Assembly (NCBI GenBank): GCA_013388835.1
Contig: JACAEL010000022.1
Coordinates: 1-42,676 of the forward strand
Length of the DNA stretch: 42,676 bases
DNA from: Candidatus Thorarchaeota archaeon
GTDB lineage: Archaea > Asgardarchaeota > Thorarchaeia > Thorarchaeales > Thorarchaeaceae
Direction: 5' to 3'
Shown here: piece after piece, positions 1 through 42,676 of the stretch
How positions within the stretch are numbered: position 1 is the first letter of the stretch
Layout: the number at the start of each line of letters is the position of its first letter
Notes under the pieces: model-generated
What the model was told of the DNA's origin: nothing
What the model saw: only the letters and a program-made list of their open reading frames with translations
Databases searched by the model: none
Made by a program: the position numbers and the translations under genes

Positions 1-91
1 CTGTCAACCTCCCGGAGAGAGGACGTACAAGAAGCTTAAAAGCAGTTCTCACGGCTGACACATAGACAACCCTTCAGGGGTGGCATTGGGT

Positions 92-207
92 GCCGAGGTA
101 GCCAAGTTGGACCACGGCGCCGGTCTTGAGAACCGGTGTGCTCTGCACGCAGGAGTTCAAGGGCTGCGACACTACGTCGGGCCGAACACATCTCCTCCTC
201 GGCGCCA
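92..207 (+). tRNA. tRNA-Ser(UGA) with a T-loop intron
   Basis: Class II serine tRNA. Acceptor GCCGAGG (92-98) pairs with CCTCGGC (197-203), followed by G73 and an encoded CCA (205-207). The anticodon stem CCGGT/ACCGG encloses loop CTTGAGA, with anticodon TGA at 127-129. A long variable arm GTGC/GCAC (138-148) supports Ser. T-stem AGGAG (151-155) pairs with CTCCT (192-196), but the T-loop TTCAA..AT is interrupted by about 29 nt (161-189). The flanks can form a BHB fold: central helix GTTC/GAAC with 3-nt bulges AAG and ACA, which places the cuts between positions 58 and 59. Removal leaves 87 nt including CCA. The boundaries could shift by one base. A TATA-like CTTAAAAG lies at 35-42. Confidence 0.9.
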
Positions 208-331
208 CCAATGGCAGTACTCGTGGACGGCTGCCGCAGAGAGCGAATGAGGACATGGGACTCTCGCAGGTGCATTAGGGGAGGAACAAAAGAGCGGAAT
301 CCTTTTCGTTTGTATCTGTGCATCAGTATCC

Positions 332-1135
332 ATGCCATTTGTAGAGACCAATGGAGTGCGGACATACTACGAGCTCGAGGGAGCTGGTCCTCCGATTGTC
401 TTCATTCACGGGGCGGCATGTGACCGGGACATGTGGCGTCCACAGGTGGAGTACTTTGCAGACAAGTGCAGTGTGATCACATATGACCTGCGTGGACATG
501 GCAAGTCTCAGGGCTCGGACGGCAGATACAGCTGCAGACTCTTTGCGGACGACTTGAATGCACTGCTACAGAGTCTCGATGTCAGGGAACCAGTAATCTG
601 CGGCATCTCGTTGGGAGGTATGGTAGCTCAGGAATACACTGTGAGATATCAGCAGAATCTTCGTGGTCTAGTCCTTGCTGACACTGCAGTGTCAACCACA
701 CTGCGTTTCTCGGACAGAGTGCAGAAGGCATTGTTTCCGAAGAGGTTGGTCTTGTGGATGGTTAGGAACATGAGCAGGAAGAGGTATGCAGACTTCTCAT
801 TCCGGTTCTTCAAGATGGCCCCAAGTGTGCGTGAATACCTCGTAGAGAAGCAGCTTGCAATGAGTCAAGAAGAACTCCTGAAAGTGATTGAGGCGGCGTA
901 TGACTTTGAACTACTCGATTTGGCGTCTGTATCAGTGCCGACTCTGGTAATCATCGGGGAGAATGAACGCAAGTCGGTCTTTCCACACGCAGAGAAGATG
1001 CTCCAGCTGATATCAAACTCGAGAAAGGTGGTAATCCCAGGGGCAGGACATGCATCAAATCTGGAGAACCCGATGGGATTCAACCGGGCATTAGAGAAGT
1101 TCCTTTCTGAGCTTCCCAGTCCTAGAGCGACTTAG
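332..1135 (+). CDS. Alpha/beta-fold hydrolase
   Basis: 267-residue cytoplasmic hydrolase of the alpha/beta fold. The oxyanion-hole motif FIHG is at residues 24-27 and the nucleophile elbow GISLGG at 91-96 (Ser93). The acid is probably a Glu in GENE (210-213) and the base is His240 in GAGH. A Glu rather than Asp acid is slightly unusual. The length is normal for the family, whose members range over esterases, C-C hydrolases and haloperoxidases, so the substrate cannot be told. No signal peptide or membrane segment is visible. It converges on the Elp3 gene, and the two 3' ends overlap by 14 bp. Its stop codon is TAG. Confidence 0.88.
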   Translation: MPFVETNGVRTYYELEGAGPPIVFIHGAACDRDMWRPQVEYFADKCSVITYDLRGHGKSQGSDGRYSCRLFADDLNALLQSLDVREPVICGISLGGMVAQEYTVRYQQNLRGLVLADTAVSTTLRFSDRVQKALFPKRLVLWMVRNMSRKRYADFSFRFFKMAPSVREYLVEKQLAMSQEELLKVIEAAYDFELLDLASVSVPTLVIIGENERKSVFPHAEKMLQLISNSRKVVIPGAGHASNLENPMGFNRALEKFLSELPSPRAT

Positions 1136-2720
1136 CCATGTAGGGGCCCAAGTCCCTGAAACCCAGGCGCCGGTAGTACTCCTTCACACCCAGACCACTG
1201 TTAACAAGAATCGTGTCTGCTCCAAGCTCATCGCGCCCAATGCTCTCTGCAGCCTCTATGAGCCACTCACCCATTCCGAAGTGCTGCCACGCATCACTCC
1301 TTCTCTGACGCAGTTCAACAGCTGTCCCATATACCCTCAGTTCTCGGATAATCGCGCAAGGCCCAGCTGTCATCTCCCGTCTGTGCGATGCAGTGCTCGG
1401 GCGTCGGAGGCGCAGGAAACCAACTAGAACGTCATCTTCAGGGACTTCCAGAGACAGGAACAGTTCCTTGCCCCCAGAGGCGTCGTACTCCCTTCGGACC
1501 AAGACCACATCCGCCATGTTGACTCTCTTGCCAGTCCTGAGTTCGTAGTGTCCCACCTCCCGATATCGGATGGTACGGTCCCTGAGACCAAGCTGGTTCA
1601 TCCGCTTCTGGACAAGCTCGCGAAGGTTGCCACAGTCAAGTCCTGCCTCTATCTGATGAAGTGGGATGTCTCTCTGCATCCTCTGGATTCGGACATACTC
1701 GGGCATCTCGGCTATGGCAGTTGCCAAGAGACCTACAGTCTGGTCAGTATCATATGGCCGGTATTCCCCAGCCGTCCACCATTCATAGAGCTTTGTGTGC
1801 TTGACCACAATCGTAGGGTAGATCTTCAGCATATCGGGCCGGAAGGCCGGGTCTGAGAAGAGACGGCGAAAGTCGTTCAAGTCGGACTCGAATGTAGCCC
1901 CCGGGAGCCCCGGCATCATGTGGTACGCCACCTTTATGCCACTGTCACGGAGTAGCTGAGAGGCGCGGACAACGGAGTCAACGCCATGGCCTCTCGAAAC
2001 GCGGTGAAGAATTGAGTCAGAGAGAGTCTGGACACCAATCTCGACCCTTGTAGCGCCCATGTAGAGTAGCTCGTCAACGCTGCCAGGGGTCACCAGATCG
2101 GGTCGTGTCTCAAATGTTGTGCCAATGTTCCGGACAGGCGCTCTCTCATTCTTTCGCTTTGCCTCGTCCAGACTCCCACTCTCGGATTGATTCATCGCGT
2201 CAAGGCAACGCTTCACAAACTCTGCTCTATACTGGGCGTCCTTTGAGCACCAGTCGCCACCCATGACAATCAGTTCGGCCTTCTGGGTTGTGTGACCGGT
2301 GGCCCGGAGCTGGTCAAGCCGACTGTGCACCTGTCGAAACGGATCGAAGTCATTCTGAATCCCTCGCATGGTTGCAGGCTCATGGCCGGTGTAGCTCTGG
2401 GGAACACCGAGGTCTGGCCCACCGGGACAGTAAGCGCACTTGCCATGGGGACAGGCCTGCGGTCGAGTCATGACAGCAATCACTGCCACCCCGGAAGCAG
2501 TCCGGACCGGGCGTTTGCGTAGCAGTCTGCTCAGAAAGTCCACCTCCTCCGGTCGCGCATGTCCAAGTATGTCCGCATTAGATGGGATTGTGGGTAGATG
2601 ATACCTTGCGCAGACCCGGTTCTTCAGCCGGTTGATGTGATGCCTGTCGAGGGGTACCTCTGAACGCAGGATCTCTTCGATAATCTCTCTGCAGACGGAG
2701 GCGGATGTCGCTTCAGGCAT
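1122..2720 (-). CDS. elp3: Elp3-type tRNA uridine-34 carboxymethyltransferase
   Basis: 532-residue radical-SAM/acetyltransferase enzyme. Known role: Elp3 uses S-adenosylmethionine and acetyl-CoA to build the cm5 side chain on wobble uridine 34 of tRNA, and in archaea it acts without the other Elongator subunits. The iron-sulfur cysteines form C-x4-C-x2-C at 90, 95 and 98 (CPHGKCAYC). A TIM-barrel core follows, with motifs such as GVQTLSD and YHMMPGLPG. The C-terminal 140 residues are GNAT-like, ending in NSGLGVKEYYRRLGF. Length matches the family. Several tRNAs in this window (Ser UGA, Lys UUU, Arg UCG) have U34 and are plausible substrates by inference. Confidence 0.95.
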   Translation of the reverse strand: MPEATSASVCREIIEEILRSEVPLDRHHINRLKNRVCARYHLPTIPSNADILGHARPEEVDFLSRLLRKRPVRTASGVAVIAVMTRPQACPHGKCAYCPGGPDLGVPQSYTGHEPATMRGIQNDFDPFRQVHSRLDQLRATGHTTQKAELIVMGGDWCSKDAQYRAEFVKRCLDAMNQSESGSLDEAKRKNERAPVRNIGTTFETRPDLVTPGSVDELLYMGATRVEIGVQTLSDSILHRVSRGHGVDSVVRASQLLRDSGIKVAYHMMPGLPGATFESDLNDFRRLFSDPAFRPDMLKIYPTIVVKHTKLYEWWTAGEYRPYDTDQTVGLLATAIAEMPEYVRIQRMQRDIPLHQIEAGLDCGNLRELVQKRMNQLGLRDRTIRYREVGHYELRTGKRVNMADVVLVRREYDASGGKELFLSLEVPEDDVLVGFLRLRRPSTASHRREMTAGPCAIIRELRVYGTAVELRQRRSDAWQHFGMGEWLIEAAESIGRDELGADTILVNSGLGVKEYYRRLGFRDLGPYMAKSL

Positions 2721-2791
2721 TGGAGCCTGCTGAGTGGGATGTGCTCATTAATGCCACGATAGGGGGCAAAAAGATGGTGATGCTTGGATAG

Positions 2792-2800
2792 CTTTTTATT
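2792..2800 (+). promoter_or_regulatory. TATA-like box upstream of rps30e
   Basis: CTTTTTATT about 40-48 nt upstream of the eS30 start codon. This would place transcription initiation near 2822, leaving a short leader that carries an AGGGG ribosome-binding site (2827-2831). Confidence 0.5.
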
Positions 2801-2839
2801 GGCTTGGCAGAGCCATGAATATGAACAGGGGAACAAGAT

Positions 2840-3001
2840 ATGCCAGGTTCACACGGCTCACTCACAAAGGCGGGAAAGGTCCGAGAGTCCACGCCAAAGG
2901 TCACCGGGCGTGAGCGACATACTCCAATCCCGCGCGTGCGCAACAAGCGCAACTATGTCAAGAGGTTCATCCGCGGGCGTACCGTCGGTGTCAGAGCTTA
3001 G
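2840..3001 (+). CDS. rps30e: Small ribosomal subunit protein eS30
   Basis: A 53-residue basic protein starting [15 protein letters not shown] and continuing [21 protein letters not shown]. This matches the eS30 pattern of a GSLT-AGKV start, a TPK segment and an NRRNY-KRF-like end. eS30 belongs to the small subunit and lies near the decoding centre. AGGGG 9 nt upstream is a plausible ribosome-binding site. It is a stand-alone gene between the divergent elp3 and the convergent pyrK, and its stop overlaps the end of pyrK by 11 bp. eS30 is common in TACK and Asgard archaea and usually missing from Euryarchaeota, so it helps place the organism. Confidence 0.9.
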
Positions 3002-3833
3002 AGGAGAAGCTCCTTTTCACTCCTGTGGCATCCCTCTGGTAGTTTCCAAACTCAGTCAGCTCCATGAGGCGTGATTCATCAAATACAGGACCGTCCAAGC
3101 AGACCAAGTCACCAGTCGGGTCCATGGCACAGGTGCCACATAGGCCGCAGCCACACTTCATATGCCTTTCCAGAGATGCCTGAATGTGAATACCAAGTTC
3201 ACGTGTGAGACGATACAGGTTGATCATCATCATCTCAGGACCACAGGTATATACCCTGTCGAAACTCGACTCATTCAGAATCTCCGCTGCCAGTTGTGTC
3301 GCGAGCCCGCGGTATCCTGCGGACCCGTCATCTGTAGCAGTCCTGACAGTCAGTCTAGGGGTCTTGATGGACCTCAGCTCGGTTTCAAACAGCAACTCAC
3401 TACTCGTTCTAGCGCCTACGACCACAGTGGTCTCAGCCCCCAGCTGGACCAGACTGTGAATGAGCGGCCGAAGAGGCGCCATTCCAATGCCGCCACCTAC
3501 AACCAATGCTCTGTCCCGGAAGACTCGGAAACCATTCCCAAACGGGCCACGGAGTCCCAGACGGTCGCCTTCTGACATCGATGCGAGAGCCTGAGTGGCA
3601 GGTCCCACAGGCAATACCGAGATGCCGGTCTCAGAGTCCTCCCAATAGGATATGCTCATTGGAATCTCATCTATGCCCGGCGTCCAGACCATCAGGAATT
3701 GACCGGGTTGGAATGGTTCAGCATGGTCCGACTCAAGATACAGTGTACGCACACGCTTGTTTTCCTGTCTCACGCGCCTGATTCTTACAGACCTTGGACG
3801 ACCCATCCTGTGCTCTATAGTCATGACAATCAA
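2991..3833 (-). CDS. pyrK: Dihydroorotate dehydrogenase electron-transfer subunit (PyrK)
   Basis: 280-residue ferredoxin-reductase-type subunit. It carries FAD and a [2Fe-2S] cluster and passes electrons from dihydroorotate oxidation in PyrD to NAD+, in de novo pyrimidine synthesis. An N-terminal FAD-binding barrel (about 15-105) is followed by a nucleotide-binding domain with [11 protein letters not shown] near 111-121. The cluster ligands are C227, C232, C235 and C245 (C-x4-C-x2-C-x9-C). The start overlaps the end of pyrD by 4 bp (ATGA), the usual coupling for a heterotetrameric class 1B enzyme. The 3' end overlaps convergent rps30e. Confidence 0.93.
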
Positions 3834-4705
3834 CTCCGCGCAGCAAGACCTATGATTTCAGAAAGCTCAGAGAAGCCCGCTTCTCGCAGGTAGGCCTCCA
3901 CACCCTCCCGAACTCTCTTGAACACGTCCATTCCCCAGAGGACACCCGTACCAATCTGGATGGCACTGGCGCCCGCCAAGTGCATCTCTACTGCATCTTC
4001 CCATGTAGACACTCCGCCCACACCAATCACAGGTATGCTCAGCGCTTGATAGAGGTCGTACACACAACGTACGGCAATTGGGAAGATTGGAGGACCGGAC
4101 AGCCCACCAAAACGATTGCCCAACACAGGTCGTCGCTGGTGGATGTCAATGCGCATTGCGCGTACGGTGTTGATTGCTACCACTGCATCCGCACCTGCTC
4201 TCTCCGCGGAGGCGCCCACCGACACGATGTCTGACGCATTCGGCGTCAGTTTTGCGAAGACCGGACAACTCACTAGGTCCTTCACGGTCTTTACGTAGCG
4301 ATACGTCAGCTGGGGGTCATGCGATATCTGACTTATCTCTGCATGAGGACAGGACAGATTCAGCTCTATTGCGCTAGGCCGGACTTCGGCAGCCTTTGAT
4401 GCGACCTTTGCAATCTCGTCAAGAGAGTTACCGAATATGCTGAGGACAACAGGGACCCCGATCGTTGCGAGGTCTGATAGCTCGTCCACAAAAGCATCGA
4501 TACCGGGGTTGGTCAGACCGACTGCGTTCAGGAGACCTCCATGTGAGACTGTCAGTACCGGACCGTCATGTCCCTTGCGCGGGGTCAGACCAATGGACTT
4601 CGTCACAACTGCGTCGGCCCCGTTTCGCGCGACTCTTCTGAGCAGTGATGCAGTCATCCCAAGCACGCCCGATGCAAGCCAGTAACCGGAGATCCTCATG
4701 CGCAC
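3830..4705 (-). CDS. pyrD: Dihydroorotate dehydrogenase catalytic subunit (class 1B)
   Basis: 291-residue FMN TIM-barrel enzyme that oxidises dihydroorotate to orotate. It contains AVGLTNPGID (61-70) and ELNLSCPH (114-121) with Cys119 as the likely catalytic base of class 1 enzymes; class 2 has Ser. FMN-phosphate loops GVGGVSTWEDA and GASAIQIGTG are near the C-terminus. Adjacent pyrK marks it as class 1B. The start ATG is preceded by a region shared with the divergent nop5 promoter. Length fits the family. Confidence 0.94.
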   Translation of the reverse strand: MRMRISGYWLASGVLGMTASLLRRVARNGADAVVTKSIGLTPRKGHDGPVLTVSHGGLLNAVGLTNPGIDAFVDELSDLATIGVPVVLSIFGNSLDEIAKVASKAAEVRPSAIELNLSCPHAEISQISHDPQLTYRYVKTVKDLVSCPVFAKLTPNASDIVSVGASAERAGADAVVAINTVRAMRIDIHQRRPVLGNRFGGLSGPPIFPIAVRCVYDLYQALSIPVIGVGGVSTWEDAVEMHLAGASAIQIGTGVLWGMDVFKRVREGVEAYLREAGFSELSEIIGLAARS

Positions 4706-4811
4706 TCGCCCCTGTCAGATACCGGACGGGTGTAATAAGCACAAGGGCGGCCGAAGAGACAGACATTTATCAGGCACCTAGACTCCAGTGAACTATTGGA
4801 GCTCCCGAGTC

Positions 4812-6059
4812 ATGTTAGTCTACCTCGTCAGTACTGCATACGGGTTGTTCGCCCTTGATGAAAACAGCAGAGTCCTGATTGAGATGTGGACCTATCCGGA
4901 TATCGAGAAGTCCATACAGGAACTGAGCCAGCTCAATCAGGGAGAGACCACTGACATGCTGGGGGAGATGGTCAACAGAGTCAGAGCCCTCAACCCCGAG
5001 GCAGTGGTGGTCGAGCAACCGGAGATGGCGAGGGCACTGACCAACACGGGGCTAGAAACTAGGCTTGAAACTGTGTCTTTGCCAATCAAGTGGTTCAGGA
5101 CAGCCTTGGTGGACCAATTAGTCAATGCCAAGACCGCAGGTCCAGAATGTGACACAAAGCGGTTCTTGAAGCAGGTCGCAGTTGGGCTCGCACAACAGAC
5201 GATAACGCGAGCCAGTGAAGAGAGGGACATATTGACAAAGCAAGCGATAGATGCCATTGACGAGTTGGACAAGGCCATCAACATAATAGCCATGCGAACC
5301 CGCGAGTGGTTCTCCATGTACCAGCCAGCACTTGACCGTCTGGTGGAAGACAATGAGGTCTTCAGCAGACTCGTGACTAACGTGAGGACGAGTGAGAATG
5401 TGGACCTTGACGCACTCCGAGAGATGGGTCTGACGGCAGAGCTGGCGGATGCGGTGGTGTCTTCTTCAGTCAGCGGCACAGGAGGAACACTGAGTGAACA
5501 GGATTTGGAGGCCATCCGCACTCTGGCTGAAACCGTTGAAAACATGTATAGGTCACGACGGCGACTTGAAGAGTACATTCAGACAATGATGAAGTCCATC
5601 GCGCCGAACATAACAGCCCTAGTGGGCCCAGTGGTGGGGGCCAGATTGATTAGTCTGGCAGGCTCGCTAAAGGACTTGGCAGCCCGTCCGTCAAGCACAG
5701 TTCAGGTACTGGGTGCTGAGAGAGCACTCTTCAGAAGTCTCAAGACAGGAACGGACCCACCCAAACACGGAGTCATCTTTCAGGTCGCCGATATCAACGC
5801 AGCACCCTACTGGCAAAGAGGAAGAATTGCCAGGGCTCTGGCAGGCAAACTCTCGATAGCAGCAAGAATCGACGCATTCTCCAAGAGAGACATGGGCGAA
5901 GAACTCCGACTGAGCTTCCAGAGGCGTGTTGAAGAGATAAGAAGGCAGAACCCGGAGGCACCTCCGCCAAGACCAACCAAGAGGGGCGAGCCGAGGCGTA
6001 CATATCGAAGAGGGCGTGGTTTCGGAAAACCATCTGGGAGAGGAGGTAGGCGACATTGA
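4812..6059 (+). CDS. nop5: Nop5 (Nop56/58) core protein of C/D box RNPs
   Basis: Scaffold of archaeal box C/D ribonucleoproteins. It bridges L7Ae on the guide RNA to fibrillarin, which 2'-O-methylates rRNA and tRNA. An N-terminal fibrillarin-binding domain (MLVYLVSTAYGLFAL) is followed by a long coiled coil and the NOP domain around residues 250-330 (NITALVGPVVGARLI, then KHGVIFQ). A basic Arg/Gly tail closes it. The frame is open back to a GTG at 4788. The ATG at 4812 is preferred because homologues begin directly at this beta strand; a TATA-like CATTTATC near 4763 would leave about 20 nt of leader. It overlaps flpA by 4 bp. Confidence 0.93.
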   Translation: MLVYLVSTAYGLFALDENSRVLIEMWTYPDIEKSIQELSQLNQGETTDMLGEMVNRVRALNPEAVVVEQPEMARALTNTGLETRLETVSLPIKWFRTALVDQLVNAKTAGPECDTKRFLKQVAVGLAQQTITRASEERDILTKQAIDAIDELDKAINIIAMRTREWFSMYQPALDRLVEDNEVFSRLVTNVRTSENVDLDALREMGLTAELADAVVSSSVSGTGGTLSEQDLEAIRTLAETVENMYRSRRRLEEYIQTMMKSIAPNITALVGPVVGARLISLAGSLKDLAARPSSTVQVLGAERALFRSLKTGTDPPKHGVIFQVADINAAPYWQRGRIARALAGKLSIAARIDAFSKRDMGEELRLSFQRRVEEIRRQNPEAPPPRPTKRGEPRRTYRRGRGFGKPSGRGGRRH

Positions 6060-6742
6060 GAGTCACCAACCATCGATTTCCCGGTGTCTATGTGACAGAA
6101 GAGGAAGACAGGAAGTACCTTGCGACGAAGTCGCTGACGCAGGACATTCAGAGCTTCTATGGAGAGCGAGTCGTGAAGGTCGATCAAGATGTCTACCGAC
6201 AATGGTCTCCGAGAAGGTCCAAGCTGTCAGCAGCCATTCAGAATGGACTGAGGGAACTCCCAATCCAACCCGGTTCCAGAGTGCTGTACTTGGGGGCAGC
6301 ATCTGGTACCACAGTGAGCCATGTTTCGGACGTGGTTGGGGAAACAGGTCTGGTTGCTGCGGTTGAGTTCTCAGCAAAGACCGCAAGGGGACTCCTGCGG
6401 CTTGCAGGGCTGCGCTCGAATGTTGTGCCGATAGTAGAGGATGCGCGACACCCATCCAGATACACCTCGTTGCTGACCGGCACGGTTGACGTGGTCTACC
6501 AAGATGTAGCACAGCCGGACCAAGCAAGAATCCTCTCTGACAATCTCAGGACATTCTGCTCATTCGGGTCATGGGGGATGATTGCCATCAAGGCAAGAAG
6601 CATAGACTCCGCATCAGACGCATCCCAAGTCATTGATCGAGAGATAACGAATCTCGACTTGCTAGGACTGGAGGTCGTTGAAGAGGTCAACCTAGAGCCC
6701 TTCGAGAAGGACCACATGATGGTAACAGTCAGAGTGAGGTAG
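6056..6742 (+). CDS. flpA: Fibrillarin-like rRNA/tRNA 2'-O-methyltransferase
   Basis: 228-residue methyltransferase of box C/D RNPs. It carries the SAM-binding loop YLGAASGTTVSHVSD near residues 74-88, an acidic VVAAVEFSAKTAR strand after it, and the catalytic-region motif VVYQDVAQPDQ. It starts with TTG in a TTGA overlap with the nop5 stop, so the two partners are translationally coupled. N-terminal HRFPGVYVTEEEDRKYLAT matches the archaeal family start. Stop codon TAG. Confidence 0.94.
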   Translation: MRVTNHRFPGVYVTEEEDRKYLATKSLTQDIQSFYGERVVKVDQDVYRQWSPRRSKLSAAIQNGLRELPIQPGSRVLYLGAASGTTVSHVSDVVGETGLVAAVEFSAKTARGLLRLAGLRSNVVPIVEDARHPSRYTSLLTGTVDVVYQDVAQPDQARILSDNLRTFCSFGSWGMIAIKARSIDSASDASQVIDREITNLDLLGLEVVEEVNLEPFEKDHMMVTVRVR

Positions 6743-6750
6743 AGCGCTCC

Positions 6751-7185
6751 TTGAGCGATCACATTGAGCGTATGCTGGAACGCGAGATTGACAGCGTAAA
6801 CGACCACCTTCCGAAGAAGGCTGTGCCTCTGAGGGACCTAATGAGGATGAGCAGACCCACGTACGAAACAAGAGGGGGCGAGACCTCCTTCCTAGTCAGG
6901 AAGGAGCTGGAGTACGTTGCCAGTGAAGTCCCAGAACGGTACCACGGTGATGTGATGATTCCGGTGGTGATTCTGAGACGAATGGACTTAGGACAGGGAA
7001 TCTACACAGTGGCTGGGACAAAACCAACACTCTTCTTGATCCATCGCATCTTGGGCGACGCAGACGGAGACTGGGACAGACTCGGAAGCTGGGAGGCAGT
7101 CGACAGACTTGCCCGCCCTCAAGTGCAACTGGTCAGGAGAAGGTTGCCTTCGACCACTTGCATCGGATTCACCACGCAATGCTAG
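6751..7185 (+). CDS. UPF0216 / DUF61 family protein
   Basis: 144-residue protein matching the archaeal DUF61 pattern: an N-terminal NDHLPKKAVPLRDLM segment, then SFLVRKELEYVASEVP, a central IPVVILRR strand, and a C-terminal LVRRRLPSTTCIGF. The biochemical role of the family is not known to me. It begins with TTG 8 bp after flpA on the same strand, so it probably belongs to the nop5-flpA operon, and a link to RNA metabolism is an inference from that position only. Stop codon TAG. Confidence 0.72.
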   Translation: MSDHIERMLEREIDSVNDHLPKKAVPLRDLMRMSRPTYETRGGETSFLVRKELEYVASEVPERYHGDVMIPVVILRRMDLGQGIYTVAGTKPTLFLIHRILGDADGDWDRLGSWEAVDRLARPQVQLVRRRLPSTTCIGFTTQC

Positions 7186-7271
7186 AGTCCGTTTCTTGCT
7201 TCGGTCTTCGACTCAGCTGCCAATTAGCAAATCTGAAAAGGCAGGTTCACGGAGTCTTTCTGATAGTGAGT

Positions 7272-8240
7272 ATGACAAGAGATAGAACCCAGCTCCTAGA
7301 AGAGGCCGAAAACCGCCTAGTGGAGGCTGGATTTACTATATCCACTCGCTGTGACATCAGACCCAGCTGCTTTGACCTAGTGGCTCGCAGGGGAGACCAG
7401 ATTGTCTTGGTCAAGGTGCTCGCAAATATAGATGCCATGACAGAGGAGGATGCCAAGGCTTTGGGGATTGTCGCCGCTTTCTTTAACGCAACCCCGCTCG
7501 TGGTAGGGCTCAGGACACGTCGCAGCCCTCTAGAGGAGGGACTGGTCTACCGCCGGTATGGAGTCACAGCAATCACACCAGCGCTAATAGCTAGCGAGGT
7601 CTCAGAAGACAAACGGCCTCGGAGCTTTGTACAGAGGGGCGGCAGGTTTGTAGAGATAGATGGCGCGGAACTCAGGAGGGCTCGTGAAGTCCGCGGGATG
7701 ACTCAGGAGCAGCTTGCAGACTGTGTACAGGTGTCTGCACGGGCGATTCTTGCCTACGAGAGGGAGGAGATGGATGTGAGCACCGAGGTCGCAGAGCAGC
7801 TTGAAACAGTCCTTGAAACAGACCTGATAATTCCAATTGATGTGTTTCGCAAGTCGGATACCAAAGGTCTGACACAGAGAAACCTGCCTGAAATCCCAGA
7901 GAACGTTTCATATCTGGAGAAACGTGTCAGGGACTTCTTTGAACGCCTGGGAATGAAGGTGCTGTGGACGGACCGTGCACCATTCGACCTGGCTGCGAAG
8001 GAGAAAGGTCCTCCACTGATGTCGAGTGTGGGGTCAATCAGGAACCCGGGGCTACAGAAGCGGGTGGAGATAATCAAGAGCGTTTCCAAGGTCACCGAGT
8101 CGGAGGCAGTGGTGATTATCGAGGAAGGAAAGGCTGACGAGAATATCGCGGACATCCCGGTCATAAGACAACTCGAGCTTGATGAGATAGACAAGCCACA
8201 GGAGCTGCGGAGAATAATAGCGGAACGTTCTGATGGCTGA
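7272..8240 (+). CDS. Archaeal HTH-type transcriptional regulator (COG1395-like)
   Basis: 322 residues from the ATG at 7272; the frame is open further upstream, but the extra N-terminus overlaps the DUF61 gene and looks non-conserved. The N-terminal third resembles a restriction-endonuclease-like fold (CFDLVARRGDQIVLVKVLANID). It is followed near residues 130-190 by a Cro/C1-type helix-turn-helix (LRRAREVRGMTQEQLADCVQ with SARAILAYERE). The C-terminal domain again contains a nuclease-like strand pattern (MKVLWTDRAPFDLAAKE). This fused architecture is typical of COG1395. Targets are unknown. It follows the nop5 cluster on the same strand. Confidence 0.75.
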   Translation: MTRDRTQLLEEAENRLVEAGFTISTRCDIRPSCFDLVARRGDQIVLVKVLANIDAMTEEDAKALGIVAAFFNATPLVVGLRTRRSPLEEGLVYRRYGVTAITPALIASEVSEDKRPRSFVQRGGRFVEIDGAELRRAREVRGMTQEQLADCVQVSARAILAYEREEMDVSTEVAEQLETVLETDLIIPIDVFRKSDTKGLTQRNLPEIPENVSYLEKRVRDFFERLGMKVLWTDRAPFDLAAKEKGPPLMSSVGSIRNPGLQKRVEIIKSVSKVTESEAVVIIEEGKADENIADIPVIRQLELDEIDKPQELRRIIAERSDG

Positions 8241-8244
8241 TTAC

Positions 8245-8988
8245 TCATTCTGACAGACGAGAAGACCTCCAAGTCTTTCGTACTATGTCTGGCAGTTCTT
8301 CGTGCCGTTCTAGGAAGCCTCTGACAAAGGCGATACTCTTGGGGTCGGAGGGATAACCAGACCCAAAGTCACCATACTCGCGATGCAGAAGCTGCACTGC
8401 AGAGTCGCGCTCGACCTTTGCCACTATCGATGCAGCAGACACGACGGGATATGTCGAGTCCGCCTTGTGACAGGATATCAATGTGCAGTCTTCTGGCTGA
8501 ATCCCGGCGTGCTCCAGAACCATCCTGCCAAATCGTTCCGGATTGACGTCTGCTGCATCCAGTATGGCACTGGAGGGCTTCATAGTACGTAGCGCCAGAG
8601 CAAAGGCGCGGACCTCTATCACGTTCAGCGTGACTCCTTGTGTCCTGAGCCGATCAATGTCTGCAGCAGAAACTGTCTGTACAGAGACGTCAATGGCAAT
8701 CTCCCGAATCGCCTCACAGAGGGCACTCCTCCTTCTGGGAGTCAGGCTCTTGGAGTCGCGCACACCAATCTCCTTCAGACGCAGAATGCCCTCCGGGTCT
8801 GCAAGGACCCCGCAGACCACGAGTGGTCCAATCATGGGCCCCCGTCCGGCCTCATCGACGCCCGCAATGCGCCATGACTCAGGAGGCAGGGGACTCATTC
8901 CAGCAGATTCCTCAGCATCGTTCGTATCTAGTTGGACATTGTCCTGTATAGGAGACTTGTCATGCCCAGGACACTGCACTGAAGCCAT
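8245..8988 (-). CDS. rnhB: Ribonuclease HII
   Basis: 247-residue enzyme cutting the RNA strand of RNA-DNA hybrids and misincorporated ribonucleotides. Catalytic motif GVDEAGRGPMIGPLV is at 43-57 (Asp45, Glu46). Further conserved blocks are ILDAADVNPERF and ISCHKADSTYPVVSAASIVAKVERD. Family proteins usually begin just before the first strand, so the first 30-35 residues may be an extension, or translation may begin at Met31 (8898). A TATA-like CTTATATGG on the minus strand near 9046 precedes it. It converges on the COG1395 regulator with 4 bp between stops. Confidence 0.93.
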   Translation of the reverse strand: MASVQCPGHDKSPIQDNVQLDTNDAEESAGMSPLPPESWRIAGVDEAGRGPMIGPLVVCGVLADPEGILRLKEIGVRDSKSLTPRRRSALCEAIREIAIDVSVQTVSAADIDRLRTQGVTLNVIEVRAFALALRTMKPSSAILDAADVNPERFGRMVLEHAGIQPEDCTLISCHKADSTYPVVSAASIVAKVERDSAVQLLHREYGDFGSGYPSDPKSIAFVRGFLERHEELPDIVRKTWRSSRLSE

Positions 8989-9229
8989 TCCTTAGAGGCA
9001 CGCAAGTCTCGGACGGCCTGATTCTCAGTACAAGTACATCTGGCCATATAAGTTCCACTTACAACGCGTTCGAGTCGATCCGGCACTCAGGCAGTCTTTT
9101 GCAGACTCTTGTGTCGTCGACATCTCTCTCCATGAATTACACTCGATGGTCTTCGGACACCACAGACACGAACTCTAGGCACAATTCCTCTCAACGGCAA
9201 TAGGCTTCTAGGTATGTCCTGAGAGAATG

Positions 9230-9334
9230 TGGGGGCGCCGAGATTTGAACTCGGAACCTGCGAGTGGCTCATTCTATGACCCCGTTGTCATAAGATCTGG
9301 AGCCCGACGCCATACCGGATTAGGCCACGCCCCC
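9230..9334 (-). tRNA. tRNA-Trp(CCA) with an intron at 37/38
   Basis: Read on the minus strand, acceptor GGGGGCG pairs with CGCCCCC, with discriminator A and no encoded CCA. D-stem GCC/GGC, T-stem CCGAG/CTCGG and loop TTCAAAT are all intact. Anticodon loop CTCCAGA gives anticodon CCA (9298-9300). A 31-nt insert (9266-9296) after G37 separates it from A38 and the 3' anticodon strand CTCGC. The insert contains an ATGAC/GTCAT hairpin. BHB pairing CTC/GAG is imperfect and pair 27-43 is a U-C mismatch, so the exact cuts are uncertain. Removal leaves 74 nt. Confidence 0.82.
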
Positions 9335-9614
9335 GTTGCTAGTGTGGGCATACCGACGCAGGGAGGGCAGTAATAAGAAGATTTCGCCCGTTAAGGCAGT
9401 ACGAGATGACATTACATATGAACGGATGAAGACTGACAACGTTCACTACAGCAAGGTGGGCACTCCTACCGCATCGAAGACCAGACGCACGTCCGCGGTC
9501 AGAGGACGGTCAGCGATGATGTCTCCTGCACTCGGGGACTGTTGAGCGAGGAGGCAAGGACCACAGATGGGGATGTGAGTCGCGACTTGATTTAAGGTCA
9601 TGTCAGTTCTGCCG
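9335..9614. other. Intergenic stretch without a recognisable gene
   Basis: About 280 bp between tRNA-Trp and the candidate RNA downstream. No ORF resembles a known family. A TTTAAGG motif at 9591-9597 on the plus strand could be the TATA box of the transcript ending at the T-tract at 9879-9887. A GATGATG..CTG arrangement near 9515-9540 loosely recalls box C/D spacing but is too weak to call. Confidence 0.3.
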
Positions 9615-9887
9615 AGCAGGATAGTGGAAGATGGGGTTTTGATACATCGACGCTCTTGTGGGTGTCATTTGAAGTCGCGGGGACGCATTCGGATGAGGTC
9701 AAGAACTGTGAAACGAGGTGAACAAAGTGTACCCAGCGTTGCCCCCGGACCCAAGTCTACCCTGGTGAAGACTCAGGGAAGAAGACCACATACAGGCGAG
9801 GTTGTTCATTCCTGTGCAGCCTCGCCTCAGCTTAGCCCGAAAGGACGTCAGAAGCAATCTGGTCGGGTATTCATCTTCTTTTTTTTT
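9615..9887 (+). ncRNA. Candidate structured non-coding RNA
   Basis: No convincing protein is encoded here, but the plus strand can fold into several hairpins in a row. CCCTG/CAGGG lies around 9761-9780. A perfect 8-bp AGGCGAGG/CCTCGCCT stem lies near 9794-9828. A final CCCGA/TCGGG stem with an inner CAGA/TCTG pair (9837-9867) sits just before nine consecutive T at 9879-9887. The order of TATA-like motif, hairpins and T-tract suggests an independent RNA of roughly 270 nt. I could not match it to conserved cores of SRP RNA or RNase P RNA. The 5' end is a guess. Confidence 0.35.
9879..9887 (+). terminator. Poly-T terminator, plus strand
   Basis: Nine T in a row directly after a hairpin-forming segment. 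Archaeal RNA polymerase stops efficiently at such tracts, so a plus-strand transcript probably ends here. Confidence 0.6.
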
Positions 9888-9967
9888 GAGTCTGACTGAG
9901 TATCGACTCAATGAGTAATAGTTGTACCTGAAGCTGATACAAAAGATAGTGCTTTCAGAAACAGAGA

Positions 9968-9996
9968 AGAACGGGGGCCTTGCAGGCCCACGTTCT
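9968..9996 (-). terminator. Hairpin terminator after EF-1A
   Basis: A strong inverted repeat just past the EF-1A stop: AGAACG pairs with CGTTCT and GGGCCT with AGGCCC around a 3-nt loop, followed on the minus strand by a pyrimidine-rich segment. Probably the 3' end of the EF-1A transcript. Confidence 0.5.
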
Positions 9997-10011
9997 CAGA
10001 ATGACAGGATA

Positions 10012-11307
10012 CTATCTCTTGGTGATGTCAAGAACAACTCCAACGGCCACAGTCATACCCATATCACGTACTGCGAATCGGCCCAGTTGGGGGAGCTCCT
10101 TGTACTTCTCGATGACGAGCGGCTTCAGGGGCACCAGCTTGGCAATCATGGACTCGCCCTTCTTGACGAAGTCCGGATTCTCCTCAATCACCTGACCAGA
10201 ACGCTGATCGAGCTTCTTGAGGATTTGATCAAACCTGCAGGCCACCTGGGCGGTGTGAGTATGGACGACAGGGGTGTAGCCCACCGTGATAGCGGTTGGG
10301 TGCTGTATGACCATCACTTGCCCCGTGAAGTCCACAGCGACTGTTGGCGGATTATCAACAGGACCGACAACGTCACCACGTCCAACGTCCTTGCGCTCGA
10401 TGCCGCGCACGTTGAAGCCGATGTTGTCGCCAGGGACGGCTTGAGCAAGCTGCTCGTGGTGCATCTCTATGGTCTTGACTTCTCCGACCTTGTTGGGGGG
10501 CATGAAGATGACCTTCTGGCCGGGCTTCATGACACCAGTTTCGATGCGGCCTACGGGTACTGTGCCAACACCCTTGATGGAATAGACATCGTTCAACGGT
10601 AGTCGCAGGGGCTTGTCAATCGGTTTGGGTGGGAGCGTGACAAGGTCGAGCGCTTCCAGCAGACAGGGACCATTGTACCAAGGTGTCAGATTTGGTGTGC
10701 GGACCTTGAGGTTGGCTGCATCAATTGCAGATGTGGGAATGAAGGGAATCTGGTCAATCTTGTAGCCGATACTCTTGAGGAAACCGCCAACCTCCTCCTT
10801 GATCTCCTTGTAACGTTCCTCGCTGTACTTGACGTCATCCATCTTGTTGATACAGACAATCAGTGATGGAACGCCTAGGGTCATAGCAAGGTAGGCATGT
10901 TCCTTGGTCTGTCCACCGACACCAACGCCAGCCTCGAACTCACCAGTCTTCGCAGACACAACAAGCATTCCCACGTCGGCCTGAGAGGCGCCCGTGATCA
11001 TGTTCTTGATGAAGTCCTTGTGACCCGGTGCGTCGATGATGGTGTAGTAGTACCGTTCGGTGATGAACTTGAAGAAAGCGATGTCGATTGTGAGACCTCG
11101 CTCTCGCTCTTCCTTCAGACGGTCCAGCGCAAAAGCCCATGCCCAGCTGGGCCGCCCAAGTCTCTCTGCTTCGGCCTTATGCTGTTGGAACGTTCTCTCG
11201 TCAACAGCGCCTGTTTCGTAGAGCAACCTGCCAGTCATCGTGGACTTGCCATGATCGACATGTCCGATGACGACCAGGTTCAGGTGCTCCTTATCTTTCT
11301 TGGACAA
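10012..11307 (-). CDS. tuf: Translation elongation factor 1-alpha
   Basis: 431-residue GTPase that delivers aminoacyl-tRNA to the ribosome. G1 loop GHVDHGKS is at 15-22, followed by [12 protein letters not shown] and the two C-terminal beta barrels. After VVSAKTG it has the segment [15 protein letters not shown], equivalent to the insertion shared by TACK, Asgard and eukaryotic EF-1A and absent from most euryarchaeal proteins. It has its own TATA box and terminator, so it is probably a separate transcript at the end of the rpo-ribosomal protein block. There is no rps10 beside it, although that is a frequent neighbour in archaea. Confidence 0.97.
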
Positions 11308-11379
11308 GGGTTGTTCACCTAGTACATATCTACAGAGTCCCCTAGTTGGGAACCTGCTTGGGCCTCTCTTGGTGAGTTG

Positions 11380-11389
11380 CTTTTAATGC
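11380..11389 (-). promoter_or_regulatory. TATA box of the EF-1A gene
   Basis: Minus-strand GCATTAAAAG about 75 nt upstream of the EF-1A start, implying a leader of roughly 45 nt. Confidence 0.55.
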
Positions 11390-11521
11390 TTTCGTCAAAG
11401 CGCAGTGACCAGAGAATGAGAACTCTGACTGAGGAGCTGGAGTATGTGGTTGACTATACTGTTAACAAGACGGACCACCGTTGGACTTCAACGTCGAAAT
11501 CGGTGACTGTAATGGAAACAG

Positions 11522-12709
11522 TCACACACTGAATGCACTCTCAAGTGAGTCCTTTATGTCTTGAAGCAAATCAACGGGATCCTCGATTCCTACGGAGAGC
11601 CGAACCGTCGACTCTGTTATGTTCATGCCAGCGAGCACCTCATTAGGAATACCGTGGTGTGTAGTGAGTACGGGGATACTGACCAGACTCTCGACGCCGC
11701 CTAGGGACACCGCGTTCAGAAACAGTTCGAGCGAGTCAACAAACATCTCTGCGACTCTCAAATCACAGCAGAGGTCAAGTGTGAGGATGCCTCCAAAACC
11801 ATCCATCTGCCTACGCGCAATGCTGTGACCCGGGTGGTCAGGGAGGCCAGGATAATGGACTCGTCTTATTCGCTTGTCTTTGAGTAACTCTTCCGCCAAA
11901 TACAAGGCAGAGGAATTGTGCCGCTTCACACGTAGCTCAAGAGTCTTGATTCCTCTGTCGAGAAGGAAGGACGCGAAGGGGTCGACTGTCCCGCCCAAGA
12001 GCTTGGCCGTGCTCCGAATCCTTTCAAGCTGTGTTTTGGAGGCGGAAACTGAGCCTGCTATGATATCACTGTGTCCACCTAGGTACTTGGTTGCGCTGTG
12101 AATCACCACATCAATCCCCAACTCGTGGGGGCGCTGATTGATTGGTGTCGCAAAGGTGTTGTCAATCACAGAGATGACTCCGCTGGACCTAGCACCTTCT
12201 GCGACCGCAGAGATATCGACTATTCGCAGTGTAGGATTTGTGGGGGACTCAAAGAAGCAGAGGCGGTACTTGGATTTGGAGTCGACAATTGCGTCCACAA
12301 GGCACTCCGTGCTGACGAAGTCCGTTTCGATTCCAAACTTGGGAAGGATGTCCTCGAACAAGTGGAGCGTGCCGCCATAGATGGAGTCACATGAGAGAAT
12401 CCTGTCACCTTTTCGTGCAAGACCAAGGACTGTGGACGATATTGCAGCCATCCCGGAGGATAGGACTACACTGTCATCGGTGCCTTCGAGAGCACTGAGC
12501 TTCTCTTCCACATTCCGTGTTGTAGAGTTACTCCAGCGAGTGTAGACGTCTTTGTTCGAAACACCAGTGACCGCCGCCAACAGATCCTGCTGGTTATCGA
12601 AGACAAAAGTGGAGGCCTGTACAATCGGTTCTACGGCCGGGCCCGCATGCTTTGGACGGTTTCCCTGTACACACCTGGTGCTTAGAGACCTCTTTCGCAT
12701 TGTGCTCAA
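11522..12709 (-). CDS. Cys/Met-metabolism PLP-dependent enzyme
   Basis: 395-residue pyridoxal-phosphate enzyme of the cystathionine gamma-synthase / beta- or gamma-lyase family. Schiff-base Lys208 lies in HSATKYLGGHSD. Other family motifs are SSGMAAISS (84-92), YGGT for the phosphate and ESPTNPTLRIVD. The C-terminus carries SLGGVESLVSIP, then VRLSVGIEDP. The split between synthase, gamma-lyase and methionine gamma-lyase cannot be made from the sequence. It sits between rps7 and the EF-1A gene, where archaea more often have only translation genes. Confidence 0.9.
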   Translation of the reverse strand: MSTMRKRSLSTRCVQGNRPKHAGPAVEPIVQASTFVFDNQQDLLAAVTGVSNKDVYTRWSNSTTRNVEEKLSALEGTDDSVVLSSGMAAISSTVLGLARKGDRILSCDSIYGGTLHLFEDILPKFGIETDFVSTECLVDAIVDSKSKYRLCFFESPTNPTLRIVDISAVAEGARSSGVISVIDNTFATPINQRPHELGIDVVIHSATKYLGGHSDIIAGSVSASKTQLERIRSTAKLLGGTVDPFASFLLDRGIKTLELRVKRHNSSALYLAEELLKDKRIRRVHYPGLPDHPGHSIARRQMDGFGGILTLDLCCDLRVAEMFVDSLELFLNAVSLGGVESLVSIPVLTTHHGIPNEVLAGMNITESTVRLSVGIEDPVDLLQDIKDSLESAFSV

Positions 12710-12796
12710 CTGGTCAGTTCAATGAGATTGGAAACTGATAACATATGCGAAAGAGGAAGACTTAGTTCTCTTGGTCGTGGGCGGCTCTGAACTGGA

Positions 12797-13474
12797 CTAC
12801 CTCGCAGACCTGGCAACGCGCTCGCGTTCTTCCTTTCTAGACACCGCGAAGCTGCCCGGGTCACCCTTGAACGCCAATAGGAGTTCGTCAACAATACATT
12901 CCTCGTAGGACTTGGTGTTTCCGTGTGCACTGCGGGCCGCTCCGATTGCGAGATACCTGAGGGCCACGTCAACTCTCCGCTGTGGTGACACGTCCACAGA
13001 ACGCGGATAAGCCATTCCACCATAGGAGATTCTGGTGGTCTCCTCTGCAGGTGCAGCATTCTCTATGGCGGTCACGAGCACTTGGATGGGGTTCAGACCA
13101 GTCCTGAAGTCAATCATCTCAAAGACCCTTCGGACCAGAGAGACTGCTCTCAGCTTTTTGCCTGAGCTGCGGCCAGTCCGGGTCTTCTTCTCCTTGCGGC
13201 CACCGCCATTAAGGAGCTTGTTGGCAAATCGCTCAACAATCGGCACACACGACTTGTGGAAGCTGCGGGCAGCGTGCCTACCGGAGGTGTGTGGTACAAG
13301 TACAGGCTTGAGGCTGATGTATCGGACGAGACCGGGGTCTTTGATCTCTACTCCAGTCGGGTCCCACTTGCCAAACAGAAGCAGTCCTGAAGTTGTCTTC
13401 GATGCCGCGTCTATCGGGGCACTCTCAGAGGTCTCAGTACGTGCCGAGTCGTCTCTCCTGTCGTCGGACATCAT
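12797..13474 (-). CDS. rps7: Small ribosomal subunit protein uS7
   Basis: 225 residues from the ATG at 13474. The frame is open upstream, but a GAGGTG ribosome-binding site at 13478-13483 and the position just past the uS12 stop decide this start (a second ATG follows at once). uS7 nucleates assembly of the 30S head. Typical segments are ARSFHKSCVPIVERFANKLL, NPIQVLVTAIENAAP, RVDVALRYLAIGAARSA and the C-terminal KEERERVARSAR. The N-terminus is rich in Ser, Asp and Thr and longer than in bacteria. Co-transcribed with rps12. Confidence 0.95.
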   Translation of the reverse strand: MMSDDRRDDSARTETSESAPIDAASKTTSGLLLFGKWDPTGVEIKDPGLVRYISLKPVLVPHTSGRHAARSFHKSCVPIVERFANKLLNGGGRKEKKTRTGRSSGKKLRAVSLVRRVFEMIDFRTGLNPIQVLVTAIENAAPAEETTRISYGGMAYPRSVDVSPQRRVDVALRYLAIGAARSAHGNTKSYEECIVDELLLAFKGDPGSFAVSRKEERERVARSAR

Positions 13475-13481
13475 ATTCACC

Positions 13482-13925
13482 TCAGCGTATAGGCTTCTCC
13501 TTCTTTCCATAGATGAGTGACTCAAGTGATACGCCATTGACCTTTGTAACACGCCACCGAACACCAGGCAGGTCACCGAATGCACCACCGTATGCGCCAC
13601 CTATGCCTTCCACCACTACTTGGTCATGCTCATCTACGTACTTGAGAGCTCCATCACCCGGCAGGAAGGCCGAGATCTGCTTTCCGTTCTTTGAGAGCTG
13701 CACGCGGACACACTTCCTGATAGCGGAGTTGGGCTGTTTGCTCTCGACACCGACGCGTTCGAGAACTATGCCTCGTGCCTGGCAGGCTCCCTCAAGTGGG
13801 TCAGTCTTCTTTGCAAGCTTGAGCTTTCTACGTTTGTAAGTTGACCTGCTCCAGCGGAACTTCCTGCGCTTGAGCTTGAGAGTTCGTCCGGCGAACTCAC
13901 CGACAGGACTCTTCGAATCTGTCAA
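13482..13925 (-). CDS. rps12: Small ribosomal subunit protein uS12
   Basis: 147 residues if translation begins at the TTG at 13925, which follows GAGGT at the right distance. An upstream ATG at 13967 would add 14 residues without homology to the family. uS12 forms part of the decoding site. It contains [15 protein letters not shown], the [15 protein letters not shown] segment and [15 protein letters not shown]. The length fits archaeal uS12. The minus-strand TATA box at 14013-14022 serves this gene and rps7. Confidence 0.95.
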
Positions 13926-14012
13926 TTGAATACCTCGTATGGTGGTTGTGCGCTGTGATGCACCCACATTTGGGGCGCACTAGGCGGTAATCAGAGCATC
14001 GCCCTGCTGTCG

Positions 14013-14022
14013 CCTTTTAAGC
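14013..14022 (-). promoter_or_regulatory. TATA box upstream of rps12-rps7
   Basis: Minus-strand GCTTAAAAGG. It predicts initiation near 13990 and a leader of about 65 nt before the TTG start, so rps12-rps7 can be expressed apart from the rpo genes. Confidence 0.6.
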
Positions 14023-14055
14023 ATTGTGAAACGGAGGCCTATGCAATGCAGGAAA

Positions 14056-14505
14056 CTAGGCAATCATGACGTTGTCGAGACCAAAGTGTCTCTTCGCTAG
14101 AATCCTTGCCCGTGCCACATTTCGGCCGTCGCGACCAATAGCAATACCACGGTCCTCGCTCTTCACTGTGACTGAAGCCACCACCGCCCCATCTCTGGTC
14201 TCGGTGAGTCGCACTTGCTCGACGCGGGCAGGTGCCAATGCACGCTTCACAAACTCCTCTGCGCTGTCAGCCATCTCAACCACGTCTACAGGTCTGCCGA
14301 AGGCATCAGATGCGGAACGAACATTGCAGCCGCCCTTTCCAATTGCCTTTCCAAGCTGCTTCTCAGGCACGACGAAGATGAGCCGGTCTGCCTCATCATC
14401 GCGAACAACGTCGACGGCTGAGGCGCCTGTGATTCTCTCGAAGGTGGCAATCAATGCCATGTCGTCCATGGACAACTTGACGCTAGGCAAGAGGCTTCGC
14501 CTCAC
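14056..14505 (-). CDS. nusA: Archaeal NusA-like KH-domain protein
   Basis: 149-residue protein with two KH domains and no S1 domain, the archaeal NusA form that binds RNA and is encoded with RNA polymerase. KH motifs are VPEKQLGKAIGKGGCNVRSA (first) and EDRGIAIGRDGRNVARARIL (second). The GTG start overlaps the rpl30e stop (GTGA), so the two are coupled. The order rpoA2-rpl30e-nusA-rps12-rps7 is the classic archaeal arrangement. Confidence 0.93.
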   Translation of the reverse strand: MRRSLLPSVKLSMDDMALIATFERITGASAVDVVRDDEADRLIFVVPEKQLGKAIGKGGCNVRSASDAFGRPVDVVEMADSAEEFVKRALAPARVEQVRLTETRDGAVVASVTVKSEDRGIAIGRDGRNVARARILAKRHFGLDNVMIA

Positions 14506-14795
14506 GGAAGCTTGAGGATCTTCGAGTCACCAGGGTCTATGACTGCAACGGCGGAGACCATAAACGGTCTGCCGATGACCTCACCGAGCTCCCAGGTGGT
14601 CCCTGCGAACTCCTCGATTCTGACGCCAGTCAGTTGTGCGTATCGCTCCAAGTCGCTGTAATCATCGCGGGGACAGTTCCTCGCAACAACAATCATTTTC
14701 GCCTCGCCTTTCTTGACGGCATCTATCGAGGACTTGGCACCAATCCTGCACTTGCCGGTTCGAACTGCGCTGGCAATCGACTCGTTAAGGCTCAA
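14502..14795 (-). CDS. rpl30e: Large ribosomal subunit protein eL30
   Basis: 97-residue member of the L7Ae/L30e/S12e fold. It has an N-terminal helix (MSLNESIASAVRTGKCRIG), the RNA-binding turn AKSSIDAVKKGEAKMIVVARNCP, then YAQLTGVRIEEFAGTTWELGEVIGRPFMVSAVAVID. It begins with TTG after a GAGGT site. A TATA-like GGCATAAAACC (14866-14876) lies in the gap after rpoA2, pointing to an internal promoter for rpl30e-nusA. Confidence 0.95.
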   Translation of the reverse strand: MSLNESIASAVRTGKCRIGAKSSIDAVKKGEAKMIVVARNCPRDDYSDLERYAQLTGVRIEEFAGTTWELGEVIGRPFMVSAVAVIDPGDSKILKLP

Positions 14796-14865
14796 ATCAG
14801 TCTACCTCTCTATTCAATGTTTCACGTTCTTGAGAGCCCGTGGCGGATTGCTGCAGACTTGCAGT

Positions 14866-14876
14866 GGTTTTATGCC
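14866..14876 (-). promoter_or_regulatory. Internal TATA-like box before rpl30e
   Basis: Minus-strand GGCATAAAACC in the 102-bp gap between rpoA2 and rpl30e, about 75 nt from the eL30 start. Confidence 0.4.
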
Positions 14877-14897
14877 TTCCGCCGTGGGCGTGCGCTT

Positions 14898-16112
<1,215 letters not shown>

Positions 16113-16121
16113 TCAACCACC

Positions 16122-18779
16122 TTAGTCGCTCCGGCCCTTGCCGAGAACCTTCTCTATTGCTATGTCAATGTTCACAGAACGTCCATGGTCGGACTTGCTT
16201 GGGTCGACGCCGTCGTCTCCAAACTTGAACTGCACAATCCTGCCAGGCGCCGTACGGACTGTCCCGTCGGTCTCCACCTTCAGGTCTTGTAGAGCTGTCA
16301 TCAGTCGCCGCTGCATATAACCTGAAGTGGATGTGCGCACAGCCGTGTCGACAAGCCCCTCACGCCCTCCTGCTGCGTGGAACTAGTATTCAATTGGGTC
16401 AAGACCCTTCTTGTAGCTTGCAGTCACAAAGCCACGAGCACGAGCGCCTAAATCGCCACGTTCAAAGTGAGGAAGTGTGCGGCCGACATAGCCCCTGCTG
16501 ATGCGCTGACCGCGAACTGCCTGTTGACCAACCACGGCTGCCATCTGCGACAGGTTGAGTCGAGAGCCCCTTGCGCCCGTCTGGGCCATGATGACAGCAG
16601 AGTTCTCAAGCCCAAGGTGCTCTCCGGCGATATTACCTGCGGAGTCTCGCGCCTGAGCCAGTGTGGCCATGATCTTCCGCTCAAGAGTTTCAAGAAGCGT
16701 CTGACCAGGGCTGGGTTCGAGCTCTCCACGCTTGTAGGTCTCTATGAGCTTTTGCACCTGCTCTTCAGCGTCTTCTAGAATCTTCTTGATTCTCTGCTGT
16801 GCCTCTCGCGGCAGTGTCACATCATCCAGACCCATTGTAAAGCCCCTGTCAGTGATGAGACGCACAAGAAGTCGTCCTATCGAGTCCATGAATACACGGG
16901 CTGCTGTCGAACCCTTCTCTTTGATTATCCGGTGAAACAGCGAGTCCGGTTCACCTGCGCCAAAGGCCTTCTCATCCACTACTCCGAAGAGTAGGTGGCC
17001 ATCACGAATGACCACATACGCATCGTATTCACAGTTCTCCTTCTTGCAGACAGAGCACTTCCTGCAGATATTCGCTTTGAAGGAGATGTTGATACCACTA
17101 GGCACAAACATGCTAAAGATCTGTTTGCCAGTCCAGAGCTCTACAGGAGCCTTGATAGCAGGCTCAGGGAGCTGGCCTTCATACTTGGCAGTTGCCATCA
17201 GCTGGTTGACCTGATTGAGAGTGTAGAGGCTTGATTTTCTGGTCAACAGGAAGGCAGCAGAGATATAGTCCTGCAGCGCTCCGATGATTGGGCCGCCATA
17301 CCTGGGAGAGAGAATCTGTTCCTGTACGCGCATGAGTACGCGTGCCTCCGCACGAGCCTCCTCCGACTGTGGTACATGTAGGTTCATCTCGTCCCCATCA
17401 AAGTCTGCATTATAGGGGGGACACACGTATAGAGAGAGCCTGAAGGTTCGGTATGGCATCACTCGCACCTCGTGAGCCATGATTGACATCCTGTGAAGGG
17501 AGGGCTGTCGATTGAACAGGACTATATCGCCATTGTCGAGGTGTCGCTCGAGTATGAAACCTGGTTCCAGACTGTCAGCGATAATGGTGCGCTCCTTGAC
17601 AAATCTCAAGTCCACTCGTCGTCCGTCAGACCGAATCACATAGTTACAACCCGGATGAACGTCTGGACCACGCATCACAAGAGCTTTCATGTCTTCCATG
17701 TTCCACTCGGTGACTCTCTGCGGTATTGTCAGTATCTTTGCAATCTCTTCAGGCACACCGACCTCGTTCATGCTTAGATTCGGGTCCGGAGAGATGACCG
17801 TACGAGCCGAGAAGTCGACTCGCTTGCCAGACAGGTTTGAACGGAAACGACCCTCCTTGCCTTTGAGCCGCTGTGAGAGTGTCCTCAGCGCACGTCCTGA
17901 CCTGTGTCGTGCAGGGGGAATGCCACTCACCCCATTGTCAAAGTATGTAGTGACATGGTACTGAAGGAGTTCCCAGAGGTCTTCCACGATGAGCTGGGGA
18001 GCTCCCGCATCCAGGTTCTCGCGCAGCCGCTGGTTGATACGTATGATATCGATGAGCTTGTGGCTAAGATCGTCTTCTGATCGGACTCCAGACTCGAGAG
18101 TAATCGAGGGGCGGACTGTCACGGGCGGTACTGAGAGAACGGTCAGGATCGACCACTCCAGTCTTGCGGCCTCAGGATTGATACCTAGTAGCATATAGTC
18201 TTCATCAGACACGTTCTCGAGTCTTGCGCGGATGTCAATAGGGGTCAGTCGAACGGAACCTGTTTCTCCGACTTCATATATTGAGGTGGGCTTTTCGAGT
18301 TTCAACTTCAGTTGTTCGGCCTCACAGTGAGGACACTGTTTGACCTTGGATGCCCGCTTGAGAATCTCCTTTGAGAGGTTTGCTGTTCTCTGACCTATGT
18401 CAGGGTACTTCTTGAAGAGTCGGGAGAAATGAGCGACTTCTTCTTCAGTCAACAGAATCCTGTTGCACTCTCTGCAGATGGCACGCAAGACCTTGTGAAT
18501 CACCTTGGCGTAGCCTGCATGCATGACTGGACGCGCGAGCTCAATGTGCCCAAAGTGTCCGGGGCAATTACCTACACGATTTCCACATGTCCTGCAGCGC
18601 TGTCCGGGGTCAATCACGCCCAGTCGAGTGTCCATGATTCCGCTCTCTATGGGGTAACCATCCTCATCGTAAGTGTCAGCAACCACTATCTGCGCAACGG
18701 ACATCTTGCGAATGTCCTCTGGCGAGAGGAGACCAAACTCAATTTCATCAATCTTCTTGGTAGAGATACCAGACATCAT
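16122..18779 (-). CDS. rpoA1: RNA polymerase subunit A' (Rpo1N) with an in-frame TAG codon
   Basis: Largest-subunit N-terminal part, 885 codons before the final TAA. Zinc-binding cysteines are near the N-terminus ([17 protein letters not shown]) and near 145 (CPHCEAEQL). The active-site motif [15 protein letters not shown] that holds the catalytic magnesium begins at about residue 457. Codon 799 (16383-16385) is TAG: the sequence reads GLDPIEY, stop, [27 protein letters not shown]. This is the bridge helix, where other archaea have Phe or Tyr. The frame continues to the natural A' end (GVDPSKSD..), right before rpoA2, and conserved residues between the TAG and the next possible start are intact. 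So either readthrough, a sequence error or a recent point mutation is involved. Not a decayed gene otherwise. Confidence 0.9.
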
Positions 18780-18781
18780 GG

Positions 18782-21700
18782 CTAAATCATCTCCTTCAAT
18801 CTCAGCCTACAGGCCAAGCCTAATGACATCATTTCCTGGATGAGTAGCTTGAAAGCATAGGACACAACAACACTGCTTATTCTAGCATTGGTACCGCAGA
18901 TGGGACAGTAGTAGATATCCTTGTTACGATCGTAGACGCCAATCAGCCCACACTCCTCACACACAAGCATGTTGCTTTTGTCAGACTCGTCGAGAAGCCT
19001 GCCTTTCAGGAGTATGGCCGCCCCATGACCAATCAGGACATCTCGCTCCATCTCTCCGAACCTGAGACCGCCCTCCCTTGCTCGACCCTCGGTTGGCTGT
19101 CTTGTGAGAATCTGGACTGGTCCTCTGGCGCGGGCGTGCATCTTGTCAGCGACCATGTGGTGTAGCCGCTGATAGTAGATGACACCGATGAATATGTCTG
19201 TGGTGAGTTTCTGGCCTGTGACACCCGAGTACATGACCTCTCGACCTGTGTGCTGGAATCCATGGTCGTGAAGAGTCTTGAAGAGCTCTTCTTCCGTGAC
19301 ACCACAGAAAGGAGTGGCATCCTGTTGCTTGCCATCCGCACAGCCAGCCTTGCCAGCAATCATCTCCAAGATCTGCCCGATTGTCATTCGGCTCGGAATG
19401 GCATGTGGGTTGATTATCAGGTCCGGTACAACACCGTCCTCAGTGAAGGGAACATCCTGCTGTGGCACAATGTAACCCACAACGCCCTTCTGGCCGTGAC
19501 GAGACGCAAACTTGTCGCCCAGCTCAGGAATGCGCAGGTCTCGGACCTTGACCTTCACAAGGCGGTTTCCGTCGATGGTCTCTGTGAGAATGACACTGTC
19601 GACCACACCAGCCTCTCCATGTCGTACTGCAACTGAGGTCTCGCGTCGGTTCGGAGAAGTGATTTCGAACTCCGAGTACTCCTCAAGAAACCTAGGTGGG
19701 GAGGTTCTGCCAATCAGCACATCGCCGCCTTGTACTTCCACCTCCGTCTCGACTATGCCGTCTTCACCAAGGTTGCGGTAGGCTTCAGATGCGCGATATC
19801 CTCGAACACTGCGGTCAGGCACCTCGAACTTGTCCTCCTGTCCGCCAGGGTACTTTCGCTCTTCGCTCTCGTAGACTCTTGCAAATGTGCTTCGGCCCAG
19901 CCCCCGTTCGATGGAGGCCTTGTTCATGATTAGAGCATCTTCTATGTTGTAACCCTCAAAGGACAGTATCGCAACTACGAAGTTCTGACCTGCGGGACGC
20001 TCCTCATAGCCGATGGAGTTCATGGGGCGTGTCTTCACCATCGGTACTTGGGGGTAGTGGAAGAAGTGCGACCTCGTGTCGGCCCTGTATCTGAAGTTCG
20101 ATGCAGGAACACCAACGGACTGCTTCGCCATTCCAGCCATGTACACATTACGTGGGGACTGGTTACGTTCAGGGAACGGTATGAGCGCTGCGGAAATCCC
20201 AAGTATCGTAGACGGAACAATCTCAAGATGAGTCGTCTTCGAAGAGATATCCTCGGGGGTCATAGCAATGAGAGTGTTCTCTTCCTCTTCCGCATCCAAG
20301 AACTCGACAATCCCATTCCGTAGAAGATCCTTGAATCCCCACTCCCCATCGGTCACCATGCGCAGGTGCTCTTCAGTGAGGCGACTGCGTCCGTTCTCCA
20401 CGATTATCAATGGGCGCCGGACCCGTCCCGCATCACAGTTGACTTGGACTTCCCGAGTGTCCTCGTAGTACGCAATATTGACCTCGTTGTCTATCTCTCC
20501 AGCGCGACGCTTCTGCCGAATGACCTTGACAAGCACTTGCGGAGCGGCATGGATGCCAACTAGACGTCCGTTGAGAAACACATCTGCTCCCTTCGTCCCC
20601 CGTTTGCCCTTCAGACGCTCGATGTGTTCCACATCGGCCTTGAGCAGAGCGCGCTCTACCGATTCCTCATCTGTACCGACAGAGATGTAGGCCATCATGG
20701 CGATGTTCTTGACAAGTCCACAGTTGGGTCCCTCAGGGGTCTCATTGGGGCAGATCTTTCCCCAGTGAGTCGCGTGGAGGTCCCGCGCCTCAAAGTGTGG
20801 CTGAGACCTAGACAGAGGCGACACTACGCGTCGTAGGTGTGATAAGGATGAGATGTAGTTGGTTCGGTCAAGGAGCTGGGATACTCCAGCCTTTCCTCCG
20901 ACCCAGTTGCCGGTGGCAAGAGCATGCTTGAGTCTCTGGGTTATCACATCCGCGCGTACTGCAGTCCTTATGTTCGGTTTTCGACCTCGAACCGCGGTCC
21001 GTTCAAGCTGGTACTTGATGTCACGTGTCAAGGAATAGAGTGCCACTCTGAATAGTGACATCAAGAGGTCACCAGACAGCTTCAACCGCTTGTTCGAATA
21101 ATGGTCCTTATCATCAGCTTGGCGTTTGCCAAGGACCAGTTCGAGCAGCCTTTCGACCATCTGCCCAAGATAGTAGGCCTTCTGAAGTCTGTGCTCAGGC
21201 TCAGTGCCTATGTGAGGCAAGAGATATCGGTCAAGCACCTTCTCGGCACGGGACAGCCGGTATTCCTTCGTCTGGCCGACCGCGACTCGCTTTCCAATGA
21301 AGTCCAGTGCGTTCTCGCGCGTAGACCCCGTTGCCTCCTCGCTTGCCCCAGCGTTTATTGGCGCGGACTGTTCAATAGTCACTATGAGCTCGTTCCGAAC
21401 GTCTTCGTCATCGGATATTATATCGACAATCTCGCGGTCAGACTCTACACCCAGAGCCTTGAGGAGGATTGCTAGGGGAATCTTGCCGGGAACTGATGGA
21501 AATGAGACACGCAGCTCTCCTGTGCGCTTTCTCTCGATTGTGACGGGTGCTCGGAAACCACGGGATGTGGAGAAGACCTTTGCAATGTGCGTATAACTTG
21601 AGCTCTTGCTCGCTTCTTCGATGAGTATCCTGTTTGGCGCCAAGTCCTCCTGGGTGACCAATACTCGCTCAGACCCGTTGATAATGAAGTAGCCACCAGG

Positions 21701-22162
21701 GTCCTTTGGGTCCTCGCCATGACGGATGAGTTCCTCATCACTGAGACCATGCAGAAGACACTTCTCGCTTCGAAGCATGATGGGGAGGTCGCCAATGTAG
21801 ATACGAAGGGTTTCCATTCGCGTGGTGACTGTGCCCTCCTTTCTTACAGGAGTCATGTTGAGGTAGAGCTTGCTTGCATAGGTCAGGTTGCGTATACGAG
21901 CCTCATTTGGATAGAGAGGGTGTTCACTGCCATCTGCCTCTCGAACTGACGGCGCCTCGACTTCAATCTCACCGAGCTCCACGTAGTAGCCCTCGACTTT
22001 GGGAGCGAGGCGGCCCACGCTCGTGACTACCTCTTGCAATTCATGGTCAATGAACCGATTGAATGAGTCAAGATGCTGTCCTACTAGACCACGATCCGCG
22101 AAGTATGCCTCAATTACGGGCCAGTACTTCTGCCGTTCTTCTATACCCAAACCTGTCACCAC
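18782..22162 (-). CDS. rpoB: RNA polymerase subunit B (Rpo2), unsplit
   Basis: 1126 residues from a GTG at 22162; this start precedes the conserved YWPVIEAYFADRGLVGQHLDSFN. The open frame runs further upstream, but that part overlaps the tRNA-Lys gene and cannot be the N-terminus. Blocks seen include GGYFIINGSERVLV, the fork and rifampicin-like region THWGKICPNETPEGPNCGLV, MNSIGYEERPAGQNFVVA, GDKFASRHGQKGVVG and a C-terminal zinc ribbon (CEECGLIGVYDRNKDIYYCPICG). Many euryarchaea split this gene into B' and B''; here it is whole. No rpoH precedes it. The stop is TAG, 2 bp before the rpoA1 start. Confidence 0.95.
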   Translation of the reverse strand: MVTGLGIEERQKYWPVIEAYFADRGLVGQHLDSFNRFIDHELQEVVTSVGRLAPKVEGYYVELGEIEVEAPSVREADGSEHPLYPNEARIRNLTYASKLYLNMTPVRKEGTVTTRMETLRIYIGDLPIMLRSEKCLLHGLSDEELIRHGEDPKDPGGYFIINGSERVLVTQEDLAPNRILIEEASKSSSYTHIAKVFSTSRGFRAPVTIERKRTGELRVSFPSVPGKIPLAILLKALGVESDREIVDIISDDEDVRNELIVTIEQSAPINAGASEEATGSTRENALDFIGKRVAVGQTKEYRLSRAEKVLDRYLLPHIGTEPEHRLQKAYYLGQMVERLLELVLGKRQADDKDHYSNKRLKLSGDLLMSLFRVALYSLTRDIKYQLERTAVRGRKPNIRTAVRADVITQRLKHALATGNWVGGKAGVSQLLDRTNYISSLSHLRRVVSPLSRSQPHFEARDLHATHWGKICPNETPEGPNCGLVKNIAMMAYISVGTDEESVERALLKADVEHIERLKGKRGTKGADVFLNGRLVGIHAAPQVLVKVIRQKRRAGEIDNEVNIAYYEDTREVQVNCDAGRVRRPLIIVENGRSRLTEEHLRMVTDGEWGFKDLLRNGIVEFLDAEEEENTLIAMTPEDISSKTTHLEIVPSTILGISAALIPFPERNQSPRNVYMAGMAKQSVGVPASNFRYRADTRSHFFHYPQVPMVKTRPMNSIGYEERPAGQNFVVAILSFEGYNIEDALIMNKASIERGLGRSTFARVYESEERKYPGGQEDKFEVPDRSVRGYRASEAYRNLGEDGIVETEVEVQGGDVLIGRTSPPRFLEEYSEFEITSPNRRETSVAVRHGEAGVVDSVILTETIDGNRLVKVKVRDLRIPELGDKFASRHGQKGVVGYIVPQQDVPFTEDGVVPDLIINPHAIPSRMTIGQILEMIAGKAGCADGKQQDATPFCGVTEEELFKTLHDHGFQHTGREVMYSGVTGQKLTTDIFIGVIYYQRLHHMVADKMHARARGPVQILTRQPTEGRAREGGLRFGEMERDVLIGHGAAILLKGRLLDESDKSNMLVCEECGLIGVYDRNKDIYYCPICGTNARISSVVVSYAFKLLIQEMMSLGLACRLRLKEMI

Positions 22163-22309
22163 ATCCTGATGAGGGACGGGGAAACTACTGCGGGTCTGTT
22201 GCTTCCCAATGCATGAACCCAGAGAAGTCCGAGTTCGCTCACTCGCCGCAATAGCCGCCCCGTTGCTGTCACCCGGGCAGTAGAGCATACCCACGCTTGT
22301 CACGGACCA

Positions 22310-22480
22310 TGGCGGGCTCGGCGGGATTTGCTCCGCGCCGAGGGACTCTCGACACGCTTGAACCCGCGGCCCCTGCCCGACCAAGACATCGTTTCTTGGC
22401 CTTCAGGTTAAAAGCCTCAGCCGACGAGACAGAAGGACTGTTTCGAAGACTGCTGCGCTGCCTGCCTGCGCCACGAGCCC
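22310..22480 (-). tRNA. tRNA-Lys(UUU) with three introns
   Basis: Minus strand: acceptor GGGCTCG pairs with CGAGCCC, then G73 and encoded CCA. D-stem GCGC/GCGC. Anticodon loop CTTTTAA with TTT at 22410-22412. T-stem GCGGG/CCCGC. The T-loop is broken by 30 nt (22328-22357) with central helix GTTC/GAGC, bulges AAG and AAA, and a 9-bp inner stem. A 34-nt insert (22416-22449) splits the 5' anticodon strand, with central helix CAGC/GCTG and bulges AGT and AGG. A third insert of about 30 nt (22371-22400, ambiguous because GGCC repeats at both ends) lies in the variable loop, with CCAAGA/TCTTGG inside. Removal leaves 77 nt with anticodon stem GCAGG/CCTGA (27-43 mismatched). The third intron is the least certain. 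Confidence 0.75.
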
Positions 22481-22947
22481 GGAACACACCTGCAGCCATC
22501 TGACACTCCATTGCTGGCAATATCAAGTATGGTCATGCATGTATGGGAAGCTGTTCTGCCTGAGCACCGGAGCCGGGTTGCTGTGTCAATAAAAGGCTTA
22601 CGATGAAACGAAGACATTTGGCATATCAGCTGCCACCAATCTGCGTTTCTGTGATGTAGAATGTGTGAGGTACTGCGGCATAATAAACTTACTCTGCCAC
22701 CGAATTCGGCTGCAGAAGTCAAGTCCGAAGTCGGCAGAAGAACCAGCGCTGCCTGATTTGCACCTAACATGAACACTGAAGGCCACCCCCTGCCTCAGTC
22801 TCAGCCATGCGGTGACAGGTCGTGACCACTTGTGCAAGAGCCCTGTCCCCGGGACATGGAAGAGACGGAATGCCAACGACAACTTTAAGTGAAACACGGT
22901 CGTCGAGGGTCAGAGCATGCCCGTAAGACGGACAGCGTTTCACAGGT
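22481..22947. other. Intergenic region between tRNA-Lys and tRNA-Asp
   Basis: About 470 bp separating two divergent tRNA genes. Open frames here are short and match no family I know. TTGATATT on the minus strand (22519-22526) and ACTTTAAG on the plus strand (22882-22889) are possible TATA boxes for tRNA-Lys and tRNA-Asp. A CCTTTTATTG at 22585-22594 on the minus strand could be a further promoter. Confidence 0.35.
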
Positions 22948-23089
22948 GCCCCTGTGGTATAGCTCGGCTAGTATTCAAGACTGTCAACATCTGGTCCTGA
23001 GTACGAGCCTGATGGCAGATCTCTTGAGACCCGGGTTCAAAGCGAAGCGCGATTGTTCGAGCCTCCTGAAACTCCCGGCGGGGGCGCCA
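22948..23089 (+). tRNA. tRNA-Asp(GUC) with two introns
   Basis: Acceptor GCCCCTG (22948-22954) pairs with CGGGGGC (23079-23085), then G73 and encoded CCA (23087-23089). Anticodon stem CAAGA/TCTTG; loop CTGTCAC is restored after removing a 34-nt intron at the canonical 37/38 site (22987-23020). Its BHB is textbook: central CTGT/GCAG, bulges CAA and ATC, inner CATC/GATG. Anticodon GTC at 22983-22985. T-stem CCGGG/CCCGG is separated by a second, 31-nt intron (23042-23072) at 59/60, with central helix TTCA/TGAA, bulges AAG and ACT, and the T-stem as outer helix. Removal of both leaves 77 nt. Both BHB folds are convincing. Confidence 0.93.
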
Positions 23090-23096
23090 CTTCATT

Positions 23097-23816
23097 CTAC
23101 TGAGACCATACAATGCTGACAGGTACTTTCCTAGCGAAGTGGATCGCAGCTGCGCCTAGGAGAAGATGCTCATACGCCACCTGAGTGAAACCGGAATGGC
23201 TCAGCATCGTTGCAAGTGCTGAGGCGTCATGGAACCGAGTAACAGTAGTTGATAGGTGAACATATGCTTCATCATGTCCAGAAACAAGAGCCCCTATGAG
23301 TCGGACAATCTGCCGAACGTACAAATGAAACATCCAGCGTATGCAAGTGCGTGGCGGCTGACTGGTTTCAAGGTTGATGAACAAGCCACCGGGTCGCAGA
23401 ACTCTGAGAAACTCGCCAAGTCCGCCATGCAGCCCGTCGGGGGGAGTATCAAGATTCCGAGTTGCGAACGAGATGCTAACCACGTCGAAGGTGTTGTCCG
23501 AGAATGGCAGACTCTTCGCGTCAGCCAGACTGAACTCTACGCCTATGGTCTCAGTCTTCTTGCGGGCCACTCCGAGCATCATTGGACTGAAGTCCACTGC
23601 GACAACTCGTGTTCCAAGTGGAGCAATGCGGTAGAGGTATGCGGCCATCTCTCCCGTGCCAGTACAGAGATCCAACCACAAACGCCCACCATGGAGTGCA
23701 GCAGCCCTTGCAGCACGGCGCCTCCAGAACACGTCAAGGCTCAGAGTGAGGAGGTGGTTCACCAGCTCGTAGACGTAATACACTCGGTCAAACAATGTGC
23801 GAATGGTCCTTCTCAT
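23097..23816 (-). CDS. UbiE/MenG-like SAM-dependent methyltransferase
   Basis: 239 residues from the ATG at 23816, which begins MRRTIRTLFDRVYYVYELVNHLL; this resembles the FDRIAxxYDxxN start of UbiE/MenG quinone C-methyltransferases. The frame is open upstream but would run into the divergent DinB gene. SAM-binding LWLDLCTGTGEMAAYL is followed by VVAVDFSPMMLGVA, then DAKSLPFSDNTFDVVSISFATRNL and FLRVLRPGGLFINLE. The likely role is methylation of a quinone or other small lipid; the substrate is not certain. It converges on tRNA-Asp. Confidence 0.78.
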   Translation of the reverse strand: MRRTIRTLFDRVYYVYELVNHLLTLSLDVFWRRRAARAAALHGGRLWLDLCTGTGEMAAYLYRIAPLGTRVVAVDFSPMMLGVARKKTETIGVEFSLADAKSLPFSDNTFDVVSISFATRNLDTPPDGLHGGLGEFLRVLRPGGLFINLETSQPPRTCIRWMFHLYVRQIVRLIGALVSGHDEAYVHLSTTVTRFHDASALATMLSHSGFTQVAYEHLLLGAAAIHFARKVPVSIVWSQ

Positions 23817-23906
23817 CTCATGAAGACTTCCTAGTTTGGCATAGGTGAGGTCATACGAAGAGGCTCTGTTTCCGTTAGCATCATCCACATTAGGACAGAG
23901 GCAAAG

Positions 23907-24407
23907 TTGCAGAAGGAAATGATCCAGGCTATAACAACTCTCTTTGAGCACAACTTCATTCAGAGGGAACGGATGAACAGGATGCTCAGGCAGTTGACGC
24001 ATGAAGAACTCAACAGGGACTTTGTGGCACAGGCGTCAATCATACGAGTTCTGCATCACATTGCAGCCACGGAACACTACTGGATTGGCTCAGTGCTTGG
24101 TCACAAGTACGAAGAGGAGGAAATCGCATCAGGAGGACTCGAGTTGGACGAGGTCATGCGATACTGGAAGAAGGTCGAGATGGGCACCAGAGACTACTTG
24201 GGTACACTCAACGAGAGTAGGCTGGCATACGTGATAAGCGTCCAGTGGCCGATAGGCACAGTGAGCTTCACAGTCGGCAAGGCACTGCTGCATCTTGCAA
24301 GTCACGAAGTGCATCACAGAGGCCAGATTGCGATTCTGATGAGACTGCTTGGCTACGAACCTCCTGTTGTCGACATGATTCAGTCCCCCGAGTGTGAGAT
24401 AGAATGA
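23907..24407 (+). CDS. DinB-like four-helix metal-binding protein
   Basis: 166 residues with the DinB/YfiT pattern: three metal-binding histidines in VLHHIAATEHYW and HLASHEVHHRGQI, on an all-helical scaffold. Members range from thiol transferases to proteins of unknown role. It starts the plus-strand run DinB-SIS-HEAT; its stop overlaps the start of the SIS gene by 4 bp (ATGA), so the two are co-translated. Confidence 0.8.
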   Translation: MQKEMIQAITTLFEHNFIQRERMNRMLRQLTHEELNRDFVAQASIIRVLHHIAATEHYWIGSVLGHKYEEEEIASGGLELDEVMRYWKKVEMGTRDYLGTLNESRLAYVISVQWPIGTVSFTVGKALLHLASHEVHHRGQIAILMRLLGYEPPVVDMIQSPECEIE

Positions 24408-25402
24408 GCCAGTTCTTGGAGATGAACTATAGAGCAATCATAGGACAGGCACTCGCACTGCGTAGGACCGCTCAATCTGTTCGACCAGATGACTCGGTCG
24501 TCACTCAGGGAAAGCACAGGATAGTGTTGTTCGGTTGCGGGGACTCCTATGGAGTGGCCGAACTCGGTCGGTGGACCTTTCTCTCTATGGGGCTCAATGC
24601 GGTCACACTCTCACCGGGAGAGACGAAGTACGTACAGCTCACAGACCAAGACTTAGTGATAGCTGTGACCGCGTCAGGACGGAGCATTGAGCTAATTGAA
24701 GCACTCAAGATGACAAAGAGAAACGGTGTCAGCACAGTAGTCCTGACTGACAATGGCGAGGGGATGGCGAGTGACTACGCAGACTGGCTCTGGTTGACAA
24801 AGTCAGGTGCTGAGAGTTACAACATCAGTCCTTCTGCAACAACAACATCAGCCATGGCATATCTCCTGCTTGTTGCATCTCAAATCGATGGGACGCATCA
24901 GCAACTGAAGACGGACTTGGACAGGCTGTTGGACAAAGCTGATGATGCACTACAGTGGGCAGAGGCAGAAGGTTCACGTCTGGCGGAGTTGGTAGTTCCA
25001 CAGAGTGCGCTGTATATGATATCCGAAGGACCAAATCTCGTCGCAGCACAGATAGGCATGATGAAGTATAATGAGTTCGGAGTTGCGAAAGGCATAGCAG
25101 CAATTAGGGAAGAATTCAAGCATCACTATGTCCTCTCAACAGGCGGTACCGACAGCGCTGTGCTTATTCTGGACACTCCTAGTCCCCGAGATCAGGACTA
25201 TATGAACTCGTTGAGAAAGGTCCTTGATGCGCGAGTATATGGTCTGTCTGCTTCTGCTGCACTGGGACTTCACAGTTCTCTGGTTCAGGTGATACCGAAC
25301 ACAATGGCGATGCAGATGGCGGCATACCACACAGTCAAAAGACACAGCCCCTCCATGATGTGGTTTAGGCAGCCTAACGCCCAGGCATTCAAGATATACT
25401 AG
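24404..25402 (+). CDS. SIS-domain sugar isomerase-like protein
   Basis: 332 residues with two SIS (sugar isomerase) domains like the isomerase half of glucosamine-6-phosphate synthase, and no glutaminase domain. The first domain has GCGDSYGVAELGRW (46-59), AVTASGRSIELIEAL and VVLTDN; the second has MISEGPNLVAAQIGMMKYNEFG with the substrate-region EFKHH. It probably binds a phosphosugar, as isomerase, deaminase or sensor; the specific sugar is unknown. Stop codon TAG. Confidence 0.8.
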   Translation: MSQFLEMNYRAIIGQALALRRTAQSVRPDDSVVTQGKHRIVLFGCGDSYGVAELGRWTFLSMGLNAVTLSPGETKYVQLTDQDLVIAVTASGRSIELIEALKMTKRNGVSTVVLTDNGEGMASDYADWLWLTKSGAESYNISPSATTTSAMAYLLLVASQIDGTHQQLKTDLDRLLDKADDALQWAEAEGSRLAELVVPQSALYMISEGPNLVAAQIGMMKYNEFGVAKGIAAIREEFKHHYVLSTGGTDSAVLILDTPSPRDQDYMNSLRKVLDARVYGLSASAALGLHSSLVQVIPNTMAMQMAAYHTVKRHSPSMMWFRQPNAQAFKIY

Positions 25403-25406
25403 CAAT

Positions 25407-26456
25407 ATGCTTCAGCATTTGCAGGGAAAGAAGCCTCAATACACAGAGAAACAGGCACAATGGTGGTGCTACAACCTCATGAGTACGAGTGATCTCCTCG
25501 GCATGCTACAAGACATGGCGAGTCCAGAGAACCGGAGATGTGTAGCGGAGTATATCAATGCACATGAATCCGAATTCAGAGAGCTCCTCACGAGTCTGTT
25601 TGAGAGGAGCACGGTTCCGGCAGAAGTAAAGCTTCAGCTTATGAACATAGTAGACCTCCTCTCGGAGCAGAACACTGTGGCGTTTCTTGAGTGCGCGATA
25701 TCCGACACTGATTCAGTGGTGAGGGTGCAGGGCCTGCAGGCGACCTATCGGACCAGAACGGAGTCGCTTAACAAGAGGATTGTGTCCATAATGAGAGACC
25801 AACACGCTTGCTTCGAGGAGAGGAAGTGGGCAATTCACATCCTTGCCAGCACCGACCCGGAGAGATATGGAAAGGGAATACGAGAGATTGTCAGAGATTG
25901 CTCAGAGCCCGCAGAGATCAGGAAGGAGGCAATCTTTTCTCTCACATGCCTACACGACACCGAGAGCCTTGGGCTGTTATGTGGAGTGCTGGGAGACCCT
26001 AGTGTTGAGATACGTCAGTCAGGAGCGTGGGCATTGAGCAAGATAGGCTCTCCGGAAACTGTCAACTGTCTGTTCTCAGCGATGGAGGATCCCGATGGTG
26101 TCGTTCGTGACTGGGCAATACGAGGTCTAAGGGATATGGACGACACAAAGGCGCTTCATGGTCTTGCAAAAGCAATCGTCAGAGCAGAGCCTGAAGATCA
26201 AGTGCGGCTAATCCGCTTGGTTGTGGAAAGACGTTCGGAAGTCGTGCTGAGGGCAATAGCACAGGTACTCAACTCCCATGATGTGAGAGTGAGGAGAGAG
26301 GCAGCTTGGGCCATGGCTGTGTCCCCATATCCTCCCGCGAGCAGCTCACTAGAGGCACTCCTCGAGGACGAGGACGAGGACGTACGCAAGTATGCACAAG
26401 CGGCACTTACGAGGATTGGAAAGGGGGACGTGAACGAGGGAGGCTTCTTGTTCTGA
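25407..26456 (+). CDS. HEAT-repeat (PBS lyase-like) protein
   Basis: 349-residue all-helical repeat protein. From about residue 90 onward it shows repeats of roughly 31 residues with the pattern DP..VR..A..AL..IG, for example DPSVEIRQSGAWALSKIG, DPDGVVRDWAIRGLRDM and DVRVRREAAWAMAV. Such scaffolds bind other proteins; no catalytic site is seen. It starts 4 bp after the SIS gene, so the two are probably one operon, but a shared function is unproven. Confidence 0.82.
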   Translation: MLQHLQGKKPQYTEKQAQWWCYNLMSTSDLLGMLQDMASPENRRCVAEYINAHESEFRELLTSLFERSTVPAEVKLQLMNIVDLLSEQNTVAFLECAISDTDSVVRVQGLQATYRTRTESLNKRIVSIMRDQHACFEERKWAIHILASTDPERYGKGIREIVRDCSEPAEIRKEAIFSLTCLHDTESLGLLCGVLGDPSVEIRQSGAWALSKIGSPETVNCLFSAMEDPDGVVRDWAIRGLRDMDDTKALHGLAKAIVRAEPEDQVRLIRLVVERRSEVVLRAIAQVLNSHDVRVRREAAWAMAVSPYPPASSSLEALLEDEDEDVRKYAQAALTRIGKGDVNEGGFLF

Positions 26457-26457
26457 G

Positions 26458-27219
26458 TCACATCAGTCCCCGATATAGACCACCATCTATGAGCAGCAGG
26501 GCGCCATGTATGTAGCTTGCTAGGGGGCTCATCAGGAAAGCACAGACTCTGCCGAACTCGTCCGGGTGGCCCATGCGACGAAGGGGAATTCTGGACAATA
26601 TGTGCTCTTCACCAGACGGGCCTTTGGTCTTGGCCATCAACTCATCAACGCGCGCGGTTCGGATATAACCGGGACACACTGCATTCACGCGTACTCCATA
26701 CGGAGCGAACTCGTCAGCGACAGTGCGCATCATTCCAATCACAGCAGTACGCAGGGAGTTGGACAGAAGCAGGTTGTCCAGTGGTTGTTTCACAGAAACT
26801 GATGTGCTGTAGAGGATTGATGCGGAGTCGGCCTTGCGCAAGAGAGGTAGTGCACACCGAGTTAATCTGACCGCACTCATCAGAGTCAAATCGAAGGCCG
26901 ACGACCATTGTTGGTCAGATAGGTCTTCGAACCGGCCGGGCGGCGGACCCCCTGCATTGACGAACAGCCCATTAAGATGACCGTGTTTCTCGCGAACCAG
27001 ACGCAAGAGACGCTCGATGTCATGATGTACCTTTAGGTCAGCAACCACATACTCAGCGCCTGTTCCGAGCGAGTCAGTTGCTGACTTCAGCGAGGACTCA
27101 TTTCTGCTGCAGATGGTCACCTTGGCGCCCTCTTCAACAAGAGACTTCGCCACGCTGTAGCCCAGACCACGAGAGGCAGCAGTGACAAGAAACACCTTTT
27201 CCTTCAGTAGAAGATCCAT
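26458..27219 (-). CDS. Short-chain dehydrogenase/reductase lacking the YxxxK motif
   Basis: 253-residue Rossmann-fold oxidoreductase. The nucleotide-binding start is VTAASRGLGYSVAKSL (12-27), with a variant TxxxGxG glycine motif, then NAGGPPPGRFEDL and VNAVCPGYIRTAR. Where classical family members have Ser-x10-12-Tyr-x3-Lys, this one reads ILYSTSVSVKQPLDNLLLSNSLRTAVIG: the serine is present but Tyr and Lys are replaced (Leu/Ser and Arg). A subgroup of SDRs shows this SN-LR variant. Substrate unknown. It converges on the HEAT gene with 1 bp between stops. Confidence 0.85.
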   Translation of the reverse strand: MDLLLKEKVFLVTAASRGLGYSVAKSLVEEGAKVTICSRNESSLKSATDSLGTGAEYVVADLKVHHDIERLLRLVREKHGHLNGLFVNAGGPPPGRFEDLSDQQWSSAFDLTLMSAVRLTRCALPLLRKADSASILYSTSVSVKQPLDNLLLSNSLRTAVIGMMRTVADEFAPYGVRVNAVCPGYIRTARVDELMAKTKGPSGEEHILSRIPLRRMGHPDEFGRVCAFLMSPLASYIHGALLLIDGGLYRGLM

Positions 27220-27271
27220 TCTCCAAGACCAGAGTGATAGGAGAACAAACCTCTATTTCATTGCGACGGAG

Positions 27272-27628
27272 CTAGCCAGCCTCTGGATGGACAAGAGGTT
27301 CCGTTCTGGCACCCATGGCAACTTCCACCTGTCTGCCCTTGTCCTCTCCATGCGGAGGCATCTCTGGTTGCGTCTTTCCACACATTGTGACTTCAAGGTG
27401 GAGGAAAGCTGCACTCAGTCGACGAAAGTCCTCTGCCAACTTGAACTCACCAAGCCCGAGTGAGTTAAGTGCCTTCTCTACCTTGCTTGCTGTCAACGTA
27501 CTGCTGCTTCCAGATGCGAACGAGATTAGAATGCGTTGTTCGTCAACATCGGGCATCTTGTAGACTGTGTGACAGGCTATGCCCATCTCCCTTAGACCAT
27601 GTTTAATCCTAGTTTCAATTGGATTCAT
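27272..27628 (-). CDS. Hypothetical protein
   Basis: 118 residues, not recognised. The first 75 residues look like an alpha/beta domain (GLREMGIACHTVYKMPDVDEQRILISFA). The C-terminal third is polar with His and Pro. No membrane segment or known motif. It lies upstream of the SDR on the same strand, so the two may be co-transcribed, and tRNA-Tyr lies further upstream on the same strand. Codon pattern appears ordinary, but the gene call rests only on length and position. Confidence 0.5.
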   Translation of the reverse strand: MNPIETRIKHGLREMGIACHTVYKMPDVDEQRILISFASGSSSTLTASKVEKALNSLGLGEFKLAEDFRRLSAAFLHLEVTMCGKTQPEMPPHGEDKGRQVEVAMGARTEPLVHPEAG

Positions 27629-27858
27629 TCTAGCTGTCCACCAATAACTGGTACGTGTCAGAGTACTAAAACACCTGTAATGGCGGGGTATTACCAGTCA
27701 CGGATGACCCGGACAGGTGTATGCCTGTAGACAGGGGCAGTATGAGGAGAAGAGGCTTAGCCAACGGTACAACGGCAGGACCCGGCGGCCGATGTTGTAA
27801 CTCTCGCGGAACAGGATGACATCGAGAACAGACCAACGAAGAAGCAGAAGCAATGAAG

Positions 27859-28009
27859 TGGTCGGGACGGGGGGAGTCTCCGTTAATGCGAGATACGCAC
27901 ACTTTTGAGCCCCCAACAGGCGGATTGCGGCTGCGCTAGCATCTACAGTCCGCTGCTCTGCCAGGTTTCACAGAGCTCGGAAGTCGAGGCTCTATTGAGC
28001 TACGTCCCG
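27859..28009 (-). tRNA. tRNA-Tyr(GUA) with three introns
   Basis: Minus strand: acceptor CGGGACG pairs with CGTCCCG (the C1-G72 pair is an archaeal tyrosine identity element), then A73 and encoded CCA. Anticodon stem GCGGA/TCCGC, loop CTGTAGA, anticodon GTA at 27944-27946. A 17-nt insert (27926-27942) sits at 37/38. A 29-nt insert (about 27965-27993) in the D-loop forms AGAGC/GCTCT with TCG/CGA inside. A 28-nt insert (27876-27903) in the T-loop contains a GTGCG/CGCAT hairpin, between T-stem GGGGG and CCCCC. Position 54 is C instead of T. Removal leaves 77 nt. BHB pairing is imperfect at all three, so each boundary may move by a base or two. Confidence 0.82.
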
Positions 28010-28033
28010 ACACGGACTACTCCATACAGAGCG

Positions 28034-28042
28034 GTTAAAAGC
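28034..28042. promoter_or_regulatory. TATA box shared by tRNA-Tyr and a candidate RNA
   Basis: GTTAAAAGC, readable in both directions. It is 25-33 nt upstream of the tRNA-Tyr 5' end (minus strand) and 22-30 nt upstream of the hairpin cluster beginning at 28064 (plus strand). The geometry fits archaeal promoters in both directions. Confidence 0.5.
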
Positions 28043-28063
28043 GTTACTCCGTGCCTTGTCGGA

Positions 28064-28155
28064 GCTTGAGAGAGAGGGGCTCAAGCACATGTGTCTGTTG
28101 TGGTGCTGTTGGACGATAAGCAGCCGGTCCACACAGACTTGCAGAGCCGGGATTC
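28064..28155 (+). ncRNA. Candidate hairpin-rich non-coding RNA
   Basis: A perfect 7-bp stem GCTTGAG/CTCAAGC (28064-28086) is followed by a long imperfect hairpin. In it GTCTGTTGTGG (28093-28103) pairs with CCACACAGAC (28129-28138), with GCTG/CAGC inside. An alternative outer pair GGCTC (28078-28082) with GAGCC (28144-28148) would extend the second hairpin at the expense of the first. ACA trinucleotides follow both stems, recalling H/ACA guides, but no kink-turn could be confirmed. No ORF competes. Function unknown. Confidence 0.35.
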
Positions 28156-28352
28156 ATTTTCTGAGCGGGAGTATTAGGTGAGCAGTTCTCACGCTCTGGA
28201 AACTAGTCGAGGCGTTGAGTCGACCTCAGGCTTTCTGTGTTCACAGATTGGTGCACAAGCACCGCGTAATGCATGTCGAAGGCCGTCCAACTTCCGGGCA
28301 GATGCTGCAGACCAAGACGCCACTAGGCGCACATTCGAGGCAGTGACTCATT
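28156..28352. other. Intergenic region before the DNA methylase
   Basis: Nothing recognisable apart from the likely promoter region of the methylase. No clear TATA box is seen. Confidence 0.3.
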
Positions 28353-30617
28353 GTGACCGGGGAAACACAGCGCAATAGTGAACTCGCTAGATTGATAGGG
28401 CTGGAAGCTGTAGAACGACCACTCATGGGAGGGCTTCAACTGCCAAAGCGTGCCATTGAACATACGTTTCCCACGATTGAACTCAGCAGGATAGCGGAGC
28501 GCGAATCGACGGGATTCGGTCGTCGCCACTATAGACCCGTGTACCTAATGCATAAGTGGTGGGCAAGGAGGCTCGGTTCGGTCTTCAGAGCGCTTGTCCT
28601 GTATTCTCTGCTGGAACCCACAGAAGACGACTGCAGCGCCGATTCGTTGTGGAAGTTGTACTCCAGGGATATTGACCTCTCAGACAAGATTGTGTTTGAC
28701 CCCATGATGGGGGGCGGAACCACGGTGGTTGAGGCCCTTCGCTTCGACTGTAGAGTGATTGGAGGCGACATCAACCCGGTGGCATGGTTTGTGGTAAAGA
28801 AGCAGATTGAAGACATTGAACCGAACCTCCTCAAGACGGCACTCAGTAGGCTCGAAGCAGAACTGGGCAAGGAACTCCGCATGTACTATCATACATCATG
28901 CCCGGAGTGCGGAGAGGATGCAGAGGGCATCTACTACTTCCACTGCATGGAAGCGCAGTGTCCGGACTGTGGAAGTATAGTCGCTCTAATGCGGGACCAC
29001 GTCCTGGCCAAGTCTATCACAGGACGCGGAAGCACTGTGGTATGTCCGCAGTGCTGGGAAGTGTTCGATGCGCCCACGGTGCGAGAGCTCGTGGTGTGTC
29101 CGAACTGCGCAAAGGCATTCGTGCCAAAGACCACCTCGTCAGTCAAGGGTGGTGTCTTCAAGTGCTCTCGGTGTTCAGGCGAGCACAGACTGTCTGGTTT
29201 CTATCAGCACCGGGCCCACGGGAGCAGGATGTATGCGGTTGAGTTCTACTGCAAGGTATGCCATGACAGAGGCAATCCAAGACTGAAGAACGGCAGAGGG
29301 TACAAGAAACCAGATGATAGAGACCTTGCACTTCTCAGTCTCGCGGAGGAGGAGTATCGGAGAGTCGAAGCCGAGCTGCCATTGCCTGAAACAATGATAC
29401 CTGTAGGTATTGAAACAAGAAGGGCCCTCAACTATGGATACCAGAGATTCAGGGACATGTTCAGTCCGCGCCAGCTTCTCAATCTGGGTAAGATAAACAA
29501 ATGGATCATGAGGTGCGAGGACTGGCATCTCAAGGAGTTCCTTCTCCTTGCGTTCTCCAACTGCCTAAAGTACAACAACCTCTTCTGCAAGTACAACGGC
29601 ACTAGGGGATTCATCACAGACATATTCAGGACTCACTCGTTCTCTCCTTCGGTGTCGCCGGTGGAGGCGAACTGCTACGACACAGCTAGAGGAAGGGGCG
29701 CATTCACCGCCTTTGTCAGGCTTCTGATAGAAGGCAAGGAGTATTGTCGCAGACCATTTGACAGACTACCAAGCGAGAGCGGCCTCAAGCAGGTCTGGTC
29801 CCAGCGTCCGATATCTGCAGACATGGTTGACTCATTCATTTCACTCAGTAGAAGGAGAAGGGTAATGCTTCAATGTGCCTCTTCTGAACATGTCAATATA
29901 CCCGAGTCATCAGTGGATGCAGTGGTGACGGATCCGCCTTATGAGAGCAATGTGATGTATTCAGAGCTCTCCAACTTCTTCTATGTGTGGCTGCGGCTCT
30001 CACTTCGAAGCAGGTATCCCTGGTTCGCGGATGATGTCGTCCCATGGGAGAGGGAGGTCATCTCAAACAGGGTTCAGAACAAGGGGCACAGGGAGTATCT
30101 GGACGGTCTCACACAGGTGTTTAGAGAATGCCATCGTGTTTTGAAGAGTGAAGGAGTGATGACGTTCACATTCCATCATATGAATCCCAGATCTTGGGGT
30201 TCAGTCCTTCGGGCGCTCCTGAACGCGGGCTTTGTCGTTTCGTGTGTCTGGCCCGTGAAGATCGAGATGGATGCTTCCACACACCTTCGTGGACTGAATA
30301 GTATGCACTATGACTCAGTTGTTGTATGCAGAAAGCGAACAGAACATGGTACTGAGGCGGACTGGGGTGAGCTGATGGATGAAGTCAGAGAAGTGTCTGA
30401 AATGCAGCTGCAAACATTGAAACTGCAGGGACTAAGGTTCAGCGCGTCTGATGCGCTGGTAGTTGTTCTTGGGAACTCATTACGGATCTACTCGTCTCAC
30501 TATCCTAACGTCGTGAATCAAGGGGTACCAGTTGACACGGAGGAGGCACTCTGCACTGTGGCAAGGTTGGCTCAGACTGAGTGGCGCTCAGGCCTGCTGC
30601 TAGAAGGGGAGAAATGA
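28353..30617 (+). CDS. DUF1156-type DNA methylase with zinc ribbons
   Basis: 754-residue SAM-dependent amino-methyltransferase like COG1743. An N-terminal YLMHKWWARR (65-73) is the DUF1156 signature. SAM loop DPMMGGGTTVVEALR starts at 116, and the catalytic DPPY is at 527-530 (N6-adenine or N4-cytosine type). Between them lie at least four CxxC pairs (about 184-295, for example CPECGED, CPDCGS, CPQCWE, CPNCAK, CSRCSG), forming zinc ribbons. The GTG start at 28353 is the first in frame; Met25 is an alternative. Relatives occur alone in archaea or inside phage-defence islands; here no nuclease, helicase or specificity gene is adjacent, so it looks like an orphan. The 3' end overlaps convergent ecfT by 18 bp. 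Confidence 0.88.
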   Translation: MTGETQRNSELARLIGLEAVERPLMGGLQLPKRAIEHTFPTIELSRIAERESTGFGRRHYRPVYLMHKWWARRLGSVFRALVLYSLLEPTEDDCSADSLWKLYSRDIDLSDKIVFDPMMGGGTTVVEALRFDCRVIGGDINPVAWFVVKKQIEDIEPNLLKTALSRLEAELGKELRMYYHTSCPECGEDAEGIYYFHCMEAQCPDCGSIVALMRDHVLAKSITGRGSTVVCPQCWEVFDAPTVRELVVCPNCAKAFVPKTTSSVKGGVFKCSRCSGEHRLSGFYQHRAHGSRMYAVEFYCKVCHDRGNPRLKNGRGYKKPDDRDLALLSLAEEEYRRVEAELPLPETMIPVGIETRRALNYGYQRFRDMFSPRQLLNLGKINKWIMRCEDWHLKEFLLLAFSNCLKYNNLFCKYNGTRGFITDIFRTHSFSPSVSPVEANCYDTARGRGAFTAFVRLLIEGKEYCRRPFDRLPSESGLKQVWSQRPISADMVDSFISLSRRRRVMLQCASSEHVNIPESSVDAVVTDPPYESNVMYSELSNFFYVWLRLSLRSRYPWFADDVVPWEREVISNRVQNKGHREYLDGLTQVFRECHRVLKSEGVMTFTFHHMNPRSWGSVLRALLNAGFVVSCVWPVKIEMDASTHLRGLNSMHYDSVVVCRKRTEHGTEADWGELMDEVREVSEMQLQTLKLQGLRFSASDALVVVLGNSLRIYSSHYPNVVNQGVPVDTEEALCTVARLAQTEWRSGLLLEGEK

Positions 30618-31415
30618 GGGGACCAGTCCGGAGGCGATTAGAAGACAGAGTATGAAGGCAATCAGCACAGATGCCATGACTATCGAGTCAAACCTCCTCC
30701 ATCTGACAGTCCGTACGTAGGTCCGTGTCTGGGAGTAACCGAATCCCCGACCGACCATCGACTCAGACAAGGTCTCCACTCTTGAGAGAGTAGAAACAAG
30801 TAGGGGAAAGAAGGTGTATCGTAGGGTTCGTAGCGTCTTTGAGGGACGTCCAACCTCGATAGATATGCCCCGAGAGCTCTGTGCCATACGAACGGTCTGG
30901 GTCTCCTGATCGAATAACGGGAGAAAGCGCAGAGCGATGACAATCAGGAAGCCATATCGGTAGGGTATTCCCAGTCTTGAAAGGGAGTGGGCCAGCAGTG
31001 TTGGGTCAGTGACTGAAACGAATAGCATGCTAGAGAGGACTATGACAAGAAAACGCAGCGAGATGGTGACACCGCGTGCAAGACCATAATCAGTGACAGG
31101 AATGAAGGGGCCAAATGAACCCAACTTGGGTACCAAGAAGAGCACTATGGTACCGTTTGAGGTTACCAATAGCTGCACAGCGAGAATCATCGTGGAGAAG
31201 AGGACAATTAACCGCAGACGTCTTGCGACAGTTCCGAGAGACAGTCTGGCAAGCCGCATGCACATGAGGACTACTAACAACACAGAGAGTGCCAACAACC
31301 ACTCGTCGTACACTAGGACTCCGGTCGTACATAGAATCAGAGATATCAGCTTCAATAAGGGGTGAAGACGATGCAGTGTGGTGTCCTGTGCAGTGAAACC
31401 AAGACGCAACGCCAT
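30600..31415 (-). CDS. ecfT: ECF transporter transmembrane subunit EcfT
   Basis: 271-residue membrane protein with four to six hydrophobic segments. The cytoplasmic coupling helices carry the Ala/Gly-Arg-Gly type motifs MAQSSRGI and MVGRGFG that contact the ATPases. The N-terminus (TTLHRLHPLLKLISLIL) matches the CbiQ/EcfT family. It links the ATPases to a vitamin-binding S component. It lies at the end of the run S, fused A, T, separated from the ATPase gene by 233 bp in which I see no gene. Confidence 0.9.
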   Translation of the reverse strand: MALRLGFTAQDTTLHRLHPLLKLISLILCTTGVLVYDEWLLALSVLLVVLMCMRLARLSLGTVARRLRLIVLFSTMILAVQLLVTSNGTIVLFLVPKLGSFGPFIPVTDYGLARGVTISLRFLVIVLSSMLFVSVTDPTLLAHSLSRLGIPYRYGFLIVIALRFLPLFDQETQTVRMAQSSRGISIEVGRPSKTLRTLRYTFFPLLVSTLSRVETLSESMVGRGFGYSQTRTYVRTVRWRRFDSIVMASVLIAFILCLLIASGLVPSFLPF

Positions 31416-31648
31416 CTCACAGTCTCCGGTGGTTCGTAACAGCTGCTCTGAAGCAAAAGGGACTCTCGTGTGTTAGTCCGCAATTGCTGCTCGGATCTTC
31501 AATGCACTTGAGTGTGTCGTGTCGTACGGAGCTCAAACGCGGAATGTGCACACACTGAGACTGTGGTCGGTTCAACAACGCTCAACGGACTTCAACAGGT
31601 GTCAAAGTTGGTCCATAGGAGTGGCAACACGCCCATGACAGACTCTGT

Positions 31649-33094
31649 TCAATCGACAGTAAGCGGCGAATATGCCTCATGACCGGACTGTCTGAGTCGT
31701 TCAACCACAGCATGGGGCGCACCATCCATTAGAATCTCTCCTCGACGGAGAAAGACGATTCTGTTGCACAAACGAAGTGCAAAGCTCACATCGTGCGTGA
31801 CTACGACTACCGCACCCCCTTTCCGTGCAGTGCCTGAGATCACTTCCTCCATGTGGGCACGACCGAACCTGTCTTGTCCAATGAAGGGCTCATCTAGGAG
31901 GAGCAGTCGTGGATTGTGACAGGTCACAGAAGACACATTCAGACGGCGCTTCTGTCCGTGACTAAGCGCAAATGGGTTTCGATCCATGTAGTCAATCAGT
32001 CCTGCAGACTCCAAGGAACGGCGGCACGCAGCAGCGCTCTCCGCATCCAGACGGTTCAAGACCTCTAGGGATAGAGTCTGCTCTCTCCAGACAGTTCTCT
32101 CGAAGATCTGGTGATTAGGGTTCTGGAACACAACTGCAATTCTCTCTGCAACCTCTGCCCGTGACATCTTTCGAATCTCTTTGGACATCAGAAGAACACT
32201 GCCCTCTTGTGGTTGCAGAAGCCCGGCAAGTACCAAAAGAAGCGTGGTCTTCCCCGAACCGTTGTCGCCCATGAGAGCGACAATCTCGCCGGAGCCTATG
32301 TCGAGAGATACTTCTCGCAGAACCATTTCCAGTCCATAGGAGAAGCTTACTCCTCTCAGGGACGCAATCACTGGTCCCGATGTGACGCTATGGGAAGAGG
32401 CGGCAGGTAGCACAGCATCCGAGTCCGCGGGTGTCCAAGCTCGGGCCACACCCTTCTCAACTCTGACCACGCGGTCAGCAATGGGCAGCAGCGGCGCCAG
32501 CTGGTGTTCGATACAGACAACGCCTGTACTCTGTTTGACTCGGAGCAAGACCTGTCGGAGACTCTGAATGCCGTTGGGGTCGAGACTTGAGGTGGGTTCG
32601 TCGAGAATGAGGTATTCCGGAGAACAGGCAAGCACTGCCGCAATAGTGATGCGCTGTTTTTCGCCGCCCGATAGAGCATAAGTGGGCCGATGCAGCAGAT
32701 GAGATGCGCCAACATCCTTCAACGAGTCAAAAACAATGGTACGGATTCGTTCGGGTGCCATCAGGTAGTTTTCCGGCCCAAAGGCAACCTCGTCGAATAC
32801 ACCGAGTGTACAGATTTGACTCTCAGAATCCTGATGTACAAGCGCTACCCTCTTGGCAACCTCGGCCATTGACCATTGAGAGGTGTCCTGTCCATCAATC
32901 GTCAGAACACCACTGCAGAAGCCTCTTGTCTGTCGCGGGATGAAACCAGAAAGGAATCTCGCAAGGGTGGACTTGCCGGATCCAGTTGGTCCTGTGACTA
33001 GGACCAGTTCTCCAGGTTGCACATGAAAGGACAGCGAGTTCAGCACCATTGTTTCGCCGTCGTAAGAGAACACGACATCGTGGGCTTCCAGCAT
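31649..33094 (-). CDS. ecfA: Fused ECF transporter ATPase (two ABC domains)
   Basis: 481 residues with two complete ATPase domains, equivalent to EcfA1 and EcfA2 in one chain. Domain 1 has Walker A GPTGSGKST, signature LSGGEKQRI and Walker B YLILDEPTSSLD. Domain 2, from about residue 245, has GDNGSGKTT, a variant signature LSHGQKRRL and LLLLDEPFIGQD. It powers uptake through EcfT and the S component. It starts 10 bp after the S-component stop. Confidence 0.94.
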   Translation of the reverse strand: MLEAHDVVFSYDGETMVLNSLSFHVQPGELVLVTGPTGSGKSTLARFLSGFIPRQTRGFCSGVLTIDGQDTSQWSMAEVAKRVALVHQDSESQICTLGVFDEVAFGPENYLMAPERIRTIVFDSLKDVGASHLLHRPTYALSGGEKQRITIAAVLACSPEYLILDEPTSSLDPNGIQSLRQVLLRVKQSTGVVCIEHQLAPLLPIADRVVRVEKGVARAWTPADSDAVLPAASSHSVTSGPVIASLRGVSFSYGLEMVLREVSLDIGSGEIVALMGDNGSGKTTLLLVLAGLLQPQEGSVLLMSKEIRKMSRAEVAERIAVVFQNPNHQIFERTVWREQTLSLEVLNRLDAESAAACRRSLESAGLIDYMDRNPFALSHGQKRRLNVSSVTCHNPRLLLLDEPFIGQDRFGRAHMEEVISGTARKGGAVVVVTHDVSFALRLCNRIVFLRRGEILMDGAPHAVVERLRQSGHEAYSPLTVD

Positions 33095-33104
33095 AGGTTT
33101 TCGC

Positions 33105-34172
33105 CTAACAGACCTCGATTAATACAACCTGGCGAACCCAGTATTGACCCTCATAGTCTCCCGCAATCAGCCACAGGCCATCTCCGGCTGAGGAGAGTAT
33201 GAGCCTATTATCAATCATCACCGAACTGAGAGCAAAGAGCGCGCTGTACCCGTCCCGCGCTTGCACCCTGAGACAAGTCGCGTCCCGTTGAGGACCAGCT
33301 CTAGACAGTATCACATGGACAGGTACGCCAGTGTAGTTGGCTGTGGGGAGGTGTGTGTAGGACCCGATGAGTGTGGCCTCAATGGTAGTCTCTTCGCCAA
33401 TGAAGTCAGATGGTCTATAGATGAATGGATTGTCCACAAGGCCAACCACGTCACAAGAGAACGGATCCGTGAACGTCCTTGCCACTGCAACAGAATAGTA
33501 CAGCGAACCTGAAATCAGGAAAATGACGAACGCTAATGCTGGCAGACTCTTCTTTGAGATGAAATGGTCAGTCGTGCTCTGAAGCGCACTACTAGTCGTG
33601 GCATGCCGCAGGGGAAGATGTAGTTCTGTGAGAAAGTCCAAGGTTTCCCAGGCAAAGTAGCCTCCGAATATGACCCCTGAACAAAAGGCCAATACTGAGA
33701 TGACCACAATGTACATGAGCGGCACATTGGAGAAGTATAGGGCTTGGAAGATTACTACATTGGACGCGGCTGAAAACCCTGCCACCAGCCACGACTTGAC
33801 TCTTGTTGAGACCGACCAGAGGGTATTCAGACTGGTGCCGATTACACCGATGTCAACCACGATTCCCTGTACGAATGAGATCAGCACTATCACAACGCCG
33901 TGAGTACTGCCTGCGAAGAGCTCAACAACACCCTTTACAAGGCCGCCTAGTGAAGCTGCACCACTGCGTGGTATTAACAGGCGAATCAGTACAATCCAGA
34001 ACACATGGAGTCCGGCCACAAACTGACCAGCTCCAAATGGAACACCGAGGGCCAAGTTCACAAGATTGCCGAGATAACCAACGAAGGCACTGAGAGCTCC
34101 ACCAAGCGAACTCAGAAGCGCAAGTGTGACCAACTCGCTTGTAGTAAGGGGCGCAGAGGCGGAAGCGTTCAA
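33105..34172 (-). CDS. ECF transporter S component (YkoE-like) with an external C-terminal domain
   Basis: 355 residues from the TTG at 34172. This start overlaps the preceding stop (TTGA) and has GAGGTG 8 nt upstream; a longer frame from 34211 would overlap the neighbour by 43 bp. The first 200 residues are membrane segments with LVTLALLSSLGGALSAF and GGLVKGVVELFAGSTHGV, like YkoE, the S component for thiamine or hydroxymethylpyrimidine. After another membrane helix (around 220) comes an external beta-rich domain of about 130 residues, not normal for S components and with a faint likeness to the C-terminal domain of the adjacent phosphoesterase. Substrate is inferred. Confidence 0.78.
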   Translation of the reverse strand: MNASASAPLTTSELVTLALLSSLGGALSAFVGYLGNLVNLALGVPFGAGQFVAGLHVFWIVLIRLLIPRSGAASLGGLVKGVVELFAGSTHGVVIVLISFVQGIVVDIGVIGTSLNTLWSVSTRVKSWLVAGFSAASNVVIFQALYFSNVPLMYIVVISVLAFCSGVIFGGYFAWETLDFLTELHLPLRHATTSSALQSTTDHFISKKSLPALAFVIFLISGSLYYSVAVARTFTDPFSCDVVGLVDNPFIYRPSDFIGEETTIEATLIGSYTHLPTANYTGVPVHVILSRAGPQRDATCLRVQARDGYSALFALSSVMIDNRLILSSAGDGLWLIAGDYEGQYWVRQVVLIEVC

Positions 34173-35737
34173 TCTGAAAGCACCTCGATAGCATTCACAT
34201 ACCGGACCCATCTAGAGCCAGCGGACGGATACTCGAACCAGCCGGTCCCCGGAGCAGATGTCAACATACAATCGTCGTTACTGTACTCTCCGTCGGGGGG
34301 AATCATCACCACTCTTGGTCCTTCACTCCACAATGGCACTGCGGTGTGATTGTAGGCGTAGGCCAGAATCATTTCGCCCTGAATAAGGAGCCAGCTGGAG
34401 TCTGGATAGACGTTACTATAACAGTAGGCCTGAGCGAAGCCATCATGGGCGATAATCATCAGATGCCCGTTCAATGCCATTCCGCCAACCAATGCAACGA
34501 GGTCTGAAACTCGCACGCCTCTGTAGACACCTGCGCCGCCCCATACTCCGTACTGGTTCTGAAATGCTGATTGTCCCTCCACTGATTGCATTGACGACAG
34601 GTCAGCGACTGTGAGCACAACGCAATCATCACTGCTTCTAATCACGAGGGTCTCGCGATCCATTGCGGGTTCATCTAGCAGAATAGGTTCGACAGTCATT
34701 CCCGACGGGGCAATGGTGACGTTCACATAGTGGTAGAAGCCACCTTCCTGTTCTGAGGCATACAATCCGGCCCCTGCGCCTCCCGTCACGACATACAGGA
34801 CACCGTTCACGGCGACTGAGCTAAAGAGATGGATATGTCCTGAGAAGACAGCGTCGACTCCGTGTGATTCGAAGAGCCGCATCAGACGACGTGCGGTCTC
34901 CTCTGGAAGCGCATGTTCCCCATTCGTCCGAGGGTCGAAAACGGGAGTGTGAGTGAACACAATCCTCCAAGTCGCATCTGAAGCGTTCTCTAGGTCCGCC
35001 TCCAGCCACTCAATCTCGCTCTCCTCCACATCCGGGCCAGATGAGTTGAAGACAGAGAAGTGGACATGTCCAAAGTCGAACGAATAGGTCGCTGGTCCCA
35101 GTACATGTCTATATGTGAGACCTCCACCAAGTCGGACATCGTGGTTGCCTATCGTGCTGAAAAACGGGACCCTAGATTGGTTGAGAACTGACAGAGCCGC
35201 TTCGTATTGATTCGGCTGGCCGAAGGGTGTAAGGTCTCCGCAATGAAAGATGAAGTCAGGACTGTAGATGTTCGCTGAACGGACTATCTCCTCCAACCCA
35301 CCTTGATATCCTTGGGAGTCTCCGAACACGAACATGTTAAGCGTTTCCTTCGAAGAGGATGACATCAGTATGGAAACGCTCGCCTTACTTAGAGGAGTGC
35401 TTATGCGAATGGTTTCGGAGTTTGCCTCGGTGCGGAGAACAGTAAGTTGCGCCAGCGATTCGTACTGCACCCTACGAGTATCCACATTGGTGATTCTGAG
35501 GTCGAATACTCCCAGGCCGTTGGTGTCAGCCCACTCAAGTGTGACAGACACATGTGCGCCCAGTGCCCTGATGGTGGCAGAACATGGGTAGATGGCCAAG
35601 AGATGGCCGCCAGTCACGGACACTTCGGGATGGCTCAGTCTGATTCGTGGAACCGCCACCATGATTCCAACTGTGGTTGTGAGAACAATGACGACTAGGG
35701 CCAAGGTCACATCTCTGCGATTCAAGTCCGACACCAT
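34169..35737 (-). CDS. Membrane-anchored calcineurin-like phosphoesterase with a sulfite-oxidase-like C-terminal domain
   Basis: 522 residues. A single hydrophobic helix at 10-28 anchors the rest outside the cell. Residues 40-130 form a beta-rich domain. The metallophosphoesterase domain has GDSQ (139-142), GDLT (167-170), GNHD (197-200), His263 in FTHTP and GHIH (300-303). From about 375 to the end the pattern YRGVRVSDLVALVGG..DGF..GPRVVMIPPDG..WVRYVNAIEVL resembles the molybdopterin-binding fold of sulfite oxidase; whether a cofactor is bound is doubtful. It is the first gene of the ECF run. A role in dephosphorylating a vitamin ester before uptake is an inference from context. Confidence 0.85.
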   Translation of the reverse strand: MVSDLNRRDVTLALVVIVLTTTVGIMVAVPRIRLSHPEVSVTGGHLLAIYPCSATIRALGAHVSVTLEWADTNGLGVFDLRITNVDTRRVQYESLAQLTVLRTEANSETIRISTPLSKASVSILMSSSSKETLNMFVFGDSQGYQGGLEEIVRSANIYSPDFIFHCGDLTPFGQPNQYEAALSVLNQSRVPFFSTIGNHDVRLGGGLTYRHVLGPATYSFDFGHVHFSVFNSSGPDVEESEIEWLEADLENASDATWRIVFTHTPVFDPRTNGEHALPEETARRLMRLFESHGVDAVFSGHIHLFSSVAVNGVLYVVTGGAGAGLYASEQEGGFYHYVNVTIAPSGMTVEPILLDEPAMDRETLVIRSSDDCVVLTVADLSSMQSVEGQSAFQNQYGVWGGAGVYRGVRVSDLVALVGGMALNGHLMIIAHDGFAQAYCYSNVYPDSSWLLIQGEMILAYAYNHTAVPLWSEGPRVVMIPPDGEYSNDDCMLTSAPGTGWFEYPSAGSRWVRYVNAIEVLSD

Positions 35738-35816
35738 GGGTGTGCTGCATCACTGATATGTTTGATTGTGCATTTCGGACGTTTCGGTTAAGAATGTTGG
35801 GAATCTGTACTCCGAA

Positions 35817-36818
35817 CTAGACGGGGAGTCCGTTTTGGCGTACTTCTTCGGATAAGTTCAGAATTCGTGTGTCACCTCGCCATCTATAGGTCTCGACCAA
35901 CCAGTCTGCGATGCAGTCTATGTATAGCCTCTCAATCTCTGGCGTCCGGGTCTGACCTATCGCCTTGAGGTAACGGTCAAGAAGCCGCCAAGACAGGGAT
36001 CTCTTTCTGTGGTCAAAGATGGGGTCGGTGTCAAGGAGGCTTGCTCCAATGCCACTTATGTCGGCCAGCCAGTTTCCGGGACGAGCCTCTTCAAAGTCAA
36101 GACCGATGACTACTCCATCGCTGACCACGAAGTTGCGAAGCTGAGGGTCGCCTTTCAACAGTCCTGTAACGCGGTGAAAGCGCACATACCAGTCCGCCAA
36201 CTGGTCAATCAGATGGGGGTCGAACGTGGAGTTGACTACATCCACAAGAACATCGCCGGGTACGTATTCCATCAGGATGACATTGTCCTTGGACTCTATC
36301 ACATGCGGCACCTCTATCCCGGAAGAACTACAGACGGCGAGGGCCCATTCTTCCACGGTGAACCGTTCATCTCCGGGTGGACGGAGTCGGACACACGAGT
36401 CGTGTCGCTCCCAGAAGACGGCACTGGGGTCACTCCTTGAGGTCTCAAGAAGTGCCGAGCCGACCTCGGGCGTTCTGTGATCACACAGAAGCATATGGAC
36501 ACCACCCTGCGTATGTTCAAGACTGTCCAACTTCGCGGCAGCTGCAGCCAACCCCGGTTCCACGAACAGCTTGGCAACAAAGAACCTCGTCGCGGAGTCC
36601 ACGCCGGACTCGGAAACATCAAGTCTAAGGACAACGTTCTTCTTGCTCTTCAGTCTCTGGCTCCGCACCAGTCTGGCGTGTGGACCAACTTCCGTTCTCA
36701 ACATGTCCCAGAGCGTGACCAGTCGCATCGGGTCAAGTCGTTTGCCGTCTAGTCCTGTGAACACCATGCGGAGACCGGCTGGGAGGCTCATTTTCATCAA
36801 CTCGACGAGACTGCACAT
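35817..36818 (-). CDS. APH/protein-kinase-like phosphotransferase
   Basis: 333 residues with the kinase-fold core. A possible ATP lysine is in FFVAKLF (Lys83), the hinge is LMEYVPG (182-188), and the catalytic loop is LLKGDPQLRNF with Asp224 and Asn229. The metal-binding DFE (Asp241) sits in GLDFEEARPGNW. The layout is closer to aminoglycoside/choline or Kdo-type kinases than to RIO kinases. Substrate unknown. It may share the divergent promoter with the DUF6485 gene. Confidence 0.75.
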   Translation of the reverse strand: MCSLVELMKMSLPAGLRMVFTGLDGKRLDPMRLVTLWDMLRTEVGPHARLVRSQRLKSKKNVVLRLDVSESGVDSATRFFVAKLFVEPGLAAAAAKLDSLEHTQGGVHMLLCDHRTPEVGSALLETSRSDPSAVFWERHDSCVRLRPPGDERFTVEEWALAVCSSSGIEVPHVIESKDNVILMEYVPGDVLVDVVNSTFDPHLIDQLADWYVRFHRVTGLLKGDPQLRNFVVSDGVVIGLDFEEARPGNWLADISGIGASLLDTDPIFDHRKRSLSWRLLDRYLKAIGQTRTPEIERLYIDCIADWLVETYRWRGDTRILNLSEEVRQNGLPV

Positions 36819-36833
36819 CTAGGTTACCAATCA

Positions 36834-36847
36834 GGCTTTAAGAAATT
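36834..36847. promoter_or_regulatory. Divergent TATA-like region
   Basis: GGCTTTAAGAAATT in the 53-bp gap between the kinase and DUF6485 genes. It can be read as a TATA box in either direction, giving almost leaderless transcripts on both sides. Confidence 0.4.
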
Positions 36848-36871
36848 ACATCGTTACACCAACGGAGAACC

Positions 36872-37090
36872 ATGTCTGTCAGAGTTTGTAACCTCGAACG
36901 CAATAAGAGCCGCTGTAGATGCACGTATCCAGAGTGCTCACGTCAGGGGATCTGCTGTGAATGCCTTCACTATCACTGGCAATACCGAGAACTCCCCGGT
37001 TGCCTCTTTCCCCCGGATGTAGAGAAGGCATACGACAGGTCTCTTGAGAACTTCATTAGAGTCTGGAGCAAGGAACTCAAGAGGAGTTAG
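36872..37090 (+). CDS. DUF6485-like cysteine-rich small protein
   Basis: 72 residues with seven cysteines, in the pattern CNLERNKSRCRCTYPECSRQG followed by CCECLHYHWQYRELPGCLFP and a helical end AYDRSLENFIRVWSKEL. This matches small archaeal and bacterial proteins of the DUF6485 type, which probably bind zinc or an iron-sulfur cluster. The function of the family is not known to me. Stands alone before tRNA-Arg(UCG). Confidence 0.75.
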   Translation: MSVRVCNLERNKSRCRCTYPECSRQGICCECLHYHWQYRELPGCLFPPDVEKAYDRSLENFIRVWSKELKRS

Positions 37091-37151
37091 GATTTGGCAT
37101 CTACTGCTTCAGGAAGAGTCGCTCATTTCGGAGTGTATTCGACAGAAAGGA

Positions 37152-37159
37152 CTTAAAGG
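37152..37159 (+). promoter_or_regulatory. TATA box of tRNA-Arg(UCG)
   Basis: CTTAAAGG 24-31 nt upstream of the tRNA 5' end, the canonical archaeal spacing. Confidence 0.6.
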
Positions 37160-37182
37160 TCAACCAGTGTCAAGGATGATGT

Positions 37183-37291
37183 GGGCGCGTAGTCTAGTCA
37201 GGGTTCAGAGCAGTTTGCTGCTCTGAAGTACAGATAGGGCGCCAGCCTTCGGAGTTGGATGTCCCAGGTTCAAATCCTGGCGCGCCCGCCA
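37183..37291 (+). tRNA. tRNA-Arg(UCG) with a D-loop intron
   Basis: Acceptor GGGCGCG pairs with CGCGCCC, then G73 and encoded CCA (37289-37291). Anticodon stem CCAGC/GTTGG, loop CTTCGGA, anticodon TCG at 37249-37251. T-stem CCAGG/CCTGG with loop TTCAAAT is intact. The D-loop is interrupted by 31 nt (37203-37233) after G18-G19. The insert is almost entirely a perfect 10-bp hairpin (TTCAGAGCAG/CTGCTCTGAA, loop TTTG). Bulges GGG and AGA flank it, but the central helix has only two good pairs, so the BHB is relaxed. Removal leaves 78 nt. Confidence 0.9.
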
Positions 37292-37341
37292 CTTCCTTCT
37301 GGCACGCCCTCGGCACATGGTGTCGTCCAGCAACCAGCATA

Positions 37342-38403
37342 CTAGAACACATGTTCTGTGGCCGGTTGCTTACCGAAGAGCTTGGCCATGCGGTGCCTGT
37401 TGGGTTTTCGAATCACACCACGGTCAGTGATGATAGCGGTAATCAGCTCAGGAGGAGTGATGTCGAACGCAGGATTGTACACCTTTGCAGTAGGGACTGT
37501 GATGTATTGACCGTTGATGATTCGGACCTCATCTGGGGAACGTTCTTCAATCTGGACATCCCTAGAATCGGTCACCATGTCAACTGTGGACGTGGGAGCA
37601 GCGACGTAGAATGGTATCTGATGGTACTTCGCACATATGGCCATCGTATAGGTACCAATCTTGTTAGTGACATGTCCGGTCTTGAGTATCCGGTCGGCGC
37701 CGACAACACAACAGCTCACTTGTCCCTCTCTGAAGACAGTACCAATCATACCATCGGTAATGAGTGTAACATCGATTCCATCCTCCATCAGCTCAAACAC
37801 TGTGAGACGGGCACCCTGTTGCCTCGGGCGAGTTTCGGCAGCAAAAACATGTATGTCACCATTGTACCGCTCGTGTGCCACTCGAATTACAGCACCAACA
37901 GTACCAATGTTCACAGTGGCCAGAGAGCCGGCGTTGCAAATGGTCTGTATTGTGGAACCCGGACCTATGAGGGGAAGCGCATACTCACCTATGGAACGAC
38001 ACATCCGGACATCTTCTTCAGCAATCTCCTTTGCCTCTTCGACAAGACGCCGGACTATCGCAGATACTGTTCCTTCAGACTTCATCGCGACGGAGAGCAT
38101 ACGAGATGTGGCCCATGTGAGATTCACAGCAGTAGGTCGCACATTTATGGTCTTGGCGGCCTGCTCCAGAAAGCCTATGAGTTCGTCCTTGGTCTTGGCG
38201 CGACTCTCGATTGCAGCGAGTGCCATAGCCATGCCTGCAGCGGCACCAATGGCTGGAGCCCCTCTGATCTCCATCGTACTAATCGCCTGTGCAACTCGTG
38301 CATGGCTTTGCGTCACGATGTGGTCTGTTTGAAGAGGCAGCTTGGTCTGATCAACAAACCGGACTGCGTCCTTGTCGTCCAACCACTCTATTGTCCTAAA
38401 CAC
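37342..38403 (-). CDS. mtnA: MtnA-like methylthioribose-1-phosphate isomerase
   Basis: 353-residue isomerase of the eIF2B-like fold. Family motifs are FRTIEWLDD at the start, MEIRGAPAIG (44-53), CNAGSLATVNIGT, AAETRPRQQGARLTVFEL, GADRILKTGHVTNKIGTY and VYNPAFDITPPELI. MtnA converts methylthioribose-1-P to methylthioribulose-1-P in methionine salvage. In archaea, close relatives act on ribose-1,5-bisphosphate or other aldose-1-phosphates, so the substrate should be taken as probable. Stop TAG. Its start overlaps the end of the protease gene by 16 bp. Confidence 0.9.
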   Translation of the reverse strand: MFRTIEWLDDKDAVRFVDQTKLPLQTDHIVTQSHARVAQAISTMEIRGAPAIGAAAGMAMALAAIESRAKTKDELIGFLEQAAKTINVRPTAVNLTWATSRMLSVAMKSEGTVSAIVRRLVEEAKEIAEEDVRMCRSIGEYALPLIGPGSTIQTICNAGSLATVNIGTVGAVIRVAHERYNGDIHVFAAETRPRQQGARLTVFELMEDGIDVTLITDGMIGTVFREGQVSCCVVGADRILKTGHVTNKIGTYTMAICAKYHQIPFYVAAPTSTVDMVTDSRDVQIEERSPDEVRIINGQYITVPTAKVYNPAFDITPPELITAIITDRGVIRKPNRHRMAKLFGKQPATEHVF

Positions 38404-38942
38404 GTCTTGTCCTCCAGATGATGACTCAGGATGCGTTCTAGAAGCTTAATAAGATTCTCAGCGGCCACTTGTACAGGGGGAGTCAGGCCCTCACCGAACG
38501 CAATGCTCTGAGGCTGAATCCCCAGAAGCACGGTCTTGGCGCCCGTTTCCTGCTCAAGGTACATCATCAATAGCGAGAGAGGCATACCATGGGTACTTAT
38601 CGCCATTCCTCCAATCCGTTCTCGCGTAATCAGCTCTACGTGACCCGGGTGCTTCCTCATATCTGCGGCATCCACCAGAATCACTCGTTCGGCTCCAAAG
38701 TCAGTAAGGGAACTGGTGAATGCCTCTGGTACTGACCCGACGTTTTTCACAAGTGCACACGGGTTGTCAATCCCAAGATGTTCAACAATGAACAGTCCAA
38801 CACCATCATCAGTTCGCAAGTCGTTTCCTATGCCTAGAACCGCAACTCTCGTGGCTTCGTCTAGGAAAGCAGACAATGTGGCTTCTATCGAGTCTGGGCA
38901 CATATCTCTCGCATCACAGGGATACGTCGAAGGGTTTTTCAC
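38388..38942 (-). CDS. Hydrogenase maturation protease (HycI/HyaD family)
   Basis: 184-residue aspartic-type endopeptidase that trims the C-terminus of [NiFe]-hydrogenase large subunits after nickel insertion. The conserved VLGIGNDLRTDDGVG (35-49) supplies one metal-binding acidic residue, VILVDAADMRKHPG a second, and ISTHGMPLSLL the histidine. Translation might start at Met14 instead of Met1. No hydrogenase subunit is in the window. Coupled to mtnA by a 16-bp overlap. Confidence 0.88.
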   Translation of the reverse strand: MKNPSTYPCDARDMCPDSIEATLSAFLDEATRVAVLGIGNDLRTDDGVGLFIVEHLGIDNPCALVKNVGSVPEAFTSSLTDFGAERVILVDAADMRKHPGHVELITRERIGGMAISTHGMPLSLLMMYLEQETGAKTVLLGIQPQSIAFGEGLTPPVQVAAENLIKLLERILSHHLEDKTCLGQ

Positions 38943-38979
38943 AATACCGTTCAGACCGCATTGCGTTGGCGATGAGAGA

Positions 38980-39606
38980 TTGTTTGATGAAGATGGCGAA
39001 AGCCCTGAGCAGCCGGACCTAGAAGTACCGGAGGAAGTCGAAGGACAGGAGGAGGAGATAGAGCCTGCTGAAGCAATCTTCGCAGACGGGAAAGGTTACG
39101 TTGGAGCTGATGACGCCGACAGGATATCACAGCAGGGGTTCTATGGTACAAGGACTGACGACGGCAGGCTAGAACTCGAGCCTGTTGAGATTCTTCACCT
39201 CATCGAGAGGAAACGTTTGATTGTAAGGCTACAGAGTGGTGAGCCTTGTTCTGCAAGCACGATTGTCAGTAAACTGCTCAGGGAACAACCGGACTTGTGG
39301 ACAAGGTATCTCGTCTTCAGAGACCTGAGAAGCAGAGGATACGCGGTGCGTCAGGGCTTTGGTGGGGGAATTGGGTTCAGAGTCTATGCTAGGGGAGAGA
39401 AGCCGGGCTCGGCCTCTGCCAACCAACTTGTCTATGTTCTCAAGGAAGGTGATGTAGTGTCCCTACAGGAGCTTGCTACAATTACAGAAACCGCCTCCGC
39501 AGCAAGAAAGAAGCTTGTCTTCGCCCTCGTCGACCAGAACGGTGAAGTCAACTTCTACAGAGTCGCTCAAGTTGTACTCCACAACAGGCAGGGTGATACG
39601 GTTTGA
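38980..39606 (+). CDS. endA: tRNA-splicing endonuclease homologue lacking the catalytic His
   Basis: About 208 residues from a TTG at 38980; the open frame runs on upstream across the protease gene, so the start is uncertain. An acidic stretch of about 35 residues precedes the N-terminal domain. The C-terminal nuclease domain is clear: RYLVFRDLRSRGYAVRQGF, then FRVYARG with the catalytic Tyr, and ARKKLVFALVDQNGEV with the catalytic Lys. The usual His, in an EHxxxLV context after the Tyr, is replaced by GSASANQLV with Ser at that position. Known enzymes need Tyr, His and Lys, so this may be a structural or altered subunit. The TGA overlaps the TTG of the ATPase gene. Confidence 0.85.
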   Translation: MFDEDGESPEQPDLEVPEEVEGQEEEIEPAEAIFADGKGYVGADDADRISQQGFYGTRTDDGRLELEPVEILHLIERKRLIVRLQSGEPCSASTIVSKLLREQPDLWTRYLVFRDLRSRGYAVRQGFGGGIGFRVYARGEKPGSASANQLVYVLKEGDVVSLQELATITETASAARKKLVFALVDQNGEVNFYRVAQVVLHNRQGDTV

Positions 39607-40892
39607 CACACAGATGGAACAATAGCGATGACATTGAAGCATATGAAGAGATCAGGAGGCTGGAGTCATTCTTTGACCCGCACACTATGAGTGTTCATCT
39701 GGTTGAGAACAATCCCCCCAGGGCAAAGAGGGGTGCTCCCGGCGACTGGTCACTTGTAGAACTCTCCAGTCAGCCGCTAAACCGCGAGGAACTGGAGGAA
39801 ATGGCGGAAGCAATCGTTGTCGCAGCCCGCAATGACCGAGGCTCGTTTGTGGAGATTGAGGAGGTGGGTGCATTGGTGGTTCAGTTGAGGAACTACAGGA
39901 TAGCAATCGCGCAACCCCCGTTTGCGGACAAGTTTGAGATTTCTGCAATTCGTCCGATTACCAAGCTCTCCATAGCCGATTATGCCCTGAGTCCGAAGTT
40001 GATGAAACGCCTTGAGAGCAGAGCAGAAGGAATACTAGTATCAGGTTCACCGGGCTCAGGCAAGAGCACTTTTGCGGCCGCTCTTGCAGAGTTCTATAGT
40101 GGACGCGGTAATATTGTAAAGACACTGGAACAACCTCGGGACCTTCAGGTGACAGAGGACATTGTCCAGTACGCACCCATTGATGGCAGCATGGAGAAGG
40201 CGGCAGACATACTTCTGCTTGTGCGTCCGGATTATGTGGTCTATGATGAGCTCAGGAAGGACTCGGACTTTCAAGCATATGCAGACCTGCGTTCTGCAGG
40301 AGTGGGTATGGTGGGCGTTGTTCATGCGGGGTCCTCGATTGATGCGCTCCAAAGGCTCATTCATGGGGGAAGAGTGGAACTGGGTCAGGTGCCTAGCACA
40401 GTCGACACGGTGGTTCATATCGAGGCAGGTAGAGTTGCCAAGGTGGTATCATTGTCGCTCAAAGTGAGGCTACCCACTGGGATGAGTAGTTCACAGAGAG
40501 ACTTGGCCAGACCTGTCATTGAGGTGAGAGACTTCGAGCGCGGATTACTGGAATTTGAGATGTTCACGTTTGGCGGCGAGAAAGTGGTGATGCCTGTACA
40601 CGGGACCGATGTGACAGCAGCAGGAAGAGGCGGGAGGGACCATGAGGCGGGAGCAGCTGCGGGTGAGAGTGTTCAGGTGTCAGTAAGCTACTCGTCCAAG
40701 AGAGTGACACTGTTCGTGGGCAGGAGGTATGCAAGACAACGACTGGATGTCTTCGCAGACGACGTCTATTTGCTTACCACTGTTGTGGGCCGCAATGGGG
40801 AGTCCACGATTCGAACAAAGACCCGTCAAGGCAGCGCTCTGGTTGATGCAATGGAAGAAGGTGCAAAGATTACCGCTCGTGTGGCGGACTGA
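39603..40892 (+). CDS. PilT-family ATPase with KH-like end, lacking the PIN domain (COG1855-like)
   Basis: 429 residues. The COG1855 block starts at once: FDPHTMSVHL, then AKRGAPGDWSLVEL and NYRIAIAQPPFADKFEISAIRP. Walker A GSPGSGKST is near 148-156, followed by LLVRPDYVVYDELRKDSDF and GVGMVGVVHA. The C-terminal 80 residues resemble a single-stranded nucleic-acid-binding KH/TRAM-like module. In most archaeal relatives a PIN nuclease domain of about 140 residues precedes this block; here the protein starts about 25 residues before it, at a TTG overlapping the endA stop (TTGA). A role in RNA processing with the endonuclease is inferred from the coupling. Confidence 0.88.
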   Translation: MTHRWNNSDDIEAYEEIRRLESFFDPHTMSVHLVENNPPRAKRGAPGDWSLVELSSQPLNREELEEMAEAIVVAARNDRGSFVEIEEVGALVVQLRNYRIAIAQPPFADKFEISAIRPITKLSIADYALSPKLMKRLESRAEGILVSGSPGSGKSTFAAALAEFYSGRGNIVKTLEQPRDLQVTEDIVQYAPIDGSMEKAADILLLVRPDYVVYDELRKDSDFQAYADLRSAGVGMVGVVHAGSSIDALQRLIHGGRVELGQVPSTVDTVVHIEAGRVAKVVSLSLKVRLPTGMSSSQRDLARPVIEVRDFERGLLEFEMFTFGGEKVVMPVHGTDVTAAGRGGRDHEAGAAAGESVQVSVSYSSKRVTLFVGRRYARQRLDVFADDVYLLTTVVGRNGESTIRTKTRQGSALVDAMEEGAKITARVAD

Positions 40893-40940
40893 ATCGGCGA
40901 ATATCAGTTGCAGGTTGTGAGTCGTCGGTCCAAACGAGTG

Positions 40941-41100
40941 TGGCGGGCCCGACCAGAGACTCACCCGACGTGGATCTCACGTGATACGGGGTTTGAACTG
41001 GTGGCAACCAACTGACTCCATTGCACTTGGCATTAGGAGGCTGGTGCCCTATGAACACCCTGCAGAGCAAGTCTGATTGACCATGCTAGGCGACGGGCCC
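40941..41100 (-). tRNA. tRNA-Arg(CCU) with three introns
   Basis: Minus strand: acceptor GGGCCCG pairs with CGGGCCC, then G73 and encoded CCA. Anticodon stem CCAGC/GTTGG, loop CTCCTAA, anticodon CCT at 41035-41037. Intron 1 (41053-41080, 28 nt) in the D-loop after G19: central GCAT/GTGT, bulges GGT and TCA. Intron 2 (41014-41033, 20 nt) at 37/38: central CTCC/GGAG, bulges TAA and TCA. Intron 3 (40958-40991, 34 nt) at 59/60 of the T-loop: central TTCA/TGAG, bulges AAC and TCT, outer helix the T-stem ACCAG/CTGGT, inner CCCG/CGGG plus ACGTG/CACGT. Removal of all three leaves 78 nt. All three show a BHB, so this is the strongest multi-intron case. Confidence 0.93.
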
Positions 41101-41428
41101 TTATGCTGAATGGGGGGAGGTGTGTTGTTAAAGATTACGCATTTGAGTGTCAGTCTGCCAACGAGGCAAGACAGTAAGTGTACTTTCGAGTGATGTGGGC
41201 ATATCCGATGACAGACATGTGTTCATCAAGTGTCCTCATGTTGACATCAACGGATACGGAACAACTATCAGGAAAGTGGACTGCCTTGGACATGATTGCG
41301 TGTTGTTGTGCACAACGAGCGATCACAGAGATAGAGGTCGACTCTATACTTCAACTGACCTTAAGGTGGGGAATGACCTCAGTGCCATCTGTTGGGAGTT
41401 GAGGACTCCGTTGTCCCACTCTGTCCAA
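41101..41428. other. Intergenic region between tRNA-Arg(CCU) and rpiA
   Basis: About 330 bp. Apart from the tRNA promoter I see nothing. A plus-strand frame beginning near 41147 runs into the antisense of rpiA and resembles no known protein. Confidence 0.3.
41127..41135 (-). promoter_or_regulatory. TATA box of tRNA-Arg(CCU)
   Basis: Minus-strand ATCTTTAAC 27-35 nt upstream of the tRNA 5' end. Confidence 0.55.
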
Positions 41429-42118
41429 CTAAGAGTGAATGGTCAGAACGCGACAGCCTTCGCTTGTGCCCACATAGACCCGTTCCGCCATACCAACGAA
41501 CAGACCCGTTTCAATAACACCGGGAATCATCTTGAGAGCCTCAGCAACTTCAGCGGGATTGTCAATTGGATTGGGAAACTTGAGGTCCAGAAGGAAGTTA
41601 CCATTATCAGTCACGACGGGACCCAGCTTCCCCTGGGCTTCTCTTAGGATGGGCGTCATGCCCATGGCCTCAACTCTCCGTCGAACGAAGCCGAGAGAGA
41701 ACGGCAACACTTCGATGGGTATGAGGAACCTACTGCCAAGACGATCTACGAGCTTGCTCTCGTCTGCCACAATCACAAGTCGTCTGGAGGCTGCAGCCAC
41801 TATCTTCTCGCGTAGCAGCGCACCTCCACCCCCTTTCGTTAGGTTCAGGGCTCTGTCAATCTCATCTGCGCCGTCTACCGTCATGAGTAGCTCCGGGTTT
41901 TCATCGAGGTTGGCAAGAGGTATGCGGTGAGCAACAGCAAGCTGATATGCCTGGTAGGAACTCGGGACAACGCTGACTGCCACCTCTCCGGAGGCGACGA
42001 GTCGCCCCAGCTCTTTCGCGAAGATTGCCACCGTGGAACCGCTACCCAATCCGATGGGTCCAGACCTAGGCAGCTCCTTGAGGACTCCAAGTGCCGCATT
42101 GACTTTGGCTTCTGCCAT
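41429..42118 (-). CDS. rpiA: Ribose-5-phosphate isomerase A
   Basis: 229-residue isomerase interconverting ribose-5-P and ribulose-5-P, needed to make ribose for nucleotides. Motifs are IGLGSGSTVAIFAKEL (22-37), the VDGADEIDRALNLTKGGGGALLREKIVA block carrying the catalytic acidic residues and phosphate-binding lysines, and VADESKLVDRLG. Length is typical. It stands alone between tRNA-Arg(CCU) and the Gly/Pro-rich gene. Confidence 0.95.
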   Translation of the reverse strand: MAEAKVNAALGVLKELPRSGPIGLGSGSTVAIFAKELGRLVASGEVAVSVVPSSYQAYQLAVAHRIPLANLDENPELLMTVDGADEIDRALNLTKGGGGALLREKIVAAASRRLVIVADESKLVDRLGSRFLIPIEVLPFSLGFVRRRVEAMGMTPILREAQGKLGPVVTDNGNFLLDLKFPNPIDNPAEVAEALKMIPGVIETGLFVGMAERVYVGTSEGCRVLTIHS

Positions 42119-42177
42119 CTAACATCATCACTTTGTTCGTATGATACTACCAAAAAACCTTCTCCAATCAACGATGT

Positions 42178-42297
42178 GTGAATCGACAGATTCGCTGCGG
42201 CATGAAGGCACGTTCTGCCAGACTACGTAAGGTCTCCAGACAACAGACCAAGCTTACTAGGACCGAGAAACTGGAACTCCGAATTCGAAACGTTTGA
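42178..42297 (+). CDS. Possible small basic protein
   Basis: A 39-residue frame from GTG: VNRQIRCGMKARSARLRKV, then SRQQTKLTRTEKLELRIRNV. It is strongly basic with regular Arg/Lys spacing, like a small ribosomal or nucleic-acid-binding peptide, and fills part of an otherwise empty 250-bp gap. No family is recognised and there is no clear ribosome-binding site. Could equally be chance. Confidence 0.2.
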   Translation: MNRQIRCGMKARSARLRKVSRQQTKLTRTEKLELRIRNV

Positions 42298-42368
42298 CAT
42301 CTGCCCGGGCGGAGCATTACGAAGACTAGCGAAGACCACATCTGGTCTATACGGTTGGCGGAGGTAGT

Positions 42369-42676
42369 CTAGTCGCCACTCATCAGCGCTTTTAGCCGCT
42401 CCATCTCTGCGAGCATCTCACTCTGAAGAGAGCTCTTGGGTGCGCCTGAGGATGCAGGTCCGCCGGGACGACCGCCGGGAATGCCCTCGGTGGAAACCAC
42501 ACCGCTAGGACCACCACTGGGACGACCACCACCGGGAGGACCACCGCCGGGAGAACCGCCGCCGGGAGGACCACCGCCGGGAGGACCACCGCCGGGAGGA
42601 CCACCGCCGGGAGGACCACCGCCGGGAGGACCACCGCCGGGAGGACCACCGCCGGGAGGACCACCGCCGGGAGGAC
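42369..42676 (-). CDS. Gly/Pro-repeat protein, 3' part only
   Basis: The window edge cuts this gene; only its last 102 codons are seen. Most of that is a Gly-Gly-Pro-Pro-Gly repeat, then Gly/Pro/Ser-rich linker (PSGVVSTEGIPGGRPGG) and a short amphipathic helix SSLQSEMLAEMERLKALMSGD before the TAG. Such an arrangement, a disordered Gly/Pro linker leading to a short C-terminal helix, suggests a flexible tether whose tip binds a partner. The N-terminal domain, which would define the function, lies outside the window. Confidence 0.7.
   Translation of the reverse strand, partial: PPGGGPPGGGPPGGGPPGGGPPGGGPPGGGPPGGGPPGGGSPGGGPPGGGRPSGGPSGVVSTEGIPGGRPGGPASSGAPKSSLQSEMLAEMERLKALMSGD
42524..42676 (-). 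repeat. 15-bp tandem repeat encoding Gly-Gly-Pro-Pro-Gly
   Basis: About ten copies of a 15-bp unit (minus strand GGTGGTCCTCCCGGC). The copies at the window edge are identical and those nearer the 3' end have diverged, which suggests growth by slippage. The repeat runs off the window. Confidence 0.9.

Follow-up and report, generated by a model that had tools for sequence, protein, structure and literature searches.

Seven tRNA genes with 14 predicted introns, mostly outside the anticodon loop, in a genome of the Thorarchaeia

The window, i.e. the whole stretch of 42,676 nucleotides analysed here, is contig C22 of a 3.01-Mb genome assembled in 125 contigs (completeness 97.6 %, contamination 3.1 %). 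RpoB places the host in Thorarchaeia, with best-segment identities of 86-90 % to a set of genomes which are titled Ca. Thorarchaeota with four exceptions, and these four (two titled 'Lokiarchaeota' and two 'archaeon') fall inside the same fully supported clade. The window contains seven tRNA genes, all of them interrupted, with 1, 1, 3, 2, 3, 1 and 3 introns in the genes for Ser, Trp, Lys, Asp, Tyr, Arg-UCG and Arg-CCU, respectively (Table 1). Five of the 14 introns are in the T-loop, three in the D-loop and four at position 37/38, and two further ones are in tRNA-Lys, which is joined from four exons, two of them of 14 nt. After removal of the introns the mature lengths are, in the same order of genes, 87, 74 (CCA not encoded), 77, 77, 75, 78 and 78. 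For several introns the splice points can be placed only to within a few bases, and those of the D-loop introns are the least certain.

Table 1 Predicted tRNA genes, their introns and the endonuclease subunit gene in the window (BHB, bulge-helix-bulge)
Feature	Position	Strand	Remarks
pre-tRNA-Ser(UGA)	92..207	+	T-loop intron 161-189 (29 nt); strict BHB
pre-tRNA-Trp(CCA)	9230..9334	-	37/38 intron 9266-9296 (31 nt); CCA not encoded; three of four central BHB pairs
pre-tRNA-Lys(UUU), four exons	22310..22480	-	three introns; joined exons 74/77 vs intact L051 tRNA-Lys
tRNA-Lys(UUU) intron, 5' anticodon stem	22416-22449 (34 nt)	-	BHB weak
tRNA-Lys(UUU) intron, variable region	22372-22401 (30 nt)	-	BHB three-pair
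tRNA-Lys(UUU) intron, T-loop	22328-22357 (30 nt)	-	BHB strict
pre-tRNA-Asp(GUC)	22948..23089	+	two introns; exons 73/78 vs intact L051 tRNA-Asp
tRNA-Asp(GUC) intron, 37/38	22987-23020 (34 nt)	+	BHB strict
tRNA-Asp(GUC) intron, T-loop	23042-23072 (31 nt)	+	BHB relaxed
pre-tRNA-Tyr(GUA)	27859..28009	-	three introns; exons 67/77 vs intact L051 tRNA-Tyr
tRNA-Tyr(GUA) intron, D-loop	27964-27994 (31 nt)	-	BHB weak
tRNA-Tyr(GUA) intron, 37/38	27926-27942 (17 nt)	-	BHB three-pair
tRNA-Tyr(GUA) intron, T-loop	27876-27903 (28 nt)	-	BHB three-pair
pre-tRNA-Arg(UCG)	37183..37291	+	D-loop intron 37203-37233 (31 nt); BHB weak
tRNA-splicing endonuclease structural (beta) subunit	38716..39606	+	PF01974, E 2.1e-21; conserved domain 39295-39555
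pre-tRNA-Arg(CCU)	40941..41100	-	three introns
tRNA-Arg(CCU) intron, D-loop	41053-41080 (28 nt)	-	BHB weak; four central pairs if intron one base shorter
tRNA-Arg(CCU) intron, 37/38	41014-41033 (20 nt)	-	BHB relaxed
tRNA-Arg(CCU) intron, T-loop	40958-40991 (34 nt)	-	BHB strict

Simple scans for acceptor and T-stems, in two versions, both missed the Trp gene, in which CCA is not encoded, the first version also missed Tyr, and they added 1 and 10 spurious matches, and for this reason a dedicated intron-aware cloverleaf tRNA finder was written and used on the window. At a score of ≥ 22 it gave the seven genes (33.8 to 43.7) and nothing else, and in six block-shuffled windows, searched on both strands, it gave three matches of ≥ 20, the highest being 21.1. 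The automatic finder misparsed tRNA-Lys (anticodon UCG, two introns), and this gene was parsed by hand against the intact orthologues which adjoin rpoB in the related loci L030, L051, L059 and L082. ARAGORN with default settings called none of the seven genes in the unspliced window, whereas after intron removal it called all seven with the expected anticodons (Ser-UGA, Trp-CCA, Lys-UUU, Asp-GUC, Tyr-GUA, Arg-UCG and Arg-CCU); random deletions of the same size resulted in an ARAGORN tRNA call, whatever its anticodon, in 85 of 420 cases. The preliminary description of the window had proposed seven tRNA genes with 14 introns at these sites, the removal of which restores normal tRNAs, and both proposals are borne out by the finder and by the ARAGORN calls (mature lengths 74-87).

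With introns allowed, ARAGORN reported the Trp gene alone, as Ser or Trp, and its loosest setting gave 78 genes. In Rfam searches only Trp was over the cut-off, with Lys and Arg-UCG below it, the latter matched in part; in the genome search the score of tRNA-Lys was 28.9 against a cut-off of 29 bits. The expectation that standard annotation misses most of these genes was thus correct (none of seven with ARAGORN, one of seven over the Rfam cut-off).

A search of the whole genome with RF00005 gave 29 matches with E ≤ 10, of which 20 were over the cut-off. Besides the window, the loci of the Rfam hits and tRNA-bearing stretches totalling 334.6 kb were decoded; outside the window the intron-aware finder covered the Rfam-hit loci and approximately 11 % of the genome. 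In this DNA 38 distinct tRNA genes were decoded, 29 interrupted and 9 uninterrupted, with 42 introns (1.1 per tRNA gene): 14 in the T-arm, 10 in the D-arm, 10 at 37/38, 6 in the variable region or at its border and 2 in the 5' anticodon stem. The count of 42 includes the introns of tRNA-Lys and tRNA-Asn, which were split by hand after misreading by the finder, and the site of the first tRNA-Thr-CGU intron is ambiguous between the variable region and the T-stem. Ten of the 14 introns in the window, and 32 of the 42 in the genome DNA decoded, lie outside 37/38, in agreement with the heavy and mostly non-canonical load claimed earlier. Two genes, Arg-UCU with three introns and initiator Met with one, surfaced only in the intron-aware scan of the tRNA-bearing stretches. 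The inventory is partial, and no gene for Thr-GGU/UGU, Pro-UGG/CGG, Ala-GGC, Cys-GCA, Ser-GGA, Leu-UAA or Lys-CUU turned up in the DNA decoded.

Since a gene with insertions in the T-arm and the anticodon stem would be lost unless these were removed, the interrupted genes could be decayed pseudogenes, with the intact tRNAs encoded elsewhere in the genome, as the preliminary description had itself considered. Intact copies of the seven isoacceptors were therefore sought, and none were seen in the Rfam-visible loci and the approximately 11 % decoded of this 97.6 % complete genome; the nine uninterrupted tRNAs (Val-CAC, one CAU tRNA, Phe, His, Sec, Gly-UCC, Ala-UGC, Glu-UUC and Gln-UUG) are other isoacceptors. 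A second copy in disguised form might nevertheless lie in the rest of the genome. One broken tRNA-Leu 3' end does occur elsewhere in the genome, as decay would lead one to expect; its reading as a remnant of integration was rejected, as the repeat extends beyond the tRNA. Against decay, the exons in the window keep their pairing and near-identity to intact orthologues (74 of 77 positions in Lys, 73 of 78 in Asp and 67 of 77 in Tyr), and 29 of the 38 genes are affected, a loss that no living cell could survive. The near-uniform length of the insertions and the occurrence of BHB motifs above the level of shuffled sequences, described below, also speak against pseudogenes, an explanation that we regard as very improbable.

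The BHB motif was assessed in 41 introns, i.e. the 42 minus that of the initiator tRNA-Met, with the junctions free to slide by three bases. The strict form (hBHBh') was found in 6 of the 41, compared with 0.2 for shuffled sequences, and the relaxed form in 12, compared with 1.9; the four central pairs together with a flanking helix were present in 18 introns, compared with 2.1 expected from shuffles. The remaining 23 consisted of 11 with three pairs (shuffles 10.6) and 12 weak ones, often in the D-loop. Fifteen of the 41 introns exceeded their own shuffles at p < 0.05. The 14 junctions of the window comprised 4 strict, 2 relaxed, 4 with three of the four central pairs and 4 weak. The BHB signal is one of the introns taken as a set; those of the D-loop are the least persuasive, in part because the D-loop itself varies in length.

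Two proteins with the PF01974 domain are encoded in the host genome, one on contig C68 and one in the window. The ORF in the window has an uncertain start, its 5' part overlapping a divergent ORF (38388-38942, minus strand). Its product matches the solved endonucleases PDB 5x89 (E 1.4e-26) and 1a79 (E 6.4e-18), whereas its match to 2zyz_A, the non-catalytic chain of a crenarchaeal enzyme, is weaker (E 0.001), and when aligned to 1a79 it has Ser in place of a His that we take to be the catalytic His of that enzyme. The C68 protein (196 aa), the catalytic alpha subunit, is closest to the A. pernix enzyme 3p1z (E 3.4e-44), to which it aligns over almost its whole length; Lys44 in the Crenarchaea-specific loop of 3p1z is matched by a Lys, and the His is aligned as well; the Tyr and Lys of the Tyr-His-Lys triad were placed by motif and are presumably those of the active site. 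The host enzyme thus resembles that of A. pernix in its alpha subunit, including the loop and Lys44, and in a beta subunit without the catalytic His, but it occurs in Asgard archaea, and its beta subunit has an acidic N-terminal part and is closer to 5x89 and 1a79 than to 2zyz_A.

Among 20 genomes, the host's own included, PF01974 was over the cut-off twice in 18 and once in two (80 % and 77 % complete). Reading by eye showed both the loop Lys and the His in all of the 18 Asgard alpha sequences, whereas none of the 11 beta sequences had the His; L160, in which the loop was unclear, and beta copies without a locus were left out. Judged from these sequences, the endonuclease is probably of the CSL type, with a catalytic alpha and a separate structural beta subunit, presumably assembled as alpha2beta2. 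A single RtcB is encoded in the host genome. The gene of the beta subunit, which the preliminary description had overlooked, sits among its own predicted substrates, a position that may be chance. According to the text of PMC6379350 consulted, efficient removal of relaxed-BHB introns is confined to (alpha-beta)2 and epsilon2 enzymes, and broad specificity depends on the loop Lys. The enzyme type looks uniform among the relatives searched, while the intron load differs among Thorarchaeia, so the enzyme would allow the introns but not account for how many there are.

The complete genome of the relative L051 (CP070761.1, titled chromosome) yielded 35 tRNA genes, 14 of them interrupted, with 15 introns of which 10 are at 37/38. 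The number at 37/38 is thus equal in the two genomes (10 each), and the excess in the host is of non-canonical introns, 32 compared with 5, although L051 was decoded at the Rfam hits alone, so that interrupted genes may be missed and the contrast overstated. In the tRNA-Lys of 27 Thorarchaeia genomes, including the window, 4 genes had no intron and 23 had one to three; the sites in the relatives were 37/38, the variable region and the T-arm, the 5' anticodon stem being interrupted only in the window. The tRNA-Asp gene was interrupted in 20 of 24 and intronless in 4, and tRNA-Tyr was interrupted in 6 of 9 and intronless in 3 (window included in both counts). Loci L043, L048, L052 and L064 contain none of these three genes and were left out of the counts. 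For the tRNA-Lys of L047 the aligner gave a single 54-nt insertion, which was divided manually into an intron at 37/38 and one in the T-stem. L040 has a tRNA-Arg(UCG) without an intron.

A 16-nt intron at 37/38 of tRNA-Lys is identical in L041, L042 and L044 and absent from L082, with all exon bases identical; the flanks of the gene in L082 are nearly identical to those in L041 and L042, the upstream flank less so to that in L044. Conversely, a 30-nt T-loop intron of tRNA-Tyr is present in L082 and absent from L042, while an identical 37/38 intron is common to both; these two genes differ in two exon bases and their upstream flanks are unrelated. Such precise presence and absence between close relatives is what removable introns predict. 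The host assembly is a draft in 125 contigs, and an artefact of assembly or binning in one metagenome-assembled genome might be suspected, but the recurrence of introns in the same genes of other Thorarchaeia assemblies, at the frequencies given above, and of one identical intron in three of them makes this scarcely credible.

A quick RpoB tree required at least 37 intron changes, with minima of 13 in tRNA-Lys, 16 in tRNA-Asp and 8 in tRNA-Tyr; the tree had 35 rows and 32 inner branches, 13 starred and 10 open, the intron states were binned by hand, and errors in the tree would inflate the counts while lumping of neighbouring sites would lower them. The introns turn over between lineages, the direction of each single gain or loss being inferred.

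The distinct introns collected numbered 103, of which 84 were of 29-34 nt; a few Leu introns include variable-arm exon. Between different tRNAs of the host genome, five intron pairs had a score of ≥ 20, compared with 0.8 expected. The best pair consisted mostly of shared Leu variable-arm exon, and the second best was a 13-nt identity between the Tyr D-loop and the Asn T-loop introns (score 26, compared with a maximum of 25 in 30 shuffles). The intron sequences of different host tRNAs are mostly unrelated, and any sign of copying and spreading inside this genome is weak at best.

The T-arm, in which 14 of the 42 introns are found, is a part of tRNA genes commonly used by integrases. Elements integrating at tRNA genes are described for Heimdallarchaeia in the part of PMC8813620 consulted, and these points, together with the uniform lengths, would fit introns that are kept for a role of their own, for example as guide RNAs, as circular RNAs or in protecting the att sites of tRNA genes from integrases, and are not simply tolerated passengers. 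We consider such a role unlikely: most of the introns are unrelated in sequence, their presence differs between close relatives, and uniform length may merely reflect a hairpin that fits the BHB. A GANTC motif in the apical loop, striking by eye, was rejected, as it occurred in 26 introns compared with a shuffle mean of 21.7 and maximum of 33. Similarly doubtful is an active exchange of modules of approximately 30 nt, in which introns, cut out by EndA and closed into circles by RtcB, would re-enter tRNAs through a reversal of this reaction and become fixed through recombination, spliced tRNA copies would erase others, and T- and D-arm introns would be retained as they destroy integrase att sites.

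The explanation we prefer, with a probability of roughly 0.88, is that these are functional tRNA genes, the introns of which are spliced by a heteromeric endonuclease and RtcB and are frequently gained and lost. Their transcripts would be precursors that contain between one and three introns, each of approximately 30 nt, and introns and exons would fold together into strict or relaxed BHB motifs. The alpha and beta subunits, presumably as an alpha2beta2 tetramer, would cut both bulges, and the single RtcB ligase would join the exons. The crenarchaeal-type loop Lys of alpha would confer broad specificity, and because of it introns in the D-, T- and variable arms may be tolerable, to be gained and lost often between lineages thereafter. 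Splicing of these precursors is predicted here from the genes.

A heavy load of non-canonical tRNA introns is already published for Thermoproteales and for two other Asgard groups. In Thermoproteales, as summarised in the parts of PMC4033280 and PMC8450103 consulted (on Sugahara 2008 and Fujishima 2010), tRNA genes have several introns, up to three, many outside 37/38 and linked to an (alpha-beta)2 endonuclease, and spread of introns between tRNAs has been proposed as a route of gain. The same text of PMC8450103 gives means of 0.84 introns per tRNA gene for Thermoproteales and 0.21 for archaea overall, and 71 introns in 46 tRNA genes of Pyrobaculum calidifontis; the host load is 1.1 per gene (42 introns in the 38 genes decoded). 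The host thus shares with Thermoproteales, as far as these sources describe them, multiple and largely non-canonical introns per tRNA gene and probably an (alpha-beta)2-type endonuclease, but it is an Asgard and not a crenarchaeal organism, and copying and spreading is only weakly visible because the introns of its different tRNAs are mostly unrelated. In Atabeyarchaeia and Freyarchaeia, according to the sections consulted of PMC11291895 (Nat Commun 2024), 92-95 % of tRNA genes are interrupted, often at non-canonical sites and over half with multiple introns, with 228 tRNA introns in three genomes. These are likewise Asgard hosts with a high non-canonical load but belong to other classes, and those sections contain no turnover between orthologues, empty sites, typing of the endonuclease or tRNA introns of Thorarchaeia, which are given here. 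No paper on tRNA introns of Thorarchaeia was found in the open-licence PMC literature, preprints excluded. Three features are unusual here: the crowding of 14 introns into seven genes within 41 kb, their turnover from one close relative to the next, and an enzyme subunit encoded among the substrates.

The results extend the extreme tRNA-intron state to Thorarchaeia. Genomes of this kind appear poorer in tRNAs than they are, as one of the seven window genes was over the Rfam cut-off and Arg-UCU and initiator Met were obtained by the intron-aware scan only. Closely related genomes with different intron sets and precise empty sites make the gain and loss of archaeal tRNA introns directly testable, and the 'Crenarchaea-specific' loop, seen by eye in all 18 Asgard alpha subunits, bears on the origin of the eukaryotic tRNA-splicing enzyme.

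All five of the decoded tRNA-Arg genes in the genome containing the window (CCG, GCG, TCG, CCT and TCT) carry a D-loop intron, inserted in each case immediately 3' of the GG pair. By contrast, their CCG and GCG counterparts in the related Thorarchaeia genome CP070761.1 are without introns. The tRNA-Arg(TCT) of CP070761.1 has just a single intron, located at 37/38. Nine other Asgard loci adjoining rpoB (L055-L058, L060, L061, L063, L068 and L069), with record titles naming Jord-, Sigyn-, Frey-, Odin- and Hermodarchaeota, were scanned with our intron-aware cloverleaf finder, which identified two or three introns in several of their tRNA genes and one or none in the remainder.

L177, another stretch of the own genome, contains tRNA-Leu(GAG) and, 4.2 kb further downstream and similarly oriented, the worn 3' end of a tRNA-Leu. 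Since the repeated sequence extends beyond the tRNA itself, it has the appearance of a duplication whose copies are separated by several ORFs.

Features of the window and of L177
Feature	Location	Strand	Remark
tRNA-splicing endonuclease structural subunit	window 38716-39606	+	placed among intron-bearing tRNA genes
Tandem 15-base unit AGGACCACCGCCGGG, ~11 copies	window 42507-42676		array runs off window end
Worn tRNA-Leu 3' end	L177 10215-10252	-	
tRNA-Leu(GAG)	L177 14440-14590	-	
rpoB, longest reading frame	window 18782-22384	-	listed start TTG at 22384

The next ORF after the endonuclease structural subunit gene begins at 39603 and has a GSGKST P-loop, and the 15-base array is within a reading frame encoding VVLPA repeats. 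The listed TTG start of rpoB lies inside the tRNA-Lys gene (22310-22480), so that a gene model whose start is set automatically would run into the tRNA.

Follow-up and report, generated by a model that had tools for sequence, protein, structure and literature searches.

A probable beta subunit of an (alpha-beta)2-type splicing endonuclease, lacking the catalytic histidine, in a Thorarchaeota genome

The window, meaning the whole 42,676-nucleotide stretch of DNA that was analyzed, is contig C22 of a 3.0 Mb Thorarchaeota genome with an estimated completeness of 97.6%. Positions 38980–39606 of its plus strand hold a complete open reading frame encoding 208 amino acids, from a TTG start codon at 38980 to a TGA stop codon at 39604–39606, which we annotate as a gene for the beta (structural) subunit of the splicing endonuclease EndA. 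The start codon is backed by nine related loci, where the reading frame is closed by a stop immediately, or one codon, ahead of this TTG. Both EndA domains were recovered above the Pfam cut-off: PF01974 scored 75.9 bits (E 2.6e-21) with the full model covered, and PF02778 scored 43.1 bits, values that exclude a chance match. The AlphaFold model of the protein has a mean pLDDT of 88.8 and adopts the EndA fold, and a fold search with this model matched EndA structures in the PDB with a best E-value of 2.4e-17.

Two further features of the protein were delimited by combining the model with related sequences. The N-terminal tail (approximately residues 1–29; 38980–39066, plus strand) is acidic, as it also is in relatives, with pLDDT values of 51–53 at residues 1–20, and lacks secondary structure as far as residue 29. 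Near the C-terminus, residues 185–193 (DQNGEVNFY; 39532–39558, plus strand) form an acidic loop of the L10 type together with the strand that follows it. In the beta alignment, Asp185 of this loop is kept in 29 of 33 members, and position 189 is Glu or Asp in 30 of 33. The L10 pocket has a described role in (alpha-beta)2 assembly (PMC6379350).

The beta stop codon overlaps, through the four bases TTGA at 39603–39606, the start of a gene for a PINA-family ATPase (39603–40892, plus strand). This ATPase matches NCBIfam PRK13764 with 530 bits, and the match begins at model position 140, past the PIN domain, so that the protein has no N-terminal PIN domain. The short form, without the N-terminal extension, is found in the window and in nearly all copies of its family; the extension occurs in two genomes of one genus within that family and in the other Asgard groups, and the four extended copies checked carry a PIN domain in it. 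A homologous ATPase gene lies 3' of beta, on the same strand and within about 200 bases, at 41 of 54 Asgard loci, among them all 35 loci of the window's family. PINA has been described as a branch-migration helicase (PMC8775617), and a functional link between beta and the ATPase is possible. Farther downstream, a tandem array with a 15-base unit in 11.3 copies occupies positions 42507–42676 and runs up to the end of the contig.

The catalytic triad columns of the window protein are occupied by Tyr136 (codon 39385–39387), Ser146 (39415–39417) and Lys177 (39508–39510), all on the plus strand. The initial annotation, made from the sequence, had read the gene as an endonuclease homolog with Tyr and Lys in place and Ser instead of His, and the alignment bears this out: the segment SASANQ of beta stands opposite the DHAPF region of its alpha paralog. 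That annotation had also allowed for a nearby His filling the vacant role. The protein has just two His residues, His73 of the N-terminal domain and His201 of the C-terminal tail, and therefore none in the catalytic domain can stand in. A search for a substitute His likewise found none, and the one column of the beta alignment in which His recurs is position 73 (14 of 33 members).

A six-frame search of the whole genome detected exactly two genes with PF01974. The second, the alpha gene, is placed by this domain at 55,563–55,817 on the minus strand of contig C68 (G000:C68:55563-55817), unlinked to beta. Its 196-amino-acid product carries the full triad of Tyr133, His141 and Lys172, as anticipated by the earlier prediction of a second EndA gene with a complete triad elsewhere in the genome. 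The alpha protein also contains the Crenarchaea-specific (specificity) loop including its conserved Lys; all 27 Asgard alpha proteins compared have this residue (Lys50), and the same alignment retains Trp192 in 26 of 27 sequences and both Arg162 and Arg165, candidates for the Arg of substrate recognition, in all 27. Contamination is an unlikely source of the alpha gene, which groups in the tree inside genomes of the same family. The whole-genome PF01974 search returned no other beta candidate, and a gene for RtcB is present on contig C71. Among the known architectures, the alpha-4 type, which needs a single gene with a full triad, is excluded by the presence of two genes; the alpha-prime-2 and epsilon-2 types are likewise excluded, since each gene encodes one N-terminal and one C-terminal domain (208 and 196 amino acids) in unfused form.

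EndA was surveyed in genomes of the phylum and in Thermoproteota. All 59 phylum genomes searched contain EndA, and most carry two genes. The named relatives of alpha are mostly from Thorarchaeota, followed by other Asgard groups and then Thermoproteota. Asgard EndA proteins fall cleanly into two sequence classes: in alpha, each residue of the triad is present in 36 of 36 sequences, whereas in beta the first column holds Tyr in 52 and Phe in 2 of 54 sequences, the second has no His in any of the 54, and the third is Lys throughout (54/54). None of the 44 Thermoproteota beta proteins has the His either; 35 combine Tyr or Phe and Lys with some other residue at the His site, two have Tyr and Lys but a gap in that column, and seven lack Lys and mostly Tyr as well. 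The combination of Tyr and Lys without His, which had been taken as surprising in the window protein, is thus standard in beta subunits of Asgard archaea and most Thermoproteota. In one genome of 77% completeness (G043), the single EndA match (L057) has a full triad and sits on a long branch, and no beta was found; in a Thermoproteota record (G064; L199/L202), a 384-amino-acid open reading frame gives two EndA catalytic-domain matches and would seem to encode both repeats as one fused enzyme, in contrast to the two genes usually seen in this lineage.

Phylogenetic analysis of 162 proteins separated alpha from beta (70 versus 92 rows) at an SH-aLRT value of 100, with Asgard and Thermoproteota beta proteins on the same side of this branch; the tree came from a quick search with no bootstrap, omits the five most degenerate beta sequences, one near-partial sequence and one fused sequence, and contains several long branches, so that the order inside beta is unsure. 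Because the alpha/beta split is fully supported, the loss of His is most simply regarded as an old trait common to beta rather than one peculiar to the window genome. When the 91 columns of the beta catalytic domain were ranked by conservation, the Lys column came 2nd, the Tyr column 14th and the His column 89th. Judged from these alignments, selection has freed the His position in beta while holding Lys and Tyr/Phe. The pattern suggests a non-catalytic role for Tyr and Lys, and the retention of the two residues fits either packing or a remaining contact with RNA; the replacement of Tyr by Phe in some lineages favors packing for that residue.

The assignment of the window protein to the beta class does not follow from its fold, since in the fold search the catalytic chains 1a79, 2cv8 and 3ajv_B ranked above the beta chains 3ajv_A and 3iey_B. 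It rests instead on the absence of His, the placement in the tree and the existence of a partner gene. On these grounds, the window gene very probably specifies the structural (beta) component of a tRNA/RNA-splicing endonuclease of the (alpha-beta)2 type, for which we infer assembly, cleavage and specificity. The mechanism, drawn from (alpha-beta)2 enzymes of solved structure (PMC6379350), would most likely run as follows. Beta would pair with the catalytic alpha subunit, the product of the C68 gene, via strands at the domain interface, and two such pairs would join through their acidic loops into a tetramer, the DQNGE loop of each beta being offered to the opposite alpha. The tetramer would have two active sites, both in alpha, which would cut both intron ends at bulge-helix-bulge or relaxed motifs, and RtcB would then ligate the exons. 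The observed base of this model comprises both genes, the triad and loop Lys of alpha, the EndA fold of beta and its lack of His, the RtcB gene, the tRNA inserts at unusual positions, and the pairing of alpha with beta, which is conserved across the phylum. Two points count against the model: a purely structural role would not obviously call for so strict a retention of Lys and Tyr, and the alpha and beta genes do not lie next to each other in the genome. Our literature search, which covered sources outside subscription papers, found neither biochemistry nor a dedicated type study of an Asgard splicing endonuclease.

Comparison with characterized enzymes places the Asgard pair among known two-subunit forms. 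The (alpha-beta)2 EndA of Aeropyrum pernix (PDB 3P1Z, 3AJV) is likewise specified by two genes, one catalytic and one not. Its alpha subunit aligns with the C68 protein over nearly the full length, including the triad, the specificity loop with its Lys and the C-terminal Trp, and is detected by the Asgard alpha profile at E 3.4e-60; its beta subunit is more diverged, being reached by the Asgard beta profile only at E 1.7e-6 (3p1z_A), and the Asgard beta proteins differ from A. pernix EndA in keeping Tyr and Lys. The best sequence match of the window beta and its profile is the (alpha-beta)2 EndA of Methanopyrus kandleri (PDB 5X89, a subunit fusion), with E-values of 3.6e-27 for the beta sequence and 4.7e-53 for the profile. 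The M. kandleri enzyme has the same two-subunit arrangement of catalytic and structural parts, lacks the specificity loop and has a constrained specificity (PMC6379350), whereas the loop is present in the C68 alpha protein. In the two-repeat euryarchaeal EndA (alpha-prime-2; NCBIfam PRK09300 models), beta matches mainly the N-terminal structural repeat (e.g., 7–167) and alpha the C-terminal catalytic repeat (e.g., model positions 177–344), but that enzyme is one fused chain and the genes here are two and unlinked.

A similar correspondence extends to the human enzyme. The Asgard beta profile detects the structural subunit TSEN54 at E 4.5e-8, better than TSEN2 or TSEN34, while the Asgard alpha profile detects the catalytic subunits TSEN2 and TSEN34 at E 5e-19 and 2e-17, respectively, and TSEN54 only at 0.05; the eukaryotic enzyme, unlike the two-subunit form described here, is built from four different subunits. 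A specific link between Asgard and eukaryotic beta proteins was considered and dropped, as the Thermoproteota beta profile reaches TSEN54 equally well (6.8e-9). According to the published view, the eukaryotic enzyme descended from an (alpha-beta)2 ancestor (PMC6379350). At the level of profile similarity, the likeness of beta to TSEN54 and of alpha to TSEN2 and TSEN34 fits such an ancestry without singling out an Asgard source.

The retained residues also bear on whether beta is more than a scaffold. In a reading that we consider improbable, beta keeps a partial active site that remains in use: its Tyr and Lys would contact RNA or assist catalysis, for example by binding phosphate without a general-acid His, and would thereby broaden the range of splice sites cut. 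Lys and Tyr/Phe might then hold the RNA or tune the active site of alpha, with the PINA-family ATPase possibly acting as an RNA-remodeling partner. This reading, to which we give a small chance, refines the main explanation more than it competes with it. The invariant Lys column, the Tyr/Phe column and the free His column of Asgard beta proteins point in this direction, as do the 35 of 44 Thermoproteota proteins with the same combination; however, the occurrence of Phe in several lineages indicates that the site can do without the hydroxyl, some Thermoproteota beta proteins lack Tyr or Lys as well, and structural packing accounts for the conservation equally well.

Far less probable is that beta acts apart from alpha, for instance as an RNA-binding protein working with the downstream ATPase. 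The close adjoining or overlap of the two genes in 41 of 54 Asgard loci and the unlinked position of alpha would be in keeping with this, but alpha proteins with this kind of sequence are those of (alpha-beta)2 enzymes, in which a beta is present, the genome offers no other candidate for that subunit, and linkage to the ATPase is compatible with a subunit role. It is highly improbable that the window protein forms an active homotetramer or homodimer on its own, with another His restoring its activity: two of the three triad residues are present, but its His residues, of which only that at column 73 recurs, lie outside the catalytic domain.

The structural-subunit reading can be set beside the tRNA genes of the same genome. 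Infernal alignments reveal tRNA inserts in the anticodon loop, the variable region and the T-loop, although part of the variable-region inserts in two tRNAs may be a long variable arm. Within the window, the tRNA at 9230–9334 (minus strand) carries an insert of approximately 31 bases in the anticodon loop. ARAGORN finds the tRNA-Arg(UCG) at 37183–37292 (plus strand) only after a segment on its 5' side is removed; in the D-loop of this gene lies an apparent intron of approximately 29 bases with a strong hairpin fold (−15.4 kcal/mol). A tRNA-Lys(UUU)-like candidate at 22313–22487 (minus strand) appears by eye to contain three introns, in the D-loop, anticodon loop and T-loop; it is a lower-scoring candidate that Rfam matched no more than weakly when the whole genome was searched.

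Enzymes of the (alpha-beta)2 type are the broad-specificity type of EndA, and crenarchaeal members owe their broad specificity to the loop Lys (PMC6379350). High intron loads at unusual tRNA positions have been reported for Atabeyarchaeia and Freyarchaeia (PMC11291895), and a 2026 study used PF01974 and PF02778 to identify EndA in many archaea, Asgard archaea included, in the context of rRNA circularization (PMC12918454). The initial annotation had expected a broadly specific enzyme in view of non-canonical introns. Inserts at unusual positions would plausibly require a lenient enzyme, and a link between the endonuclease type and non-canonical introns is reasonable because the (alpha-beta)2 form is the broad-specificity type and the genome has inserts in D-loop, T-loop, variable and anticodon regions.

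The two-gene EndA described here is a known kind of enzyme, and the window gene is typical of its group. Two traits are of mild interest: Lys and Tyr/Phe are strictly kept in the absence of His, and the position of an ATPase gene next to beta is conserved. A two-gene (alpha-beta)2 EndA with a broad-specificity loop characterizes the window genome and nearly all Asgard relatives sampled, and this type is in keeping with the abundance of tRNA inserts at unusual positions. The asymmetry of beta, with a freely varying His site but conserved Lys and Tyr/Phe, makes the question of the role of this subunit concrete.
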